Shown: positions 1 through 64,000 of the stretch, in pieces
Layout of the letters: each line of letters opens with the position of its first letter
How positions within the stretch are numbered: position 1 is the stretch's first letter
Assembly (NCBI GenBank): GCA_007751255.1
Contig: CP036296.1
Coordinates: forward strand, 5,270,001 to 5,334,000
Origin: Engelhardtia mirabilis
GTDB taxonomy: Bacteria > Planctomycetota > UBA1135 > GCA-002686595
DNA: 64,000 nt
Reading direction: 5' to 3'
Notes under the pieces: generated by a model
The model's input: the letters and a program-made list of their open reading frames with translations, nothing else
What the model was told of the DNA's origin: nothing
Databases searched by the model: none
Position numbers and translations under genes: made by a program

Positions 1-499
1 GAGTTCGAGCGCCGGCACTCGGCCAGAAGCGACCTCGATGCACCCAAGCCGCTCAGTTCAAACCACTTAGGAGCCCGCGGCCGAGGGCGCGGGCCACCTG
101 GGGCGGCCCCTGTCGGGCTTCGGAGGGGCAGTTCTAGGCAGTCCTACAGAAACCGTCAAGCCGTGGAGCGCCCTGGCGGCGCCGTCGGAGCGAACGGACG
201 GAACCTACCCTCCGATCCGCCCGTCCAGATTCCGATCCGCCTCTCCCGACGCACTCGCGGCGGGCGGCGGACGTCGCACTCTCCCCCTCCGACAAGAGAA
301 TTCCCACATCGCTCTCCCCGACGGGAACTGGTGCGGTAGCCTTCAGTGGATCGCCGCACCTGCCCCTCGGGAGACCATCGTGGTCTCCGGAGACCGGGGT
401 CGTCCTTCCGGCCGAGGGCACGTCGACACGGAACTTCTTCGTGTGGCACACCCCGCGGTGCGGCGACAACATCCGAAACCTTCAGGAGGTTCTCAGGGA
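1..499. other. Left-edge region and leader of the first gene; no gene assigned
   Basis: No reading frame here looks like a recognisable protein. A plus-strand frame open from the left edge and ending at TAG near 70 could be the tail of a truncated gene, but it has no identifiable features. A GC-rich stem (73-79 paired with 88-94, eight-base loop) has no T-tract and is at best a weak terminator for something upstream. A strong Shine-Dalgarno run, CAGGAGGT at 483-490, sits ten bases before the ATG at 500 and sets the start of the next gene. I see no convincing -35/-10 pair. Confidence 0.4.
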
Positions 500-1999
500 A
501 TGAACTATCGCTCCACTCTCATGGCGGCCAGTGCCGCCGTGGCTCTTACCGGTCTGGCGAACGCCCAGGCTGGCAACGACCACAACTGGAACTCGCTTCG
601 CAGCGGGCCCCCGGTCCTCGTCTTTGGACCGGGCTTCTTCGACGTCAACGCCAGCGGTGCCGACATCGGTATCGGTGACGCGATGCGCGCCTGCTACTCG
701 GTGGACATCACCCAGGGCGGCCGCAACGAAACCAACGGCGGCAACTGGGAACTGACCTGGGCGTACTACACCCAGGCCTGGGGTGGCAACAACACCATCC
801 CCGGTGTCGACCTCGGCCCGATGCTCTTCAACTCGCAGGTCTCCGACGACCTGGGTGACGACAGCTGCTTCTCGGGCTTCTTCGCCCAAGCCGGCAACCT
901 GTCCGAGAGCTTCGGCGGCTTCATCCTTCCCGGCGTCATCGCCGGTACGGCTGGCTCCTCGCTGAACCAGGGCTTCTTCTGGCAGATCGCCTTCCAGTTC
1001 ACCGGTTCCCCGCTGCCCCAGGGTCCCAACACCCTCGGTGCGGACCCGGTCGCTGGCGCCTTCTTCCCCGGCACCCCGCTCCTGGCCCACTTCCTCTTCG
1101 AGGTTCAGGGCCCGGTCAACGCCGGTGACTTCAACAAGCAGTACTTCATCGGTTCGACCTCCGAGCTCAACGGCATCAACCCCGCTGGCACCGGTGGCTC
1201 GACCAACGGCAACGTCCTCTCGGGCCTCAACCTGTTCGGCGTCAACGCCGACCAGAGCGGCACCGTGGCGGGCTCGCGCTGGACCGCCTTCGACGAGATC
1301 AACAACACCCTCACCGGTGGCACGATCTTCCTCAACCAGCCCGGTGACACGGAGTGGTTCGGCGGCGTCGCTTTCAGCACCCCCAACCTCAGCGGTATCA
1401 ACAACGCCAACACTGGCGGTGGTAACGCTGACTGGACCGTGACTGGCGGCAACCTGTCGACCATCGACTTCCGCATCCTGGACCGCCTCTCGGGCTCCCA
1501 GACCACTGCGGCGGCCGCCTCGGTCTTCGACCCCTTCATCGTGTTCAACCAGGCGTTCATTCTGCTCTCGAGCACCCCGAGTGCTCTTGGCCAGCAGAAT
1601 GCCCTGTCCTGGGATGACCTCGGTGGCGTGGTTCCGCCGAAGTTCGGTACCTACATTCTGCCCCCGCAGAACACGGTCCGTGAAGGCGCTCAGACGATCG
1701 CCATCAACTTCGACGCTTCGACCTCGGCGTTCCTTGGTGCCGGTATCGGCCTCCTCGGTGCGTTCACCAACAACATCTCGCCGATCGACGGCTCGGTCAC
1801 CTCGCTGTTCGACTACGGCATCAGTAGCGGCATCTCTGGCTCCAGCCAGCTGCCCGCGGCCATTCCGCTTGCGACGGCCGCGCCCGGCGCCGGCGGCGCT
1901 CGCCTCGGCATCCACGGTCTCGGCCTTCAGGTCTCGGCTCTCGTCGGCTCGCTCGACGTGACCGAGCTCACCAACGCCAAGACCGCGGTGCTTCAGTGA
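500..1999 (+). CDS. Exported protein of unknown function, probably highly expressed
   Basis: 499 residues. The N-terminus is a classic Sec signal peptide: MNYR, a hydrophobic stretch, then ALTGLANA with likely cleavage after Ala22. The mature chain is rich in Gly, Asn, Thr, Phe and Ala and poor in Lys and Arg, with only two cysteines early on (around the ACYS and CFSG segments). I recognise no domain; the composition suggests a beta-rich cell-surface or secreted protein. The reading frame is open far upstream, but the start at 500 is chosen because it begins the signal peptide and has a near-consensus ribosome-binding site. Codon choice is strongly restricted (AAC, GGT/GGC, ACC, CTC, TTC), which together with the strong RBS suggests high expression. 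A hairpin follows the stop codon. Family assignment is not possible from sequence alone. Confidence 0.85.
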   Translation: MNYRSTLMAASAAVALTGLANAQAGNDHNWNSLRSGPPVLVFGPGFFDVNASGADIGIGDAMRACYSVDITQGGRNETNGGNWELTWAYYTQAWGGNNTIPGVDLGPMLFNSQVSDDLGDDSCFSGFFAQAGNLSESFGGFILPGVIAGTAGSSLNQGFFWQIAFQFTGSPLPQGPNTLGADPVAGAFFPGTPLLAHFLFEVQGPVNAGDFNKQYFIGSTSELNGINPAGTGGSTNGNVLSGLNLFGVNADQSGTVAGSRWTAFDEINNTLTGGTIFLNQPGDTEWFGGVAFSTPNLSGINNANTGGGNADWTVTGGNLSTIDFRILDRLSGSQTTAAAASVFDPFIVFNQAFILLSSTPSALGQQNALSWDDLGGVVPPKFGTYILPPQNTVREGAQTIAINFDASTSAFLGAGIGLLGAFTNNISPIDGSVTSLFDYGISSGISGSSQLPAAIPLATAAPGAGGARLGIHGLGLQVSALVGSLDVTELTNAKTAVLQ

Positions 2000-2013
2000 G
2001 CCTCTGAGTCGGA

Positions 2014-2039
2014 GACTCCTGGGCCAAGGTCCGGGAGTC
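2014..2039 (+). terminator. Hairpin after the exported-protein gene
   Basis: An imperfect inverted repeat (GACTCC near 2014-2019 pairing with GGAGTC near 2034-2039, with further paired GG/CC inside) starts 14 bases after the stop codon. There is no T-run, so it may be a weak terminator or an mRNA 3'-stabilising stem. Confidence 0.4.
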
Positions 2040-2139
2040 GATGACTCGAGCCTTTGAGCCAAAGCGACCCCTCCCGCGCTTCGTCGCGGGGGGGGCCGCT
2101 CCCGTTCGGGGGCGGCGCTCGACGCGAGAGCGACGCGGG

Positions 2140-2306
2140 CTAGTGTCCTGGATCAGAAATTCGGCGTCACTTCCCGGGCTCCGATCGCCGCTGGCGTCGC
2201 CAGCGCCTCCTCCGAGTATCGCAGCGGATACGCGTCGTCGGCGCGCCTAGCCAGCATCGATCGGACCTCCGGGCAGTGACGCCGAATTTCTGATCCAGGA
2301 CACTAG
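2140..2306 (+). mobile_element. MITE-like element, copy 1 (163-bp repeat unit)
   Basis: The element is bounded by CTAG on both sides (2140-2143 and 2303-2306) with long terminal inverted repeats: CTAGTGTCCTGGATCAG inward from the left, and its complement at the right, continuing through an AAATTCGGCGTCACT block. It has no open reading frame of its own. The interior contains a tight palindrome (GCTGGCG-T-CGCCAGC). An inverted second copy at 14858-15024 has the same 163-bp spacing and differs at only about three positions. CTAG is palindromic, so a CTAG or a TA target duplication cannot be told apart. It was probably mobilised in trans by a transposase outside the window. Confidence 0.85.
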
Positions 2307-2749
2307 GGCTGGGGCGGACCGAAGAGCGCGCCGAGCACTTGGACGGCCTTGGCGCGGTGCCTCTCCCCCAGGAACAGGTGATCGCGGCTGAACCCGCAGA
2401 CTGCCCCCAGCGGCACCCCCGCCTCGGCCAGGGCGCCGGTCACCAGGGCCAGGAAGCCCACCACCTCCCAGCCCATCGAGTATTCGAATCGGATCCAGAC
2501 CAGGGGTCGCTCGCTGCGCCCCGCCGGATGCCGCTCGAGGATCCGATCGCAGGCGTCCGCGACCGCCAGGATGGTCGTCTCGCCCCCCTCCCGGACGATC
2601 TGGGCCGGCCCCTCCCCCCTCAGCTCCTCGAGGTCTTCCGGCAGCGGTGGTCCTTGGAAGCCGACCAGGGCGAAGGCACTGGGCTCGATGGCCCAATGCA
2701 TGGAAGCCCTGGCCTCGGCGAGACTACGGGCGATTTCAGGGGGAACCAT
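2303..2749 (-). CDS. ACT-domain protein (CASTOR/DUF2241-like)
   Basis: 148 residues, small and soluble. The C-terminal pattern GFSRDHLFLGERHRAKAVQVL-like, preceded by a small-residue beta strand (GVPLGAVCGF), matches the ACT_7/COG3602 family, whose members carry a DHLFVP-type signature and are thought to sense amino acids or similar ligands. No catalytic domain is fused, so a ligand-binding or regulatory role is the most that can be inferred. The stop codon TAG lies inside the CTAG target site of MITE copy 1, so the transposon landed at the very 3' end without changing the protein. The gene is convergent to the exported-protein gene and divergent from the next gene. Confidence 0.7.
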   Translation of the reverse strand: MVPPEIARSLAEARASMHWAIEPSAFALVGFQGPPLPEDLEELRGEGPAQIVREGGETTILAVADACDRILERHPAGRSERPLVWIRFEYSMGWEVVGFLALVTGALAEAGVPLGAVCGFSRDHLFLGERHRAKAVQVLGALFGPPQP

Positions 2750-2815
2750 GGGATCGACAGGCTGTTGGACCCACGAGAATAGCGGCCTCCGCCCCCCCCA
2801 AGCATCCGAGCACCG

Positions 2816-3598
2816 ATGTCCGACCTCAAGCCCATCCTCGCCGGCGCCTTCGCCGGCGGCATCACCTTCCTGGCCCTCGAATTCGCCGTCGGCGGAGCCA
2901 ACGCCAGCTCCTCCACCGGCGTCGCCCAGGACACTGCCCTGCCGCGGGTCGCGAGCGCCGCCATCAACGAGGGCGACATGGACGCGCTGGAAGCCGACAA
3001 CGTCGAGCTCGCCATGAGCGTCGCGTCGCTCCAGGCCCAGGTCGACAGGCTCCGCCAGGAGTTTGCGAGCATCGAGTCCCGGCGACCGGTCGGCCTGACC
3101 CCGGTCGCCCTGGCCGACTCCGAGATGGAGCTGGCCTCGGCCAAGGCGGTCGACTTGGGCACGGAGGGCAAGGAGCTAGTGCTGCAGGTGCTGGAAGAAC
3201 AACGCCTCCAGGAGGAGGCCGATCGCGAAGCCGAGCGCTATGAGCGCACCCTGGACCGCGCCGCCAGCACGGCCGATCGGCTGGCTGAGGAACTCGGGCT
3301 GAGCGGGGCCGACCGGGACACCCTGGCGACGATCCTGACCGACGAGGCCGAGCTGCGGATGTCGGTCATGGAGGAGATGGGTGAAGTCGACTGGGCCGAC
3401 AGCGAGGCCCGCGACACCATGCGCGACCGCATGGGCGAAGTGCGCGAGACCACGCGCAGCGCGATCGAGCTGCGGCTCGGAGCCGGCGTGTCCGAGGCCT
3501 GGATGAACCAGGGTGGACGCGGAGGCTTCGGCGGTTTCGGCGGCGGCGGATTCGGGGGCTTTGGCGGCGGTCGCGGTGGTCGCGGCGGCGGCTTCTGA
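2816..3598 (+). CDS. Membrane-anchored coiled-coil protein with Gly-rich tail
   Basis: 260 residues, function unknown. Residues about 5-27 form a hydrophobic segment (FAGGITFLALEFAVG), either an N-terminal anchor or an uncleaved signal. A long helical, charge-rich section follows (about 50-220), with a heptad-like region around VASLQAQVDRLRQEFASIE and repeated Glu/Arg clusters. The last 35 residues are almost pure Gly, Phe and Arg (GGFGGF repeats), a low-complexity tail that may be disordered or sticky. The ATG at 2816 is chosen because it precedes the hydrophobic segment. The gene is followed by hairpins and then by psd, with no overlap, so co-transcription is uncertain. Confidence 0.75.
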   Translation: MSDLKPILAGAFAGGITFLALEFAVGGANASSSTGVAQDTALPRVASAAINEGDMDALEADNVELAMSVASLQAQVDRLRQEFASIESRRPVGLTPVALADSEMELASAKAVDLGTEGKELVLQVLEEQRLQEEADREAERYERTLDRAASTADRLAEELGLSGADRDTLATILTDEAELRMSVMEEMGEVDWADSEARDTMRDRMGEVRETTRSAIELRLGAGVSEAWMNQGGRGGFGGFGGGGFGGFGGGRGGRGGGF

Positions 3599-3650
3599 TC
3601 CGATCGACGAACGACCGAGCCTGACGGCTCCCTTCGGGAGGGCGGAGGCG

Positions 3651-3685
3651 ATCGGGCCGAGTGCGGTTTCCGCCCTCGGCCCGAT
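3651..3685 (+). terminator. Hairpin between the coiled-coil gene and psd
   Basis: A perfect 11-bp inverted repeat, ATCGGGCCGAG (3651-3661) and CTCGGCCCGAT (3675-3685), with a 13-base loop. It is preceded by a smaller CTCCC-TTC-GGGAG stem near 3629-3641. No T-tract follows. Its position just upstream of the psd start means it could be a terminator for the previous gene or a leader structure. Confidence 0.5.
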
Positions 3686-3699
3686 TAGCATTCGCCGCC

Positions 3700-4515
3700 A
3701 TGACCACGCCCCTGCGCACCCTCGGGTCACACGCCGTCGGATGGCTCGCCGACCGTCGCCTTCCGAAGCGCCTGCGCGCTCCGGCGCACCGGATCTTCGC
3801 GGCCCTTGCCAAGGCCGACCTAGAGGAGACCCGCCCACCGCTCGACGGCTACGCCAGCGTGGCGGCCTTCTTCGTGCGGCGGCTCGTGGACGGAGCCCGA
3901 CCGATCGTCGCGGACCCGATGTTCCTGCCCTCGCCGGCCGACGGAAGGGTCCAGTCGATCGAGCCGATCGAGAACGACACGATCCTCCAGGCCAAGGGCC
4001 AGCCCTACTCGGTGTCCGAGCTCCTGGCTGGGGTCGAGGGCGATTGCGGGGCGGACGGACCGGTGGAGCTCAATGGCGGGCTGGCGCTCACCGTCTACCT
4101 CTCCCCCCGCGACTACCATCGAGTGCACTGCCCAGAGGCAGGCGAACTCGAGCGGGTGCGCTGGGTCGACGGCGCGCGCTTCTCGGTCGCGCCGAAGGTG
4201 CTCCTGGCCCGACCACGGGTCTTCGTCCGCAACGAACGCGCCGTACTACGACTTCGCTCGAGCCGCGGCACCTACTTCCTGGTGCTCGTCGGTGCCCTCA
4301 ACGTGGGCCGCATCCGCGTGATGGGCGTCGAGCCCGGCCAGGAATACCCGACTCGCCGCGATCCCCACTTCGCTCGCGGAGAGGAACTCGGGCGCTTCGA
4401 GCTCGGCTCGACGGTGATCCTGCTGTTCCCGCCCGGGATGGCGCAGGCGCTTCCGCAGCTTGGCCCCGAGGATCCCGTTCGCATGGGCGAAGCCCTGGCT
4501 CGGCTCTCCAAGTGA
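3700..4515 (+). CDS. psd: Phosphatidylserine decarboxylase
   Basis: 271 residues. The family converts phosphatidylserine to phosphatidylethanolamine at the inner membrane, using a pyruvoyl group made by self-cleavage. Family motifs appear in order: FFVRRL, SPADGRV, KGQPYSVSELL, the metal/active-site block YLSPRDYHRVHCP, LVLVGALNVGRI, and near the C-terminus the cleavage motif LGST (about 235-238), where Ser237 should become the pyruvoyl group. The length fits bacterial Psd proenzymes. A GTG at 3661 would add 13 residues encoded within the preceding hairpin, so the ATG at 3700 is preferred. No phosphatidylserine synthase gene lies next to it in the window. Confidence 0.92.
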   Translation: MTTPLRTLGSHAVGWLADRRLPKRLRAPAHRIFAALAKADLEETRPPLDGYASVAAFFVRRLVDGARPIVADPMFLPSPADGRVQSIEPIENDTILQAKGQPYSVSELLAGVEGDCGADGPVELNGGLALTVYLSPRDYHRVHCPEAGELERVRWVDGARFSVAPKVLLARPRVFVRNERAVLRLRSSRGTYFLVLVGALNVGRIRVMGVEPGQEYPTRRDPHFARGEELGRFELGSTVILLFPPGMAQALPQLGPEDPVRMGEALARLSK

Positions 4516-4611
4516 GCCCCCCCCCAGGGCCCGGCCCACCTGATTCGCGCGATCCCGCCTTCGCCCCGCAGCCGTGCCCTATCCAGAGGGCACGACTGCG
4601 CGGCCGGCTAA

Positions 4612-6519
4612 TCAGTTGTCCCCTGCCGTCGTGAACTCGGTCGAGCGGATCACGCCGTTGGCCCAAGCCTGGTAGCACACATCGCGGTGGTAGAGCCGAG
4701 TCTGGACCTCGATGTCCTCGAACTCCTGCTCCAGCGCACGCATCGAGGCCCCGTTCATCTGGATCAACAGGTAGCCCAACTCGGTGCGCCACGGCTGGCT
4801 GACCTCGTCTCCGCGCAGCTCCACGACCGCGTTGTAGACCGCCGACACGCAGTTCAGCATGCGGTAGTAGTAGGTCTCGCGGATCGAGCGCCCGAGCTCG
4901 GTCACGGTGTCGCTCCGCTGTCCATCCCTGAAGTAGGCCGCGAACGTCTTGGCCACGTCGTCGCCGCGGGCGTCGAGGTAGCTCTTCAAGAGGTTCATGG
5001 AGTGGTCCTTGGCCAGGGTGACGAAGTCCTCCCCCTGATCGACGCGGGCCCTCATCGCCTCCGCTGCCGCCAGCGCTCCCTCGAAGTCCGGCTCGGAGCC
5101 TTGGCTCTCGGGGAGGATCGAAGGGAAGAAGGCCATGGTCTGGATCGCGCGCCAGGACTCGATCAGGAAGCGGTTGCGCGAGTAGTACTCGCGCAGCACC
5201 TCTTCCGACTGCCAGCCCTCTTCCTGGGTGCGCTCGAAGCCACGAATCAAGCGCTGCATCCCGCGGTAGTAGGGCAGGTTCGGGAAGCCCAGGATGCTCA
5301 TGTTGAGGAAGCGCGCACCGAGCAGGGTGCCCGACGCCTGGACGTACTCCGCACTCCAGTGCGCCCAATCCGCCCGATCGTCGGCATAGGTGCCGCTGCG
5401 CTCGAGCTCGGCGCGCAGGACGCGATACGGCAGGTACTCGCGGAGCACCTCGATCAGCGCCGAACTCCGGTAGTTCTCCTCGATCAGCGGCCACAACTCG
5501 TCGATCGCGATGTAGGTCACGCCGTCGGCGGCTTCCCAGGGCGCCATGCCCTCGGGGAGGTCGCCCGTGGCGACGCCCATGGCCGCATTGGGCGGCAGCT
5601 CGTGGTCGAAGATCGACCAGGTCCGCTTCGCAATGTCCTCTCGCGAGGCATCCATTCGCAGCAGCGCGAGCTGCTCGAGGGTCAGCATCAGGCCCTTCAG
5701 ATCGAGGTCCTCGGCCGACTCGCCTCCACTGACTCGACTCCACACGTCGTCGAGGTTGGCGAGCAGCGCCTCGACCGCCTTCGACGGCTCGCCCGCGGGC
5801 AGGTTCGCGAGGAAGCTGGCGGAGAGTTGATTCAGCTCGCGCGCACTCGTCAGTCCGACGAGCACCGCATCGCCGCTCGCGTCATAGAAGCGACGGGCCA
5901 CCGGACCGGGCATCCCATTGCGCAGGCCCATGACGTAGTCGCCCACCTCGACGTCGATCCCGTGCTGCTCGCACCACAACTCGAAGCGGAATTGCTTGAG
6001 ATCGTCGGACAGGACCCTCGGCTCGACTCCGCGCGAGGCCGCGAACCCGCGCCCGATCTCGACCGCGGAGAGGGCCTCGACCAGCGGGTTGAGCAGGCGC
6101 GTGACCGCAGCCTGGTGCAGCTCGTCGCGGGTAATCTCGCCCCCCTCGAAGCTGATCACGACGTCCGCCTCGAGATCGACGCCGGAGAGGTCGACCTCCC
6201 AGCGATCGGCCATCCGGACCATCTTGTCGCCGTGGGCCGCATCGACCCAGTCGACCTCCGCCAGGGCCTCGACCTTGTCCGAGATCATGGGCGAGATCGT
6301 CACCTGCTGGCCCTGCTGGTTGGTCAGCGTCGACGACTTGCCCGAACCGCTCGAGGGCGGCGACTGCTTGGGCGGGTGCGCCAGGGGCTTCGGATTGGTG
6401 GACTGGCCAGCGGGCTGCTGCTGGGCCTGTTCCGGCGGAGCCTCGTTGAGCTTGCGGACCACCACGAACGCCACGGCGGCGAGGGCGGTGAAGACGAGGA
6501 CGGCGACGATTTGCTTCAT
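4612..6519 (-). CDS. Large membrane-anchored periplasmic protein, SurA-like features, function unknown
   Basis: 635 residues. One N-terminal transmembrane helix (about 4-21) is followed by a Gln/Pro/Ser-rich linker (about 25-65) and a long soluble part. Two stretches, around GGEITRDELHQAAVTRLLNPLVE and YIAIDELWPLIEENY followed by LREYLPYRVLRAELERSG, resemble the helical N-terminal chaperone region of SurA/PpiC-type peptidyl-prolyl isomerases, where an 'ITRDEL' turn precedes a helix ending in ERSG. I do not see a parvulin catalytic domain, so a chaperone-like role is only a suggestion. No ribosome-binding site stands out before the ATG. It is convergent with psd. Confidence 0.7.
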   Translation of the reverse strand: MKQIVAVLVFTALAAVAFVVVRKLNEAPPEQAQQQPAGQSTNPKPLAHPPKQSPPSSGSGKSSTLTNQQGQQVTISPMISDKVEALAEVDWVDAAHGDKMVRMADRWEVDLSGVDLEADVVISFEGGEITRDELHQAAVTRLLNPLVEALSAVEIGRGFAASRGVEPRVLSDDLKQFRFELWCEQHGIDVEVGDYVMGLRNGMPGPVARRFYDASGDAVLVGLTSARELNQLSASFLANLPAGEPSKAVEALLANLDDVWSRVSGGESAEDLDLKGLMLTLEQLALLRMDASREDIAKRTWSIFDHELPPNAAMGVATGDLPEGMAPWEAADGVTYIAIDELWPLIEENYRSSALIEVLREYLPYRVLRAELERSGTYADDRADWAHWSAEYVQASGTLLGARFLNMSILGFPNLPYYRGMQRLIRGFERTQEEGWQSEEVLREYYSRNRFLIESWRAIQTMAFFPSILPESQGSEPDFEGALAAAEAMRARVDQGEDFVTLAKDHSMNLLKSYLDARGDDVAKTFAAYFRDGQRSDTVTELGRSIRETYYYRMLNCVSAVYNAVVELRGDEVSQPWRTELGYLLIQMNGASMRALEQEFEDIEVQTRLYHRDVCYQAWANGVIRSTEFTTAGDN

Positions 6520-6921
6520 GCGGAGGGCGGGAACGCCCGAATGGGAGCTCCGCGGGGGCGGGGGGCGGGCCGGATCGACTCTCCGTCGGCCGGTTGGAGC
6601 CGAGCAGGCTCGGCTGTCCCCGGCGCGCCGTCAAGGGTCGCGCGGGAAGCCGGGCGACGGTCTCGGCAGGCCGAGCGTGGATCCGGAGCGGTGAACTGCG
6701 ATGGATGGGGCTGCGTTCCTTGATCGCCGCGCGGGCGCTCGGAGCTTGACCGGACAGCGGCTCGAATCGGGCTCGGACGCCGACTGGCGCCGCGCTCGGC
6801 ACCCCAGCAGCGCCGATTCGACGGATTCGATCGCGAGCGGGCCGGGTCCAGCACCGCCCGGCCCTGGTTTCGACGGACGGGACCGACGCCGGGATCCCCG
6901 GCGCGGGTACCCTCCGCCGCC
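6520..6921. other. Divergent intergenic region, about 400 bp, no gene
   Basis: This lies between the divergent starts at 6519 (minus) and 6922 (plus). It contains a perfect 7-bp inverted repeat GCCGAGC-AG-GCTCGGC (6599-6614) that could be an operator or leader hairpin. Several overlapping frames are open because of the high GC content, but none has recognisable protein features. No confident promoter hexamers are visible. Confidence 0.4.
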
Positions 6922-7536
6922 GTGGACCCGACGGTGGAAAGAGAGCTGATAGAGCTGACGGTCTTCGCCGTGCTGGGCCGCTGGGACGACCTGGCCGCGC
7001 TGCGAGGACGCCCGGGAGTACGGCCCGACCGGCGCTGGCGTGAGGCTCTCCTTCAGACCCATCTGTTCGCCGGCTTCCCGCGCATCGTGGAGGCCTTCGG
7101 CGTGCTGGGGCGCGCGGGAGGCCTGGGCCAGCCGGATCCGGACGAGACCCTCGCCGAGCCGGACCTCCCCGAACGCGGCCGCGCGCTCTTCGACCGCATC
7201 TACGGCAGCCGCGCCGACCGCGTGCGCGCAGAGCTGCAGGGCCACCACGCCGACTTCGCGGCCTGGGTCGAGGGGCACGCCTACGGCCGGGTCCTGACTC
7301 GGCCCGGCCTCCCGGCCGCCCAGCGCGAGCTCCTGGCCGTGGCAGCCCTCACGGCCCTGGGCCAGGATCGACAGCTCGCCAGCCACGCCCGGGGCGCCGT
7401 GGCCTGCGGAGCCGACCCGGAGGAAGTCCACGGGGTGGTCGAAGCCGTGGCTCCACACGTCGACCCGCACGACCTGGAGCGGGCCCGCAAGGTCGTGGCC
7501 CGCTTCGCCCCCCTGGACGGCAGGCAGCAGCCCTGA
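6922..7536 (+). CDS. Carboxymuconolactone decarboxylase/AhpD-like protein
   Basis: 204 residues, GTG start. The C-terminal half matches the all-helical CMD fold: AYGRVLTRPGLPAAQRELL, VAALTALGQDRQLASHARGAV and then GADPEEVHGVVEAV, the characteristic helix-turn-helix arrangement of this family. The CxxC pair of AhpD-type disulfide reductases is absent (only one Cys, in VACGAD), so a peroxidase-reductase role is unlikely and a decarboxylase-like or unknown activity is more plausible. The N-terminal 70 residues are extra compared with minimal CMD proteins. The gene converges on the kinase gene downstream. Confidence 0.7.
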   Translation: MDPTVERELIELTVFAVLGRWDDLAALRGRPGVRPDRRWREALLQTHLFAGFPRIVEAFGVLGRAGGLGQPDPDETLAEPDLPERGRALFDRIYGSRADRVRAELQGHHADFAAWVEGHAYGRVLTRPGLPAAQRELLAVAALTALGQDRQLASHARGAVACGADPEEVHGVVEAVAPHVDPHDLERARKVVARFAPLDGRQQP

Positions 7537-7592
7537 CCCCGACGGCGCCGGGCGGGATCCTCGAGCGATCGCAGCGCCGGCGTGGCCCGCAA

Positions 7593-10500
7593 TCAGCGCA
7601 GGGGGCCCTCGACCTCCAGCGATCGGACCACCACGGGGTCCAAGACCCGCAACTCCACCCGCGGACGCTCGCTCAGCTCCCGCGGCGAGCGGTCCGCGCG
7701 CAGCACTAGCCCCCCATCGAGGTAGACCCGCAGGACCCCGCGTAGGCGATCCCACTCGGCGCGCAGGCGATGGGTCGCACCTGCCCGCAGGCCCCGCTCC
7801 CGCGCCTCGACGTTGCCCGCAGCGAGTCGCGCGACCAACTCGGGCTCGCCCTGGGTCCCCAGCGCCCATCCGCTGTGGCTGGCCCCCTCCCCCCCGGCCC
7901 AACCGACCACGAACCCGCCGCAACACAGGACCATTGCGCGGGGATCCCGACCGGCCGGGAAGTCCAGCTCGAGCTCCACGGACCAGGGGCCCGCCGCGGG
8001 ATCGAAGGGCGGCGCCAGTTCCAGGCTGAGTCCCGCCCCACCAGCCAGCTCCTCCCAACCGAGCGAGGAGCGCGCGGCCGGGGCACCGGTCGCATCGCGG
8101 CTCCAGGCACCTCCGAGAACCAAGGAGGCGCGTCCGGCGTCACCGAGGATGACCACCCGGCCCCTGGTGCCCAGCACCCCCTCGACGCGCGCGTCCGGAT
8201 AGCGACCTGCCAACTCGGAGACGCGGTCCGTGCCGCTGCGCAGCTCCCGCGCCAGGGCTTCGCGATCGCGTCGCAGGACATTCGAGCGAATGCCCACGGC
8301 CGCGTCCTCGATGCGCTCCTCCAGCAGGAAGTCGATCAGGGCGGCGGCGCCGGCCAAGTCGCGCTCGTCGAGGTCGGCGTCGAGGCGGCCGAGCAACTCG
8401 TCGGATGCAGCTTGAGTCTGCTTGCTGGCCACGAGCTGGGCCAGTCGCTCGACGACGGCAGCCGCGGCATCCGGCAGTGGACCGCTGAAGAGCACCCGCT
8501 CGGCGTCATCCCGCTCGCCCTCGGCAGCGAAGAGCAGGGCCAGGCCCAACCGGTCCTGGGCTGCGAGGTGTCCTGGATCACTGCCGGGCGCAAAACCGCA
8601 CAGCCCGAGCAGATCGCCCAGCTCGAGCGTCCGCAGATCGAAGGCGTAGGAACGCTCGCCACCGCGCCCGACCGAGCGCAAACGGAAGCCGTCCTCGAGG
8701 GGATCGATGCCGGCCTCGAGCTCGCCGCTGACCCCGATGTTGCGCGACCGCAGCTCGATCGTGTCGCCACGCCGGGCGCGAACGGTCTCGGCAGCGCGCC
8801 GCAGGATCCCGGCTAGACGCTCGGCCAGGTCGCGCTCCACCCGCACCGCCGCGACGAGCTCGTCGGGAACACGCGGATCGAGTTCGCGCTCGAAGTTGCG
8901 CCAGAGTTCGGCGGCCCGCTCGTAGCGCCGCCGCGCGAGCAGGGCTGGCGCGACAACGTCCGCGCGCAGGCGCAGGCCCTCGTCGGCTGCCTCGAGCAGG
9001 GCCTGCAGGCTCGCCTCCGCGAGGCTCGACTGCGCCTCCGTGCGCGCCTGCTCGAGGGCGGCGGCCGACCCCTGGGGGAACTCGGCGCGATCGAGGCCGC
9101 GGCGCGTGAGCTCAGCGTCCACGGCCGGGCCCAGGTCCAAGAGCTCGTCGGGCAGGCCCCCCTGCCGCCGCGCCTGGCGCTCGCGGTCCATTGCGAGCGT
9201 CCCGATGAAGTCGACCAAGGCGCGGAACTTCGGAGCCCAACGCCCCTCGATCGAGACGCGCTCGGTGGCGAGGCGCACGCGGGTCTCGAGGGTCGCTGCT
9301 TCGAGTTCCTCCAACGGCAAGCCGGCCGGGTCGAGTCCTGCCCGCGCCGCGAGTGCGGCCGCGTCCAAGTGGGTCTCGGCCAGGGCGCTGCTCCAGGAAC
9401 CGGCCTCGACCAATCGGGCGAGCCCGGGCAGCAGCACGTCGTCCCGATAGCGCCGCACCGCGTGGGTGTAGGCTTCGACGCCGTCGGCCAGGGCGCGGTC
9501 GACCTCGTCCAGTCGCTCGACGCGCCAGTCCAGCAGTCGACCCCGGGCGCTGTTGGGGAGCTCTTCGACCCGGAAACCGGTGCGCTGGCGCACCACCACT
9601 TCCAGACCGGATAGCTCGAGCAAGTCTCGGGCGGCCTTGTAGCCGCTCGATCCCAGGGCTTCGTCGATGGCCTCGCCCCGCGTACGCCCGACGCGGTCGA
9701 TCTCGTCCTCGATGCGGCGCAGGAGCGTCGCGCGAGTCGGGAGCCAGACCTCGTCCGACGTCTCCTGACGCAGTCCTTCGACCTCGCGCCAGGCGCCGGC
9801 CAGGCGACTCGACTCGCCCGCCGACTGGGCCAGGATCTCGTCCAGGAGCGCGCGCTCGTCGGCGATCGTCGGGCGGTCCGTCGCCAGCCCGTCGGTCGTC
9901 GACAGGGGATCGAAGAAGACCAGGGACGAGCCGGCCAGGGCCAACACACCGGCGACGGCGATGATCCAACCGTTGCGACCGAAGCGACCGGGCCGGCGCT
10001 CGAGCGGGTCGAGTCCGGAGACCGACACCAGCGGCGCGCGGCGCTCGCGCAGGCGCTCCAGGTCTTCGGTCAGCTCGCGCGCGTCGGCGTAGCGACCGTC
10101 GGCCTCGCGCACCAGGCACTTGCGCACGACCAGGGCCAGGCCGCGGCCCAGGTGCGGTGCCAGCTGTTGCGGATCGGGGATGCGCGCGTGCAGTACCGCC
10201 GAGAGCACCTCGGCCATGCTCTCGCCGGTGAAGGGCGGACGCCCGCAGAGGGCGTGGAAGAGCGTCGCGCCGAAGGCCCAAATGTCCGAGCGCGCGTCGA
10301 CCGCACTGGGGTCGATGGCCTGCTCCGGGCTGATGTAGTGGGGCGTGCCCAGGGTGCCGCCCTGGGCCGTGAGCTGTGGATCGTCTTCCGCGAAGGCCAG
10401 GCCCAGGTCCGCGAGCAGCGCGCGCACGACCCCGCCCCGCGGCCCGCGCTCGAGCAGGATGTTGGCCGGCTTGACGTCGCGGTGCACGACCCCCGCGTCG

Positions 10501-10907
10501 CCCAGGCAGACCAGTGCCTCGGCCAGGGGCTGGAACAGGCGCAGGGCCTCGCGCTCCGAGAGGGGCCCCTCGCTGCGAATCCGATCGGCCAGGGTCGGGC
10601 CGTCGACGTACTCCATCGCGAACCACCAGCGACCGTTGACCTCCCCCATGTCGATCGCGCCGATCAGGTGCGGGTGGTGCAGGCGGGCCAGGGTGCGCGC
10701 CTCGCGCTTCAGGCGGCCGACGATGCGCGGCTTGCCGGAGAGCTCCTCGTGCAGCACCTTCACCGCCACGCGGCGGTCGACCGCGAGCTGCACGCCTCGG
10801 AAGACGATCCCTGTGCTCCCACGACCGAGCACCGCCTCGAGGCGGTAGCCGGGGATCTGGGGCCAATCGGCGCCGGAGCGCTGGAGCTGGTGGACCTGGG
10901 CGGACAT
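7593..10907 (-). CDS. Transmembrane Ser/Thr protein kinase (PknB/Hanks type) with LamG-like C-terminus
   Basis: 1104 residues from the ATG at 10907, chosen because it precedes the kinase domain closely; the frame stays open upstream. Kinase domain about 21-290: glycine loop GRGSTG (28-33), ATP lysine K50 in RVAVKVL, catalytic loop HRDVKPAN (142-149) and metal-binding DLG (167-169, Leu replacing Phe, common in bacterial Hanks kinases), followed by the SPEQ element. A single transmembrane helix spans about 313-331. The large extracytoplasmic part is helical and Arg/Glu-rich; the last 130 residues look like a concanavalin/LamG-type domain (THRLRAEWDRLRGVLRVYLD). It should phosphorylate cytoplasmic targets in response to an envelope signal. 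The FHA-domain activator encoded just upstream on the same strand is an obvious candidate partner. Confidence 0.9.
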   Translation of the reverse strand: MSAQVHQLQRSGADWPQIPGYRLEAVLGRGSTGIVFRGVQLAVDRRVAVKVLHEELSGKPRIVGRLKREARTLARLHHPHLIGAIDMGEVNGRWWFAMEYVDGPTLADRIRSEGPLSEREALRLFQPLAEALVCLGDAGVVHRDVKPANILLERGPRGGVVRALLADLGLAFAEDDPQLTAQGGTLGTPHYISPEQAIDPSAVDARSDIWAFGATLFHALCGRPPFTGESMAEVLSAVLHARIPDPQQLAPHLGRGLALVVRKCLVREADGRYADARELTEDLERLRERRAPLVSVSGLDPLERRPGRFGRNGWIIAVAGVLALAGSSLVFFDPLSTTDGLATDRPTIADERALLDEILAQSAGESSRLAGAWREVEGLRQETSDEVWLPTRATLLRRIEDEIDRVGRTRGEAIDEALGSSGYKAARDLLELSGLEVVVRQRTGFRVEELPNSARGRLLDWRVERLDEVDRALADGVEAYTHAVRRYRDDVLLPGLARLVEAGSWSSALAETHLDAAALAARAGLDPAGLPLEELEAATLETRVRLATERVSIEGRWAPKFRALVDFIGTLAMDRERQARRQGGLPDELLDLGPAVDAELTRRGLDRAEFPQGSAAALEQARTEAQSSLAEASLQALLEAADEGLRLRADVVAPALLARRRYERAAELWRNFERELDPRVPDELVAAVRVERDLAERLAGILRRAAETVRARRGDTIELRSRNIGVSGELEAGIDPLEDGFRLRSVGRGGERSYAFDLRTLELGDLLGLCGFAPGSDPGHLAAQDRLGLALLFAAEGERDDAERVLFSGPLPDAAAAVVERLAQLVASKQTQAASDELLGRLDADLDERDLAGAAALIDFLLEERIEDAAVGIRSNVLRRDREALARELRSGTDRVSELAGRYPDARVEGVLGTRGRVVILGDAGRASLVLGGAWSRDATGAPAARSSLGWEELAGGAGLSLELAPPFDPAAGPWSVELELDFPAGRDPRAMVLCCGGFVVGWAGGEGASHSGWALGTQGEPELVARLAAGNVEARERGLRAGATHRLRAEWDRLRGVLRVYLDGGLVLRADRSPRELSERPRVELRVLDPVVVRSLEVEGPLR

Positions 10908-11073
10908 GGGCTGGGGGTACCCCTGGTCCCCTTCGGTCCACCGACAGTGCCCGATCGAGCACAAGCGGGGCCAAAAGGGGGGCCGCTCGACCCTAGTCGC
11001 CGGTACCGGCCCGATCGACGCGAATTCCGGGGCCCGCTAGCCCGAATCTCGAGCCCGCCCCGCCCTGCTGGCC

Positions 11074-13086
11074 TCAGGAGTCGCCGTCGGAGGCCAAGCC
11101 GTACTTGTCGAGCTTGCGCTGGAGTGCGAAGCGGCTGATGCCGAGTTCCGCCGCGGCGCGGCTCTTGTTGCCGGCGTGGCGCTCCAGGGCTCCGAGGATC
11201 GCCCGCCGCTCGAAGGAGGCCACGGCGGCCCGCAGGTCGCCGTCCACGGCGGGCAACTCCGCCTCGGGCGCGCTGGCCCCGAGGGCGCCGGCGATCTGCG
11301 GCGACAGTTGCTCGAGCCGCACGGCCCCGTCGGCCAGGACCACCAGGCGGCGCATCTCGTTCTCGAGCTCGCGCACGTTCCCGGGCCAGTCGTAGGAGGT
11401 CAGGGCCGCGAGCACTTCATGGGGCAGGATCGGCACGTCGCGACTCATCTCGCGCGCCGCCCGGGCCAGGAGCTCGCGCGCCAGAAGCGGCACGTCCTCG
11501 CGCCGATCGCGCAGGCCAGGGAGGTTCATGCCGAGGACGTTGACGCGGTAGTAGAGGTCCTCGCGGAACTCGCCCTCCTTGACCATCTGCTCGAGGTCGC
11601 GGTGGCTGGCCGCGACCAGACGCACGTCGACGGTCACCCGTCGATCGCTGCCGAGGGGGCGCAGCTCGCCGTCCTGCAACACGCGCAGCAGCTTCTTCTG
11701 CATCTCCGGCGACATGTCGCCGATCTCGTCCAGGAACAGCGTGCCCCCGTCGGCCTGCTCGATCAGCCCCTTCTTGGCCCGATCGGCGCCGGTGAAGGCC
11801 CCGCGCGAATGGCCGAAGAGCTCCGATTCCAGCAGGGAATCGGGCAATGCCGCGCAGTTCTCGCTGATGAAGGGTTTCTGGGAGCGGGAGCCGTTCTTGT
11901 GGATCGCGCGCGCGATCAGCTCCTTGCCGGTGCCACTCTCGCCGTGGATCAAGACCGGTAACTCGCACTCCACGACGCGGTCGAGCTGGTCGAAGACCTT
12001 CTTCATCGCGTCGCTGGCTCCGACGATCTCACCGTAGTCGTGGCGACCGCGCTCGCGCCCCAGAGCCAAGCGCACCACCGCGAGTTGCTCGTCGCGGTCG
12101 CGCACCTTGCGTCCGAGTTGGGAGTTCAAGGCCTCGATCTGCGAGCAAGAGTCGGCCAGGCGGCGGTTGCGCTCCATCAGCTCCTGGACCAGGCGCGCGT
12201 TGCGGATCGCCAGGGCCGCTTGGTTGGCGAGGAGCGTGGCCTGCTCCACCTCGGGCTCGCCGAAGGCGCCGCGCTGGAGGCGGTTGTCCACGTAGAGGGC
12301 GCCGACGGTGCGGTGCCCGTCGTCGATCGGCACGCACAGCACCGAGCGCAGGCGTAGGTCCTCGACGCTGGCCATGCCGTCGAAGCGCTCGTCGCGCCCG
12401 GCGTCGACCGAAAGCACCGCCTTGCCCTCCGCCAGAACCCGCCGGGCGATGCCGGTGGACAGGCGCGAGGCCGGCACCGGGATGTCCGCGCCGTCGAAGG
12501 AGCGGGCGACCTTCACGTCGACTCCGCTGGCTCCGTCGTCGGCGGCCTCCCCGCGGTTGCCGGAGGCCCGTGCCCCCTTGCGATCTTCGGCCAGGAGCAG
12601 GAAGCCCCGTTCGGCGTCGACCAGGCCCACCGCCGAGTCGACGATCAGGCGCAAGAGGCGCGGCAGGTCGGTCTCGCGCAGGAGTGCGCCGGAGACCTCG
12701 GCGAAGACCCGCAGGCGATCGGGTGCCCCGGCGCTGCCGCCCACCTGGGTCCTCAGGGCCTGCTCACCACCCGGAATCGACCGCGTCGGCACCGGGACGG
12801 CTTCCAGGCTGATCGTGGCCGCACCCACCACCAGCTCGTCACCCAGGCCCAGGAAGGCCCTGCGGGTCACCTCGCCGTTGACCACCAGGCCGTTGGCCGA
12901 GCCCAGGTCCACCACCCAGCCGCCCTCGCCCTCGGGCTCGAAACGGCAGTGGTGCCGGGAGACCCGTCCACCGGACAGTTGGATCTCGTTGTCGACGGCT
13001 CGGCCGATCCGCACGGGCTCGGACTTCACCGGCACCACCGTGCGGTGGCCGTCTTCGTCGACGATGAGCTTCAGAGGGGGCTCCAT
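11074..13086 (-). CDS. FHA-GAF-AAA+-Fis sigma-54-dependent transcriptional activator
   Basis: 670 residues. An N-terminal FHA domain (about 20-95; RIGRAVDNEIQLSGGRVSRHH, GSANGLVVNG) binds phosphothreonine. A GAF domain follows (about 125-300), then a short coiled coil, then the sigma-54 interaction AAA+ domain (about 353-580) with Walker A GESGTGKE (382-389), the sigma-54-contacting loop GAFTGA (429-434) and Walker B GGTLFLDE (447-454). A Fis-type helix-turn-helix ends the protein (NKSRAAAELGISRFALQRKL). All motifs needed for a functional enhancer-binding protein are present. The ATG at 13086 is preferred over an upstream start because the FHA fold begins immediately. The gene is divergent from the MEMO-like gene across a 19-bp palindrome. 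Confidence 0.93.
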   Translation of the reverse strand: MEPPLKLIVDEDGHRTVVPVKSEPVRIGRAVDNEIQLSGGRVSRHHCRFEPEGEGGWVVDLGSANGLVVNGEVTRRAFLGLGDELVVGAATISLEAVPVPTRSIPGGEQALRTQVGGSAGAPDRLRVFAEVSGALLRETDLPRLLRLIVDSAVGLVDAERGFLLLAEDRKGARASGNRGEAADDGASGVDVKVARSFDGADIPVPASRLSTGIARRVLAEGKAVLSVDAGRDERFDGMASVEDLRLRSVLCVPIDDGHRTVGALYVDNRLQRGAFGEPEVEQATLLANQAALAIRNARLVQELMERNRRLADSCSQIEALNSQLGRKVRDRDEQLAVVRLALGRERGRHDYGEIVGASDAMKKVFDQLDRVVECELPVLIHGESGTGKELIARAIHKNGSRSQKPFISENCAALPDSLLESELFGHSRGAFTGADRAKKGLIEQADGGTLFLDEIGDMSPEMQKKLLRVLQDGELRPLGSDRRVTVDVRLVAASHRDLEQMVKEGEFREDLYYRVNVLGMNLPGLRDRREDVPLLARELLARAAREMSRDVPILPHEVLAALTSYDWPGNVRELENEMRRLVVLADGAVRLEQLSPQIAGALGASAPEAELPAVDGDLRAAVASFERRAILGALERHAGNKSRAAAELGISRFALQRKLDKYGLASDGDS

Positions 13087-13134
13087 GGGGGTGGGCGGTT
13101 CGAAACCGCACTCCACATCAACTAGGGCCGGTCA

Positions 13135-13153
13135 CTGTGCGGTAACCGCACAG
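13135..13153. promoter_or_regulatory. 19-bp perfect palindrome between divergent genes
   Basis: CTGTGCGGT-A-ACCGCACAG is a perfect inverted repeat with 9-bp arms around one base. It lies 49 bp upstream of the activator gene (start 13086) and about 100 bp upstream of the MEMO-like gene. Size and position suit a dimeric regulator's operator, possibly autoregulation by the Fis-type activator. This is inference. Confidence 0.5.
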
Positions 13154-13257
13154 AGTCGAAGCTTATCCCCCCGTGGTGGCCCCCAGGGCCTAGATTTGTT
13201 CTCGGCCAAGCCCAGCTCCGCCCCGCCCCCTTGCTCCCCCACCTCCGTGCCCTCGCC

Positions 13258-14475
13258 GTGACCCACCGGGCCGCGGACCCCACCTTGGGTGTGGTCCTGT
13301 CGGATCCCCTCGGGGTGAGCCCCGCCAGCGGGGGCCGCGGCCTCGAGCTGAGTCCGCGCGAATGGGCCGTGATTCGGCGTTTCGACGGCCGCGCGACCCT
13401 CGACGAGGTCAGCCGGGCGGCCTCCCGGGAACTCGGCGAGGACCTCGTGAGCGGCGAGGCGCGCGCACTGGGAGAACGCCTGAGCCAGCTCCTGCTGCTG
13501 CGCGACGCCCGCTTCGAGCGCGAGTTCGACAACTCGTTCGCCGCCTTCCGCAGCCTCGAGGCCCGCGCGGCCCGCGGCACCGGCGGCGAGTACGAGGCCG
13601 ACGCCTTCGACCTGCGGGTCCGCATCGGCGGGTTGGTGGCCGACGACTGGGACATGCCGCCCCTGCCCCAGGCCCAGGGGCTGATCACCCCCTCGGCGCC
13701 GATCTCGCGGGCCGGGCCGCTGTACTCGCGCGCCTACGCCTCGATCCGACACTGCCGCGCCCACATCGCGCGCATCGTCGTGCTGGGGTCGGTCGGCGCG
13801 CCCCTCGAGCCGCTGCTGCTGCCCCTCTCCAAGCCGTTCGACACGCCCCTGGGCCGGGTCGAGCCGGACCGCGAGGCCCTCGCCGCCCTGGGGCACCTGC
13901 CCGGTCGCGAGCAACTCGCCCACCGCGACCACCTCGCCCTGGAGCGGCAGATGCTGTTCCTGCGCGTGCTGTTCCCCGACACACCCGTGGTCCCGACCCT
14001 GGTCAGCACGCCGCGGTTGGACGAGCTGGGAGAGGTCGACGACGGCGGCGCCCTCGAGCGTGCCCTCGACGGCCTGCGCGCGGTGCGCGCCCTGCCCGGA
14101 CGGACCCTGATCGTGGCGGCCGCGGACCTGTGGCACGCCGGGCGCGCGCCGACCGCCCTGGCCCTCGGCCAAGAGCTCCCGCGGGCGCGGGCGACGATGC
14201 TGGGCGGCGACCTGGGTCGGCAGGTCACCGATCGCGACCGCGAAGCGATCGACGCGGCGACGCGCATCGACCACGAGATCTTCCTGGCCGCCGCCGACCA
14301 GGACGGCGACCCGACCCGCCTGGCCCTCGCCGCGGCGCCCTACCTTCTCCTGCGCCTGCTCGAGGGCTCGAGCTCGGTGCTCGACGGCTCGGACCTGAAG
14401 GGCTCGACCCTCGGCTACCAGCAGATGCCCGCCAGCGGCGAGATCGCCACGGCGGCCGCGATCGTCTTCCACTGA
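13258..14475 (+). CDS. MEMO-like protein with N-terminal PqqD-like domain, apparently degenerate
   Basis: 405 residues from a GTG at 13258; a TTG at 13231 would add nine residues and cannot be excluded. The first ~75 residues (LSPREWAVIRRFDGRATLDEV) resemble a PqqD/winged-helix domain. The remainder follows the MEMO (AmmeMemoRadiSam protein B) fold: a GLITPSAPISRAGPLYSRAY segment where the family has GLIxPHAGYxYSG, then HLALERQMLFLRVLFPD in place of the HSLEVQLPFL motif, and AAADLWH in place of SSDLSHY. The first metal-site histidine of the family appears to be replaced by Ser, so the protein may be catalytically or metal-binding deficient. The usual AMMECR1 and radical-SAM partners are not adjacent. 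Confidence 0.65.
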   Translation: MTHRAADPTLGVVLSDPLGVSPASGGRGLELSPREWAVIRRFDGRATLDEVSRAASRELGEDLVSGEARALGERLSQLLLLRDARFEREFDNSFAAFRSLEARAARGTGGEYEADAFDLRVRIGGLVADDWDMPPLPQAQGLITPSAPISRAGPLYSRAYASIRHCRAHIARIVVLGSVGAPLEPLLLPLSKPFDTPLGRVEPDREALAALGHLPGREQLAHRDHLALERQMLFLRVLFPDTPVVPTLVSTPRLDELGEVDDGGALERALDGLRAVRALPGRTLIVAAADLWHAGRAPTALALGQELPRARATMLGGDLGRQVTDRDREAIDAATRIDHEIFLAAADQDGDPTRLALAAAPYLLLRLLEGSSSVLDGSDLKGSTLGYQQMPASGEIATAAAIVFH

Positions 14476-14533
14476 TCCTCACCCCGAGGACCGCGTCGAT
14501 TCGATCGCGGCCACTGGGAACTACGATCGCGCC

Positions 14534-14917
14534 ATGCCTCGCCGCTTCCTCGCCATCGCCATGGCCGCCGTCCTGGCGCCCTTCGCAGGTGCGGACGTGT
14601 ACGTCGACCTGGTCCACGTTAGCGACGCCACCGGGGACGGAACCCCGGGCGCGCCCTGGGCCTCGATCACCCACGCCGTGACCCAGGTCGCCCCGCCCGA
14701 GACCATCGTCCTCGCGCCGGGCGACTACCGCCAAGGCACCGGTGAGAGCTTCCCGATCGACCTGGTCGCCGGGATCTCGCTGGTCGCCAGCGGCAACCCC
14801 GAGAACACGCGCCTGATCGAACCGACGATCACGGGTGCGGGCGCGCCCGACGTGCTGCTAGTGTCCTGGATCGGAAATTCGGCGTCACTGCCCGGAGGTC
14901 CGATCGATGCTGGCTAG
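14534..14917 (+). pseudogene. 5' fragment of a DUF1565-type exported protein gene, split by MITE copy 2
   Basis: The N-terminus has a signal peptide (MPRRFLAIAMAAVLAPFAGA) followed by VYVDLVHVSDATGDG and TPGAPWASITHAV, the classic start of DUF1565/right-handed beta-helix exported proteins, and then a PETIVLAPGDYRQ strand-turn. At codon 109 (14858) the frame enters the MITE; about 19 aberrant residues follow before a TAG at 14915-14917. The natural continuation is the frame beginning at 15024. As sequenced, the product would be a short truncated secreted peptide, unless the element is excised or the sequence is a clonal variant. Confidence 0.85.
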
Positions 14918-15024
14918 GCGCGCCGACGACGCGTATCCGCTGCGATACTCGGAGGAGGCGCTGGCGACGCCAGCGCCGATCGGAGCCAGGGAAGTGACGC
15001 CGAATTTCTGATCCAGGACACTAG
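14858..15024 (-). mobile_element. MITE-like element, copy 2, inserted within the DUF1565 gene
   Basis: Inverted relative to copy 1 and about 98% identical to it. It is bounded by CTAG at 14858-14861 and 15021-15024. The spacing between boundary repeats is 163 bp, which is not a multiple of three, and the insert also carries an in-frame stop. Removing the 163 bp leaves GAC-GTG-CTG-CTA-GTG-CGC in one frame, joining the upstream and downstream halves without any missing codon. This defines the element's borders precisely and shows it is an insertion into a formerly intact gene. Confidence 0.9.
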
Positions 15025-16283
15025 TGCGCGGCGGCAGCGTGGCCCAGGCCCGCACACTGGTGCGCGGGCTGGCGCTGGTGCGGGGCAAGAACGGGCTTTC
15101 GATCGTCGATGAGGGCGAGGGACTGGACTTCGCCGTCGACGTGGACGACGTGGTCTTCGACTCCGTCGGCAACGTGGGACTGGTCGCGGTCGTGGACCAA
15201 GGGGCCTTCCTGTCCCTGGACCTGCGTGGACTCTCGACGCGGCTGGTCGGTCGCGCGGCGCGCCTGCGCGCGACCCAGGGGACGATCGCGGCTTCGGCAC
15301 GTGCTTGCGACCTCAGCGGCATCCATACGGGCCTCGAGCTGCGCGCCCTGGGCAGCCCGGGGGCGAGTGCCATCGGCCTCGACCTCTCGGGGGTCGAGCT
15401 GCTCGGCGCGGCCACCAACGGGCTGCGCTGCGAGGTGACCGACGGCAACCTGATCGCGACCGTCATCAAGGACTGCCTCTTGGCGGGCAACGGCCCCTGC
15501 CTGGGCCCCACGCCCCTGCCGACGTCTGGTGCGATCCTCGATCTCGGCCCCGCTGTGGGTCAGATCTTCCACGACATCGAGCGCACCATCTTCTACGCCA
15601 ACGGCACGGGCTGCACGGGCAACCTCGACCTCTCGAGCTACCGGCCGAACGACTACCTGCTGGACTCGAACCTCTACGGCTTCGACGGCTTGCCCGGCGG
15701 GTTGGTCACCGCGGACCCGGGCTTCGTCGACCCATCGCTCAGCACGCTCGCCCCCCACCTTCTGCCAGGCTCGGTCGCCATCGACCTGTCGAGCGCGGCC
15801 GCCTCGACCTACGTCTGGGGCGATATCGACTGCGACTTCCCGATCCAGGACGGGGCTTCGGCCTTCTTCGAGCCCGGGCTGGACGGCGGCGCGGCGTGCT
15901 TCCCGGGGACGGTGGACGCGGGGCTCGATGAACGTCGCCCTCATTCCCTACACGTCCAGCCGGCCCTGCGACTGGGCCAGACCCCGAAGCTGCGCGCCCT
16001 GGGCCCGCCGCAAGCCGCGCCGATCCGCGCCTGGTTCCTGTTCGGTGCGCCACCCGGTGCGCCCTCCCAGTGTCCCGCGGGACCGGAGTTGCCACCCGGG
16101 TTCGTCGTCCTCGGCGCGGTCGACCTCGCGCCCTCCACGGGCCTGGCCGAGTTGGTGGTCGCCGTGCCCGACGACCCCGACCTGCTCGGCGTCGAGGTCG
16201 GTCTGCAGGCCCTCTTCGTGGATCCATCGAACCTGACGGTCCACTGGTCCCGCGCGCTGCGCGAGCGCATCGTGCGCCCCTGA
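15024..16283 (+). pseudogene. 3' fragment of the split DUF1565-type exported protein gene
   Basis: About 419 codons in the frame that continues the 5' fragment after the MITE. The sequence is beta-rich with regularly spaced hydrophobic and Gly/Asn/Asp positions, as in parallel beta-helix proteins, and a C-terminal section (about 290-419) of Pro/Ala-rich beta strands (LRLGQTPKLRALGPPQAAP) resembling C-terminal modules of other large exported proteins in this lineage. A GTG at 15024 could permit translation of an isolated C-terminal piece, but it would lack a signal peptide and so is probably non-functional. The intact protein would be about 527 residues. Confidence 0.8.
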
Positions 16284-16326
16284 CCGCAGCCGAAGGATCG
16301 AAGCGCCCCCGCGTAGAGTCATACCG

Positions 16327-17085
16327 ATGGACACGACCGACGACGTCCCGCGCAGACCGCCGCCACCGGATGGGGACCCGGGGCGGGTCACGTCGGGCGG
16401 CCCGGTCAAGAGCGAGCGCCTGCGCGCGCGGCCGATCCCCCAGTCCCACCAGCGCCGCTCCGCCCGTCCCCTGAATGTCCTGGCCGGCCGCACGCCCGGT
16501 CCCGTCCGCGTTCGTCGCGCGGGTCGCATGCGTCGATTGGTCGCGGCCCTCGCCATCGCCACGGTTCTGTCGGCCTCTCTCCTGGCCCGGCACCTGGACC
16601 TGGCCTGGACGCTGCTCCTGATCGGGGCCGGGCTCGGAGCCCTGGCCACGATCGTGCCCTTCACCGTCGTTCCCGCCGTGGAGCGACGCCAGGACGAGCC
16701 GGACGGCGCCCTAGTGCGAGTCGGCTTGGACGTGGCGCCGATGGCCCTGGCTCTGGTGCCCGGGCTGATCCTGCTGCCGTCCCTGCGCCAGTCGCTCCTG
16801 GCCCTGCCGGCCCTCGGCTTCGCGATCGCGGCCGCCGGCCTGTGGAGGCGAGCGAGTTGGGCAACCTGGACCTGGCGCGGATGCTGCGGCGCGCTGATGG
16901 GCTGGAGCGCCCTGTTCGGATTGCGCGCAATGCCCGGGATCGTCGGTCCGGCCGATGCGGGAGATTGGTTCGGATCGGCCGGATCGCTCCTGGAAGCGTT
17001 GTCCGTGGCCGCCATCGGTTGGTGGGTGGCTTCGCGACTCGAGACGGCACTGGCCCACGCGGACGTGCAGAGCGTCAGTCGCTGA
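16327..17085 (+). CDS. Polytopic membrane protein, unknown function
   Basis: 252 residues. An Arg/Pro-rich cytoplasmic-looking N-terminus of about 65 residues precedes five or six hydrophobic helices (around 69-88, 92-117, 135-152, 157-175, 192-209 and 222-240). No catalytic or transport signature is visible. A later ATG at about residue 68, immediately before the first helix, is an alternative start. It follows the split DUF1565 gene by about 40 bp and converges on the enoyl-CoA hydratase gene with only about 23 bp between the stop codons. Confidence 0.7.
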   Translation: MDTTDDVPRRPPPPDGDPGRVTSGGPVKSERLRARPIPQSHQRRSARPLNVLAGRTPGPVRVRRAGRMRRLVAALAIATVLSASLLARHLDLAWTLLLIGAGLGALATIVPFTVVPAVERRQDEPDGALVRVGLDVAPMALALVPGLILLPSLRQSLLALPALGFAIAAAGLWRRASWATWTWRGCCGALMGWSALFGLRAMPGIVGPADAGDWFGSAGSLLEALSVAAIGWWVASRLETALAHADVQSVSR

Positions 17086-17108
17086 GTCCCAGCCGAGCTG
17101 CGCCGGGC

Positions 17109-17930
17109 TCAAGCGCCCTTGAAGTCGGGCTTGCGCTTCTCCGCGAAGGCCGCGAGGGCCTCGAGGCGGTCCTGGGTCGGCAGGGTCTTCTCGTAGCAGC
17201 GCGCCTCGACCTCGAGACCCTGCTCCGCGGGCAGTTCGCTGCCCACGTCGATCGCTTCCTTGGCCGCGCGCACGGCGACCGGGCCGTTGGCGGCGATCGA
17301 GCCGGCGACCTCACGCGCGACTTCCATCAACTGACCCGGCTCGGCCACGCGATTGACCAGGCCCATGGCGGCGGCCTCGGCCGCGTCGATGCGCCGGCCC
17401 GTCAGGATCAGGTCCTTGGCCCGCGACTTGCCGACCAGGCGCGGCAGGCGCTGGGTGCCGCCGGCGCCGGGGATGATCGCCAGGCTGACCTCGGTCAGAC
17501 CGAACGTGGCCGTGCTGGCCGCCACGCGCAGATCGCAGGCGAGCAGCAGCTCGGTACCCCCGCCGAAGGCGAAGCCGTTGACCACCGCGATAGTCGGCTG
17601 GGGCAGGGACGCCACGTCGTCCATCGTGCGGCGAATGTTGCGCACGAAGTCCGGCACGCGCTCCGCGGGCATGGTCTTGCGCTCCTTCAGATCGGCGCCG
17701 GCGCAGAAGGCCTTCTCGCCCGCGCCGGTGATCAGGATGCAACGCACCGACAAGTCCTCGCGCAGCTCCTCGCACAGGGTCCGCAGACGCCGCAGCGTCG
17801 GGAAGGAGAGGCAGTTCATCACGTCCGGCCGCTCGATGGTCAGCCACACGAGATCGCCTTCGCGCACCACGGAGACGAGTTCGGGCTGGTCGGGAACGTC
17901 GGAGGGGAATTCGTCGGCGACGGGAGGCAT
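17109..17930 (-). CDS. Enoyl-CoA hydratase/isomerase (crotonase) family protein
   Basis: 273 residues. Crotonase-fold enzymes act on acyl-CoA thioesters. The oxyanion-hole motif FCAGADLKE is present, as are both residues typical of hydratases: a Glu in GFAFGGGTELLLACDL and a Glu in GLTEVSLAIIPGAGGTQRLP. The spacing and the GAGGTQRLPRLVG block resemble methylglutaconyl-CoA or general enoyl-CoA hydratases, so hydration of an enoyl-CoA in fatty-acid or branched-chain amino-acid breakdown is likely; the substrate cannot be fixed. No other beta-oxidation genes lie nearby. A 206-bp non-coding stretch separates it from the sigma-54 activator gene. Confidence 0.88.
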   Translation of the reverse strand: MPPVADEFPSDVPDQPELVSVVREGDLVWLTIERPDVMNCLSFPTLRRLRTLCEELREDLSVRCILITGAGEKAFCAGADLKERKTMPAERVPDFVRNIRRTMDDVASLPQPTIAVVNGFAFGGGTELLLACDLRVAASTATFGLTEVSLAIIPGAGGTQRLPRLVGKSRAKDLILTGRRIDAAEAAAMGLVNRVAEPGQLMEVAREVAGSIAANGPVAVRAAKEAIDVGSELPAEQGLEVEARCYEKTLPTQDRLEALAAFAEKRKPDFKGA

Positions 17931-18136
17931 GGCGGAGGGTCTGGCAGTCGGGTTGGGGGAGCGGGGACCCAGAGCCTAGGCGCCCGGCCGAAGTCAGACC
18001 AGCTGCCGGAGCTAGGGTTCGGCTGATTCCACCGTCGCCAAGCGGGGACGGGCTCGCCACCTTCTCGGTCGGTCGCGGAACTCCATCGGGCCGCCCGTCG
18101 GAGCCGTGCGGCGCCGAGACCCTCGACCGCTGCGAT

Positions 18137-18181
18137 CTAGCGTCCTGGATCAGCAGGTCCGGTCGGACCCTGCGCTGATCC
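18137..18181. repeat. Solo MITE-type end plus hairpin at a gene's stop codon
   Basis: The 17 bases at 18137-18153 match the MITE terminal repeat at 16 positions (CTAGCGTCCTGGATCAG versus CTAGTGTCCTGGATCAG). Instead of the MITE interior, a short imperfect palindrome follows: GGATCAGC (18147-18154) pairs with GCTGATCC (18174-18181), with inner arms AGGTCCG and CGGACCCT. The TAG stop codon of the activator gene is formed by the CTAG end. It may be a remnant of a related element or a terminator-like structure. Confidence 0.6.
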
Positions 18182-19741
18182 GCCCGCGGCCAGGCCCAGC
18201 CGCCGGAGCCGTGAAGCGAGGGTGTTCGAGTTGGTCCCGAGCAACTCGGCGGCGCCGCCAGGGCCGGCGACCTTGCCTCCACTGAACCGCAGCGCGCGCA
18301 GCAAGTTGTCGCGCTCCAGGGCCTGCAGTTGGTCACTGGTCCACACGCCCGCCTCGCCCACGGGGACCGATGCGGGTGGGCGCGGCGCGCCGGAGTCCAA
18401 CGCGACGAATTCCAGGTCCCCCGCATCGGTATCGATCAGCTCGCGCAGGATGCGGTGGCGCAGCTCGCGCACGTTGCCGGGCCAGGCGTGGGCAACCAAC
18501 CGAGCCGCGCCGGCCTCGCCGATCGGCGCCCCGGGTCGGCCGAGCTCCGCTGCCAACTGGGTCACGAAGCGCGCGGCGAGCACCGGCACATCCTGTGGAC
18601 GCTCCCGCAGGGCAGGGATCTCGATCGGGTAGACGCACAGGCGCCAGTAGAGGTCCTCGCGGAAGTTGCCCCGGCTGACCTCCCGCTCCAGGTCGCGGTT
18701 GGTGGCGGCCACGATCCGCACGTCGACTAGGCGGGAGACGCTCTCACCCACGCGCTCCACGCGCGATTCCTGCAGCGCACGCAGGAGCTTGGCCTGCAAG
18801 TCGATCGGCAGCTCGCCGACCTCGTCCAGGAACAGCGTCCCGCCATCGGCGGCCTCGAAGTGACCGATTCGATCGCGCGCCGCGCCGGTGAAGGAGCCCT
18901 TGGCGTGGCCGAAGAACTCGGACTCGAACAGCTCGCGGGGAATGCTGGCGCAATTGACGCGGACGAGCGGGCCCGCGCTTCGATGGCTCGCGCGGTGCAG
19001 CTCCTCGGCCAGCACTTCCTTGCCCACGCCGGACTCGCCGGTCAGGAGCACCGTCGCGTCGGTGCCGGCCACTCGACGCAGCCGCGCGAGGACCGGCGCC
19101 AATCCGGGCGTGGCGCGGTCGGCGGCGACCGGCGGCGTTCCGCGCGCGTCGTCGCCGCCCCCTGCGGACTGCATGGCAACGCTCACCACCGCGACCGCCA
19201 CCCGATCGGCCAGCACACGCAACCAACCAGGCCCCTCGCGCGCGATCGTCGACCAGGTGAACAGCTCCACTCCACCGACCCAACGACCCTTCGCGATCAT
19301 CGGCGCGCTGGCGTAGCCGCGCAGTCCCTGGGCGCGCGCCCAGTCCAGCTCGCCCCGGTCGTGGACGTCCTCGCCCAGGGCGCGCAACACGGCCTCCCCC
19401 CGCGCGCCTCCCCGCAGGCGACCGTCGAACGCGGGTGCGTGGGTCTCGACCGCCGGGACCAACTCACCGGCTGCGGCGATGAGCGTCAGTGGCGAGGTCG
19501 CCCCGACTCCGGCGTCGCGCGGGGCTTGCCACACACGAACCAAAGCGATGTTGGGCGCATCGCCGAGCCGCTCCGCCAAGAGGTTCGCCATCGCCGAGGG
19601 CTCGACCTGCGTCAACTCGAGCAGCAGTGGCAGAACGTGGGTGAAGTCGTGGGGACGTGCTGAGCGTCCGCGCAGTCCGAGCGAGGCTCGTGCGGATGCA
19701 CGAAGACCGGTCATGCGTTCGAACGAAGTCGGTCGTTTCAC
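18137..19741 (-). CDS. GAF-AAA+-Fis sigma-54-dependent transcriptional activator
   Basis: 534 residues with a GTG start at 19741; an ATG at 19714 is equally possible. A GAF-like sensory region (about 35-190) is followed by the AAA+ domain (about 212-440) with Walker A GESGVGKE (235-242), the sigma-54 loop GSFTGA (282-287, Ser for the usual Ala, a seen natural variant) and Walker B GGTLFLDE (300-307). The C-terminal helix-turn-helix is the Fis type ([20 protein letters not shown]). No phosphoacceptor receiver domain is present, so control is probably by small-molecule binding to the GAF region. It is divergent from a beta-propeller gene that carries a consensus sigma-54 promoter, its likely target. 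The last residues and the stop are encoded by MITE-end-like DNA. Confidence 0.92.
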
Positions 19742-19798
19742 GTGCTCGAGATCTCCATGGCTTGCGCTCCTGCGGCCCCCGGTCGCCGTTCACTCGAC

Positions 19799-19814
19799 TT
19801 GGCACGCCCCTTGC
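19799..19814 (+). promoter_or_regulatory. Sigma-54 (-24/-12) promoter
   Basis: TTGGCACG-CCCC-TTGC matches the sigma-54 consensus at every conserved position, with the -24 GG and -12 GC ten bases apart. Transcription should begin near 19825, giving a leader of about 64 bases before the ATG at 19889. The divergent neighbour is a sigma-54 activator gene, which strengthens the call. Confidence 0.85.
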
Positions 19815-19888
19815 GAAGTGCTCGGAGTCGACGTCTTGCGCTCGACTCGCCCCCCCAGGCAACCAAGTCCTTCGAGGCACACAGCCCC

Positions 19889-20998
19889 ATGCAACTCAAC
19901 GTTTTCGACAACCTGCGCTCCTCCGTCCTCGTCGTCGCGGCGATCGCCGCGGGCGGCGTCGCGACCGCCCAGTCCACGGTCGCTCCGGGTGCGATCTACA
20001 CCATGACCAACGCCACCGACGGCAACGCGATCGCGATCTTCGATCGCGGCCTCGACGGTGCCGCCAGCTACGTCGGACTCGTGCCGACCGGTGGAACCGG
20101 AACGGGGGCGGGCCTCGGCAACCAGGGTGGGGTGATCCTGGCGCAGAGCGATCGCTTCCTGCTCACGGTCAACGCCGGCTCGGACACGATCAGTGTCTTC
20201 CGCGTCGACGAGTACGGCCTGGCCCTGACGAGCGTGACGCCCTCGGGTGGCGACCTGCCGGTCAGCCTGACCCAGCACGACGGGTTGGTGTACGCACTCA
20301 ACGCGGGCAGCGACTCGATCGCCGGCTTTCGTCTGACCTTCGACGGCAGCCTCGTCCCGATCCCGGGGTCCGTGACCGGCCTCTCGGCCCTGGACGCCGC
20401 CGCCGCGCAGATCGGCTTCGCGCCGGACGGCGACTTCCTCTACGTGACCCACCGCGCGAACAACCTGATCGACCGCTTCGCCGTGGGTCCCCAGGGACTC
20501 GCGCGCCGGGTCGTGCCGATGACTTCGAATGGCGCCACGCCCTTCGGTTTCGCCTTCGGTCAACGTGACCAACTGTTCGTCTCCGAAGCCGCCGGCGGTG
20601 CCGATTCGGCCTCGACCGTGAGCACCTACCGACTGGGCGAGTTCGGCCAGCTGCAGACGGTGACGGGCTCGGCCCCCACCACCCAGACGGCGGCCTGCTG
20701 GGTCGTGGCCAGCCCCGACGGCCGCACGATCTACACCTCCAACACCGGCAGCGACTCGATCTCGAGCTTCCGCGTGGGCTTCGAGGGTGAGCTGCGCCTG
20801 CTCGACCCCCAGGCCGCCAACACCGCGGCGGGCCCCCTGGACATGGCCCTGACCCTCGACGGGAAGTTCTTCTACGTCATCGACGCGGCCGCAGGGGTGC
20901 TCGGCGACTACGTGGTCAACGACGACGCCTCGCTGACGGGCATCCCCGGCGGCAGCCCGGTCCTGCCCGCGAGCGTCAGCGGCCTGGCCGTGCGCTGA
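19889..20998 (+). CDS. Exported beta-propeller protein (lactonase/YVTN-like)
   Basis: 369 residues. The signal peptide (about 1-28; SSVLVVAAIAAGGVATAQ) fixes the ATG at 19889, although the frame is open further upstream. The mature protein is built of about seven repeating blades, each with a 'LTVNAGSDTISVFRVD'-type motif: VNAGSDTISVFRV, ALNAGSDSIAGFRL, VTHRANNLIDRFAV and SNTGSDSISSFRV. This is the pattern of the 7-bladed lactonase/6-phosphogluconolactonase-like family and YVTN propellers. Export argues against a cytoplasmic phosphogluconolactonase role; surface binding or periplasmic hydrolysis is possible. It is controlled by the sigma-54 promoter upstream and ends at a strong bidirectional hairpin. 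Confidence 0.88.
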   Translation: MQLNVFDNLRSSVLVVAAIAAGGVATAQSTVAPGAIYTMTNATDGNAIAIFDRGLDGAASYVGLVPTGGTGTGAGLGNQGGVILAQSDRFLLTVNAGSDTISVFRVDEYGLALTSVTPSGGDLPVSLTQHDGLVYALNAGSDSIAGFRLTFDGSLVPIPGSVTGLSALDAAAAQIGFAPDGDFLYVTHRANNLIDRFAVGPQGLARRVVPMTSNGATPFGFAFGQRDQLFVSEAAGGADSASTVSTYRLGEFGQLQTVTGSAPTTQTAACWVVASPDGRTIYTSNTGSDSISSFRVGFEGELRLLDPQAANTAAGPLDMALTLDGKFFYVIDAAAGVLGDYVVNDDASLTGIPGGSPVLPASVSGLAVR

Positions 20999-21020
20999 GG
21001 TGAACCGGCCCGCGCGGGGG

Positions 21021-21049
21021 CCGCGCCCGTCCTTCGTGGGCGGGCGCGG
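21021..21049. terminator. Bidirectional terminator between convergent genes
   Basis: A 12-bp stem (CCGCGCCCGTCC with GGGCGGGCGCGG, one G-T pair) closes a TTCGT loop. It sits in the 55-bp gap between the stops of the plus-strand propeller gene and the minus-strand heptosyltransferase gene. Confidence 0.75.
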
Positions 21050-21053
21050 TCCC

Positions 21054-22148
21054 CTAGCCGATCAGGCACTGCGCGGCGGCGGCGACCTCTCGAGGATCGA
21101 TGAGCGCGGTGCAGAGGCGATGGTCGGAACCCGAGCGCGGGCAGAGCTCCAGGTGACACGGAGCGCAGTCGACCTCCCGGCGCAGGTGCACGCTCGGCGG
21201 ACCGGGACAGGCCGTGTGGCGCGGGTCGGTCGGACCGAAGAGCACGACCGTCGACGCACCGGCCGCGCGGGCCACGTGGCGCGGCCCCGCGTCGGTCGAG
21301 AGCACCACGCAGGCGCGAGCGCACAGAGCCAGGAGCTCGGGCAGGTCCGCGGCGCGCTCACCCCAAGCGCACAGGGGCGGGCGCGCGCGGCGGGTCAGGC
21401 CGGACGCCACCGCTTCCAAGGCAGCCTCCTCGCCGGGCCCTGCGACCAGGACCAGGGGCAGGTCGGGATCGAGGGCAGCGAGCGCGGCGATCCAGGCCTC
21501 CTCGGTCCAGGCCTTGGCGCTCCCCGGTCGGCCGCCGACGTTCGCGACGACCGGGCGTTCGCCGGGCTCGATCCCGGCCGCGGCCAGGCGCAGCGCGACC
21601 GACTCCGACACGGTCGCCGTCGAACGCAAGCGGGGCACGGGATCAGCGGTGGACACGCCGAGCAGCGACACCAACTCGATCGACGAGGTCGTCACCGATC
21701 GCGGCAGCCATCTGGGCCAGGCCCCGCGCACGCCGAGCCCCAGGGGCACGGCCCCCAGCTCACGCGCGGGCGCGATCGCGTCGGTCAGCAGCAGCCCACG
21801 GCCGTCGCGCGCCCAACCCACGCGCCGCGGGATCCCGGCCCGCAGGGCGGTCCAGGCCGAGCGGAACGACCCGGTCAGGAGCAGGGCCACGTCGTGGCCG
21901 CGCCAATCGGCCGCGCGCTCGCCGCCGCGGCCTGGGTGCGGGATGCGCCGGGCGCCGGGTAGCCAGCCGTCGAGCAGGGGCAAGAGGTGCGCGGGCGCGG
22001 CCAGGGAGAGACCCCGGCCGTCGTCCCCCCCGCGCCGCGCAGCCAGGGCGCGCAGGGCCGGCTCGACCGCGACCAGGTCCCCGAGCCACGAGGGCAGCCG
22101 CACCAGGATCGTCCCGCCCGCGTCCGGGCTCCCGGCGATCCCGTTCAA
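21054..22148 (-). CDS. Glycosyltransferase family 9 (ADP-heptose:LPS heptosyltransferase-like)
   Basis: 364 residues. The family adds L-glycero-D-manno-heptose to the lipopolysaccharide inner core at the cytoplasmic face. The GT9 hallmarks are present: an N-terminal LVRLPSWLGDLVAVEPALRAL (WaaC/WaaF-type), RRVGWARDGRG, VANVGGRPGSAKAW, and the C-terminal nucleotide-binding STDAGPRHVARAAGASTVVLFG followed by PTDP. A TTG at 22148 overlapping the stop of the upstream gene by four bases (TTGA) is the only start that keeps the N-terminal GT9 motif, so the genes are translationally coupled. It is the last gene of a three-gene LPS operon. Confidence 0.85.
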   Translation of the reverse strand: MNGIAGSPDAGGTILVRLPSWLGDLVAVEPALRALAARRGGDDGRGLSLAAPAHLLPLLDGWLPGARRIPHPGRGGERAADWRGHDVALLLTGSFRSAWTALRAGIPRRVGWARDGRGLLLTDAIAPARELGAVPLGLGVRGAWPRWLPRSVTTSSIELVSLLGVSTADPVPRLRSTATVSESVALRLAAAGIEPGERPVVANVGGRPGSAKAWTEEAWIAALAALDPDLPLVLVAGPGEEAALEAVASGLTRRARPPLCAWGERAADLPELLALCARACVVLSTDAGPRHVARAAGASTVVLFGPTDPRHTACPGPPSVHLRREVDCAPCHLELCPRSGSDHRLCTALIDPREVAAAAQCLIG

Positions 22149-23167
22149 AGCGACGCCCGGGCGAGTAGGCCCTCGGCGGCGGACAGGACGCGTTCCACCG
22201 GCAACTCGGTCATGCAGCGGTGGTGCCCGAGGGGGCAGCGGCGCTCGAGGCAGGGCGAGCACTCGAGGCCCTCGACGCGGACGACCTCGCACCACTCGAG
22301 GGAGGTGGCGGTCAGCTCCGGCGAGTTCGGCCCCATCACGCTGACGCAGGGCACGTCGAAGGCGGCGGCGAACCAGCGCGGCCCGGAGTCCCCCACGAGC
22401 AGCAGCTCGGCGCGGCGGATCCAGGCCGCGAGGTTGGCCAGGCCGCGCGCGGACTCCGCGGGCTGGACGGCATCGTGGCGGCAGGCGTCGAGCACGGCCT
22501 GGACCAACTCCGACTCCGAGGGCGCGCCCGTCACCAGGGCCCGCAGGCCGTGGCGTTCGTGGAGCGCGTCGAGGGCCTGGGCGAAGCGCTCCGCCGGCCA
22601 CAGCTTCGCGGCACCGAAGGCGGCGCCGGGGCAGCAGACGACGAAGGGCTCGTCCGGCCCCAGACCGATCTCCTCCAACGCCGCCGCCGCCGTCGCCGCG
22701 CGCTCGGCGGAGATCGCAAGGCGCGGGTGCAGGTCGTCGGCCGCGATCCCCATGAGGCCGGCCACGTCGCGCAAGAGGTGCGCGGTGGGAATCGGAAAGC
22801 GACGGCCCAGGCGCGTGGGCGGCACGAGGGCATGGGTCAACAGGGGCCGGCGTCCGCCCAGGGCCGCCCCGGCCCGGATGCCGATCCCCGCGCGCCAGGC
22901 ACGGAGGGCCGCGCCGAATGAGTTGCTCAGCAAGAGCGCACAGTCGGCCCCGAGCCCACGCAGCAGCTCGACCTCGGTGGACGATGTGACCGGAACCAGA
23001 CAACCCTCCCAGGGTCCGGACTCGAGCACCGGCGCGAGGTGCCCGCGCAGCACGATCGAGACCTTCGAGAAGCGCGGATCGGCCAGGGCCGCCGCCAGGA
23101 TCGGCGTGGCCATGACCAGGTCCCCGACCCAGTTGGGTGCGCGGATGACCAGGTGCCGGGCGGTCAT
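22145..23167 (-). CDS. waaF: Lipopolysaccharide heptosyltransferase II-type (WaaF-like)
   Basis: 340 residues, a second GT9 enzyme: LVIRAPNWVGDLVMATPILAAAL at the N-terminus is the WaaF-type signature, followed by GAAFGAAKLWPAERFAQ and the C-terminal VGDSGPRWFAAAFDVPCVSVMG. A cysteine cluster near the end (CSPCLERRC) is common in this group. Together with the downstream paralogue it should build the heptose region of the core, using ADP-heptose made by the RfaE1/RfaE2 enzymes encoded near 33-34 kb. The start ATG overlaps the stop of the kinase gene upstream (ATGA). The exact acceptor cannot be assigned by sequence. Confidence 0.85.
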   Translation of the reverse strand: MTARHLVIRAPNWVGDLVMATPILAAALADPRFSKVSIVLRGHLAPVLESGPWEGCLVPVTSSTEVELLRGLGADCALLLSNSFGAALRAWRAGIGIRAGAALGGRRPLLTHALVPPTRLGRRFPIPTAHLLRDVAGLMGIAADDLHPRLAISAERAATAAAALEEIGLGPDEPFVVCCPGAAFGAAKLWPAERFAQALDALHERHGLRALVTGAPSESELVQAVLDACRHDAVQPAESARGLANLAAWIRRAELLLVGDSGPRWFAAAFDVPCVSVMGPNSPELTATSLEWCEVVRVEGLECSPCLERRCPLGHHRCMTELPVERVLSAAEGLLARASL

Positions 23168-24009
23168 CGCTCGACTCCCTGGACCGGCCGCCCGTGGTGG
23201 CGCGGGCGATGGGCCATGAGGCGTCGGGCCTTGGCCTGGACCTCGCGGACCCAACGCCGCCGCTCGGAGCGGGGCACGCTGCCGCGCACCCGCTCGAGCC
23301 AGGTCCCGAGGAACCTCAGGCGCTCTGCGGCCGAGACCGCCGGCGGCGCGGAACCCAGGAGCGCCGCCAGGTCTTTCACCAGCCAGCGCCGCCGCGGCTC
23401 GCGCTCGTGGCGGGCTCGGCCCAGATCCAACAGCACGATTCGGTCCCTGCGGTCCAGGACGAAGTGACCCAGGTAGAGGTCGCGGTGGTACCAGCCCACG
23501 CCGTGCAGGTCGGCCACGAGTTGCCCCAGCCGCTGGAGCAGGTCCCGGCGCCGCCCCGTGTCGGCCTCGGCCAGGGCCAGGTCGAGGCTGGTGACGATCT
23601 CCACCGCTTCGAGCAGGACGGCGCTGCGGAGGCCGCGCCCCGGGTGCGGCGGCAGCCAACGGGGGGCTGGCCCCTCTTCCAGCAGCAGCAGCGGAGCCGG
23701 GACCGGAAAGTTGGCGGCACCCAGCGCGGCCAGGGCGTCGAACTCCCGCGCCGCCGGGGTGCGGGTCGGCCGACCGCGCAGGCGCTCGAACCACCAATCG
23801 ACCGGGTCACCCCCGGCGAACTCCTTGAGCACCGCGCTCGTGGAGGAACCACCGAGGTCGAAATCCAGGGCGTCGGTGCGCCGGCCGGGTACCTGGCGCA
23901 GGGGCTCGCGACGGGCGGCGGCGAAGAGGCTCCACCAGGCATCGAAGTCGCCCTCTAGCGGCGCTCGCGGGTCGGCCGCCGAGCGACCCGGTCCGAGGCG
24001 CCGAACCAT
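23164..24009 (-). CDS. Lipopolysaccharide kinase (Kdo/WaaP family)
   Basis: 281 residues from the ATG at 24009; a TTG at 24105 would add 32 residues lacking family features. WaaP/KdkA kinases phosphorylate inner-core heptose or Kdo and are distant relatives of protein kinases. Seen here: an N-terminal ATP-lysine region (STSAVLKEFAGG), the catalytic loop GWYHRDLYLGHFVLD with Asp, and the metal-binding VLLDLGRARH. It is the first gene of an overlapping cassette with two heptosyltransferases, which supports an LPS-core role. Whether the sugar is heptose or Kdo is unknown. Confidence 0.82.
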   Translation of the reverse strand: MVRRLGPGRSAADPRAPLEGDFDAWWSLFAAARREPLRQVPGRRTDALDFDLGGSSTSAVLKEFAGGDPVDWWFERLRGRPTRTPAAREFDALAALGAANFPVPAPLLLLEEGPAPRWLPPHPGRGLRSAVLLEAVEIVTSLDLALAEADTGRRRDLLQRLGQLVADLHGVGWYHRDLYLGHFVLDRRDRIVLLDLGRARHEREPRRRWLVKDLAALLGSAPPAVSAAERLRFLGTWLERVRGSVPRSERRRWVREVQAKARRLMAHRPRHHGRPVQGVER

Positions 24010-24391
24010 TGCATCGGTGACACGCACGACCGCGCCGGGACGCGCCACAGGATCAGCCGCTGTTCGCACGGATGCGATGCCAACCGCACGCCGGCCCTCG
24101 GTCAAGCTCCGCCCCCCGGACCTCGCGACGACTTTTCTCGGGCAATTGGTTCCACCGCCCCGCCGATCGGGCTCGAATAGGCGGTTGATCCCTTACCGAT
24201 CGAAGGCGCGACGGACGCCGCCGCGCCACGACCCCAGGGACAGCTTCACCGACGGCCCGCCCGCTCCCCCACAGGCGGCTCGCCGTCCCCCCTCCCCCCC
24301 GTCCCGGCCGGACCCGCCACGCGGGCCAGACCGAGATCCCAGAACCCTCCAGGACCGACACTCGCTCCGCGCGACGGAGTGAGAGACGAAT
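24010..24391. other. Divergent upstream region of the LPS cassette and gdh; no gene
   Basis: About 380 bp between divergent starts. It is C-rich toward the gdh side (runs of C near 24290-24300) and includes an AT-richer patch, CTTTTCTCGGGCAATTGG, at about 24132-24149, which is the best candidate for promoter elements. I cannot name a convincing -35/-10 pair. A GAGTGAGAG stretch ends about six bases before the gdh ATG at 24392 and may act as its ribosome-binding site. Confidence 0.4.
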
Positions 24392-25678
<1,287 letters not shown>

Positions 25679-25686
25679 TTCCCCCC

Positions 25687-27000
25687 ATGCTCGACTTCGA
25701 CAAGGGCCTGGGCAGCGAGAACGACCTGCTGCCGTCGACGCCTCCCCTCGACGAGGAGACGCCGTTCGCGACGATGATGAGCCTCTTCGACGAGGCCGCC
25801 CGTCGTCTCGGTATCAACCCGGACGCCTACGAGATCCTGCGCAAGCCCGACCGCGAGGTGGCCTGCGCTGTGCCGGTCAAGCTCGACAACGGCTCGATCG
25901 CGGTCTTCGACGGCTACCGCGTGCTCCACAACCAGGGCCTCGGCCCGTTCATGGGTCCGATCCGCCTCACGCCGACGCTCAAGATCGACGATCTACGCGC
26001 CCTGGCCGCCTGGATGACCTGGAAGTCCGCCGTGCTCAACGTGCCCTTCGGGGGCGCCGCCGGTGGCATCCGGATCAACACCAAGCGCCGCTCCGTCAAG
26101 GAGCTCGAGCACGCCGTGCGCCGCTACACCGCGTCGATGCTCGACTACATCGGGCCGGACCGGGACATCTGGACGCCCGACATCGCCGCCGAAGAGGGCG
26201 TGATGGCCTGGGTCATGGACACGGTCTCCTCCCACCACCGCTACACCGAGAACGCGGTCGTGACCGGCAAGCCCAAGGTCCTCTCCGGGACCCGCGGCGC
26301 CAAGCGCGCCGTGGCGCGGGGCCTGCGCACGATCCTGCGCCTGGCGATCGCCGAGGTGGACGCCGACTTCGACAAGCGGCCGCGGATCATCATCCAGGGC
26401 GCCGGCAAGGTCGGTGGCAACCTGGCCCAACTGCTGCACGAAGCGGGCTTCCGCGTCTGCGGCATCTCCGACGTGCAGATCGCGATCTACAACGAAGACG
26501 GGCTGAACGTCCCCGAGGTCCTCAGTTGGCGCCTGTCCCACGGCAGCCTCGTCGACTGCCCGGTCGAGGGCGAGCGCATCTCCAACGAAGAGCTCCTGGC
26601 GCGGCCCTGCGACGTGCTGATCCCCTGCGCCGTGGCCAACGCGATCAACTCGCGCAACGCCAACTCGGTCCAGGCCAAGCTGATCATCGAGGGCGCCCAC
26701 GGCCCCGTCTCCGCCCGCGCCGACCGCATCCTGCACGAGCGCGGCGTCCCGGTCGTGCCCGACATCCTCGCCAACGCCGGCAGCGTCGTCTCGAACTACT
26801 TCGAGTGGGTCCAGAACCGCCAGGGCTACTCCTGGATCGAGGACCTGGTCGTCAAGCGCCAACGCCGCTTCATGACCGAAGCCTGGCGCAACGTGGTCGA
26901 GTACAAGGGCACCTACGGCGTCCGCATGCGGATGGCGGCGCACATGCTGGCGGTGCAGCGAGTGTCCGCCGCCGATGCGTTGCGCGGCGTCTACGCCTGA
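25687..27000 (+). CDS. Glutamate dehydrogenase paralogue lacking key active-site lysines (probable regulatory pseudoenzyme)
   Basis: 437 residues, full length and collinear with its upstream neighbour. The family motif GPxKGG reads GPFMGP (Lys to Met at 89, second Gly to Pro), and the catalytic GGAKGG reads GGAAGG (Lys to Ala at 125). The MTWK lysine (113) and PDIAAEE aspartate (165) are kept, and the NAD-site motif GAGKVG is intact. It is therefore predicted to be inactive while retaining the fold. Precedent exists: Thermus thermophilus pairs a catalytic GdhB with a regulatory GdhA that has lost substrate-binding residues. A heteromeric, allosterically controlled dehydrogenase is the simplest model. 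The extended N-terminus (about 25 residues) is poorly conserved. Confidence 0.9.
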   Translation: MLDFDKGLGSENDLLPSTPPLDEETPFATMMSLFDEAARRLGINPDAYEILRKPDREVACAVPVKLDNGSIAVFDGYRVLHNQGLGPFMGPIRLTPTLKIDDLRALAAWMTWKSAVLNVPFGGAAGGIRINTKRRSVKELEHAVRRYTASMLDYIGPDRDIWTPDIAAEEGVMAWVMDTVSSHHRYTENAVVTGKPKVLSGTRGAKRAVARGLRTILRLAIAEVDADFDKRPRIIIQGAGKVGGNLAQLLHEAGFRVCGISDVQIAIYNEDGLNVPEVLSWRLSHGSLVDCPVEGERISNEELLARPCDVLIPCAVANAINSRNANSVQAKLIIEGAHGPVSARADRILHERGVPVVPDILANAGSVVSNYFEWVQNRQGYSWIEDLVVKRQRRFMTEAWRNVVEYKGTYGVRMRMAAHMLAVQRVSAADALRGVYA

Positions 27001-27203
27001 TCCTCCGGCGCTGGCGCGCCTGCGGCACAGGCGTAGACTCCACGCAACGATACCTCTGGGCTCGACGCCTGACGGCGTCGAAGCACGCGCGGCGTCTACG
27101 CCTGACGGCGTCGAAGCATGCGCGGGGTCCACGCCTGATCCTCCGGCGCTGACGCGCCTGCGGCACTGGCGTGGACTCCACGCAACGAGGCCACTGGGCT
27201 CGA
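26998..27203 (+). repeat. Tandem repeat cluster made from the gene's own 3' end
   Basis: Two 68-bp copies (26998-27065 and 27136-27203, about 91% identical) flank two tandem 33-bp units (27066-27098 and 27099-27131). The first 68-bp copy begins at the TGA stop of the dehydrogenase paralogue, and the phrase GCGCGGCGTCTACGCCTGA from the gene's last codons recurs at the end of each 33-bp unit with small changes. The 33-bp units contain CGACGCC-TGAC-GGCGTCG-type stems. The array replaces an ordinary terminator and has no protein-coding evidence. Confidence 0.75.
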
Positions 27204-27218
27204 GGACGATGGCCCCAG

Positions 27219-28877
27219 TCAGTCGCCGTCGTCCCCTTGCAGGTCGAGGAAGAACCAGCCGCCGATCCAGTCGAGGACCTCGATTGGTGCCAGGCCGAGC
27301 CGAAGACCGACGCCGATCAGGTGCAGCTCCGCCTCGACGTCCCATGGCGAGTAGGGGACATCCGTGAGCTCCGGTCTCAGCGCGTGCTTGTCGGCGAGCC
27401 CGACCAGTTCGAAGTCGACCATGCTCCACGTCAGCGAGCTCGCGTCGCGCGCGGAAGCCCAACGCGCCCGGTAGGCGATGGGCACGAGCACGAAGGCGTT
27501 ACCGACCCAGGTGTAGCTGCTCTCCCCGGCTCGCCCCCAGAGCAGGCCGAGGCCCATGCTCGACTCCTCCCACCCGCCCAGCGGGGATGCGCCGGGTTTT
27601 CGGGCCCCACCGGCGGGGTTCGCCAGTGCGTTCATGCCGTAGCGGTCCGCCTCCGAGGTTCCCCCAAGGCCGATGCCCGCGAACGCCGTCGCCCGCGCGC
27701 CGACGAAGAGGCCGGGTCCGACGGCGACAGACGAGGGAAACATGTCGAGGGTGTCATCCAGTCGGTTCCCGAAGTAGCGGGTCAGGGGATTCGACTCGCT
27801 GCGCGGGGCCGGGACTTCCCGGGTCGAGTATCGGTCCGAATCGGGCCAATGGCCGAGCTGCGCGCGGTCGGCCACCATCCGAATCGACTCCGCGACCGCG
27901 AGGGGCTGGGTGACCACCTGCATGTGGCCCTCTCCAGCGTGGACGATCTCGCGCACCCGATCCCCGAGGGCCGGCACGAGCACCTGACTGTGACGCGCCG
28001 GAACGACCGTCTCGTCCTCGCCGCCGTACAGGACGACAGCCGGCGGTAGAGGGCCGAGCCCCTCGTCCCACATCGCCTTGAGGGCCTCGAACATCGCCCG
28101 CTCGTCCCGGACCATGGCTCGAATCTGCGACGTGCGCGCGAAGCGCCAGGCCGCTCGGCTGGCGCTGTAGCCGGCGTACCCGACGTCACTGGCTGGCGCG
28201 AAAGCTCCGCACAGGTCGAAGGCGGCCACCGCCGGGTTGATCAGCGGCAAGGGGAGCAGCTCGCTGATGAACCACCCGACACCAGGCACCGTGTAGGCGG
28301 CCGGGACCCAGTCCTGGAGCTTCGCGTCCGGTGCGGCCTCGGAGCCCACGAGCACGATTCCGGCCACCTGGTCGGGATGCTCGCGGGCATACAGCAGGGC
28401 CAGTCCACCGCCCCACGAGTGGCCCACGAGTACCGGATTCGACATGCCTCGCGAGCGAATGACCCTGCCCAGCAACTCCAGCTGAGCCTCCACCGAGGAG
28501 TCGTCGAAACGAGGCGACTGGCCGTGGCCTGGCCGGTCGAAGGCAACCCATCGGAAGCGGTCGGCGGGCAGCAACTCCTGGACGCGGACGAAGTCGTCGA
28601 TCGACCCCGGGTTGCCGTGCACGAAGACGACTTCCGTGGGGCCTCCTCCGCCGTGGGACCAGCTCACGGTTCGGCCGTCGAGTTCGGTCAGCTCGCCCCG
28701 GCCCGGGAAGCGCAGATCGATCAGCGCGGTCTGGGTACTGCCACAGCTCGTGAGCGCGAGGGCGGCAACCAGGACCAGAGCAAGAAGGACTCCTCCTGCT
28801 CCCGGCCAAGCCCGCGACCTCGGGGATGCCGCGCCTGCTTCGACCTGCCGCGCCCCGGTCCATGCGCTCCACTGCAT
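27219..28877 (-). CDS. Lipoprotein alpha/beta-hydrolase with extra C-terminal domain
   Basis: 552 residues. The ATG at 28877 is chosen for its strong upstream GGAGG and the lipoprotein signal (LVLVAALALTSC, lipobox Cys about 41). The hydrolase core shows HGNPGSIDDF (oxyanion region), the nucleophile elbow GHSWGG, an acidic residue in YGGEDETVVP and a final His in AGEGHMQVV, so the catalytic triad appears complete. After about residue 345 an unrelated domain of about 200 residues begins (RLDDTLDMFPSSVAVGPG), rich in Gly and aromatic strands; similar C-terminal regions occur in other lipoproteins of uncertain function. It is probably an envelope-anchored esterase or peptidase-like hydrolase of unknown substrate. 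Confidence 0.8.
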   Translation of the reverse strand: MQWSAWTGARQVEAGAASPRSRAWPGAGGVLLALVLVAALALTSCGSTQTALIDLRFPGRGELTELDGRTVSWSHGGGGPTEVVFVHGNPGSIDDFVRVQELLPADRFRWVAFDRPGHGQSPRFDDSSVEAQLELLGRVIRSRGMSNPVLVGHSWGGGLALLYAREHPDQVAGIVLVGSEAAPDAKLQDWVPAAYTVPGVGWFISELLPLPLINPAVAAFDLCGAFAPASDVGYAGYSASRAAWRFARTSQIRAMVRDERAMFEALKAMWDEGLGPLPPAVVLYGGEDETVVPARHSQVLVPALGDRVREIVHAGEGHMQVVTQPLAVAESIRMVADRAQLGHWPDSDRYSTREVPAPRSESNPLTRYFGNRLDDTLDMFPSSVAVGPGLFVGARATAFAGIGLGGTSEADRYGMNALANPAGGARKPGASPLGGWEESSMGLGLLWGRAGESSYTWVGNAFVLVPIAYRARWASARDASSLTWSMVDFELVGLADKHALRPELTDVPYSPWDVEAELHLIGVGLRLGLAPIEVLDWIGGWFFLDLQGDDGD

Positions 28878-29052
28878 CCTCCGAACCTCCTGCGGCCGAT
28901 CGTACGCCCCTCCGAGGGGGGGCCGATCGATCGAATTCGCAGTCTGCGGCGAGGTCCGCAGGCTGGCCCCGTGCGCTCGCCGGTGAATCGCGCGACGGGA
29001 CGCGGGAGCCAATGCACTCCCGCGTCCGTGACTGCCGAACGAGCCGGGAGCC

Positions 29053-31767
29053 CTACTCGCCGGCCGTGGAGACCACCAGGCGCTGGTCGATGCCGTAGTG
29101 GATGGCGACGATCTCGTCGACGCCGTCGCCGTCCAGGTCGCCGAGGGTCAGGTCGGTGATCTGTCCACCGAACTGCGCGCGAACGGGGTCGCGCAGCGCC
29201 AGGGAGGTCGCGCCGCCGCTGCCGCTCGCCAGGGTCACGATGCCCTGGGAGCCGAGGGCCACCGCGTCGGCGTAGTCGCTCCTGCCGAGCTCGCCCAAGA
29301 GCAGCCGCTCGGTCGTCGGCGAGGTCAGGCTGAACTGGCTCTCGGCGGCGCTCGCAATCGACCCGTTCTGCGGTTCGTAGTAGCGGACGAACATCGCACC
29401 CTGACTGGCCAGCAGGACCTCGTTGGCCAGGCCGTCGAGGTCGAGGTCGCTGCGGGGTGCCGCCCCCACGGCGCGACCGCCGACGGAGACCGCGATCGAG
29501 TTGGCCTCGAAGAGACTGATCGCGCCGACCAACAGTCCGTCGGCACCGGGCAGGTCGGACGACGTCGCCAGGACTTCGTCTAGCCCGTCACCGTCGACGT
29601 CCGAGACCGCCATTCCCGCGGGTGACGTGAAGACCTCCAGGTTCGCGAACTGCGTGACGGGGAGCAGGAAGAGCTGGTTGCTCGAGATCAGGTCGTCGTC
29701 ATCGTTGGAGAACAGGTTGACGTAGAGCCTGTAGCTCCCGGACACGTCACGGACCGAGACCACCGCGATGTCGAGGGACTCCGGAGAGCCGCCGAAGAAC
29801 TGCCCCACCGCCAGGGCGTAGGGCCGGCCCACGATGGTCGCGCCGAAGACCGACATACGCTCGTAGACCCCGCTCACGTTGCGGTAGACGACCAGCTTCG
29901 AGCTGCTCGGCGACTGGTCGGGGGCGATCACGATCTCGTCCACGCCGTTGCCGTCCAGGTCGAACACGTCCCAAACCTGGCTGGCTTGGTCCACGAAGGC
30001 GAGGGTGCCGGCCCCGAAGGTCCGATCGCCGTTGCCGTGGTGGATCCAGACCTCTCCGCTGAGGGAGTTGCGAACCAGGGCATCGAGGGCCCCGTCGCCG
30101 TCCACGTCCGTCAGGCGCACGCTGTCCGCGGGCCCGGCGAGGGGGAAGTCCAGGGGCGTGGCGAAACCGCTCCCGGCGATCCACTGCACCACCGTCGCTT
30201 CGCCCGACGAGCCGGAGGCCGCGTAGAAGTCGAGGTCCCCGTCGGCGTCGCCGTCGAGCAACTCGAGCGCCACGGCCGGGCTGCCCAAGGGGATCGGCCG
30301 CGGCGGCGAGAAGGAGCTGGGGAAGTGGCTGTTGAAGTTGTGCTCGACGAAGTAGGCGTCGGTGAAGAGGTCGGCGCCGGAGACCGCGAGGATCAGGTCC
30401 AGGTCGCCGTCCCCCTCCACGTCCCCGGCGCGGATGGCACCCACCGGCCGAGGCGCCGAGAGGGTGTGGTCGAAGGTGAAGGCGCCGGTCCCGTCGCCCA
30501 CCAGGATCGTGTACGAGTAGGGCCCGACCTGGGCGTCGCCCTTGGCCACGGCCAGGGACATGTCGCCGTTCTGGAGCAGGTCGATGGCGGTCAGGCCGGT
30601 CTCGATGCCGCCACCGCTGAGGGCCACGGAGTTCAACAGCCCCCCGACCCCCGAGGTGGTCCCCTTCATGATGCGGAGCTCGCCGAGGCCGTTGGCCAGG
30701 GCGTAGTCCACGATCCCGTCGCTGTCGAAGTCGGCGATCGCGAACCCGAAGCCGTCGTCGAGGAAGGCGTTGTTGCCGAAGGGCACCGCGACCGGGGGCA
30801 GGGTGTTGAAGACCGCCGCTCCCTCGTTGCGGTGCACGACCAGCTCGGGCGGGCTGAACGAGAAGGCGACCACGTCCAGGTCCCCGTCGTTGTCGAAGTC
30901 GACCACCTGCGCGTCGCGCAGCCCGGTCCCCGCGGGCAGGGAGGCCGCGTACAACCCCGGCAGGAACGCGTTCACGTTGTCGTAGACCAGGATCTCGGAT
31001 CCGCCGACGTCGAAGGTGACCAGGTCCGGCTCACCGTCCGAGGTGAGGTCACCGACCCGGATGCGCTCGGCGTTGATGAAGCCCACCAGCTCCGATGGCC
31101 CGAAGCCACCGTCGCCAGTGCCCAGTCGCTTCGACGGCAGCTGGATCGCGGCCGCGTCCGTGGGAGTCGCAACGACGTCGATCGTGCCGTCGCCATCGAT
31201 GTCGGTGAAGAACGCGTCCTCGATCGTCGAGGTCCCGCTGCCCAGTCCCATCCCGTACGCGACGGACCCCACCGCGGCGCGCGAGCGGGGCGCGGGGCCG
31301 AACCGCAGTTCGAGCGCGTCCGTGAGCCGGAAGAAGCCCGGCGCCAGAATGCTGAACGTGGCCGCCTGGGCCGTGACGGTGATGCCGCTCAGGCCTTGGG
31401 GCAGGACCGCAGTCGCGAGCAGGCCCTCGGCGTCGAGAGCGCCACCGACGGTGAAGCCCTCCACGAAGAGCGGCGCACCGGGGTAGAGGATCCCCTGCAG
31501 CGCCGGCGAGAAGACCGGCTGTTGGGCGATCGACCAGGCGACCAGACCCAGGTTCGACGGTCCGGCGTTGCGGACCGTCAGCGAGAAGGGCTCGCCGACG
31601 ACGGTCGTGCCCTGCAACGAGAGACGTGGGAAGAAGGACTCGTCGGAGCCTGCGACGGCGGCGTCGAGGGCCACAGCGGAGGCGGACTGTTGCGCCGTTG
31701 CGACTGGGAGTTGCTGCGCAAGCAGGAGGGGCGCGAGGCCACAGGCGAGAAGACTGCGTTCGAGCAT
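29053..31767 (-). CDS. Exported FG-GAP/VCBS repeat protein
   Basis: 904 residues. The signal peptide (MLERSLLACGLAPLLLAQQL... ending near ATAQQ) sets the ATG at 31767 although the frame remains open upstream. Many Ca2+-binding FG-GAP/VCBS-like motifs of the form DxDxDGxxD are seen: DFDNDGDLDVVAF, DVDGDGALDALVR, DLDGNGVDEIVIA, DVDGDGLDEVLA and DLDGDGVDEIVAI. Together they imply one or two seven-bladed propellers like integrin heads, suited to binding extracellular ligands or polymers. A leading ~150-residue beta domain precedes the repeats. It has a sigma-54-like promoter 54 bp upstream. Confidence 0.88.
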   Translation of the reverse strand: MLERSLLACGLAPLLLAQQLPVATAQQSASAVALDAAVAGSDESFFPRLSLQGTTVVGEPFSLTVRNAGPSNLGLVAWSIAQQPVFSPALQGILYPGAPLFVEGFTVGGALDAEGLLATAVLPQGLSGITVTAQAATFSILAPGFFRLTDALELRFGPAPRSRAAVGSVAYGMGLGSGTSTIEDAFFTDIDGDGTIDVVATPTDAAAIQLPSKRLGTGDGGFGPSELVGFINAERIRVGDLTSDGEPDLVTFDVGGSEILVYDNVNAFLPGLYAASLPAGTGLRDAQVVDFDNDGDLDVVAFSFSPPELVVHRNEGAAVFNTLPPVAVPFGNNAFLDDGFGFAIADFDSDGIVDYALANGLGELRIMKGTTSGVGGLLNSVALSGGGIETGLTAIDLLQNGDMSLAVAKGDAQVGPYSYTILVGDGTGAFTFDHTLSAPRPVGAIRAGDVEGDGDLDLILAVSGADLFTDAYFVEHNFNSHFPSSFSPPRPIPLGSPAVALELLDGDADGDLDFYAASGSSGEATVVQWIAGSGFATPLDFPLAGPADSVRLTDVDGDGALDALVRNSLSGEVWIHHGNGDRTFGAGTLAFVDQASQVWDVFDLDGNGVDEIVIAPDQSPSSSKLVVYRNVSGVYERMSVFGATIVGRPYALAVGQFFGGSPESLDIAVVSVRDVSGSYRLYVNLFSNDDDDLISSNQLFLLPVTQFANLEVFTSPAGMAVSDVDGDGLDEVLATSSDLPGADGLLVGAISLFEANSIAVSVGGRAVGAAPRSDLDLDGLANEVLLASQGAMFVRYYEPQNGSIASAAESQFSLTSPTTERLLLGELGRSDYADAVALGSQGIVTLASGSGGATSLALRDPVRAQFGGQITDLTLGDLDGDGVDEIVAIHYGIDQRLVVSTAGE

Positions 31768-31820
31768 GGAGATCGGAATGAGTGGGGATTGCGGAGATTG
31801 GTGGGGCCAATCGTCGCCGA

Positions 31821-31835
31821 GCAAGATCCGTTCCA
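31821..31835 (-). promoter_or_regulatory. Probable sigma-54 promoter of the FG-GAP protein gene
   Basis: On the minus strand TGGAAC-GGATC-TTGC matches the -24/-12 consensus with one change (TGGCAC to TGGAAC); GG and GC are correctly spaced by ten bases. It ends about 54 bp before the ATG at 31767. Two sigma-54 activators are encoded within the window. Confidence 0.6.
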
Positions 31836-31980
31836 ACCCCGCTCCACGAGCCCTGGAGGTCCTCGGTCGATCTCCACGGTCCAATCCGGAAACGGCTCTT
31901 GCCGCCAGCGTTCGCTGTCGGGACGCCACCGCTCGGGAGCCTCCGGGAGCCATAGCGCGTCCCAGCCGGCGCGAGGGGGG

Positions 31981-32820
31981 CTAGGCCGTCCGTCTCGACC
32001 GGCGCAACTGGATCGTGAACAGGACCGCCACGAGCCACAGCACCAGGCCGAGGATCACCTGCCCCACGAGGTCCAGCCCGTCGCGGTGTACCAGGCGCGC
32101 GCCGACCACTCCGCCGAGGGCCGCCCCTGGAGCCAGCCAGGCGACGCAGGCCCACGACACGCGTCCGTCGCGCGCGTGCAGCCAGAGGGAGCGCGCGGCG
32201 GTCACGACGATCACGGCCAGGGAGCAGGCCCGTGCCTCGGCGAAGCCCGCGCCGGGCAGGAGCAGGTAGACGGTCGGCACCATCACCAGGCCGCCCCCGA
32301 TGCCGAGCACCGGCGAGGCCGTGCCGCCGAGCAGACCGGCGATCAGGGCGATCGCGTAGCCGATCGGAGCGATGGCTCCACTGCCCTCGGCGACCGAGGC
32401 TCCGTTGGAGCAAGCGTCCACCACCACGCGCGTCCCGGCCAGGGCCAGCACGACGACGAAGACCTGGCGCAGGCGGCGCTCGTCCAAGCGGCGTGCGACG
32501 TGGATGCCGATCTGCGCGCCGAGCAGCGCACCCGCGGCCATCGCCGCAGCGACGCCCCACAGGATCCGCCCATCGGGGTTGGCCATCTCGGTGGCCGTGG
32601 AGAGGAGCGCGTTGACCAGCACCACGCCCAGGGCCGTCGCCACCGCGCGCCGCAGGGCGAAGCCGTACACGATGGCGAGCAGCGGCCCGGTGAACAGCCC
32701 GCCGCCGATGCCCGCCATCGAGCCGAGCACGGCGATCGCCGCCGCCGCCGGAGTCAGCCAGAGCTTGGAGGGTCCGCCCGCAGGATCGTGCAGCGCGGCG
32801 TCGCGCTCGCCCTCGCTCAA
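31981..32820 (-). CDS. TauE/SafE-family sulfite exporter-like permease
   Basis: 279 residues with eight predicted hydrophobic helices. The TauE/SafE pattern appears as two half repeats: AAIAVLGSMAGIGGGLFTGPLL and then IALIAGLLGGTASPVLGIGGGLVMVPTVYLLL, each with the conserved GxGGG turn. Family members move sulfite, sulfonates or other small organic anions across the inner membrane; the substrate is not predictable here. The start overlaps by four bases the end of the adenylyltransferase gene upstream, so it is translationally coupled to the heptose genes, although a functional link is not obvious. Confidence 0.85.
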   Translation of the reverse strand: MSEGERDAALHDPAGGPSKLWLTPAAAAIAVLGSMAGIGGGLFTGPLLAIVYGFALRRAVATALGVVLVNALLSTATEMANPDGRILWGVAAAMAAGALLGAQIGIHVARRLDERRLRQVFVVVLALAGTRVVVDACSNGASVAEGSGAIAPIGYAIALIAGLLGGTASPVLGIGGGLVMVPTVYLLLPGAGFAEARACSLAVIVVTAARSLWLHARDGRVSWACVAWLAPGAALGGVVGARLVHRDGLDLVGQVILGLVLWLVAVLFTIQLRRSRRTA

Positions 32821-33332
32821 GCGCCGCCCTCGGCCAGGCGCGCCACGATCTCGGTCGTCGCGTGGTCCTTGGGGTCGCCGCAGATGGCAATGGCGATGCC
32901 GAGCTCCGCGTCCACGTGGCGTTCGGGGACGGTCTCCGCGGTGTAGTCGGTGCCCTTGGCGTGGACGTCCGGCCGCAGGGCGCGCAGGGTGGCTTCGAGG
33001 GTATCGTCCTCGAAGGGCAGCACCAGGTCGACGCAGACCAGGGACGCGAGCAACTCGGCGCGCTCGGTCCAGGGCGTCAACGGCCGGCCGGCGCCCTTCA
33101 ACCGGCGCACGGATTCGTCGGAGTTGAGCGCGACCACCAGGCGCTCGCCCTGGGCGCGCGCGGCGCAGAGGTAGCGCAGGTGCCCGACGTGCAACAGCTC
33201 GAAGCAGCCGTTGGCGAGCACGACGCGCTCCCCCGCGGCGCGCCAGTGCGCCACGCGCGCGCGGGCCGCTTGCAGGTCGACGACGCGCTCGCGCGCGCCG
33301 GGCACGGCAGCCGGATCGAGTTCGGCGCTCAT
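32817..33332 (-). CDS. rfaE2: Heptose-1-phosphate adenylyltransferase-type enzyme (RfaE2 domain, separate protein)
   Basis: 171 residues. It should transfer AMP to D-glycero-beta-D-manno-heptose 1-phosphate, forming the ADP-heptose used by the heptosyltransferases at 21-23 kb. The nucleotidyltransferase signature GCFELLHVGHLRYL (HxGH at about 48-51) and ALNSDESVRRLKG are intact, as is AKGTDYT. The C-terminal block reads ICGDPKDHATTEIVARL where typical RfaE2 proteins have a GRSTTxIIERI-type motif, so specificity may differ. The gene overlaps the kinase gene upstream by four bases. In many Proteobacteria the two activities are fused in one HldE protein; here they are separate. Confidence 0.82.
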   Translation of the reverse strand: MSAELDPAAVPGARERVVDLQAARARVAHWRAAGERVVLANGCFELLHVGHLRYLCAARAQGERLVVALNSDESVRRLKGAGRPLTPWTERAELLASLVCVDLVLPFEDDTLEATLRALRPDVHAKGTDYTAETVPERHVDAELGIAIAICGDPKDHATTEIVARLAEGGA

Positions 33333-34354
33333 TCGCGGATCAACTCCGGCCGGGCGTCGATCGCCTGTGGGGCGCCGACCAGGGCGGCTGACAGGGCCCG
33401 CGCGTCGCAGACCGCGGTGCCGCGCTCCATCACCACCAGGCCCGCGGCCGCGTTGGCCAGGGCCATGGCCCAGGGCGCGTCGCGGCCGGCGGCCAGCGCC
33501 AGGGCGAAGGTCGCGGCGGCGGTGTCCCCCGCGCCGCTGACGTCGACCACGTCGTCGCTGCCGGCCGCCGCCACGGTCCAGGCCTCGCCAGCCTTACCGA
33601 ACAGGGCCATGCCGCGATTGCCCAGGGTCGCCAAGAGCCAGCGCGCCCCCGAGCGAGCGAGCACGTCGCGCCCCGCGCGGGCCAGGCGTCCGGGATCGGC
33701 CAGGGCCTCCGGGGTACAGCCGTGGAAGCCGGCCAGCTCGTCGAGGTTGGGAGTCAGCGCGGTGGGCCCGGCGACCAGGTCCGGGCGCCGGCGCGGATCG
33801 ACCACCACCGGCACACCGCGCGCGGCCAGGCGCCCGGCCAGGTCGAGGGTCGCCGGGCCCAGTCCGCCGTAGCCGTAGTCCGAGACGATCAGGGCGTCGA
33901 GACCGGCGCTGGCGCGCTCGAGGATCCCCGCCAGCCGCGTCAGGGCCTCGGGCGGAGGAGCGGCGTCGGGCTCGCGGTCGATCCGCAGGACCTGCTGGGG
34001 CATGCGGTGGGCCTCGCCGGCGAGCACGCGCGTCTTGGTCGGGGTCGTGTGTCCGGCGGCGGCCACGACGCCCTGGATGTCGACGCCGATGGCGCCGAGT
34101 TGCTCTTGCAGCGCGCGGCCGTAGAGGTCGTCGCCAACCACGCCGAACAGGGCGCAGCGGGCGCCGAGGGCCACGACGTTGCGCGCCACGTTGGCCGCGC
34201 CGCCGGGGCGCAGCTCTTCGCAACGGTGGCGCAGGACCATCACCGGCGCCTCCCGCGAAAGCCGCGCCGGCGCGGCCTCGATGTAGTGGTCGACGATCCC
34301 GTCGCCGAGCACGCCCACGCGCAGACCGCGCAGATCGGGGAGGTCTTGGCTCAT
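33329..34354 (-). CDS. rfaE1: Heptose 7-phosphate kinase-type PfkB family enzyme (RfaE1 domain)
   Basis: 341 residues. PfkB-type sugar kinase with the RfaE1 start motif GVLGDGIVDHYIEAAPARLSREAP and LRPGGAANVARNVVALGA (the substrate-binding GG), a TPTKTRVLA and a QVLRIDRE segment typical of heptokinases, and the C-terminal anion-hole motif DVSGAGDTAAATF with the catalytic Asp. It should phosphorylate D-glycero-D-manno-heptose 7-phosphate at O1. It heads a three-gene overlapping set with the adenylyltransferase and the permease. A long palindrome lies upstream, about 30 bp from the ATG. Confidence 0.9.
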   Translation of the reverse strand: MSQDLPDLRGLRVGVLGDGIVDHYIEAAPARLSREAPVMVLRHRCEELRPGGAANVARNVVALGARCALFGVVGDDLYGRALQEQLGAIGVDIQGVVAAAGHTTPTKTRVLAGEAHRMPQQVLRIDREPDAAPPPEALTRLAGILERASAGLDALIVSDYGYGGLGPATLDLAGRLAARGVPVVVDPRRRPDLVAGPTALTPNLDELAGFHGCTPEALADPGRLARAGRDVLARSGARWLLATLGNRGMALFGKAGEAWTVAAAGSDDVVDVSGAGDTAAATFALALAAGRDAPWAMALANAAAGLVVMERGTAVCDARALSAALVGAPQAIDARPELIRE

Positions 34355-34384
34355 CGGTCGCAGATTCTAGGACGGTGCGGGTGC

Positions 34385-34532
34385 CCCGTGAGGCGTTCGT
34401 ACGTTGCCAGGCACAAAACCGCCGCCCAACGCCGTGCGGCCCCGGCGCCTTTGGCGCCGGGGCCGCACGGCGTTAGGCGGCGGTTTTGTGCCTGGCACCG
34501 TACGAACGGGCACCGTACGAACGCCTCACGGG
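34385..34532. repeat. 148-bp long inverted repeat (near-perfect hairpin)
   Basis: Arms of about 65 bp (34385-34449) and 80 bp (34453-34532) meet at a TTT loop inside GGCGCC-TTT-GGCGCC. Moving outward the arms match with one mismatch (CCCAAC/CTAACG region), through AAAACCGCC and GCCAGGCAC, to the outer CGTGAGGCG. The right arm contains an extra 16-base unit, so ACCGTACGAACG occurs twice there but once on the left. It fills the gap between two minus-strand genes; it could be a strong terminator or an REP/RAYT-type mobile palindrome. Confidence 0.85.
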
Positions 34533-34539
34533 CGCGTCG

Positions 34540-36204
34540 TCAGCAGACCTCGTTGGCGGCGGCGGCCAGGGCCAGCTCCCGCAGGCGCTCGGGGACGGGC
34601 TTGGCGGCGGCGGTGAGCCACTCGATGCCGTGCTCCTCCGCCAGGAAGAAGTCGGAGCGCACGCCCATGAACGCGTTGTAGCGGATGGCGTAGTGCAGCT
34701 CCTGGGCGGCGGTAGCGGCCTTGGAGTGCTCGGAGTCGACCTCGCGCACGCTGGGTTTGAAGGCCTCCCACTGACGCGCGTCCAGCGCGAGGACCCGCTC
34801 GACCAGGGGCGCGTAGCGCGCGGCGGCGGGATTGCCCGCCATGCGGCTGTTCACGAACCAGGGCATGCAGGTCGCGAGCTTGTCGATGAACAGGTTCTCG
34901 TCCGCGCCGAAGTCCAGGGCCGAGGAGCTGGTGAAGTCGGTCAGGCTCGCCACCTTGTCGGCGTCGATGTAGCCGCCCTCCAAGCTCAGGCGATAGCTCT
35001 CGGTACCCGGGAAGGGGAAGAACAGCGAGGTGCGAAAGCGCCCGATGCCCGACGCCGCGAGCAGCTCGACCGTGGCCCAGCGCTCCTCGCGCGTCTCCCC
35101 CGGCAGGCCGGTCATCACGAAGCCGCTCGTGTGCAGGCCGAAGCCCTCGGCGCTCTTGATCGTCTCCAGGATGTCCGCGTCGGACATGTTGCGCTTGAGC
35201 ACTTCCTTGCGCACGCGCACCGCGCCGGCCTCGATGCCGAGCTTGAGGATGCGGCAACCGGCCTTGGCCAGAGCCTGCGCCACGCGCGGATCGAGCTGCT
35301 TGACGTGGCTGTTGACCACGAAGGGGACGTCGAAGCCCGCCGCCACGTAGGCCTCGCAGAAGGCGATGGCGTGGTCGGGGTTCTGGGTGAACAGGTCGTC
35401 GTCGAGGATGAAGGTGCCCACGTCCGGGTACTGCTCGAGCACCCAGCGGATCTCCTCCACCATCAGCCCCGGCGGGCGGAAGCGGAAGAAGTTCAGCCGC
35501 GGCACCGGTCGCCCGAGCTCGGCCCGGTAGCGATCGATGATCTTGTGGTTCAGGCAGTAGGTACAGCGGTAGGGACAACCGCGCGACGTCATCAGCCCGA
35601 ACCAACCGTGCTTCTGAGCCGTGATGCGAGCCGTGTCGAACAGCCCGTAGTCGGGCATCGGCAGGGTCTCGAGGTCGGGGAACTCGCCCACCGGGTTGTG
35701 GACCCAGGCCTCGGGCTCGGGCGCCCCGCCGGTCGGGCGCACGCCGCCCTTCCAGGAAAGGAAGTTGCGCACGTCGTCGGGGGACTCCCCCGCCTCCACG
35801 CGCCGCGCCAGCTCGACCAGGCTGTCCTCGCACTCCCCCACGCCCACGTGGTCCCAGACTCCGTCGGCCATGACCTCGGCCGGCACCATCGAAGGGTGGA
35901 TGCCGCCGACGACCAGGGGCGGGAGCAGGACGCTCTGCGCCGCCGCGCGCTCGCGCAACAGGCGCGCCAGGCGCAGGCCCTCCGCGTACTGCTGGGTCAG
36001 GCAGGAGAAGCCGATCAGGCCCGGCTGCCAGTCGCAGACCAGATCCCAGAGCTCGTCGTCCGACGGCACCGGCGGCAGGTTCTCGTTCAGGTTCACCAGC
36101 CGCGTCTCGTGCCCGGCCGCCTTCAAGCTGGCCGAAAGGGACGCCAGGCCGTGGTTGAACCCCATCTGGGTGTAGAGGTTCGGGTAGACGAAGAGGACGC
36201 GCAT
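34540..36204 (-). CDS. B12-binding-domain radical SAM protein
   Basis: 554 residues. The N-terminal cobalamin-binding-type domain (about 1-140; FVYPNLYTQMGFNHGLASL, GGIHPSMVPAEV, VGECEDSL) lacks a clear DxHxxG histidine. The radical SAM domain follows with the cluster motif CPYRCTYC (about 206-213) and the conserved GIEAG segment. Such proteins catalyse methyl transfers or ring rearrangements in natural-product and lipid pathways such as hopanoid or bacteriochlorophyll modification. No pathway genes flank it, so no substrate can be assigned. The gene ends just beside the 148-bp hairpin. Confidence 0.88.
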   Translation of the reverse strand: MRVLFVYPNLYTQMGFNHGLASLSASLKAAGHETRLVNLNENLPPVPSDDELWDLVCDWQPGLIGFSCLTQQYAEGLRLARLLRERAAAQSVLLPPLVVGGIHPSMVPAEVMADGVWDHVGVGECEDSLVELARRVEAGESPDDVRNFLSWKGGVRPTGGAPEPEAWVHNPVGEFPDLETLPMPDYGLFDTARITAQKHGWFGLMTSRGCPYRCTYCLNHKIIDRYRAELGRPVPRLNFFRFRPPGLMVEEIRWVLEQYPDVGTFILDDDLFTQNPDHAIAFCEAYVAAGFDVPFVVNSHVKQLDPRVAQALAKAGCRILKLGIEAGAVRVRKEVLKRNMSDADILETIKSAEGFGLHTSGFVMTGLPGETREERWATVELLAASGIGRFRTSLFFPFPGTESYRLSLEGGYIDADKVASLTDFTSSSALDFGADENLFIDKLATCMPWFVNSRMAGNPAAARYAPLVERVLALDARQWEAFKPSVREVDSEHSKAATAAQELHYAIRYNAFMGVRSDFFLAEEHGIEWLTAAAKPVPERLRELALAAAANEVC

Positions 36205-36462
36205 TGGGTGATCCGACGCTGCGGCCGGGGCAGCAGTCTACGCCCCTCGGCGGCGCGGGTCAGGGCCCAGGCTCCGCAGCAGCGAAGTTCAGCCCCCGCG
36301 CCTGCTCTCGCAGTTCGGTCGGACGACGCGGCACTCGACCGAGCTCGGGGCCCTCGCCCCCGGCCTTCGCGAGTCCGGCGCCGGTCGTCCCGGGCGTGAA
36401 GCGTCCCCTCGCGGGCTCCCGCGAGAGCCGACCCTCAGGCCGCTCGATCCGGCCCGTGGCGG

Positions 36463-38028
36463 TCAAGTGTAGAAGTGGCGCTGGCCCTTCATGTGGTGCG
36501 CCGCCTCGATCTCTTCGTCGGACTCGTACTGGAGGTCGTCCGAGTCGTCGTCGGAGAGGTAGGGGAAGAGGGCTTGATCCGCGGCGGGCAGTTGGCCGAA
36601 CTGGAGCCGGCCCTCCCTTACGGCGCGCAGACGCCCCACCTGTTGGCGTCCCTCCTTTGCCGACGAGACGAACTTGAAGTAGGTGGGGATCGCCTCGAGA
36701 TCGATCTTGCCTGCCTCGACCATGCGCAGGTCCGCGCGGAAGATCCAAGGCGCGCCCTTCTTCCGCCACTGCTCGGCCAGGCCCACGATGGCCTCCATCA
36801 TGATCGCCGTACTGCGCTGGTCGAGGGTGGCAAGGCCATGGGCCGTGCCCTCCAGCAGTCGCCTCGCTACGGACCGGTCGTCTTCGGCGCCCTTGACCGC
36901 TTTGAACAGACCGCTGTACGGAGGCGGTTTGCTGCCCAGCCCGTGAACCAGCGGCGCGCCTCGGTTGTGTCGCGCGCGAAGATTGTGAGCGGGATCGCCG
37001 ATCTGCATGTCCGTCCGCTGATCTTCGCTCCAGTTGCGATACTCGTTCCTGACCGAATCGCCGTATTTGTAGGGTCGGTCGTGGCCGTAGAAGTAGTTGG
37101 CGCCGTAGAGCACGGCGCCCAATCCCGCGCCGATTCCCGCGCCGACCGTGGCGCCAACCGCCGTCGCCCCCCCCACGAGCGCGCCCCCCGCTACCAGTCC
37201 AACGAACTTCACGGCCGACCACGGGAAGCGTTGAATGGGAGTTCCCGAGTAGTCGGTAGACGGTCTCTCGCTCGCGGCCCAGTCCGCCGCGATCGCCCTG
37301 CAGTGCGACAGAGCCTCTCGCTTCGACTGGCTCGCGCCGGGACCGGGCACCGAGCACTCGAGCTCGCGCCCGGATGGGAGTGACGAGCTGGGCTGACTCG
37401 CGAGTCGCGCCCCGAGCGCATCGGCTTCCCGCTCGAGGCCCGGGTCGTCGTTGATCGGCACGCCGTTGACCCGGCCGTTCGGGCGGACTCGCCCTCGAGC
37501 CTGCTGGACGAAGTGAGCCGCTTCGTGACCGATGAGCGCCCTGCCCCCCGGTGTGTGCGGGCGGTACATGCCCGGTGCGAAGTGCAGGTTCGCGCCGCGC
37601 GTAAAGGCCAGCGCCCCCATCGCGGGGGCCGCGGGGGAGTTCGGATAGACGCGGATCTGAGACAGGTCGTGCCCCAAGGTCTGCTCCATGCGCTGCAGAA
37701 GCGGGCCCGGCAGACCGGTTCGATTCGCCCGTTGCCGGGGATCGTCCATCCCGCGCAGGCCGCGTCGCACGGCCTCTCCCGCGGCGCCCTCGGACCGGGG
37801 CCCGGCGCCGTCCGGCGCGCTCCCCTGTCGATCCGCCCGCGCGCCATTCGATCGGCGCTGCGCCGGCGCCGCGAGTGGAGTCTCGACCAGGCCCCACCCC
37901 GGACGAGTTGGTGGGGATTCGACGGGCGATCCGATCGTGGACCGCCCCACCCTGGCCGCGGCATGGCGCGGTACGGCGACCACCGCGCGCGTCCTGGCCG
38001 TGTCCTCTCGACGACTCACTCGTTCCAT
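36463..38028 (-). CDS. DUF4157 (eCIS-core) protein, candidate injection-system cargo
   Basis: 521 residues from the ATG at 38028; a TTG at 38049 is an alternative. Residues about 105-210 form the DUF4157/eCIS-core domain, a zincin-like fold often found in proteins linked to contractile injection systems: RVYPNSPAAPAMGALAFTRG, then GHEAAHFVQQ with the HExxH motif (168-172) and a later Glu in LEREADALG (199-201). After a short linker a hydrophobic, Gly-rich segment (about 274-311) looks membrane-active, followed by about 200 hydrophilic residues and a very acidic tail region (SDDDSDDLQYESDEE). The core domain is thought to mark proteins for packaging, so this is the best cargo or toxin candidate. 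It is the last gene of the locus. Confidence 0.82.
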   Translation of the reverse strand: MERVSRREDTARTRAVVAVPRHAAARVGRSTIGSPVESPPTRPGWGLVETPLAAPAQRRSNGARADRQGSAPDGAGPRSEGAAGEAVRRGLRGMDDPRQRANRTGLPGPLLQRMEQTLGHDLSQIRVYPNSPAAPAMGALAFTRGANLHFAPGMYRPHTPGGRALIGHEAAHFVQQARGRVRPNGRVNGVPINDDPGLEREADALGARLASQPSSSLPSGRELECSVPGPGASQSKREALSHCRAIAADWAASERPSTDYSGTPIQRFPWSAVKFVGLVAGGALVGGATAVGATVGAGIGAGLGAVLYGANYFYGHDRPYKYGDSVRNEYRNWSEDQRTDMQIGDPAHNLRARHNRGAPLVHGLGSKPPPYSGLFKAVKGAEDDRSVARRLLEGTAHGLATLDQRSTAIMMEAIVGLAEQWRKKGAPWIFRADLRMVEAGKIDLEAIPTYFKFVSSAKEGRQQVGRLRAVREGRLQFGQLPAADQALFPYLSDDDSDDLQYESDEEIEAAHHMKGQRHFYT

Positions 38029-38136
38029 CGGTGGATTGCGGTTGCTCAAGGATCGCCGTTCAAGTCGTTGATGCGATGGGTGAGAGGAGTCCCCGACCGC
38101 GCCCGGGGGCGCGCTCCTGGTGCACAGTTCGCCGGC

Positions 38137-38868
38137 TCATCGCCGCTCCGGGATCGCCATCTGTTCGCGCACCGCGTCCAGGGAACGTTGGGTCCGCTCC
38201 AGGGCCTCCGACAGCTTGTGGAGCCTCTGCAGCGTCAGCAGCACGCCGAGTAGGGCGAGGACGATCAACGGCAGGACAAGGATGTTGTTCAAGAGCGACT
38301 GGGCCATGGTGTCGTACCAGGCCTCCGTCGTTCCGGTCGTTGACACCCAGCGGCGTTCACTGGTCGCGTCACCCGGGAACCACTGACCGAGGCGGTAGAC
38401 CTCGGCCCACAGGTTCTGCTTCTGGTAGTCGAGGGGCTCCTGGTCCGGGTCGGGCGCCAGTTGCTGCGCGAGCACCGCCAGAGGGTCCCCGGCGAGGTCC
38501 GGCGGCGGGGCGCTGGCGCTGGTAGCACCTCCGCCGGCACCCGCATTGGCGCTCACGGCCGGAGGCGCGCCAGCGGTGCTGGGTTCCGTGCTCCCCTGCG
38601 CCACTGCCGGGGCACCTGCAGGTGCTGGGGCTTTCGCAGCCGCCGGTGCAGACGTCTCCGCGGGAGCACTCGCAGCCGCGGGGGCAGACGTCTCCGCCGG
38701 GGCCGCATCCGCCTTGCCGAGGCCGAGGAGAGAGCATCCCGACAGGACGGTGCCGATCAAGAGCAGAGCGGCCAAGACCCTCCCATACCCTCGCGACCGA
38801 TCCCGTGCGTCCGTCGAAATGGAGTGGGTCGGCATCGTCTCGCTCGGCATCGTCTCGCTCGACATCAT
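38137..38868 (-). CDS. Double-anchored lipoprotein coupled to the PAAR gene
   Basis: 243 residues. A charged N-terminus precedes a lipoprotein signal (VLAALLLIGTVLSGC, lipobox Cys45). An Ala/Pro-rich spacer of about 75 residues (ETSAPAA-type repeats) follows, then a globular part. A transmembrane helix lies near the C-terminus (about 194-213; ILVLPLIVLALLGVLLTL), and a short coiled coil (LSEALERTQRSLDAVREQM) ends the protein. Its ATG shares a base with the PAAR stop (TGATG), so its synthesis should be coupled to the spike tip. A lipoprotein with both a lipid anchor and a C-terminal membrane helix could bridge or anchor structures in the envelope. I know no named family for it. Confidence 0.75.
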   Translation of the reverse strand: MMSSETMPSETMPTHSISTDARDRSRGYGRVLAALLLIGTVLSGCSLLGLGKADAAPAETSAPAAASAPAETSAPAAAKAPAPAGAPAVAQGSTEPSTAGAPPAVSANAGAGGGATSASAPPPDLAGDPLAVLAQQLAPDPDQEPLDYQKQNLWAEVYRLGQWFPGDATSERRWVSTTGTTEAWYDTMAQSLLNNILVLPLIVLALLGVLLTLQRLHKLSEALERTQRSLDAVREQMAIPERR

Positions 38869-39167
38869 CAGCCCCCGATCATCACGGTCGGCAAACCCGC
38901 GACGACGGTTCCGCCGTGGGCGCAGGTATCGCCCATGCGCGCGGCCGGTCGGCCGCTGATCAGGACGCTGGTCGAGCCCATGGCGATCGTGTCCGGCGGA
39001 CCGGTGCACACGAGCAGATCCCCCACGACCGAGGCGGGCATGCCGCCGATCAGGACGGTGGGGACGCCGGGACCCGTGATCGGACCGCCCACATGGGGGA
39101 TCGGGGGCAATCCCGGGGTGACCATCGGGCACACGTGCATGTCTGTCACTCGAGCGGCGGGGGGCAC
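38868..39167 (-). CDS. PAAR-type spike tip protein (Afp10-like)
   Basis: 99 residues. The GTG at 39167 is chosen because PPAARVTDMHVCP, the diagnostic PAAR start, follows directly and a GGAGG lies nine bases upstream. The chain is a series of short Gly/Pro-rich turns (TVLIGGMPASVVGD, STSVLISGRPAARMGD, HGGTVVAGLPTVMIGG) with Cys and His at metal-binding positions, the usual conical beta-helix that sharpens the VgrG-like spike. In eCIS particles this protein caps the tip and may carry an effector. It sits between the tape-measure-type gene and the lipoprotein gene, away from the VgrG-like gene. Confidence 0.9.
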   Translation of the reverse strand: MPPAARVTDMHVCPMVTPGLPPIPHVGGPITGPGVPTVLIGGMPASVVGDLLVCTGPPDTIAMGSTSVLISGRPAARMGDTCAHGGTVVAGLPTVMIGG

Positions 39168-39282
39168 GGTCGGCTCCTCCAGTTGCAGGCCAAGGGGCAC
39201 TTCGGTCCGCCCCCACCGTAGGGACTGCCGCTCGCAGGACCACATGCACTCCCCCCGCACCCTGCTAGCACCTGCTTGCAGC

Positions 39283-42200
39283 TCACGGGTGGCGACCCCC
39301 GACAATCGAGACGTCGAGCAGCCCGACCCACGACAAGCTCACGAGACCGAGGGGGAGCGAACTGCGCTCCAGCAGTTGGTCCAATTCGCGGCGTCCGAGC
39401 TGCGTCCGCCGCGCGGAGCCACTCCGCGGTCCGATGCGCCCACTGCGCAGGATGAAGTACTGCTCGATCGCCCCCGGCCCGTGGCTCGCCATGCCCGGGA
39501 TGACGTTGGCCAGACTCGCCAGGAGCGCGCGCGCCACCCGCTCGACGGCCAACGCCTGGGCCGGTAGCGGCGCCTCGATCGTTCTGGCAAGGGGCCGGCC
39601 AGCCTCGGCTTCCAACGGGATCCCGGCCAGGAGCAGGGTCATCGGATCGGCATGCCAACCCTCGGGCCGCTCCAGGTTGCAGACCGAAGCGAGCAGCCAC
39701 TGGCGATGCAGTTGCCGCAGGGATTCCCGATCGGGCGTCTCCAACTGTTCGAAGAGGTCCGCGCAGGCCCCGGGCAGGAAAGCGACCAACAACGCCAGTC
39801 CCGCCGCGCGGCTCGGAGTCCAACCGTCCGGATCAGCCATCGACCCTGGCTCCGCGGACCAACGCTCGACCGTCAGCGCTCGAGACCCGCTGCCATCGAG
39901 TTCGCGATCGCTCACGCGCGCGGCACCCGACCACAGGGGCTCGAGCACCGTCACCTGGTCGTGCTCCGCGGTGCCGCTGGGCGCCGGCGCGGTCGAGATC
40001 GCCGTCCGCAGTCGACCCAGCTCGGCGGGGGTCGGCGGACGCCCCTCGCCGATCCAGGAGGCCTGGTCCCGATCGAACCAGTCGGGCAGGCTCGCGCCCG
40101 ATTCGATTCGCTGGCGCAGTGCCTGGGCCAATCGCGCCGCCGCGCGCGCGCGCTGGGCCGGGTCGCCGAGCGCACCGGGAGCGGGAAGGGCCAACTCGAA
40201 CAGCAGCGCCAGTTCGAGGTCGTTCGATCGCGCGCTCGAGCCACCACCGACCCGCGCTGCGGGCAGGTGTCGAGTCCCACGGATCGCCCGCTCGAGCTCA
40301 TCGCCGGTTCGAGCTCCGCCCGGCGGGAACGGCAGCCGCAGGGTCGCCCACAACTCGGTGGGCTCCGGCGCACGCCGCTCTCGAACCCAAGCTGTCTCGG
40401 CGGCGCCGCGATCGATCCACTCGGGCCACGGTGCGCCGAGTTGATCGAGGCGGGCGATAGCGGCGGCGACCCTGCGACCCAGGCTCGCGCGCGTCTGCGC
40501 CGCCGTCACCGACTCAGGGCGGGGCGCGAGTTCCTCCCGCACCAGCGGCGGGCACGCCCCGCTCGCTCCGTCGCTCGATCCCTCGATCCGCCAGACGATT
40601 GCCCCGCCGCCCGAGCTCCCGTTGGTCAAAGCCCCATCGACGAAGGCCACCAGAGCGTCGATCAGGCCTTCGACGGTGTTGGATTCGACCTCCTCGGACT
40701 CCGCTCGGCTCTCGAACGTGGTCGCGGCCCAGTCGCCGGATCCGACGCGGATCAAGCCAGCGAGGTCCGCCGCACTCGGCGCGCGGCCGGCTCGGATCCA
40801 GCCTGCGCGCTCGGCGTCGGGGCTGAGCCAATGCGGCCGAGCTCGACTCCCGGTGCGGATGGTCGAGAGCGCTTGCGCGACGTGGGGACCGCTCACCTTC
40901 GCGAGCGGGGCCGAGCCGGCTTCGGCGTTCGCACATGCCTCGACGAGTGCAGCGGCCAGGGCTGCGATCAGAGTGCGGTCGGGACTCGGATCGGCCGGGC
41001 CCCCTGCAACCGTTGCGCCGTCGTCGACCGTCCCCGCGCCGGCGGCGGTCGCGGGCGCGGCTCCATCCGATTCGCGGCTCGCGGCCAGTCGCTGCGACGG
41101 CACCTTCGCCCCGCCAAGATGGGGTTGCGTCCCACGTGCGATTGGAGCCGCAGCCGCTCCCATGACCGCGGCTCCCGACAACCCGCCCCCCCCGCCGCCC
41201 GGCAAGCGCAGGACGGCGAGGATTTCCGCGAGCTGCGGCGCGGTCCTGCCTCGCACCCACGTCGCTCGGGCCGCGGCGGGATCCAGGATCGGCGGCCAGG
41301 GTGTGTTCGATGAAGCTAGCTCGGCAATCCAACCCGCCAAGCGCCGCCCGATGGCCTGCGTGGCGCGATCGACGCCGTGCGCCAGCGGCGACGAGCACCC
41401 GTCGAGGTAGGCCGCGATCAACAGCACGATCGCTCCGGCCCGACCACTGCGTGTCTCGATCAGCGCGGAGATGTTCGTGCGGACAGCGCCGGGTTCTCTT
41501 CCCGGCCAGCGCTGCATGAGAGCCTCGGTCAGCACGCTCGTTCCATGGCGCCGCGGGGCTCCCGTCGGCTCGTGGACGGCATCCGATTCCCTCAGGGCCT
41601 CGAGTTCCCCCAGGGCTGCGCCAACCGACGGCTCGCTCAGTCCGGCAGGGACCGCCGCCAGCAGTTCGAGCAGGGCCGTGACTCGCGCCGCACCGCGCCG
41701 ATCGCTCCCAGGTCGCTGCTCGGAGGCGCGCCGCTCGCCGAGGAACCAGGGAGGACCGGCGAACGCCCCGAGCACGCCGCGGATCCAAGTCGGCGCCGCC
41801 TCACCCGCGGCCCGCTGCTCGCCCGTGACGACGATTCGCGAGCACGTGGCGCGCAGCCAGTCCTCGAGCGGATCCTCGGCGAGCCTCTTCGGAGCGGCTG
41901 CCGCCCGCGTCGGCCGTGGCCGCTGGCCGGCCGCGAACCAGGGCTCGGCGCCGAGGGCCGCCCAGAGTGCTCGGTTCCAGGAGGCTCGCGAATCGGCTCC
42001 CAGCGGGGCTCGCTCGAATCGCGCATCGGCATCGTTCGATTCCGACTTCGCCACCAATGCGGTTGCCACCCGCGCAACGGCCGCCGCATCGGATCGACGG
42101 ACCTCGCCCGCGACGATCCTTGCCTCGGCCGGATGGGCCGTCGACGAGGGCTCCGCCGGCAGCGGAATCGCCGACGAGTGGAACGTCGGCCCCTGCGGCG

Positions 42201-42642
42201 CCGGCGTGAGGTCAGCCGGCGTCCCACCCGGCGCTGGGACGGCCGTCGGCGATGAAGCTGCGTGCGGGACATCCGTCGGCCTTGCGACCGCCGGCGAGGG
42301 CCCAGTCGCCGGCGGGGCCGCTTCGAACTCCAGCTCGCTCATGGCTCGCTCACCGTCGCGCTCGAGCGAGGCCTGGGCCGCGATCAAGATCTTCTGGGCC
42401 CACAGCCACCCCGCGGCCTCGTCGTCGAGTCCGGCCAGGTCGAAGTCCAGCTCGACCCGCAGGCGACCGATCACCGCCCCTCGCAGCTGCGACGCCTGCC
42501 CGGCGAGCAGGGAATCGAGTTTCGCGCCCAATCCGCTGCGCGCGATGCGCTCCAGTCGGGTTCGCAGCTCGAAGGCCTCGGGCCCCGCGCCCTCGACCTT
42601 CAAGTGCAGCCGCTCGACCCGGCCCTTGGCGCCCGTCGGCAT
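39283..42642 (-). CDS. Contractile injection system tape-measure-type protein (CIS_TMP, Afp14-like)
   Basis: 1119 residues. The N-terminal 100 residues (HLKVEGAGPEAFELRTRLERIARSG, GRLRVELDFDLAGLDDEAAG) and the C-terminal 160 (LALLVAFLPGACADLFEQL, MTLLLAGIPLEAEA) match the ends typical of CIS_TMP proteins; the middle is a long Ala/Pro/Arg-rich, repeat-like section containing many short AELA/ATWVRxGRxP modules (for example RATWVRGRTAPQLAEIL, RAGWIRAGRAPSAADLAGLI, AAWVRERRAPEPTELWATL). Such proteins set or guide tube length in Afp-type particles. The unit-like middle modules would allow length variation. The gene lies nine bases downstream of the 555-residue protein gene. Confidence 0.8.
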   Translation of the reverse strand: MPTGAKGRVERLHLKVEGAGPEAFELRTRLERIARSGLGAKLDSLLAGQASQLRGAVIGRLRVELDFDLAGLDDEAAGWLWAQKILIAAQASLERDGERAMSELEFEAAPPATGPSPAVARPTDVPHAASSPTAVPAPGGTPADLTPAPQGPTFHSSAIPLPAEPSSTAHPAEARIVAGEVRRSDAAAVARVATALVAKSESNDADARFERAPLGADSRASWNRALWAALGAEPWFAAGQRPRPTRAAAAPKRLAEDPLEDWLRATCSRIVVTGEQRAAGEAAPTWIRGVLGAFAGPPWFLGERRASEQRPGSDRRGAARVTALLELLAAVPAGLSEPSVGAALGELEALRESDAVHEPTGAPRRHGTSVLTEALMQRWPGREPGAVRTNISALIETRSGRAGAIVLLIAAYLDGCSSPLAHGVDRATQAIGRRLAGWIAELASSNTPWPPILDPAAARATWVRGRTAPQLAEILAVLRLPGGGGGGLSGAAVMGAAAAPIARGTQPHLGGAKVPSQRLAASRESDGAAPATAAGAGTVDDGATVAGGPADPSPDRTLIAALAAALVEACANAEAGSAPLAKVSGPHVAQALSTIRTGSRARPHWLSPDAERAGWIRAGRAPSAADLAGLIRVGSGDWAATTFESRAESEEVESNTVEGLIDALVAFVDGALTNGSSGGGAIVWRIEGSSDGASGACPPLVREELAPRPESVTAAQTRASLGRRVAAAIARLDQLGAPWPEWIDRGAAETAWVRERRAPEPTELWATLRLPFPPGGARTGDELERAIRGTRHLPAARVGGGSSARSNDLELALLFELALPAPGALGDPAQRARAAARLAQALRQRIESGASLPDWFDRDQASWIGEGRPPTPAELGRLRTAISTAPAPSGTAEHDQVTVLEPLWSGAARVSDRELDGSGSRALTVERWSAEPGSMADPDGWTPSRAAGLALLVAFLPGACADLFEQLETPDRESLRQLHRQWLLASVCNLERPEGWHADPMTLLLAGIPLEAEAGRPLARTIEAPLPAQALAVERVARALLASLANVIPGMASHGPGAIEQYFILRSGRIGPRSGSARRTQLGRRELDQLLERSSLPLGLVSLSWVGLLDVSIVGGRHP

Positions 42643-42651
42643 GGTCGGGCC

Positions 42652-44319
42652 TCAGCCTTGGAAGAGCCAACGCAGGAAGGGCACGTGCTGCGGCTCGGGT
42701 TGCAGGCCGGATGCCCGCGACCGCGCTCGCGCTGTCACCGCGCGTGCGAACCCCAGGACCACGGTCGAGTCGTGCTCCGTGACGATGGTCAGCGGTTCGT
42801 CGAAGGAGGCCAGCAGGATGAACTCCAGACCCTCGCAGGCCTCGTCGTCGGCGATCGACACGGGCCGACTGGCGACCTTGACGCGCGCACCGCCGGGGCC
42901 CACTTGCTTGGCGAGAGCACCGAAGACCTGGGCCACCGTGAAGCCGACCAACTCGCACAGGGCCACGAGCCCTTGGCGCTTGGGGTCTACCCGTTCGACC
43001 TCGCTGCAGTCGCAGAAGGTGAACGGATCGTTGAGCGGCTCGATCAGGCTCGGGGCCGGCCGCGCCGCGTCCAGCCCACTGCCCGGCATCGGCGCGGTCG
43101 AGTCGGCGCCCCGCGGCCCCGGCTCGGCGGCTCGGGGCGCCTCGCGCGAGCAGCGCAGCGGATCCAGGGGCCACAGGGACGCGATGCGCTGGGGCCGGTC
43201 CAGACGCAGCTCGCGCATCCACGCCCGCGTGCCGGCGTCGCACTGCAGCGGCGACAGGGTCCAGGCCATCGGCCGCTCCCGCTCGCTCTGCGCCGGATCG
43301 CGATCGCGGGGCAGGAAGGGTCGCAGCCGCTGTAGCCCGCGCAGGAGCGCATGTACGCGGTCTGCGGCGACTTCGCGCACGAAGCGCGGTGAGTAGCCCA
43401 GGAGTTCCAGACGCGACAGACCGAGCGCGAAGCCGGCGCGCCAGCGCCCGTCCCAGCGCCACGCCCGCAGCTCGTCGCGGTACAGCCACCCCAGGGGCAC
43501 CCCGACCTCGACCGACTCGCAGTTGCTTGCGTTCCTCGGCCATTGAAAATCCGAATCGAAGCCGCGCAGCTCGATGTACTGCTGGGCCCGCGCCCGCTGC
43601 CAGAGGCTGTAGACGATGTCGTTGAGGGCGGCCATGGTCAGCACGTCTCGGGCGGAGGGTCGCCCGTAGCTCAGCTCGTCGGACAGGTCCAGGGCGCTCA
43701 AACGCCTGCGGGTGTCGTTGCGGAAGGGCTCCGACTGCTCGCGACTCATCTCCGCGTGGATCCGGGCCTTGAGCTCGTCGAATTGCTTGCGGAGGCGGCT
43801 CCCGTCACCGGCGCGCAGGTCCGCGAGGGATTCCAGCGGCAGGCAGCGGCTGGCGTCCGGCGTTCGGCTGACCACGCGACCGCGCACCATCTGGACCTCG
43901 AACGAGTCCTCCCGCCGCGTCGCTCCGCTGATCGGGTCCGTGACGTCGTAGGAGCGGTAGAACAAGACAGGGGTCAGGTTCTCGGTCGGCGAGCCGGGGT
44001 CGGCGACGTGCGGGTGCTTCGCGTCCGCCTCGCGCGGATCGAGCAGTCCGGAACAGACCGGCACTCGCTGGGGCTTGTCGACTCGAATCAGACGTCCCAG
44101 GGGATCGATGGCAGCCCCCGCTCCCAGCTCCCACTCGCGTGTCTGGGGGATCAGTCGGCCGGTGAGGCCGAAGAGGATGCCCTGCCCGTGGAACTGGCGC
44201 GCCTGGAAGCGGGCCAGGTCCTGGCTCGCATCGGCCATCTGATTCAGCGCGGCCGCTGTGACGACCTGCCCCGGTTCGAAACGCGGAAGCCAGGGCCGCT
44301 GTTCCCTTGTCGTGCTCAT
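42652..44319 (-). CDS. Conserved-position eCIS protein of unknown role (555 residues)
   Basis: No domain recognised. The N-terminus (RFEPGQVVTAAALNQM, LGAGAAIDPLGRLIRV) has short motifs like those in eCIS and phage baseplate or fibre-associated proteins that start with a 'location/placement' segment. The C-terminal 120 residues are more compact and contain three Cys near CDCSEVERVDPKRQGLVALCE. It overlaps the upstream tail-protein gene (ATGA), so it is produced with the baseplate. Since no tail-fibre gene is recognisable in the locus, this protein and its position make it one of two candidates for the receptor-binding or peripheral baseplate element. That role is a guess. Confidence 0.6.
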   Translation of the reverse strand: MSTTREQRPWLPRFEPGQVVTAAALNQMADASQDLARFQARQFHGQGILFGLTGRLIPQTREWELGAGAAIDPLGRLIRVDKPQRVPVCSGLLDPREADAKHPHVADPGSPTENLTPVLFYRSYDVTDPISGATRREDSFEVQMVRGRVVSRTPDASRCLPLESLADLRAGDGSRLRKQFDELKARIHAEMSREQSEPFRNDTRRRLSALDLSDELSYGRPSARDVLTMAALNDIVYSLWQRARAQQYIELRGFDSDFQWPRNASNCESVEVGVPLGWLYRDELRAWRWDGRWRAGFALGLSRLELLGYSPRFVREVAADRVHALLRGLQRLRPFLPRDRDPAQSERERPMAWTLSPLQCDAGTRAWMRELRLDRPQRIASLWPLDPLRCSREAPRAAEPGPRGADSTAPMPGSGLDAARPAPSLIEPLNDPFTFCDCSEVERVDPKRQGLVALCELVGFTVAQVFGALAKQVGPGGARVKVASRPVSIADDEACEGLEFILLASFDEPLTIVTEHDSTVVLGFARAVTARARSRASGLQPEPQHVPFLRWLFQG

Positions 44320-45233
44320 GACCCCTGTCCTCCCTCGCTCGGCAGACGTCCGGCGTCGAGCTGGTCGTCGCCTCCGGTGTGGAGCGCTTCATCCGCGGTC
44401 ACTCGCGTTCGCACGAGGGCCAGGACCTCCGTGCGACTGGCCCCACTCGGCAGCACGGTCTCGATCAACTCGGGCCAGAAGCTCGCCGACACGCGATGCA
44501 GGTCGATCCACAGGTGCGCCGGGGCGTTGCGCTCGATCCACTCGCGCGCGTCCCTCGAGCCGTCATGGGTGCGAAAGGTCGACACCGGGGGGAGCAGTAG
44601 CGTCGCGCGCCAGGCGATTCCGTCGTCCGTCAGGAAGTCAACTCGGTCGTCGCACAGGATGCGCGGCTCCGCCTCCTCGTCGTCGTCGCCCGCAGGCTGG
44701 CAGCCGGGATCCGGAGCTCCCTTGGACGGCTCGACCGCGTCCGGGCGGTGGGCGCAGTACTCCAGCAGCACGGGACACTCGTCCGGCGAGCGCGGGTCCA
44801 GCCTGAAGGCCGTGCAGAACAGCTCGAGGAACCCGCGCGCCGTGCCCCGCGTTCGCATCAGGCGAGGCAGGGCACGCAGCGCCCGGGACTTGGCCTCGAG
44901 CAGCGCGCGGCACTCGCTCGGATCCTCCGTGAGGCGCCAAACAGATTCCGGTTCGAAGCTGAAGTCGAACCAGGCGGCGACCTCGTCCAGGACCTCGCTC
45001 TGCCGCTCGATCCGCTCGGCCTCGGTGCCGCCCCAGGTGCCCGGTGGCGTGACCTGAGTTGCCGCCGGCGAGAGCCAAGCGGGGAGCTCGTCGAGGGCCA
45101 GGACGAATTGCCGGCAGACCACGTTCAAGGGCCGGAAGTAGGTGCGGATCTGCTCGAAGGAGTAGGCATCGCGACGGTAGACCGCCGGCAGCGCCTCCTC
45201 GAGCGGCGTGTAGAGAGGTCCGGTTTCAAGCAT
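44316..45233 (-). CDS. Phage tail-type protein (gpI/TIGR02242-like; Afp12-position)
   Basis: 305 residues. The N-terminal LEEALPAVYRRDAYSFEQIRTYFRPLN and the following helix-turn pattern ending in LLEAKSRALRALPRLMRTRGTARGFLELF match the gpI/TIGR02242 tail proteins, which form part of the baseplate wedge. The rest is a short beta-rich region. The gene overlaps both neighbours, eight bases at its start and four at its end, fitting co-assembly with the large wedge proteins upstream. The family call is moderate because the sequence is divergent after residue 150. Confidence 0.7.
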   Translation of the reverse strand: MLETGPLYTPLEEALPAVYRRDAYSFEQIRTYFRPLNVVCRQFVLALDELPAWLSPAATQVTPPGTWGGTEAERIERQSEVLDEVAAWFDFSFEPESVWRLTEDPSECRALLEAKSRALRALPRLMRTRGTARGFLELFCTAFRLDPRSPDECPVLLEYCAHRPDAVEPSKGAPDPGCQPAGDDDEEAEPRILCDDRVDFLTDDGIAWRATLLLPPVSTFRTHDGSRDAREWIERNAPAHLWIDLHRVSASFWPELIETVLPSGASRTEVLALVRTRVTADEALHTGGDDQLDAGRLPSEGGQGS

Positions 45234-46935
45234 CGAAGTCCTCCAACGAGGGTCGGATCACGTCCAGCCCGCTCAGGTCAGCGCGCTCCAGGTCGGGCAC
45301 TTCGAAGGGCAGCAGTCGATGGCCGCTGCTCGGTGCCTGCCCGCGATCGACTTGCACGCGCAGGAAAGCCACGCGCTCGACGCGGTCGATGTCGAGCAGC
45401 AGCTCCTCGATCTGGCGCAGATCCACGGCAGCGCCGGGGGACCAACCGGTGGCGTAGCTGCCCGGCGCGGCGTGGTCGCGCGGCTGGCCGCTCGCGAGGT
45501 AGCCGAGCAGGCACTCCTGGGCCTTGCGGCGCAGCACTTCGGTCGGTGCGCCCGCGCGCGCTTCGAGGGTGCCGGAGATCCGCACCACCACCGGGCGCAC
45601 CAGGCCGAAGTGCAACTCGAGGCCGAGGGGACGAAGCGTCTGGCGACCACCCTGCTCGAGCGCAGCGAAGTCGCGGTGGCCCCAATAGCCACGCGGCGTG
45701 CCCTGCTCGAAGGCCTCCCGCGCTGCCGTGAGGAGTTCGTCGTCGCTCCATCCTGGGCAGGACTCGACCAGGAGACTGAGCGCTCCGGGGCGCAGCGAGT
45801 CGTCGCCGCCAGCGGCGCGCCCGTCCCAGCGCTGGCCTGCGATCGCGCCCGGGACCGCCCACAGGCGACCCGGTCGCGCGGGGAGGCGACCGCCGTCCAT
45901 CGGAATCGCGTAGGGCGCGGCACCCGCCGCTGCCAGGCGCGTGAAGTGCTGGTGCAATGTGGTCAGGTGGTCGTCGCCGGTGAACGGGTCCGCCGAGGAG
46001 ACCTGGGAAGGATGCGGCGGCCAGACGCGGGCTTGGCCCTGTTCGTCCTCGAACCAGCCCGGATCGACGTCCAGATCGAGGCGCGCGAGCAGCGTCGCCA
46101 GCTCGGAGTCGCCGGGAACGAGCCCATGGACGGCGGTCGCCTCGACGTCCCAGCCCTGGTCCGTGGCCTGGCGTACTCGACGCGAGCGACGCTGCTCCGT
46201 CGCGAGCCGCACCGCGGCTTCCAAGCGCTCGCGGACGGGTCCAACGCCGGCCGCGCCGAGGCCCCGCTCGAGGGCGCCGCGCAGGATCGCGAAGCTGTCG
46301 TGCAGCAGCCAGCGCCTGGTGCGGCGCTCGATCACCTCGAGCAACGCGTCCCGATCGGATCCCGGGGAGATCCGCCCGAACTCCGCCGCCGCCAGTCGAT
46401 GGCCGAGGAAGTGGATGGCCTCCGGGCCTGTGACGTCGGCCATGGACTCGACCGGCTCGCCCGGCAGGGGCCTGGGCGCGGTCGGATCCGAGCGCTTGGG
46501 TCGCAGGATGGAGCCCAACAGACCGGTCAAGCGCTGGCCGGCATCCGCGGCGGCTGGCGGCGCGTCCCAGGGCTCTCGCGGCTCGGGCAGAACGGCCTCG
46601 GTCAGGTCGGCGAATCGATCCAGCAGGGTCTGGGCCAACACCAGCCGAGTGCCGACGTCGGCCTCCATCGGCACGCTGGCGGTCCACTCGAGGTCCTGGG
46701 GCACGGCGCCGTCGACGAATCCATCGACGCGGTAGAAGAGGTCCGCAACGCCCCACAGGCCGGCCTCCAACAGAGTGATGCCGGGGTCGTGGAAGTTGTG
46801 GTCGGTCCAGGTCGTCGCCGTGCGCTGGATGAACCCGAGGGCCGACTCGCGCAGCTCTTCGAAGGTGACTTCCTCGACGGCGGCGAGGCGATGGTCGATC
46901 AGCGGCGCGGTGCGCCAGGCATTCAGCTCGTTCAC
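45226..46935 (-). CDS. Baseplate wedge protein (Afp11/Afp12-type)
   Basis: 569 residues. The N-terminal TTWTDHNFHDPGITLLEAGLWG is the characteristic start of one class of eCIS and phage baseplate proteins ('DHNFHDPGITLLE' motif). The C-terminal 100 residues (EVPDLERADLSGLDVIRPSLED) and a mid section of Gly/Arg-rich strands complete a modular plan like baseplate J-type proteins. It would form the wedge ring with the larger protein encoded just upstream; start and stop codons overlap in a GTGA arrangement. Confidence 0.78.
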   Translation of the reverse strand: MNELNAWRTAPLIDHRLAAVEEVTFEELRESALGFIQRTATTWTDHNFHDPGITLLEAGLWGVADLFYRVDGFVDGAVPQDLEWTASVPMEADVGTRLVLAQTLLDRFADLTEAVLPEPREPWDAPPAAADAGQRLTGLLGSILRPKRSDPTAPRPLPGEPVESMADVTGPEAIHFLGHRLAAAEFGRISPGSDRDALLEVIERRTRRWLLHDSFAILRGALERGLGAAGVGPVRERLEAAVRLATEQRRSRRVRQATDQGWDVEATAVHGLVPGDSELATLLARLDLDVDPGWFEDEQGQARVWPPHPSQVSSADPFTGDDHLTTLHQHFTRLAAAGAAPYAIPMDGGRLPARPGRLWAVPGAIAGQRWDGRAAGGDDSLRPGALSLLVESCPGWSDDELLTAAREAFEQGTPRGYWGHRDFAALEQGGRQTLRPLGLELHFGLVRPVVVRISGTLEARAGAPTEVLRRKAQECLLGYLASGQPRDHAAPGSYATGWSPGAAVDLRQIEELLLDIDRVERVAFLRVQVDRGQAPSSGHRLLPFEVPDLERADLSGLDVIRPSLEDFDA

Positions 46936-49817
46936 GAGTCGACCTCCACGTCGTGGTTCTTGGCGGTGGTCAGGATGCGATCGGCCGGGGCGCGGGCGAC
47001 GGAGCGGCCCACGAAGGGCTCGCCAAAGGCCAGGCTGGTGACGCGTTCGACTCCCGCTACCCGGCGCACCGCCGCCTCCAGCTCACTCAGGCCCACCGGA
47101 CGAGCGAACTCGCGTGCCCCGCCGCGCGGCCGACCGGCCGGCGAGAGCCGCGCGGCCAAGGCCTGGTCGACCCGCTCGCGCATCACCGCGGGTTGGCGTC
47201 CGGCCTCGATCGTGATCCGCACCCGGACGCGAACCTCCACGAACTCGGGATCGCGGACCTCGATTCGAACCCCCGGCGCCGAGCGGTCGGCGAGGAAGCG
47301 ACTCACGTCTTCGACCAGGGATCCCGAAGCCAGGGGCAGGGGGCCCGGCAGGTCGGGCACCACCAGCAGGCGCGGCCCGCGTGGGAAGGGCTGACCGACG
47401 GCGCCCGGCGCGGGTCGCAGGCAGCGCACGTGCCGCAGCATCGGGAACCGATCCAGGACCATCCACTCGATGTCGCGCGCCGAACCCGCGCGGTTGCGAT
47501 GCCGCGTGACGCGCCCGGCTCGCCTCACGTTGGCCATCGAAGACTCCGGACCACAGCCGTCGCGACTGGGCTCCAGCAGCTCCGCACCCGTGAGGCCCGG
47601 AAGCCCGTGCTCGGGGATCAGGCGCGAGCCCATGGGCAACTCCTGCTCCGGCGATTGATCGTCCGGCCCCTCGGGCAGGTACTCCAACTCGGCCGCGTCG
47701 CAGGTCATGCGCGCCAGCCACAACCCGTCGCTGGGCCGTCGCACGCGAACGCGCAGCCAGGTCCGCGGCTCGCGATCCCCCATGGTGAAGGGTTCGACGC
47801 GGGTGGGCGGCAGCCAGTCCTGTGGCGAGCGCCAGCGCACGATGCCCGCCTGGGTCAGGCCTCGCGTCTCGTCCTGCACTTCGAGGTCGCTCCAGCCGTT
47901 GCCGTTCCAGTATTCGAAGGACACCTCGCCGTTGGTCCGCACGCTCTGGGCGCTCACCGTCGCAACGTCCAGGAACATGCTGACCGAGGTCCCCGAGCGG
48001 GCGCCGCGAAAGCCCAGGTACAGCTCCCCGCCCCAGTCCCGGCGGCCGAAGTCGAAGGGACGAAAGCGCCGCACTCCGTCGACGCCGACCTCGAAGCTGG
48101 AGCGCATCTCCGCCTTCGTCATCGGGCAGGTGTCGGCCACCGAGACCCACAGGGAGACCAGCCCTTCGCGGATCGACTCGGAGCGAAAGACGACCGACGC
48201 CCTGGCCACCAGTGGACTGGGCGGGCGCGGGGGCGGCACGGGCTCGTCGTCGCCCCCCAGACCCAGCAGATTCAAGAGGCTGCGCCACAGGGAAGGTCGA
48301 GAGCGCTCGACCATCTCGCGCACGAAGCGCTCCTGGTCGCGCAGGTAGGTGGCCCAACCGAAATCGCCGCGATGCAGGCGGACTTGCAGCCAGTGACCCC
48401 GACGCGCGCCCACCGTCGCCTCCTCGGAGAAGGGCATGCCGCTCTCGCGCAGGTGGATGCGTAGCTGGCCGCCGAAGGAGTCCAGGTCTCCACCCTCGCG
48501 CGGTGCTGTGGGCAGGGGCCGGATCCAGGCCATCCGGGCCGGAGCCTGCCACTGGCCTTGTCGCCGTCGCCGCCAGGTCACCTGCGGTTGTGCCGGGACG
48601 TCGAGCTCGTCGACGAGGGGCACGATCGGGTGCCGGCGCAGGTCCCCGCTCGCGGTGCGGAAGCAGAGCGAGAGCTCGGCCAAGGGCAGACCGAAGATGG
48701 CACCGCAGGCCAAATGGAGCGTGTTCCCGCTCGAGGCCGGATCGCCGAAGGGTGCGAAGGGCGCGCTCAGGTCCAGGGGCTGACCGTTCAGGAGCCCATC
48801 CGTCAGCTCCAAGCTGCCGGGGTCCGCCTGGGGGTCGCGATCGACGAAGGAGCGCGGCCCCTCGAAGACCAGCGAAATCTCGGCGAAGGCCATGAACGCG
48901 CAGGCTCCTAGGTCCTGGCCTGCACCAACGTCCCCGGACGTCGGCTTGCGCAGCCGCAGGGCCGCAACCAGCCCCCGATCGATGCGTTCGGCCTCGGCAC
49001 TCGGCAGCCCTCCGGACTCGAACTCGGCCGGCTCGAGGTCCAGGTCGAGGTCCAAGATCACCTCGACGTCGGTGCCGTGCTCGCGAAACTCCGACGCGAC
49101 CAGGGGCACGTAGCCGGCCTTGGTGGTCCCCTGCCACTCGAGGGCGCTGAGGCCCTCCATGAACTGTTCGACCGATGGACCGACCCGTTCGAATGTCACG
49201 CGCAGACGAGTTCCGCTTCGAGCGGCCTCGAGCAGCGGGCTGACGATGAACAGCGAGCGCGCCACGCCGTACAGCGCGGCGTCCTCGGCCCGGCCGAAGG
49301 GGAAGCAGGGCTCCCGCAGCTCACCCTTCTCGAGCGACCGTTGCAGCACCAGATCGCGACCGTCCGCCAGGCGTTGGTAGCTCGTCACCGCACCGAGCTC
49401 GATGCCGGTGACCGTGGTCCCCTGCCGCAGCCGATAGCGTCGCAGGGGTGTGCGGTCTTCCTCGTTGGCGACGAACACCGTGCCGTCCTTCACGCGCACG
49501 GGTGGCTGGGCCGCGACCTTGGCCAGGCGCGCGTAGGCGCGATCGGGTTGCGGCGGGCGGCGGGCAATCCCCAGCCGGTCGACGAAGTAGCGCTCGCGGA
49601 GTTGCTCGGGGAGGGTGTTGAAGCGCCCGACGGCCTGGGCCAGGCGACCGCCGATGGCTTCGAGCACGGCCGCCGACGGCTCACTCGAGTCGGCCAAGAG
49701 ATCCGCCACCCAGTTGCCCTCGCCCGGAGGCGTGGGCAGGTCCGAGGCGACCTGTCGGAGCTGCGCGACGATCTCCAGCTCCCCGCGCCTGTCCGCCCGG
49801 AAGGCCGCGCCCATCAC
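46932..49817 (-). CDS. Large baseplate J-like wedge protein (Afp11-type)
   Basis: 961 residues. The N-terminal ~140 residues (LRQVASDLPTPPGEGNWVADLLADS) and a central beta-rich part lead to a C-terminal baseplate-J region: GARDIEWMVLDRFPMLRHVRCL, VVPDLPGPLPLASGSLVEDVSRFLADR, VRVRVRITIEAGRQPAVM and VGLSELEAAVRRVAGVERVTSL, typical of gp47/baseplate J proteins that link the central hub to the sheath. The size matches the largest wedge protein of Afp/PVC particles. It overlaps the gp25 gene upstream (ATGA) and the second wedge gene downstream (GTGA). Confidence 0.85.
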   Translation of the reverse strand: MMGAAFRADRRGELEIVAQLRQVASDLPTPPGEGNWVADLLADSSEPSAAVLEAIGGRLAQAVGRFNTLPEQLRERYFVDRLGIARRPPQPDRAYARLAKVAAQPPVRVKDGTVFVANEEDRTPLRRYRLRQGTTVTGIELGAVTSYQRLADGRDLVLQRSLEKGELREPCFPFGRAEDAALYGVARSLFIVSPLLEAARSGTRLRVTFERVGPSVEQFMEGLSALEWQGTTKAGYVPLVASEFREHGTDVEVILDLDLDLEPAEFESGGLPSAEAERIDRGLVAALRLRKPTSGDVGAGQDLGACAFMAFAEISLVFEGPRSFVDRDPQADPGSLELTDGLLNGQPLDLSAPFAPFGDPASSGNTLHLACGAIFGLPLAELSLCFRTASGDLRRHPIVPLVDELDVPAQPQVTWRRRRQGQWQAPARMAWIRPLPTAPREGGDLDSFGGQLRIHLRESGMPFSEEATVGARRGHWLQVRLHRGDFGWATYLRDQERFVREMVERSRPSLWRSLLNLLGLGGDDEPVPPPRPPSPLVARASVVFRSESIREGLVSLWVSVADTCPMTKAEMRSSFEVGVDGVRRFRPFDFGRRDWGGELYLGFRGARSGTSVSMFLDVATVSAQSVRTNGEVSFEYWNGNGWSDLEVQDETRGLTQAGIVRWRSPQDWLPPTRVEPFTMGDREPRTWLRVRVRRPSDGLWLARMTCDAAELEYLPEGPDDQSPEQELPMGSRLIPEHGLPGLTGAELLEPSRDGCGPESSMANVRRAGRVTRHRNRAGSARDIEWMVLDRFPMLRHVRCLRPAPGAVGQPFPRGPRLLVVPDLPGPLPLASGSLVEDVSRFLADRSAPGVRIEVRDPEFVEVRVRVRITIEAGRQPAVMRERVDQALAARLSPAGRPRGGAREFARPVGLSELEAAVRRVAGVERVTSLAFGEPFVGRSVARAPADRILTTAKNHDVEVDS

Positions 49818-50275
49818 TGCCCGCCCGGCTGGTCGACGTAGAAGGGGAAGATGAAGCTCTGCCGCATGCGGTGGGTGTCGACGAAGAAGCTGATCTTCAC
49901 GTCGAGTCGCCCGATCTCGCCCTGGTGCGAGCCGACGTCGACCTCGACCCCGCGGATGCGACGCTCCCAGACAATCAGCGCCTGCCGCACAGCGCGCCCG
50001 AGGTCGGCCATCGATTGAGGAGTGATCGGCGCGAAGACGTAGCGCTGTACCTCGGATCCGAACTCTGGGTTCATCACCCGCTCACCCATCGCCGTCTCGA
50101 GGATCAGCCGAATCGACTGCTGGATGTCCTCGAGCTTCTCGGCCATGTTCACGCGCACCCGCCCACCGCCTCCGTCACGGTCCGTGCGCCACGTGACCGG
50201 AAAGGCCCAGCCGCGGCCGAGGTAGGCGTCCTCGAAAGAGCGCCCTGCGGGTTCTTGTGTGGGATCGAGCTCCAT
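49814..50275 (-). CDS. GPW/gp25 family baseplate protein (Afp9-like)
   Basis: 153 residues. Matches the gp25/GPW lysozyme-like family: AYLGRGWAFPVTW near the N-terminus, EDIQQSIRLILETAMGERVMNPEFGSEV, and the central IRGVEVDVGSHQGEIGRLDVKISF. In phage T4 and eCIS particles gp25 starts sheath assembly by holding the first sheath ring. It sits 12 bases after the spike gene and overlaps the large wedge gene. Confidence 0.92.
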   Translation of the reverse strand: MELDPTQEPAGRSFEDAYLGRGWAFPVTWRTDRDGGGGRVRVNMAEKLEDIQQSIRLILETAMGERVMNPEFGSEVQRYVFAPITPQSMADLGRAVRQALIVWERRIRGVEVDVGSHQGEIGRLDVKISFFVDTHRMRQSFIFPFYVDQPGGQ

Positions 50276-50287
50276 GGGCGCACGCGC

Positions 50288-52090
50288 TCAGTTCAACTGG
50301 ATCATGGGTGCCTTGGCCGTGACCATGGCGTCGCCACTGAGCGACACCTGGGCCCCCTTGACCTCGGCCTTGGCGCTGCCCTCGAGACTCGCGGTCGCGT
50401 TGCCCTTGAGCGACACGTTCGAGTCGGCGCTGGCCGAAACCTCGTTGGCCGTGATTTCGACGCTGCCGCCCGAGGCCGACAGCTTGATCGACTTGCCCGA
50501 CGCCGCCGTCAGGGCGATGCCCCCCGAGTCCATGGTCAGTTGGTTGCCCGTCTTGTCCTCCAGACGGATCTGCTCCGAGCCCGAGGTGTCGTCCAGGTGC
50601 AGCACCTGCCCCGCCGCCGTCTGCACCAGCACGCCGGGTCCGTCGTCACCGTCATCGAAGGTGATCGCGTGGCCCGAGCGGCTGACGATCGTGCGGCGGT
50701 CGTTCTTCTCGGCGTCGTACTGCTCGGGAGGTGCGTCCACTCCGTTCCACAGGCTGCCCACCACTACCGGGTGGCGCGGGTCACCGTCGAGGAACTGCAC
50801 CAGCACCTCGTCGTCCGGCTCGGGCACGAAGACGAAGCCGCGCCCGCCGCCACTCGAGGGCGTCGCCAGCCGTGCCCAGACCGGGGGCTCCTCGGCGTCC
50901 ATCCACGGAAAGCGGATCTGGACCCGGCACTGCGAGCGCTCGTTGTCCTCGAAGGACTCCACCGTGGCGATCACGATCGAATCGATGGGCGGCATGACCC
51001 TTGCGCTGCCGGCGCGCGCCTCGGGGGTCGGCGTGGGCGGAGTGCCCAGGCCAACTTGCGTCTCGAAGCCCTGCACCGTGAATCGGTGACTCACGCGGGT
51101 GATGTAGTGGGGTCCGTCGAAGCTGCTGCCGAGCCCCTTGATCTCCAGGATCGAGTCGATGCGGAGCTGGGCGTCGCCCGCGCAGGAGGCGCTGCCGTGG
51201 TAGCTGTCGGTCGCACCCCGATCGACCAGCGCCTGGGTCCAGGCCTCGAGCTCGGCCTGATCCATGGCGACGCACTCCGCCACGCGGCGCTTGCGGGCGC
51301 CGTCGAGTTTTTCGGTGGCCAGCAGCTTGGTGCGCGAGGGCCGCGAGCCGGCCGGGCCCCGGGCAGCGCTCGCGGCCGTCGTGACCGACAGGGGCTGCTT
51401 GGACTCGGGGTCCCAGGCGGTCCCCTCGCAGTCTCCAAAAGCGCTCGAGATGTCCTGGGCAAGCTCGAACTCGACCAGGTTGTCGCCCCAGAGCAGCGTC
51501 GCCGCGGGACTCCCCGTCGCTGCCGGCTTGAAGTTCAGCGTGCTGCCGCGCACGTAGGCCTGCACACCCAGCGCCGCCGCCCGCGCCAAAACGAAGGTCC
51601 AGTCGCTGACGCGATGCTGCACGAGGAAGGGATTCACGAAGGCAGACGAACCGTCGGCCTTCAGCCCGACCTCGCTGCAGATGCTGTCCACCGCCGTCTG
51701 ATCCGATTGATCGGCCCAGACCCGATAGCGAGCGCTGCCCAGCAGGCCGATCCCGCGACAACGGCAGCGCAGCTCGAGTCGAGGCAGGTCGCCGCGGCGC
51801 ACCTGGACCACCGCGGCGACCACGATGCCGTCGAAGACCTCGTCCAGCTTGCTGTCGTAGCCGAGCCGAATCTTGATCGCGCGGCCCGCCTCGAGCTTGG
51901 CCGTGGGTGCGTCGCCGGCCGGATCGGCCTCGGGATCCCAGTTACGCAGCACCACCGATGCGCGCGCCAGCCGGCCGACCTCTTCGCACACCTCGATGCG
52001 GATCACGTCCTCGGCGGTGGCCTGGTCGATTTCGGCGCCATCGATCGCGATGGCGAACTCCGCAATGCTCTCGGACGTATCCGCGCTCAC
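50288..52090 (-). CDS. VgrG-like spike protein (Afp8-like)
   Basis: 600 residues, GTG start overlapping the LysM gene stop (GTGA). The first ~350 residues form the gp27-like hub; a gp5-type OB module follows (SIVIATVESFEDNERSQCRVQIRFPW, GRGFVFVPEPDDEVLVQFLDGDPRHPVVVGSLWNG), then a C-terminal beta-helix of short repeats (IKLSASGGSVEITANEVSASADSNVSLKGNAT). This domain order (hub, OB, needle) is that of VgrG/Afp8. There is no C-terminal catalytic extension, so any effector is carried by another protein such as the PAAR tip. Confidence 0.95.
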   Translation of the reverse strand: MSADTSESIAEFAIAIDGAEIDQATAEDVIRIEVCEEVGRLARASVVLRNWDPEADPAGDAPTAKLEAGRAIKIRLGYDSKLDEVFDGIVVAAVVQVRRGDLPRLELRCRCRGIGLLGSARYRVWADQSDQTAVDSICSEVGLKADGSSAFVNPFLVQHRVSDWTFVLARAAALGVQAYVRGSTLNFKPAATGSPAATLLWGDNLVEFELAQDISSAFGDCEGTAWDPESKQPLSVTTAASAARGPAGSRPSRTKLLATEKLDGARKRRVAECVAMDQAELEAWTQALVDRGATDSYHGSASCAGDAQLRIDSILEIKGLGSSFDGPHYITRVSHRFTVQGFETQVGLGTPPTPTPEARAGSARVMPPIDSIVIATVESFEDNERSQCRVQIRFPWMDAEEPPVWARLATPSSGGGRGFVFVPEPDDEVLVQFLDGDPRHPVVVGSLWNGVDAPPEQYDAEKNDRRTIVSRSGHAITFDDGDDGPGVLVQTAAGQVLHLDDTSGSEQIRLEDKTGNQLTMDSGGIALTAASGKSIKLSASGGSVEITANEVSASADSNVSLKGNATASLEGSAKAEVKGAQVSLSGDAMVTAKAPMIQLN

Positions 52091-52755
52091 ACCAGCTCCA
52101 AAAGCGGAAGGCTCAGGACCCTACCGGGCTCCAGGGAGCGAGGATTTGCCAGTCCATTGGCAAAGGCCAACTGACGCCAGTAGGCCACGTGGCCGTAGCT
52201 CTCGAAAGCGATTCGATCGAGCCGATCACCGGCTTGAACGACCCACACACGGTCGACGTCGGGCGAGCTCTTCTTCTCCTCCGCGATGCGAGCCTTGCGG
52301 CTCACCACCTGCTCGAACTCGGCGCTGATCTTGGCGCGCAGGGGCACGCCCTGCTTGTCAAACAGAACGAAGTTGGCGCTGGCTGACTTGAGCACGCCCT
52401 GGAAGGTGAAGCCCCCCCACATGACCTTGCAGTGCGGTGGGATGTGCTGCCGACCCCGGAAGCGCAAGAGGCCCAGGAAGCGCTCGACACGCTCCAAGAC
52501 CGTCTTCGGCATGCCCTCCGGAGCGTCGTTGACGCCGGTCCCGTCGAACATGAAGGCGATCTTCAACTGGTCGTTGTTGCCGTGGTCGTATTTGGTCTTC
52601 GGTCGACTGGTGTGCGGGGTGGGCGTCGCGACGTAGTCGTTCGAACGCGTCCAGGTGTAGTCGGTGGGGTTGAAGTCCGCGACGAACGTCGTGTCCTTGA
52701 GCGGTGAGCCCGAGAAGCCGCTGTCCGGATAGCCCTCGATGGTGAGTTTGACCAT
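52087..52755 (-). CDS. LysM-domain tail hub adaptor (Afp7-like)
   Basis: 222 residues. A beta-rich N-terminal part resembling tube-like proteins (LKIAFMFDGTGVNDAP, PPHCKVMWGGFTFQGVLKSASANFVLFD) is followed by a C-terminal LysM module (about 170-222; VWVVQAGDRLDRIAFESYG, NGLANPRSLEPGRVLSLP). In Afp/PVC the LysM adaptor joins the tube to the spike hub. LysM modules usually bind peptidoglycan-like sugars, but here the role is structural. It lies between the small Afp6-position gene and the spike gene. Confidence 0.9.
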   Translation of the reverse strand: MVKLTIEGYPDSGFSGSPLKDTTFVADFNPTDYTWTRSNDYVATPTPHTSRPKTKYDHGNNDQLKIAFMFDGTGVNDAPEGMPKTVLERVERFLGLLRFRGRQHIPPHCKVMWGGFTFQGVLKSASANFVLFDKQGVPLRAKISAEFEQVVSRKARIAEEKKSSPDVDRVWVVQAGDRLDRIAFESYGHVAYWRQLAFANGLANPRSLEPGRVLSLPLLELV

Positions 52756-52758
52756 GGC

Positions 52759-52932
52759 TTACTCGCGCCAGTGCTGCGCCAGCCGCTCCAGGACCGCCTC
52801 GGCGACCCGCTCCACGAGTTCTTCGAGTTCCTCCGGCCGCAGGGAGCCCAGCCCTGACGGAACGGGCCCCTGAGCCTGGTGCTCCGGGTGCTGCGAAAGT
52901 GCGACTTCACTGACGATCTCGTTGATGAACAT
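52759..52932 (-). CDS. Small eCIS protein (Afp6-position, DUF5908-like)
   Basis: 57 residues. An ATG with a GGGAG ribosome site 8-9 bases upstream. MFINEIVSEVALSQ at the N-terminus, followed by a Gly/Pro linker and the amphipathic C-terminal helix EELEELVERVAEAVLERLAQ, fits the short DUF5908-type protein always found between tube and LysM genes in Afp/PVC loci. The helix should pack in the tube/hub interface. It is easily missed because of its size; the call rests on position, pattern and coupling with its neighbours. Confidence 0.75.
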   Translation of the reverse strand: MFINEIVSEVALSQHPEHQAQGPVPSGLGSLRPEELEELVERVAEAVLERLAQHWRE

Positions 52933-52961
52933 GCTGTGCTCCCACCGGGTCGGCCCGGCCT

Positions 52962-53435
52962 TCAACCCCGGCCGCTCGCGCCGCCACCCACCACGATGCC
53001 CCGGTGGGCGAACTCGACCGTCTCGAAGGCCACCTGGCCGCGGGCCGCGTCGAGCTTGGGCCCCTCCCACTTGAGCGGGTAGGCCCTGCTGGCCGTCCAG
53101 GACCGCAGCACGTCGGGCCGAGCACCGCGGCTCTTCAACTGCACGATGATGTCCGCCGGCTTCACCGTGGACGTCTCGACGAACTCCCGAATCCAGTCCC
53201 ACAGGGCGGAGGCATCGTCCAACCCACGCTTGAGGATCAACGGCGCGGAGGTCGCGTGGGTCGGGAGCTTGTGCACGAAGTGGTTGCTGCCGCCCTCCTT
53301 GTACTCCTCGCTTCCGATCTCCACGTTCAGTCCACTGCACTCGCTGAAGGACCCGAGTTCGTGCCCCTTGGCGCTGACTTCAAAGCACATCCCCAAGAAG
53401 GGGAAGTCCTTGCCTTCACCATCGGCTCTGGTCAT
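52962..53435 (-). CDS. Inner tube protein 2 (gp19-like, Afp5-like)
   Basis: 157 residues from the ATG at 53435; the open frame continues upstream but lacks tube features. Sequence pattern of gp19-type tail-tube proteins: FLGMCFEVSAKGHELGSFSECSGLNVE, then LILKRGLDDASALWDWIREF and the closing YPLKWEGPKLDAARGQVAFETVEFAH. In eCIS this second tube protein forms the first ring on the hub and so differs from the main tube protein. It is shorter at the C-terminus than phage tube proteins. Confidence 0.9.
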   Translation of the reverse strand: MTRADGEGKDFPFLGMCFEVSAKGHELGSFSECSGLNVEIGSEEYKEGGSNHFVHKLPTHATSAPLILKRGLDDASALWDWIREFVETSTVKPADIIVQLKSRGARPDVLRSWTASRAYPLKWEGPKLDAARGQVAFETVEFAHRGIVVGGGASGRG

Positions 53436-53490
53436 GGGGGGTCTACCTCTGGCTCCTGCCCTGGCCCGTCGAGGCGGGCAGAGTCCCGGG

Positions 53491-53934
53491 CTAGCCGTTC
53501 TTGATCGTGACGCCCTCGTGGCACAGCTCGATCGACTCGATCGCGATCTCGTTGCCCTTGCCATTCAAGCTGGGCCCTTCGACCTTGACCGGCCAGGCGC
53601 GCAGCAGCGCCCAGGAGACCGTCTCGTCGCCGCTCTCATTGAGCAACGTGATCGTGACCGCACGCTGTTCGTGGGTGCCGAGCTGGTTCTTCTCCCACCA
53701 ACTGAAGAAGTCGTTGTCCTTGGCCAGGATCCCGCGCTTGAGCGTGACGTTGCTGTACTTCATCAGCCCGGGGATCTTGCGGGTGGTGAGGGAGCCGTCC
53801 GCCCCACCTCGGTACTCGATCATGTCCGTCTCGACGTTGAGGCCCGCGACCTCCGAGAAGTTGGCGATCGACCCTCCCCAGTCCACGGAGAAGCGGATGC
53901 TGGCGAGGGGGTAGGCGAGTGTTGCGTCTGCCAT
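53491..53934 (-). CDS. Main inner tube protein (gp19-like, Afp1-like)
   Basis: 147 residues. MADATLAYPLASIRFSVDWGGSIANFSEVAGLNVETDMIEY-type start (the classic tube signature, given here in outline), followed by NVTLKRGILAKDNDFFSWWEK and WPVKVEGPSLNGKGNEIAIESIELCHEG. It should polymerise as hexameric rings inside the sheath and form the hollow tube that carries cargo. Residue spacing equals that of the neighbour at 52962-53435, so the two arose by duplication. Confidence 0.93.
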   Translation of the reverse strand: MADATLAYPLASIRFSVDWGGSIANFSEVAGLNVETDMIEYRGGADGSLTTRKIPGLMKYSNVTLKRGILAKDNDFFSWWEKNQLGTHEQRAVTITLLNESGDETVSWALLRAWPVKVEGPSLNGKGNEIAIESIELCHEGVTIKNG

Positions 53935-53973
53935 TTGGTTCGGGCTCCTTGCCGCCAGGGGCGGCTAGCGGTC

Positions 53974-56226
53974 TCAGGTGGACTGGGTCTGGACGAGTTG
54001 GCTGACGGTGAACACGACGAACTCGGCCGGGCGCACGGGGGCGATGGCGATTTCAACTTTGAGCAGCCCGTTGTAGACGTCGGTCATCGTCATCGTCTGC
54101 GGCACGCCGCACTGCACGCGGAAGGCCTCGTCGGGCGTCGAGCCCATCAGGCCGCCGTCGCGCCAGAGCTGGCGCAGGAAGCCCTCGGCCGCGTTCACGA
54201 GCTTGTTCCAGGTCGCCTGGTCGTTCGACTCGAACACGGCCCACATGGTCTGCTGCTTGAGGGTGCGCTCGACGTACAGGAACAGCCGGCGCACGTTGAC
54301 GTAGCGCCACATCACGTTCTTCGTTGACGTGCGCGCGCCCCAGATCAGCATGCCCTGCCCCGGGAAGCTGCGGATCAGGTTGACCCCCGCCGGATTCAGG
54401 CTCTCGCTCTCGTCCTCGGTGAAGTCGAGCTGCATGCCCACCGGCCCGAGCACGGGGATGTTCGCCGGCGACTTCCACACGCCGACCATGTTGTCCGAGC
54501 GGTTGTAGGCACCCAGGATGTGGCCCGACGGCGGCACGTACACGGTCTTCTCGTCCGAGCTCGCGTCCAGGTTGGGCGAGCGGAACCAGGGCGCATAGAT
54601 CGCGGCGTGGGTGCTGCGGAAGCGATCGGCGAAGGTCGCCAGGGCGGTGGCGCGCTTGTTCAGGTCGCCCAGCTCCTTGGCCTCGGCCATGGGCGGCGGG
54701 TCGATCACGGCCATGCAACGGTTGTTGAAGGCGTAGTCGATAGCGGCCTGGTAGATCGGCTGGTAGGTCGAGGCCGGGGTGCTGTTGCCGTCCAGGTAGG
54801 CATCCGGGCAGGCGATCAGCGAGACATCCGGCACGCCCTTGAGCAGCGGGAAGTACTTGGTGTACTCGGTCGAAGCCGGGACTTGGTCGCTGCCAGCGTT
54901 GAGCACCGTCGCTCCCCCGGGCGCCTTGGGCGAGACCGGCTCCGCGCCCTCTACCGGCGTGTCACTGAAGGCCACGGCCTTGCCCTGGTCGACGAATTTG
55001 GACAGCCGCACCCGGTTCGAGATGCCGTTGACGACGTCTTCCTTGAGGAAGTAGCTCGGATCGCCGGGGTCGGTGCTGAGCCCCTGGTAGGCCTCGAGGA
55101 CCTTGAACGACGTGGCATCCCCCGGGTTGCGCGGGGGCACCGGCTCGACGATCTCGAGATCGAAGGTCAGCCGGAAGGCGTCACTCTGCAAGTGCAAGGG
55201 GGCTTGCAGCTCGCCGGCGGGCATCGATCCGAGCACCGTCCCATCGGTGACCACGAAGCCCACACCGTCGGGATCCGAGAAGAAGAAGGCCTGCACCTCC
55301 GGATCCGGGTCCCAGGCGCCGCTCAGGGTCTTCTTGCCAGCGGGCGTGTCGACGTTCTCGAACTGGACCCGCGTCTTGGAGTTCCAGCCGGCGATCTCCT
55401 CCGCACCGAAGGGCTTGCCAGTGTCCGTGTTGGTCAGCACCGACGCCTTGACGCTGGTGTCCGGCAGGTAGCTCACGGGAATCAGGACCGTATCGCCCTT
55501 CGCGTTCTGGGCCTCGATCGTGCCACTGCCGGCCTTGGTCTGACCATCCTTGAAGACGAATGCCCCTTCACCGTCGACGCCGCTGGTCCACTCGCCCACC
55601 TCTTCCCCCAGGGTCAACTTGGCGCCCTTGGAGAGGCCCGTGGCCGAGGGGATCGGCGCCTGCGAGATCGGCTTGAGGCGACCCCGTCCGACGTTGACGA
55701 AGTCGGCAGCGCTAGGCAGCGCGAGGGTCACGGGCACCGGAGTCAGGGGGAAGGCGGACCGAGCGGCCGTCTTCGAGGCCCGCAGGCGCAGCTTGTTGGC
55801 CCAGGTGCCACCCGAAATTGCATCCACGCGCAGGGCGATCGTGGCCGGCTTCAGATCGTCCGGCGAAGACTCGTCGAACGGATCGAGCAGGCGCTCGTAG
55901 TCCACGACGTTCTCGATCGAGGCGATCGACCAGAAAGCCGCGTCTCCGCTGTTGACCCGGCATACGTAGCACTCGCTCCCGCCGTTGAGGAAGAACGCGT
56001 AGACGCTGTCGGTGATGTAGGCGTGGGGGAACACGGCCTTGTTCTTGGGCCGCCCGCCGAAGACGGCGTAGAACTCGTTGAGGCTCTTGATCCGCCGCGG
56101 CTTGAGGGACTCACCCTGGTGAGTGAATCCGAAGAAGCAGGGCACGCCAGTCGGCACACCGCTGAGCGGCATCGGGGTCGACTGGTCCTCGAAGACGTAG
56201 ACGCCGGGAGCTGAGAGGGTCTGCAT
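53974..56226 (-). CDS. Contractile sheath protein (Afp2-4-like)
   Basis: 750 residues, longer than most eCIS sheaths. The N-terminal handshake strand and domain start are plain (LSAPGVYVFEDQSTPMPLSGVPT and VPCFFGFT, then SLNEFYAVFGG), and the conserved C-terminal domain is intact (VMWRYVNVRRLFLYVERTLKQ, WAVFESNDQATWNKL, VQCGVPQTMTMTDVYNGLLKVEIAIAPVRPAEFV). A large insertion (about 130-440), beta-rich and variable, lies between the two conserved parts and should face the particle surface. Only one sheath gene is present, whereas Afp has three. The ATG lies three bases after the stop of the upstream gene. Confidence 0.95.
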   Translation of the reverse strand: MQTLSAPGVYVFEDQSTPMPLSGVPTGVPCFFGFTHQGESLKPRRIKSLNEFYAVFGGRPKNKAVFPHAYITDSVYAFFLNGGSECYVCRVNSGDAAFWSIASIENVVDYERLLDPFDESSPDDLKPATIALRVDAISGGTWANKLRLRASKTAARSAFPLTPVPVTLALPSAADFVNVGRGRLKPISQAPIPSATGLSKGAKLTLGEEVGEWTSGVDGEGAFVFKDGQTKAGSGTIEAQNAKGDTVLIPVSYLPDTSVKASVLTNTDTGKPFGAEEIAGWNSKTRVQFENVDTPAGKKTLSGAWDPDPEVQAFFFSDPDGVGFVVTDGTVLGSMPAGELQAPLHLQSDAFRLTFDLEIVEPVPPRNPGDATSFKVLEAYQGLSTDPGDPSYFLKEDVVNGISNRVRLSKFVDQGKAVAFSDTPVEGAEPVSPKAPGGATVLNAGSDQVPASTEYTKYFPLLKGVPDVSLIACPDAYLDGNSTPASTYQPIYQAAIDYAFNNRCMAVIDPPPMAEAKELGDLNKRATALATFADRFRSTHAAIYAPWFRSPNLDASSDEKTVYVPPSGHILGAYNRSDNMVGVWKSPANIPVLGPVGMQLDFTEDESESLNPAGVNLIRSFPGQGMLIWGARTSTKNVMWRYVNVRRLFLYVERTLKQQTMWAVFESNDQATWNKLVNAAEGFLRQLWRDGGLMGSTPDEAFRVQCGVPQTMTMTDVYNGLLKVEIAIAPVRPAEFVVFTVSQLVQTQST

Positions 56227-56229
56227 GGT

Positions 56230-57024
56230 TCACTCGGAAGCGCGGAGGTTGCGTGGGGTCACGAGCCGGTGGCGCGTGACCGGCGTCGAGTAGCTCATCA
56301 TTCGGTCGACGACGCGCATCCCGTCGACAACCACCTGAAACGGGTAGTAGCGCGCATCCCAGACGCGCGCTGGACAGGAGCGGTAGATGGCGGCCTGCGC
56401 GAGGTCGGAGTCGACACAGGGCCAATCGGCCTCGATCAACTCGACCGCCGGCGCCCCCTCCTTGCCGCGCACCTCGACCACCGCGCCGCGCAGGGGGCGA
56501 CCCTGCTCGTCGGCCAGGACGATCTCGAGGGTGCTCGCGACCGGCTCGAGACGCACGACGTGCTCGGCCTTGCCGCCGGATCCGAGCTTCGCAACGGTGA
56601 GTCGCGCGACGAGGGGGCTCGCGCCTGCGCGCTCGGGTGTCGATGTCGCTCGCTCGCAGCGGTGCAGCTCACCGCAGCTCGCTGCACGAAGCGCTCGTGG
56701 ATCGATCTCGGTCGGCGCGACCGGCGCTGGCACCGCCGTCGGCGCTTCGGCGCCGGACTGCGCGCCACCGACGAGGAACGAGGACGAGACTCGGGCACGG
56801 ACCCGGGCGTCGACCAGACGGACGTCCACGCTGGTCTCCTCCGGTTGGTCACCGAGCAGCCCCTCCGCGGCCATCAGCAGGGCGTGCCCGCGCCGATAGG
56901 CGATGGTCCAACCGCTCCAGGTGGGCTCGACGACGTCGATCTCGATCGGTCCCAAGAGCTCGCCGGTGACCGCGTGCTCGACCCGCACCGCCGCCACCAG
57001 GGTGGTACCGATCACACCGGTCAT
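56230..57024 (-). CDS. eCIS-associated protein with carboxypeptidase-regulatory-like domain
   Basis: 264 residues from the ATG at 57024, chosen because it overlaps the upstream stop (ATGA). The first ~90 residues contain VEHAVTGELLGPIEIDVVEPTW and resemble Ig-fold, carboxypeptidase-regulatory-like domains; after an Ala/Pro-rich linker a second such strand pattern appears (VVRLEPVASTLEIVLADEQGRPLRGAVVEVRG). The C-terminus (RVVDRMMSYSTPVTRHRLVTP) is unrelated to anything I know. Proteins of this kind in eCIS clusters are placed beside the sheath and may be surface or cap-associated. Its exact role is unknown. Confidence 0.65.
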   Translation of the reverse strand: MTGVIGTTLVAAVRVEHAVTGELLGPIEIDVVEPTWSGWTIAYRRGHALLMAAEGLLGDQPEETSVDVRLVDARVRARVSSSFLVGGAQSGAEAPTAVPAPVAPTEIDPRALRAASCGELHRCERATSTPERAGASPLVARLTVAKLGSGGKAEHVVRLEPVASTLEIVLADEQGRPLRGAVVEVRGKEGAPAVELIEADWPCVDSDLAQAAIYRSCPARVWDARYYPFQVVVDGMRVVDRMMSYSTPVTRHRLVTPRNLRASE

Positions 57025-57626
57025 GACCCCGCTCCGGCCGCTGCAGGCCCCATCTGTGCGGGCGCGCTCGCACGCGCCGTTCGCACGCCCGGTGCCTCGC
57101 CGTCGAGGTATCCGGGCACCTGGACCGACCGGACCTGATAGTAGAGGCACAGTCGTGCTCCGCCCTGGCGTCCCCGCCACAGGGGCTCGGTCCGCTCGGG
57201 GTCGGGGGTCTCGAGACTGACGTCAAGACCTCCCAACTGCAGTCCACTGGCGCCGGCGGCCCGCTGATCGACGGCGGTCAGGTAGTCGCGGGGCTCGATC
57301 ACCGGCACGGTGTGAAAGGCTCGCAGAACGCCACCCAGAGCCGACTCCAGGCTCTCCTGGGACTTCGACTGATAGGACACCGCGTAGTGCAGGTGCAGCA
57401 GGAGCTGCGTCGGTGAACCCTTGGCGCCCGGGTTACGGCGGTAGGGTCCCTGCGGATCGGGTTCGACCCGATAGAGCTGCAGGACCAAGGTCTCGGCGTT
57501 CGCCTCCGAATCCGCTTCGGAGAACTCGCCCAGGCGCACCCAATCCTCGGGCCGCACGTCCGGCTGGGGTGGCGGAACGTGCGCACTGATGAAGCGCTGG
57601 AGCGTGCGGGAGGCGAGCAGGAGCAT
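57021..57626 (-). CDS. DUF4255/Pvc16-type tube-sheath terminator (Afp16-like)
   Basis: 201 residues from the ATG at 57626. The DUF4255 pattern is clear: LVLQLYRVEPDPQGPYRRNPGA followed by TQLLLHLHYAVSYQSKSQESLESALGGVLRAFHTVPVI, with the conserved DLxY-like block. In Afp/PVC this protein caps the distal end of tube and sheath. The last 30 residues (Ala/Pro-rich) are poorly conserved. As the first gene of the minus-strand operon it lies at the divergent control region. Confidence 0.88.
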   Translation of the reverse strand: MLLLASRTLQRFISAHVPPPQPDVRPEDWVRLGEFSEADSEANAETLVLQLYRVEPDPQGPYRRNPGAKGSPTQLLLHLHYAVSYQSKSQESLESALGGVLRAFHTVPVIEPRDYLTAVDQRAAGASGLQLGGLDVSLETPDPERTEPLWRGRQGGARLCLYYQVRSVQVPGYLDGEAPGVRTARASAPAQMGPAAAGAGS

Positions 57627-58173
57627 GGTCGGGCCTTCTCGCGCGGACCATAGCCCGTGCCGCCGACAGCACTCCACATGCACTCTCCAGTCGGGAGCGA
57701 CGGACGAGCCGTCTACGGGCGGGCGGCCCCGACCCAGCGTGGCCGGTCGGAGTCGGCCGCTCGACCAATTCCAAAGTCAGACGTCCGGCTCCCGCGGTCA
57801 CCCGAACCAAGAGGCCCTAGGGCTGCGAGCTTGGCGTCGGGGCGCTTGTTCTCGGTGTCGCGACCCTTGGCCGGAGGCAACGAAAGGCTCGGGAAGAAGG
57901 CAGAGCGGTCGCCCTGACGCGATTCGCGCGCGATCGCGCGCCCTACACGCGCCCACACCAGAACGCGATCGGATTCCCGAGCGAACAGCCGACTTCAACC
58001 TCGTGATGCGTCGCCTCGACTGCGATGGGATTGCGAGCAACTCGGCCAGTCGCACTCGAGATCGCAATGCCTGTGCAGATCGACTGAGTGCAGGTACCCT
58101 CGCTCACCGCCTGAAGTCATTGAGCGCCGCCGACAAATGATCGCCCTGCGATCGCATCGATGGAGGAAGAGGA
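57627..58173. other. Divergent control region of the eCIS locus, about 550 bp
   Basis: No gene here. It separates the minus-strand structural operon (first start 57626) from the plus-strand genes (first start 58174). A perfect 16-bp palindrome GCGCGCGATCGCGCGC (57926-57941) is a possible operator, although such GC-rich palindromes arise by chance in this genome. A strong ribosome site, GGAGGAAGAGGA, ends just before 58174. I found no -24/-12 sigma-54 promoter on either strand and cannot name a sigma-70 promoter. Confidence 0.5.
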
Positions 58174-58860
58174 ATGCAAGAGCTTCGACTCTGGCTGAAA
58201 GAGCTCCCGGAAGAGGTCTCCGAGACCGTCGAGCAGGGCGTGAAGATGCTCGCTCGCGCGAGGGACTATGCACGCGGCACGAACCACGACGAGTGGGACT
58301 TCGCGGTCGAGATCGAGCGACTGCGCGCCATCGGCTTGACCGAGTGCGAGCTGCGCTGGTTGATCTGCAAGGGCCTGGTCGCGACGGCCCTGGAGACTTC
58401 CGAATCCGGCCAGGTCGACCGAAGCTTCGAACACTCGGGTGGCATTCGCCTGGGCGATCGAAGCTGCTTCGTGGTCACCGAGTTCGGCTCCAGCTTGGTC
58501 GAAGCTCACGCGCGCGCTCCCCAGTTGGTCGATGTCCCCCTCGTGAGTGCCGCTCGGTCGCGCGCCGCGAAACCCGAATGGAACCCGTCCAGCCGACTGC
58601 TCCAGCTCGACGGACGAGTGATCAAGCACTTCCGCGTGCCGGCGAAGAACCAGGAACGGATCCTGAGCTGTTTCGCCGAGGAGGGTTGGCCCGAGCACAT
58701 CCTCGATCCCCTTCCGCCCCTGCCCTCGATCGAGCCCAAGCGTCGCCTTCAATCGGCGATCATGTGCCTCAATCGCAATCAGCGGCTGCCCCTGCTGCGC
58801 TTTCGCGGCGACGGCAACGGAACGGGCCTGTTGTGGGAGTTGCGTCGGGCGGCGAGCTGA
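58174..58860 (+). CDS. Putative DNA-binding protein divergent to the eCIS operon
   Basis: 228 residues with a very strong Shine-Dalgarno. The N-terminal half is helical (LWLKELPEEVSETVEQGVKMLARARDYA). The C-terminal 90 residues (NPSSRLLQLDGRVIKHFRVPAKNQERILSCF, WPEHILDPLPP, EPKRRLQSAIMCLNRNQ, LLRFRGDGNGTGLLWEL) follow a pattern I associate with small proteins common in Planctomycetes and likely to be a winged-helix-type DNA-binding fold; the basic PKRRL-LNRNQ stretch supports nucleic-acid contact. As the first plus-strand gene of the locus it is the best candidate regulator of the eCIS operon. No family name is certain. Confidence 0.6.
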   Translation: MQELRLWLKELPEEVSETVEQGVKMLARARDYARGTNHDEWDFAVEIERLRAIGLTECELRWLICKGLVATALETSESGQVDRSFEHSGGIRLGDRSCFVVTEFGSSLVEAHARAPQLVDVPLVSAARSRAAKPEWNPSSRLLQLDGRVIKHFRVPAKNQERILSCFAEEGWPEHILDPLPPLPSIEPKRRLQSAIMCLNRNQRLPLLRFRGDGNGTGLLWELRRAAS

Positions 58861-58905
58861 ACTCGGAAGACCTCTGAGTTCGGCACAGCGGCATTCGGAG
58901 CACGG

Positions 58906-60966
58906 ATGCCTGCGAGGCGGCGGATTCTGGCACTCGGTCGCGATCTGCTCGGGGCTGACAGCGAAGAACACTGGCAAGTAAGAACGACCTCCGTGGATTC
59001 CACCGGTAGCCCGAACGACAGCTGGCAGGACGCCAACCGGCGCCACCTGGGGCAACTGCTCAGCGCCACCTTCCTGGCGGTGGAGTCGGCCAGCCAGGGG
59101 GGTGCTGCCACCGAGGCCAGCCGGGAGCGGCACGAGCAGGCCCTCGCCGCCGCCGAGGACACCGCCGCCAGCATGGCCTCGCCGCCCCATGCGGACGTGC
59201 TCGGCGAGGTCTTCGACCTCTCCCCGTTCGAATTGTCGGTGGTCCTCCTGTGCGCCGGCTGGGAGCTCGATCGCGGCAAGCTGAGCCCTTGGCTGGGGAC
59301 CGGTGTCGGGCCGACCCTGGGCAACGCGATGGCGCTGTTGCCCGACGCCCATTGGTCGGCCAGCACCCCTGCGTCTCCGCTGCGAGCCTTTCGGCTGATC
59401 GATGTCGACGCCTCCGGTTCCCTGATCAACTCGGCGATCCGCATCGCCGAGCCTGTGCTGCACTTTCTCAAGGGCGCACCCTCGGCGTCGATCGAGATCA
59501 CGCGCCTGTCGACCCCGGCCCCGACCCCGGCCCCGACCCCGACCCCGACCCCGCTCCCGATTCCCGACCATGCCGGCGAGGTCGTCGCCCGCCTGCTCCG
59601 GCGCCCGTCCGGACCGGGTCCCGTGCAGCTGGTGGGCGACAACTGGCTGACCCTCGCGGCCGGATCGACCATCGGTCAGGCGATGGGCATCCCCGTGCGG
59701 CTGTTCCGTGCCGCCGACCTGCCCACGCGACGCGAGGAACTCGACGAGCTGCGCGTGTTGCTCGCGCGCGACGTGAGCCTGGGAGCGCTCGTGCCTCTGT
59801 TCCTCGTGGATCGGGCGGCGGGCCGCGGAGGTCTGGACGCCGTGGCCCACTGCATCGATCCTCGCCTGCCGATCGCCCTGATCGCCTCACCCGAGCCGAT
59901 CCGAATCGACCTCCCCGGCCTGCGCGCCGTGAGCCTGCCCCCGCGCAGCCATCAAGACCGGTTGGAGCACTGGCGCCAGTGCCTAGGAGCCAGGGCCGAC
60001 GACCTGGAGCCGCTGCTCGACCGATTGGTGGTCCAGTTCCGGCTCGACCCCCAACAGGTCGAGACGGCCTGTGACGCCTGGTTCGACGCCAGCGACGAAG
60101 AGCTACCGCCTGAGCCCGCCGAGCTCTGGCAGGCCTGTATCGAGGTCGCCACGCCCCAACTCGACGGCCTGGCGGAGCGCGTCCCGGCCCGCGACGGGTT
60201 CCGCGATCTCGTCCTGCCGCCCGCCCAGCGCGAGGTGCTCGACTCGATCGTCGCTCAGTCGCGACAGCGCGCGGTGGTGGACGTCCGCTGGGGCATGCAG
60301 CCGCCGGACAGCCGCGGCGGCGGCATCGCGGTGCTGTTCTCGGGCCCGAGCGGCACGGGCAAGACCCTGGCCGCCGAGGGCCTGGCCTGGGAGCTCCGAC
60401 TGCCGCTCTTCCGGGTCGATCTCTCGAGCGTCGTGAGCAAGTACATCGGCGAGACGGAGAAGCACCTCTCCAAGCTCTTCGACGCGGCCGAGGCGGGCGG
60501 CTCGGTGCTGCTCTTCGACGAGGCCGACGCCCTGTTCGGCAAGCGCAGCGAGGTCTCCTCGGCCCACGACCGCTACGCGAACATCGAGGTCAGCTACCTG
60601 CTGCAACGGCTCGAGTCCTACTCCGGCCTCGCGATCCTGACCACGAACCACCGCAGCAACATCGACGAGGCCTTCCTGCGACGGGTGCGCTTCGTGGTCG
60701 CCTTCCCGACCCCCGGTGTGCGCCAGCGACTCGCCCTCTGGCAGCGAGTCTTCCCCGACCGCGTTCCGATCGCCGACCTCGACCACGACCGCCTGGCGGA
60801 GATCGAATTGACGGGCGGATCGATCCGCAACGCCGCCCTTGTCGCGGCGAGCCTGGCTGCGGAAGCTCAGTGCGCGGTGGGCATGCCCCAGGTGTTGCGA
60901 GCCGTCCGACTCGAGCTGGCCAAGCAGGGCAAGCACCTCGCCATCCACAGCGACGAAGCGCGTTGA
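58906..60966 (+). CDS. AAA+ ATPase (Afp15-like) of the injection system
   Basis: 686 residues. The C-terminal ATPase shows Walker A GPSGTGKT (about 480-487), Walker B LLFDEAD (about 535-541), a sensor in LAILTTNHRSNIDEAF and an arginine finger in LRRVRF. The N-terminal 440 residues, with a helical bundle and a Pro/Thr-rich hinge (TPAPTP-type, about 203-218), match the non-conserved front of Afp15. The enzyme is needed to assemble or load Afp particles. The ATG at 58906, with GGAG upstream, is used; a GTG at 58993 would also fit. The gene follows the putative regulator by about 45 bp. Confidence 0.92.
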   Translation: MPARRRILALGRDLLGADSEEHWQVRTTSVDSTGSPNDSWQDANRRHLGQLLSATFLAVESASQGGAATEASRERHEQALAAAEDTAASMASPPHADVLGEVFDLSPFELSVVLLCAGWELDRGKLSPWLGTGVGPTLGNAMALLPDAHWSASTPASPLRAFRLIDVDASGSLINSAIRIAEPVLHFLKGAPSASIEITRLSTPAPTPAPTPTPTPLPIPDHAGEVVARLLRRPSGPGPVQLVGDNWLTLAAGSTIGQAMGIPVRLFRAADLPTRREELDELRVLLARDVSLGALVPLFLVDRAAGRGGLDAVAHCIDPRLPIALIASPEPIRIDLPGLRAVSLPPRSHQDRLEHWRQCLGARADDLEPLLDRLVVQFRLDPQQVETACDAWFDASDEELPPEPAELWQACIEVATPQLDGLAERVPARDGFRDLVLPPAQREVLDSIVAQSRQRAVVDVRWGMQPPDSRGGGIAVLFSGPSGTGKTLAAEGLAWELRLPLFRVDLSSVVSKYIGETEKHLSKLFDAAEAGGSVLLFDEADALFGKRSEVSSAHDRYANIEVSYLLQRLESYSGLAILTTNHRSNIDEAFLRRVRFVVAFPTPGVRQRLALWQRVFPDRVPIADLDHDRLAEIELTGGSIRNAALVAASLAAEAQCAVGMPQVLRAVRLELAKQGKHLAIHSDEAR
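59511..59553 (+). repeat. Pro/Thr codon microsatellite inside the ATPase gene
   Basis: A tandem array of CCCCGA/CCCCGG-type hexamers encodes alternating Thr-Pro/Ala-Pro. It forms the flexible hinge before the AAA+ part and is a likely site of slippage. Confidence 0.7.
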
Positions 60967-61010
60967 TGCGAAACGCCCGACGCGCTGGGATTGCTAGTGG
61001 ACTGCATCTT

Positions 61011-61065
61011 TCCACCGGTGGAGCATCCAGCCGCAATACCGTGACCCGCGCGATCGTCGATCGCG
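61011..61065. promoter_or_regulatory. Two palindromes upstream of the coiled-coil gene
   Basis: TCCACCGGTGGA (61011-61022) and CGCGATCG-T-CGATCGCG (61049-61065) are perfect inverted repeats in the 139-bp gap between the ATPase and the coiled-coil gene. Either could be an operator or a terminator/leader stem; there is no T-tract. Confidence 0.4.
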
Positions 61066-61105
61066 GTTGAACCGATTCCCGCGCGAGCGAAGAGGACCGA
61101 GAACC

Positions 61106-61681
61106 ATGTCCAACACGAGCACCCCCCAAGCGTCCCCCGCCGTGGCCGGTCCGGTCTCGGTCCTCGAAGCTACCCGCGACGCCGCCATCGCGGACGCCGA
61201 GCTGGAGTTCGAGAAGGCCAAGGTCGACCACGACAAGGCCCTCGCCACCCTCGAGCAGAACGTCGAGGGTGCCCAGAAGACCCTGACCGCCGCCAAGGCT
61301 GCCGTGGACTCGGCCAAGCAAGCCCTCGACAACGCGGCACCGAAGCTCGACGCGGCGACGAAGGACGACGCCCAGGCCCAGAAGGACGTGATCGAGGCCC
61401 AGAAGGTGCTCGACGCCGCCACCGCCAAGGCGGCCAAGAAGAAGAAGAACCTGGAAGACGCCCAGGCCCTCTTCGACGGTGCGCCCGCGGCCCTGCAGGC
61501 GGCCAAGCAGGCGCTGCGCGACGCCGAGGGCGCGGCCACCATCGCCGCGTCCCAAGCCAACGCCGATCGCAAGAAGGCCGACATCAACCTCGCCACCGCC
61601 TACGACGCCAAGGAAGACGCCCTGGCCCAGGCCAAGACCGACTACGACAAGGCCGTCGACCGCCCCGGCCGTTCGACCTGA
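61106..61681 (+). CDS. Alanine-rich coiled-coil protein near the eCIS ATPase
   Basis: 191 residues, start at the ATG 61106 with an AGAGGA ribosome site. Almost the entire chain is Ala, Lys, Asp and Glu with heptad-like spacing (LEATRDAAIADAELEFEKAKVDHDKALATL; KAAVDSAKQALDNAAPKLDAATK), so it should form long coiled coils. No signal peptide or membrane helix. Function unknown; the position directly after the AAA+ gene suggests a role with the injection system, for example scaffold, chaperone or cargo, but its own upstream palindromes could also mean separate control. Confidence 0.7.
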   Translation: MSNTSTPQASPAVAGPVSVLEATRDAAIADAELEFEKAKVDHDKALATLEQNVEGAQKTLTAAKAAVDSAKQALDNAAPKLDAATKDDAQAQKDVIEAQKVLDAATAKAAKKKKNLEDAQALFDGAPAALQAAKQALRDAEGAATIAASQANADRKKADINLATAYDAKEDALAQAKTDYDKAVDRPGRST

Positions 61682-61729
61682 AGGGACGTCGAGGGGTCTG
61701 GTTCAGACGGACTGGCGCGTCGGGGTCGG

Positions 61730-63082
61730 ATGCCTCGGCGCCCGATCGACGCGACACCAATCCGGCCGCAGCCGGGTTCCCACGGGCGAGCCGATTCATT
61801 GAAGAACGGGACCAAGAGTTTCCTCTCCACCCTGGCCAGCGTGCTCTTCGTAGCGGCGCTCGCGACGGTCTGGCTGAGTGCCATGGCCGATCGCCCCCAG
61901 GTGCCCGCGGCCTCCGACGGGCCCCAGCCGATCCTGGTCCCGGCCTCGGTCGAGCTGCACGCGGTCCAGGTCGGCGACGCGGGCAACCTGCGCGCGACGG
62001 GCAGGGTCACCGCGCGCTACGACGCCTCACTGCGCGCGCAGCTCCAGGGCCAGTCGCGTTGGATCTTCTTCCCCGACTCCGCGGGTACTTCCCCCGGGGT
62101 GACCTCCGATAGTCAGTGGTGGGAGTCGTCGGATGGGAGCACAGCCCAGGATCCGAGTCCCGATGAGTTCGAGACCTCGGAGGACTGGACCGAGGTCTGG
62201 AGCTGGACCTTCGAGGTCGAGTACCCATCGCCGCGCGATCGGCGGGTCTACCCCTTCGATCGCATCGACGCCCTTCGACTGCAGGCGATCGGCGGCCAGT
62301 TGGACGTCCGCTTCGCAGAGGTCCCCGAGATCCAAGCCACGCCGCCCCTCGGCTGGCGCTTCGGCGAGCCCCGCTTCGAGCCGTCGATCGAGGGGGAAGC
62401 CCCCGCCTCGTCGAACCTGCTGATCCCCCTGCAGCGCGTCGCCTGGACGCCGATGCTGCGCGAGCTCGTCCCGCTCGTCGCCGTGCTCGCCCTGCTCTTC
62501 GCCCTGATCCTGGCCGGCAGCGGCAAGGGCGCCCAACGCCCTGGCGCCGGCGCGGCCATCGCGTGCGGCGCGGCCCTGCTGCTGATCGTCGTCGTGTCCC
62601 ACGCGGTCCTGCGGCTGCAGCTCGGTTCCGCCCCGATCGTCTACATCGAGTCCTTCCACGCGATCGCCTACCTCGCGATCCTCGCCGTCGTGCTCGGCGG
62701 CGTGACCGGCGGCAAGGTCCTGTCGGAGCTGCACGTCCTCTACTGGCCCCTGATCAGCGCCACGGCCCTCTTGGCCGCCATGGCCTTACTCACCGGTTGG
62801 CAGGTGCCGGCGAGTTCCGCCCTGATCCCCTTGATCGTGGCCGGAGTGCTCTGCCTCCTGGCCCTGTTGTTCCTGGGTCCCGGCAAGCGCGGCCAGACAG
62901 CCCCTGGCACCGACACTCCCCTGGGCGTCCTGCACCACCTGACCCCCACCGGCGGCACCCGCTGCGGCGCCGACTCCGACTACGCGACCCGCGACCCGCA
63001 GCAGGTCACCTGCCGAACCTGCAACAAGCTGCTCTACGAGGGCACCGACGACCCGCGCCCGCTCGACACCTGGATGGAGTGA
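61730..63082 (+). CDS. YPFD-motif multi-pass membrane protein (DUF4436- or pLGIC-like architecture)
   Basis: 450 residues; a TTG at 61799 is an alternative start. One N-terminal hydrophobic helix (about 31-50) is followed by an extracytoplasmic beta domain (about 65-245) with RVYPFDRIDAL, a motif like the YPFD/FPFD turn of DUF4436 proteins and of Cys-loop receptor ligand domains. Four hydrophobic helices follow (starting near 248; LVPLVAVLALLFALIL, AIACGAALLLIVVVSHAVL, VYIESFHAIAYLAILAVVLG, then two closely spaced ones). A cytoplasmic tail carries CGAD...CRTCNKLLYEG, a zinc-ribbon-like pair. Which of the two families it belongs to cannot be decided here. Confidence 0.65.
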   Translation: MPRRPIDATPIRPQPGSHGRADSLKNGTKSFLSTLASVLFVAALATVWLSAMADRPQVPAASDGPQPILVPASVELHAVQVGDAGNLRATGRVTARYDASLRAQLQGQSRWIFFPDSAGTSPGVTSDSQWWESSDGSTAQDPSPDEFETSEDWTEVWSWTFEVEYPSPRDRRVYPFDRIDALRLQAIGGQLDVRFAEVPEIQATPPLGWRFGEPRFEPSIEGEAPASSNLLIPLQRVAWTPMLRELVPLVAVLALLFALILAGSGKGAQRPGAGAAIACGAALLLIVVVSHAVLRLQLGSAPIVYIESFHAIAYLAILAVVLGGVTGGKVLSELHVLYWPLISATALLAAMALLTGWQVPASSALIPLIVAGVLCLLALLFLGPGKRGQTAPGTDTPLGVLHHLTPTGGTRCGADSDYATRDPQQVTCRTCNKLLYEGTDDPRPLDTWME

Positions 63083-63157
63083 TCGACCGCGCGCGGCGCG
63101 ACGACGAACCGGCTCGGCTTCGCGCCCCGGCGGGTCCCGTCGGGCCTGACGCCAGGA

Positions 63158-63805
63158 TCAGACTCGGCCGGCGCTCGGCTCTCGCCACCACCACCAGCGC
63201 GAGCCGCGTGGCATCAGCCAGCCGAGGGCTGTGTAGACCCAGACGACAATCGCCCCGTAGATGGTGGACCCGCGAAGCTCGGTCGGCTCGCCTGCCAGTG
63301 CGAATCCGATCACGAGCAGACCCTCGGAAACCGCCGCGAGCCAGAGGAGCGGGCGGGCGGCCCGCTTGGCCGAATCCGCGGACCAAATCGGCAGGAAGTA
63401 GGCGAGGCCCGTGGCGATCATCACCACCTGCAGCAGCGCGTGGAGCCCCGCGGGGGCTTCGGCCGGGACGATCGAGGCCAGCACCAGCACGACCGGAAAG
63501 ACCCCATTCGGCGAGCTCGCCGCGGACGACTCGAGCCGACCTTCCATCCGCGACAGCCACTCCCGGCGGGTGAAGACCAGCACCAGAGCAAACGTCCCGA
63601 CGAGGACCGCCCCGACGTGCGGCTCGAGGTGCTGGGCCGAATCACCGCGGTCGGCCGCGACCAAGGAGAAGGCCACCGCGAGCCAGGCGATGTAGACCAG
63701 CGCGACCCCATGCACGAGGCGCAGCGCGAGGCGCCCGTCGGGTCCGGGACCCGGGTAGAGGGCCAAGTCTGCGGCCGCGGCTTGCTCGGAAATTTGCCCG
63801 TCCAC
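63158..63805 (-). CDS. Polytopic membrane protein, unknown function
   Basis: 215 residues, GTG start. Six hydrophobic helices (about 29-50, 67-85, 101-116, 119-140, 150-170, 182-201). No motif of a known enzyme or transporter. The short, basic C-terminus (RGSRWWWWREPSAGRV) contains four consecutive tryptophans. Convergent with the YPFD-motif gene. Confidence 0.7.
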   Translation of the reverse strand: MDGQISEQAAAADLALYPGPGPDGRLALRLVHGVALVYIAWLAVAFSLVAADRGDSAQHLEPHVGAVLVGTFALVLVFTRREWLSRMEGRLESSAASSPNGVFPVVLVLASIVPAEAPAGLHALLQVVMIATGLAYFLPIWSADSAKRAARPLLWLAAVSEGLLVIGFALAGEPTELRGSTIYGAIVVWVYTALGWLMPRGSRWWWWREPSAGRV

Positions 63806-63873
63806 ACCGCGAGGCTAGTGACTCCCCTCGATCGATGGGATCCGAGCCAGGGCGATCTTCGTCGCGCGGGCTC

Positions 63874-64000
63874 TCAGTGCCCCGCCGCTTCCCCACTCTT
63901 CGCCCGCTCCAGGATGCTCGTCGTCGAGCGCCCCGCGAGCAGCGGCGCGAGGTGCACCTGGCCGCCGTGCTGTTCGACCCACTCGCGGCCGACGACGCCC
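63874..64000 (-). CDS. C-terminal fragment of a second heptose-1-phosphate adenylyltransferase (RfaE2/HldE-type), cut by the window edge
   Basis: The last 41 codons of a minus-strand gene that continues beyond the window. The read-out, VGREWVEQHGGQVHLAPL and then GRSTTSILERAKSG, is the canonical RfaE2 C-terminus (EWVExxGG...GRSTTxIIERI). It differs from the other adenylyltransferase in this window (32817-33332), which has a divergent end, so the genome may hold two versions. Whether a kinase domain is fused at the N-terminus cannot be seen. Confidence 0.75.
   Translation of the reverse strand, partial: GVVGREWVEQHGGQVHLAPLLAGRSTTSILERAKSGEAAGH

What the first reader, a model, noticed from the sequence alone, without database searches (positions are those of the whole stretch)
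36463..60966. A near-complete extracellular contractile injection system (eCIS) locus
A single locus encodes sheath, two tubes, LysM adaptor, VgrG-like spike, gp25, PAAR tip, baseplate wedges, a tape-measure-type protein, a DUF4255 terminator and an AAA+ ATPase, with overlapping start/stop codons along most of the minus-strand operon. These are the Afp/PVC core set. Compared with Afp it has only one sheath gene, the sheath is unusually long, the ATPase is divergent, and extra genes of unknown role are embedded. Its presence in an apparent Planctomycetes-type genome is of interest.
Basis: partly seen in the sequence, partly recalled or inferred. Interest (0 to 1): 0.85.

Follow-up and report, generated by a model that had tools for sequence, protein, structure and literature searches.

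The report
Complete, divergent planctomycete contractile injection system
This planctomycete chromosome carries what looks like a complete gene set for a syringe-like protein-injection particle related to phage tails; the machine type is known, but this version belongs to a seemingly rare, deeply branching lineage and has a candidate cap-connector gene and a membrane-protein gene of unknown role.

Summary
The finding is real. Seventeen minus-strand genes (36463-57626) and a divergent AAA+ gene (58906-60966) encode the eCIS (Afp/PVC-like) core: DUF4255 cap, one sheath, two tubes, DUF5908, LysM/CIS_tube, VgrG, gp25, two J-like wedges, a Tail_P2_I-type adaptor, a fibre-anchor protein, tape measure, PAAR and a DUF4157 cargo candidate. 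No head gene was seen among the ORFs scanned.

It is not Afp itself. In a five-protein tree its nearest kin are loci of Terracoccus (Actinobacteria) and one metagenomic contig, a deep trio apart from Streptomyces-type systems. The sheath alone does not recover this.

The 555-aa protein carries the Alg19/Cis19 fibre 'shoulder' domain. An operon-encoded membrane protein has no credible homologue here.

The long single sheath and the ATPase are not unusual. CIS genes are not rare in this phylum: 36 of 392 genomes match. Verdict: new member of a known kind.

The parts
57021..57626 (-). DUF4255/Pvc16_N cap (tail terminator), 201 aa
   Evidence: Pfam Pvc16_N 2.2e-16 on the frame 57021-57683; start and same-position homologues in L111 and L164
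56230..57024 (-). X264: conserved gene between cap and sheath, proposed cap adaptor (Alg16B-like by size and place)
   Evidence: Top hits among 22,288 ORFs are the syntenic genes of the two sister loci (E 0.0013-0.0016); profile 26.6 bits against 12.9 best of 1000 shuffles; not found at 1e-3; no PDB match
53974..56226 (-). Contractile sheath, single copy, 750 aa
   Evidence: Phage_sheath_1C 6.1e-13, phrog_23 6.1e-58, PDB sheaths to 5.5e-73
53491..53934 (-). Inner tube protein 1
   Evidence: Phage_T4_gp19 1.2e-41
52962..53435 (-). Inner tube protein 2 (tube or tube initiator)
   Evidence: Phage_T4_gp19 2.1e-32 on the enclosing frame; start
52759..52932 (-). DUF5908 small protein (Afp6-like), 57 aa
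   Evidence: Weak Pfam 0.0069, under cut-off; the gene at the same place in L111 is DUF5908 at 1.1e-7
52087..52755 (-). Afp7-like CIS_tube plus LysM tube/spike adaptor
   Evidence: CIS_tube 5.3e-38, LysM 7.6e-4
50288..52090 (-). VgrG-like spike
   Evidence: Phage_base_V 1.8e-22, NF033848 VgrG_rel 3.3e-47, under its cut-off
49814..50275 (-). gp25 sheath initiator/wedge
   Evidence: GPW_gp25 5.1e-20
46932..49817 (-). wA: Afp11/Alg11-like baseplate wedge, 961 aa
   Evidence: TIGR02243 4.8e-15; PDB 7aeb baseplate J protein of AlgoCIS 2.2e-14, Afp11 3.5e-11
45226..46935 (-). wB: second J-like wedge with Afp12/Pvc12-type N-terminus, 569 aa
   Evidence: TIGR02243 N-term 6.5e-8; profile to Pvc12 1.3e-9, Alg12 8.9e-9, also an S. 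coelicolor wedge 8.2e-7
44316..45233 (-). gpI: Tail_P2_I/TIGR02242-type adaptor, 305 aa
   Evidence: TIGR02242 weak 0.0045; after the trio, the next profile hits include Tail_P2_I genes next to shoulder-domain genes
42652..44319 (-). P4: fibre-position protein with Alg19/Cis19-type shoulder (anchor) domain at about residues 14-81
   Evidence: Profile of relatives without the trio matches residues 15-81 at 5.1e-7; profile to tCIS crown 7b5h 2.4e-13 and Alg19 9wt0 3.3e-11
39283..42642 (-). Tape-measure protein (CIS_TMP by transitivity), 1119 aa
   Evidence: blastp to the Terracoccus CIS_TMP; CIS_TMP 3.5e-15 there; profile 0.0011; against: nothing
38868..39167 (-). PAAR tip (GTG start after GGAGGAG)
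   Evidence: PAAR_motif 2e-23 on frame 38868-39305; start choice
38137..38868 (-). Membrane protein, 243 aa: hydrophobic stretches at 31 and 196, Ala/Pro-rich between; unknown role
   Evidence: Hydropathy 2.22 and 2.71; no homologue in fetched loci; its last 120 aa gave one weak hit outside its own genome in a search of 249 genomes
36463..38049 (-). Cargo/effector candidate with eCIS_core (DUF4157), HExxH and a glycine-rich hydrophobic stretch
   Evidence: eCIS_core 8.4e-20; the only one in the genome; sequence
58906..60966 (+). AAA+ ATPase with winged-helix domain, divergently transcribed
   Evidence: AAA 4.3e-26, WHD 7.5e-7; near the other CIS genes in several loci

Best explanation
A complete chromosomal contractile injection system of the eCIS superfamily, in a deep lineage shared with Terracoccus and one metagenomic contig. 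Shown: gene content, gene order, domain families, no phage head gene among the ORFs scanned, and tree placement. Inferred: particles assemble in the cytoplasm on a VgrG/PAAR spike with wedges of gp25, wA, wB and gpI. Tube and sheath grow to a length set by the tape-measure protein and are closed by the 201-aa cap plus X264, acting as a ring that ties the cap to the last sheath layer. P4 attaches through its shoulder domain to the baseplate rim as a short fibre that senses or binds a surface. The AAA+ ATPase loads the DUF4157 protein, which is injected when the sheath contracts. Most likely the particle acts on other cells after release. The operon's membrane protein is unexplained.
For: Domain matches. 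PDB relatives of sheath, wedges and shoulder domain. Tape measure by transitivity. Trio supported in the five-protein IQ-TREE run (42 hand-picked rows; SH-aLRT 98.4, UFBoot 100) and FastTree (111 rows; 0.994); VgrG alone 0.91, gp25 alone 0.94, four proteins without sheath 0.997. Shared order cap-X264-sheath-tube-tube-DUF5908-Afp7-VgrG-gp25-wA-wB-gpI-P4, with PAAR placed before gp25 in the two relatives. X264 control: 26.6 bits against at most 12.9 in 1000 shuffles. Sampled flank genes chromosomal. Cap-adaptor precedent: Alg16A 197 aa plus Alg16B 284 aa in AlgoCIS (PMC8894135 passages). Shoulder-domain precedent: Alg19 (PMC13314943 section 7).
Against: Sheath alone does not recover the trio and leaves the window on a long unresolved branch; tube and Afp7 trees put the two relatives nearest but lack the exact split. 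X264 matches no solved cap adaptor. The tape-measure link is weak in sequence and failed in a whole-genome search. As a single sequence P4 found only 4 of 38 CIS-bearing genomes at E 0.1, best 3.6e-4, and has no recognised receptor-binding domain after residue 81. No lysis gene was identified among the ORFs scanned. Structure prediction could not be run. Expression and particles are untested.
Confidence: 0.8

Rival explanations
1. The particle is not released but works inside or at the membrane of its own cell, as in Streptomyces (cytoplasmic, CisA-dependent) or Anabaena (thylakoid-anchored) systems; the operon's membrane protein is the docking partner.
For: A protein with two hydrophobic stretches is encoded in the operon. 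P4's shoulder domain matches the tCIS crown protein best (2.4e-13). CisA is a membrane protein needed for firing (PMC12237407, passages and section 6). PMC12998442 (passages) warns that mode of action cannot be predicted reliably from sequence alone.
Against: In the concatenated tree the window is apart from the Streptomyces/Chloroflexota clade. It has a tape-measure candidate and a fibre-anchor protein, while the S. coelicolor cluster is said to lack both kinds. The same shoulder domain is in the extracellular AlgoCIS fibre. The membrane protein was not compared with CisA, and any likeness in layout is loose.
Confidence: 0.22
2. Remnant of a myophage, or an R-type tailocin, rather than an injection system.
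For: The parts are phage-tail homologues, and 924 phage records have a sheath match.
Against: AAA+, DUF4157, DUF4255, CIS_tube and CIS_TMP-type genes are eCIS markers. No capsid, portal, terminase or integrase in 29 protein queries across 29053-63573 or in 10 flank ORFs. No phage record covers 80% of the sheath; the 15 rows shown cover at most 49%.
Confidence: 0.02
3. A horizontally acquired locus that is decaying or silent.
For: Patchy in its family: none of the 20 other same-family genomes listed has a CIS_tube match, although three same-family genomes (G406, G411, G416) have divergent sheath matches. A promoter scan of the divergent gap found nothing, though it assumes sigma-70 sites.
Against: All 18 genes are open with no internal stop, and junctions are tightly packed.
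Confidence: 0.05

Closest known systems
Terracoccus sp. 273MFTsu3.1 CIS locus (NZ_KB911822.1; L111, L251, L252) and IMG/VR UViG 3300047160_032453 (L164)
   Same: Same order from cap to P4 (in Terracoccus on to the tape measure; L164 ends within P4), apart from PAAR; of the loci fetched, the only ones with a clear homologue of the gpI protein (33% identity) and of X264.
   Different: There PAAR lies before gp25; in Terracoccus the AAA+ is inside the operon, the tape measure is 402 aa, the P4 counterpart is about 740 aa from its likely start with a long C-terminal half, and the DUF4157 protein 1719 aa; no homologue of the membrane protein 38137-38868 was detected.
AlgoCIS (Algoriphagus machipongonensis)
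   Same: Single long sheath (692 aa), short cap (197 aa) beside an adaptor, Alg11/Alg12 wedges, Alg19 shoulder domain.
   Different: X264 has no sequence match to Alg16B; P4 is 555 aa against 1443 for Alg19; a separate Tail_P2_I-type protein is present.
Afp (Serratia entomophila) / PVC (Photorhabdus)
   Same: Core gene set; Afp11/Pvc12-type wedges.
   Different: One sheath gene instead of three (Afp2-4); no Afp13/Pvc13-type fibre recognised; cap 201 aa against 293-295 for Pvc16/Afp16 (PMC8894135); separate lineage.
Streptomyces coelicolor cytoplasmic CIS (subtype IId)
   Same: Second-best PDB sheath match 8bky/9gtp (3.1e-66; the best, 9ezm, was not identified); gpI profile touches chain 9gtp_E weakly (0.018); a membrane protein is encoded in the cluster.
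   Different: Different clade; window has a tape-measure candidate and a fibre anchor.

Membership tests
eCIS (Afp/PVC-like superfamily) | At least ten core genes clustered, with an eCIS-specific one (AFP12, 13, 14 or 16), as in PMC8213781 (passages) | tested here: met
   DUF4255, sheath, two tubes, CIS_tube, VgrG, gp25, two J-like wedges, PAAR, AAA+, tape-measure candidate in one locus. Scored with Pfam and NCBIfam, not with the published eCIS HMMs.
eCIS (Afp/PVC-like superfamily) | DUF4157 (eCIS_core) associated gene | tested here: met
   8.4e-20; the only copy in the genome
eCIS (Afp/PVC-like superfamily) | No phage head genes within 10 kb | tested here: met
   29 queries inside and 10 flank ORFs; a selection of the larger ORFs, not every ORF
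eCIS (Afp/PVC-like superfamily) | No T6SS membrane-complex genes nearby | tested here: inconclusive
   None among the scanned ORFs; no genome-wide TssJ/L/M search was run
eCIS (Afp/PVC-like superfamily) | Released, extracellular particle | not testable with these tools
   Needs microscopy
Subtype IId cytoplasmic CIS | Falls in the Streptomyces/Chloroflexota clade | tested here: not met
   Separated in the five-protein tree and in the sheath tree by a starred branch
Subtype IId cytoplasmic CIS | No tape measure, no fibre gene (as stated for S. coelicolor, PMC12237407 section 6) | tested here: not met
   A tape-measure candidate and a fibre-anchor protein are present
Subtype IId cytoplasmic CIS | CisA-type membrane adaptor | tested here: inconclusive
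   A protein with two hydrophobic stretches is present, but no CisA sequence was compared
AlgoCIS/tCIS type (Ib) | Alg19/Cis19 shoulder-domain fibre | tested here: met
   the domain also occurs in many other loci, so it is not exclusive
AlgoCIS/tCIS type (Ib) | Cap adaptor Alg16B | tested here: inconclusive
   X264 has the size and place; no sequence match; structure not predicted
AlgoCIS/tCIS type (Ib) | Groups with AlgoCIS/tCIS in a tree | not tested
   Their sequences were not in the trees; G070, which I took as a stand-in, is outside the trio
Prophage or R-tailocin | Head or lysis genes, no AAA+/DUF4157 | tested here: not met
   (ORFs scanned)

The most novel reading that the evidence does not exclude
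A third structural lineage of eCIS, outside Afp/PVC, AlgoCIS/tCIS and the Streptomyces type, with its own cap-adaptor protein (X264). In the planctomycete it gained an operon-encoded membrane protein and a shortened fibre that together dock the particle on a membrane, so the machine may fire from inside the producer rather than after release.
Probability: 0.15. Interest if true: 0.6.

Novelty: new member of a known kind. Interest (0 to 1): 0.38.

Why it matters
The locus is complete on a genome of 2 contigs and represents a lineage with only three loci found here. It gives testable roles to two unknown gene types, X264 as cap adaptor and P4 as a short shoulder-domain fibre. It also adds a well-assembled planctomycete case to a field whose studied systems, as far as I read, come mostly from Gammaproteobacteria, Bacteroidetes, Streptomyces, cyanobacteria and Chloroflexota/Deinococcota. 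If the membrane protein proves to be a docking factor, it would show that the released and the self-directed modes can arise from the same toolkit.

Tried and rejected
Considered and dropped. (1) That this is a Streptomyces-type cytoplasmic CIS: suggested by the PDB ranking and the membrane protein, but contradicted by the concatenated tree. (2) That X228 (58174-58860) belongs to the system: its family is in 8 of 392 genomes of the phylum, four of them without a CIS_tube match (G069, G266, G357, G369), with more than one copy in some. It does lie near the eCIS AAA+ in G389 and G048, so a link is not excluded. (3) That two J-like wedges plus Tail_P2_I is a unique hybrid baseplate: the locus G153 shows the same three. 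(4) That the membrane protein has a relative in G392 (2.2e-4): a hit inside an 1130-aa frame in a genome not matched by the sheath, judged low-complexity. (5) Internal repeats of the tape measure: a short W-[IV]-type motif recurs about four times by eye, but BLAST of the protein against itself found no repeat at 0.01.

Rows dropped: the concatenation kept only loci with all five proteins (110 loci plus window); the sheath tree took hits covering 150 or more model positions and dropped the duplicate Terracoccus row (its length filter removed none).
Full report
What is there. The window is G000:C1:5270001-5334000 of a 6.95-Mb genome in two contigs. On the minus strand from 57626 to 36463 lie 17 tightly packed genes; an AAA+ gene is divergent at 58906-60966. 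Starts, stops and gaps are: 7 of 16 junctions overlap and 4 more are 12 nt or less. The order is cap (DUF4255), X264, sheath, tube, tube, DUF5908, CIS_tube/LysM, VgrG, gp25, wA, wB, gpI, P4, tape measure, PAAR, membrane protein, DUF4157 protein.

Not phage. None of 29 protein queries in 29053-63573 (some are overlapping alternative frames) and none of 10 flank ORFs (three in 24392-29012, seven in the 12 kb beyond the window's right end) is a head, terminase or integrase gene. Flank genes include glutamate dehydrogenase and a hydrolase, LpxK, a sulfatase and a PPIase, radical SAM and PfkB. A PHROGs scan of nine flank ORFs and X228 gave matches for three, an esterase/lipase and two families of unknown function. 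This is a selection of larger ORFs, not all of them. The genome has one CIS_tube and one eCIS_core match, both in this locus.

Organism. One 16S gene carries the PLA46 planctomycete probe target exactly (probe recalled); the EUB338-II site matched with 2 mismatches. In the phylum, 36 of 392 genomes match CIS_tube, this one included. Of 101 near relatives 7 match the sheath, this one included; the other copies are divergent (34-47% identity in their best pieces). So the system is patchy, as expected for horizontal transfer.

Which lineage. The sheath domain alone puts the window on a long unresolved branch (1.09) with no well-supported set around it. By summed tblastn scores Terracoccus (L111) is the closest of the 80 named loci; L164, from IMG/VR, is similarly close. 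In a tree of sheath, tube, Afp7, VgrG and gp25 (998 columns) the window groups with these two: FastTree 0.994 on 111 rows; IQ-TREE SH-aLRT 98.4, UFBoot 100 on 42 rows that I picked. Per protein, VgrG (0.91) and gp25 (0.94) show the split, tube and Afp7 have the two as nearest neighbours without the exact split, sheath does not; without sheath support is 0.997. A 100/100 branch separates the trio, the Afp/PVC-like loci (L222, L231, L204) and G070 from all other rows, the Streptomyces and Chloroflexota loci among them. The Afp/PVC label of those loci rests on the sheath tree with PDB fragments. The tree is unrooted. The gpI family of the trio was found in 2 of 392 genomes of the window's phylum (this one, and one weakly), in 1 of 396 genomes of the Terracoccus phylum, Terracoccus itself, and in 1 viral contig, the one that holds L164. 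The lineage therefore looks rare, although one search kept only 80 of 588 confirmed loci.

X264. Pfam and the PDB have nothing for it, and a first search at 1e-3 found nothing. Among 22,288 ORFs of the fetched loci its best matches (E 0.0013-0.0016) are the genes lying between cap and sheath in the two sister loci; a profile of those two gives X264 26.6 bits against 12.9 for the best of 1000 shuffles. In AlgoCIS a short cap protein (197 aa) is joined by a 284-aa cap adaptor that links cap and last sheath layer (PMC8894135, passages). The window has a 201-aa cap followed by a 264-aa protein overlapping it by 4 nt. The cap-adaptor role is an inference from size, place and co-conservation.

P4. 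As a single sequence it finds little: 4 of 38 CIS-bearing genomes at E 0.1, best 3.6e-4. Iterated search found a 68-residue domain, residues 14-81 of P4, in 22 ORFs of the fetched loci. A profile built without the trio still matches P4 at 5.1e-7, Z set to 22,288, though its members had been found starting from P4. The profile of 14 such domains finds the tCIS crown protein (2.4e-13) and the AlgoCIS fibre (3.3e-11) in the PDB. In AlgoCIS this shoulder domain holds the fibre on the baseplate (PMC13314943 section 7). A 2026 catalogue calls the crown-type N-terminus eBAP4 and says fibres follow Tail_P2_I and Afp11/12 genes in about 90% of cases (PMC12923769 sections 6 and 8). P4 fits that place. 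Nothing recognisable follows residue 81, so its target cannot be named.

Baseplate and tape measure. wA matches the AlgoCIS J protein and Afp11; the N-terminus of wB matches Pvc12, Alg12 and Afp12 and also a Streptomyces wedge protein. gpI belongs to the Tail_P2_I/TIGR02242 group: after the trio, the next hits of its profile are weak (E 3e-4 to 0.1), but those in G153, G011, L218, G107, L220 and G084 lie just before a shoulder-domain gene, and 6 of 6 such hits scanned are Tail_P2_I in Pfam (L138, G011, G107, G153, L157, L218). The tape-measure call rests on the Terracoccus counterpart, CIS_TMP at 3.5e-15, with window similarity of blastp 8.5e-6 at the C-terminal part and 0.02 at the N-terminus in a small search and 0.0011 by profile; a whole-genome search found nothing.

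Membrane protein and cargo. 38137-38868 has two hydrophobic stretches and no homologue among the fetched loci; its last 120 aa gave one weak, probably spurious hit outside its own genome in a search of 249 genomes. It may dock particles, protect the producer or be unrelated. The DUF4157 protein holds HExxH within LIGHEAAH and a glycine-rich hydrophobic stretch near residue 282. DUF4157 is associated with many putative eCIS toxins (PMC8213781, passages), so it is the cargo candidate; its activity is unknown.

Literature. Searches for planctomycetes with eCIS or Afp terms (one search showed 10 of 58 papers) listed no planctomycete-focused eCIS study in the held library. A 2014 table lists one planctomycete (PMC4122934, passage). 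Chen et al. 2019 is not held. That the Pvc15 ATPase associates effectors with particles is taken from the beginning of an abstract in a search listing (PMC11495950).

Verdict. An ordinary kind of machine in an uncommon lineage. The identity is secure; the lineage and the two new gene roles are moderately supported; the mode of action is open.

Noticed in passing
window 58174-58860 (+): X228, 228 aa, no Pfam match; its family is in 8 of 392 genomes of the phylum, with more than one copy in some, near the eCIS AAA+ gene in G389 and G048 but also in genomes without a CIS_tube match.
   Followed up: partly
L164 and L187 (IMG/VR UViG 3300047160_032453): One 34.6-kb metagenomic contig filed as viral seems to carry two contractile injection loci on opposite strands, one of the window's lineage and one of another.
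   Followed up: partly
L066, L070, L073, L218 (G153, G011, G107 loci and a viral contig): Tail_P2_I genes lie just before shoulder-domain genes; in G153 they occur together with both J-like wedges, which fits poorly with a strict split into Tail_P2_I and Afp12 baseplate types.
   Followed up: partly
window 52087-56226: Sheath, tube and Afp7 genes have lower G+C (0.63-0.66) than the flanks (0.71-0.73), possibly amino-acid constraint or transfer.
   Followed up: no
window 29053-31953 (-): 966-aa FG-GAP repeat protein left of the locus, perhaps a surface or secreted protein.
   Followed up: no
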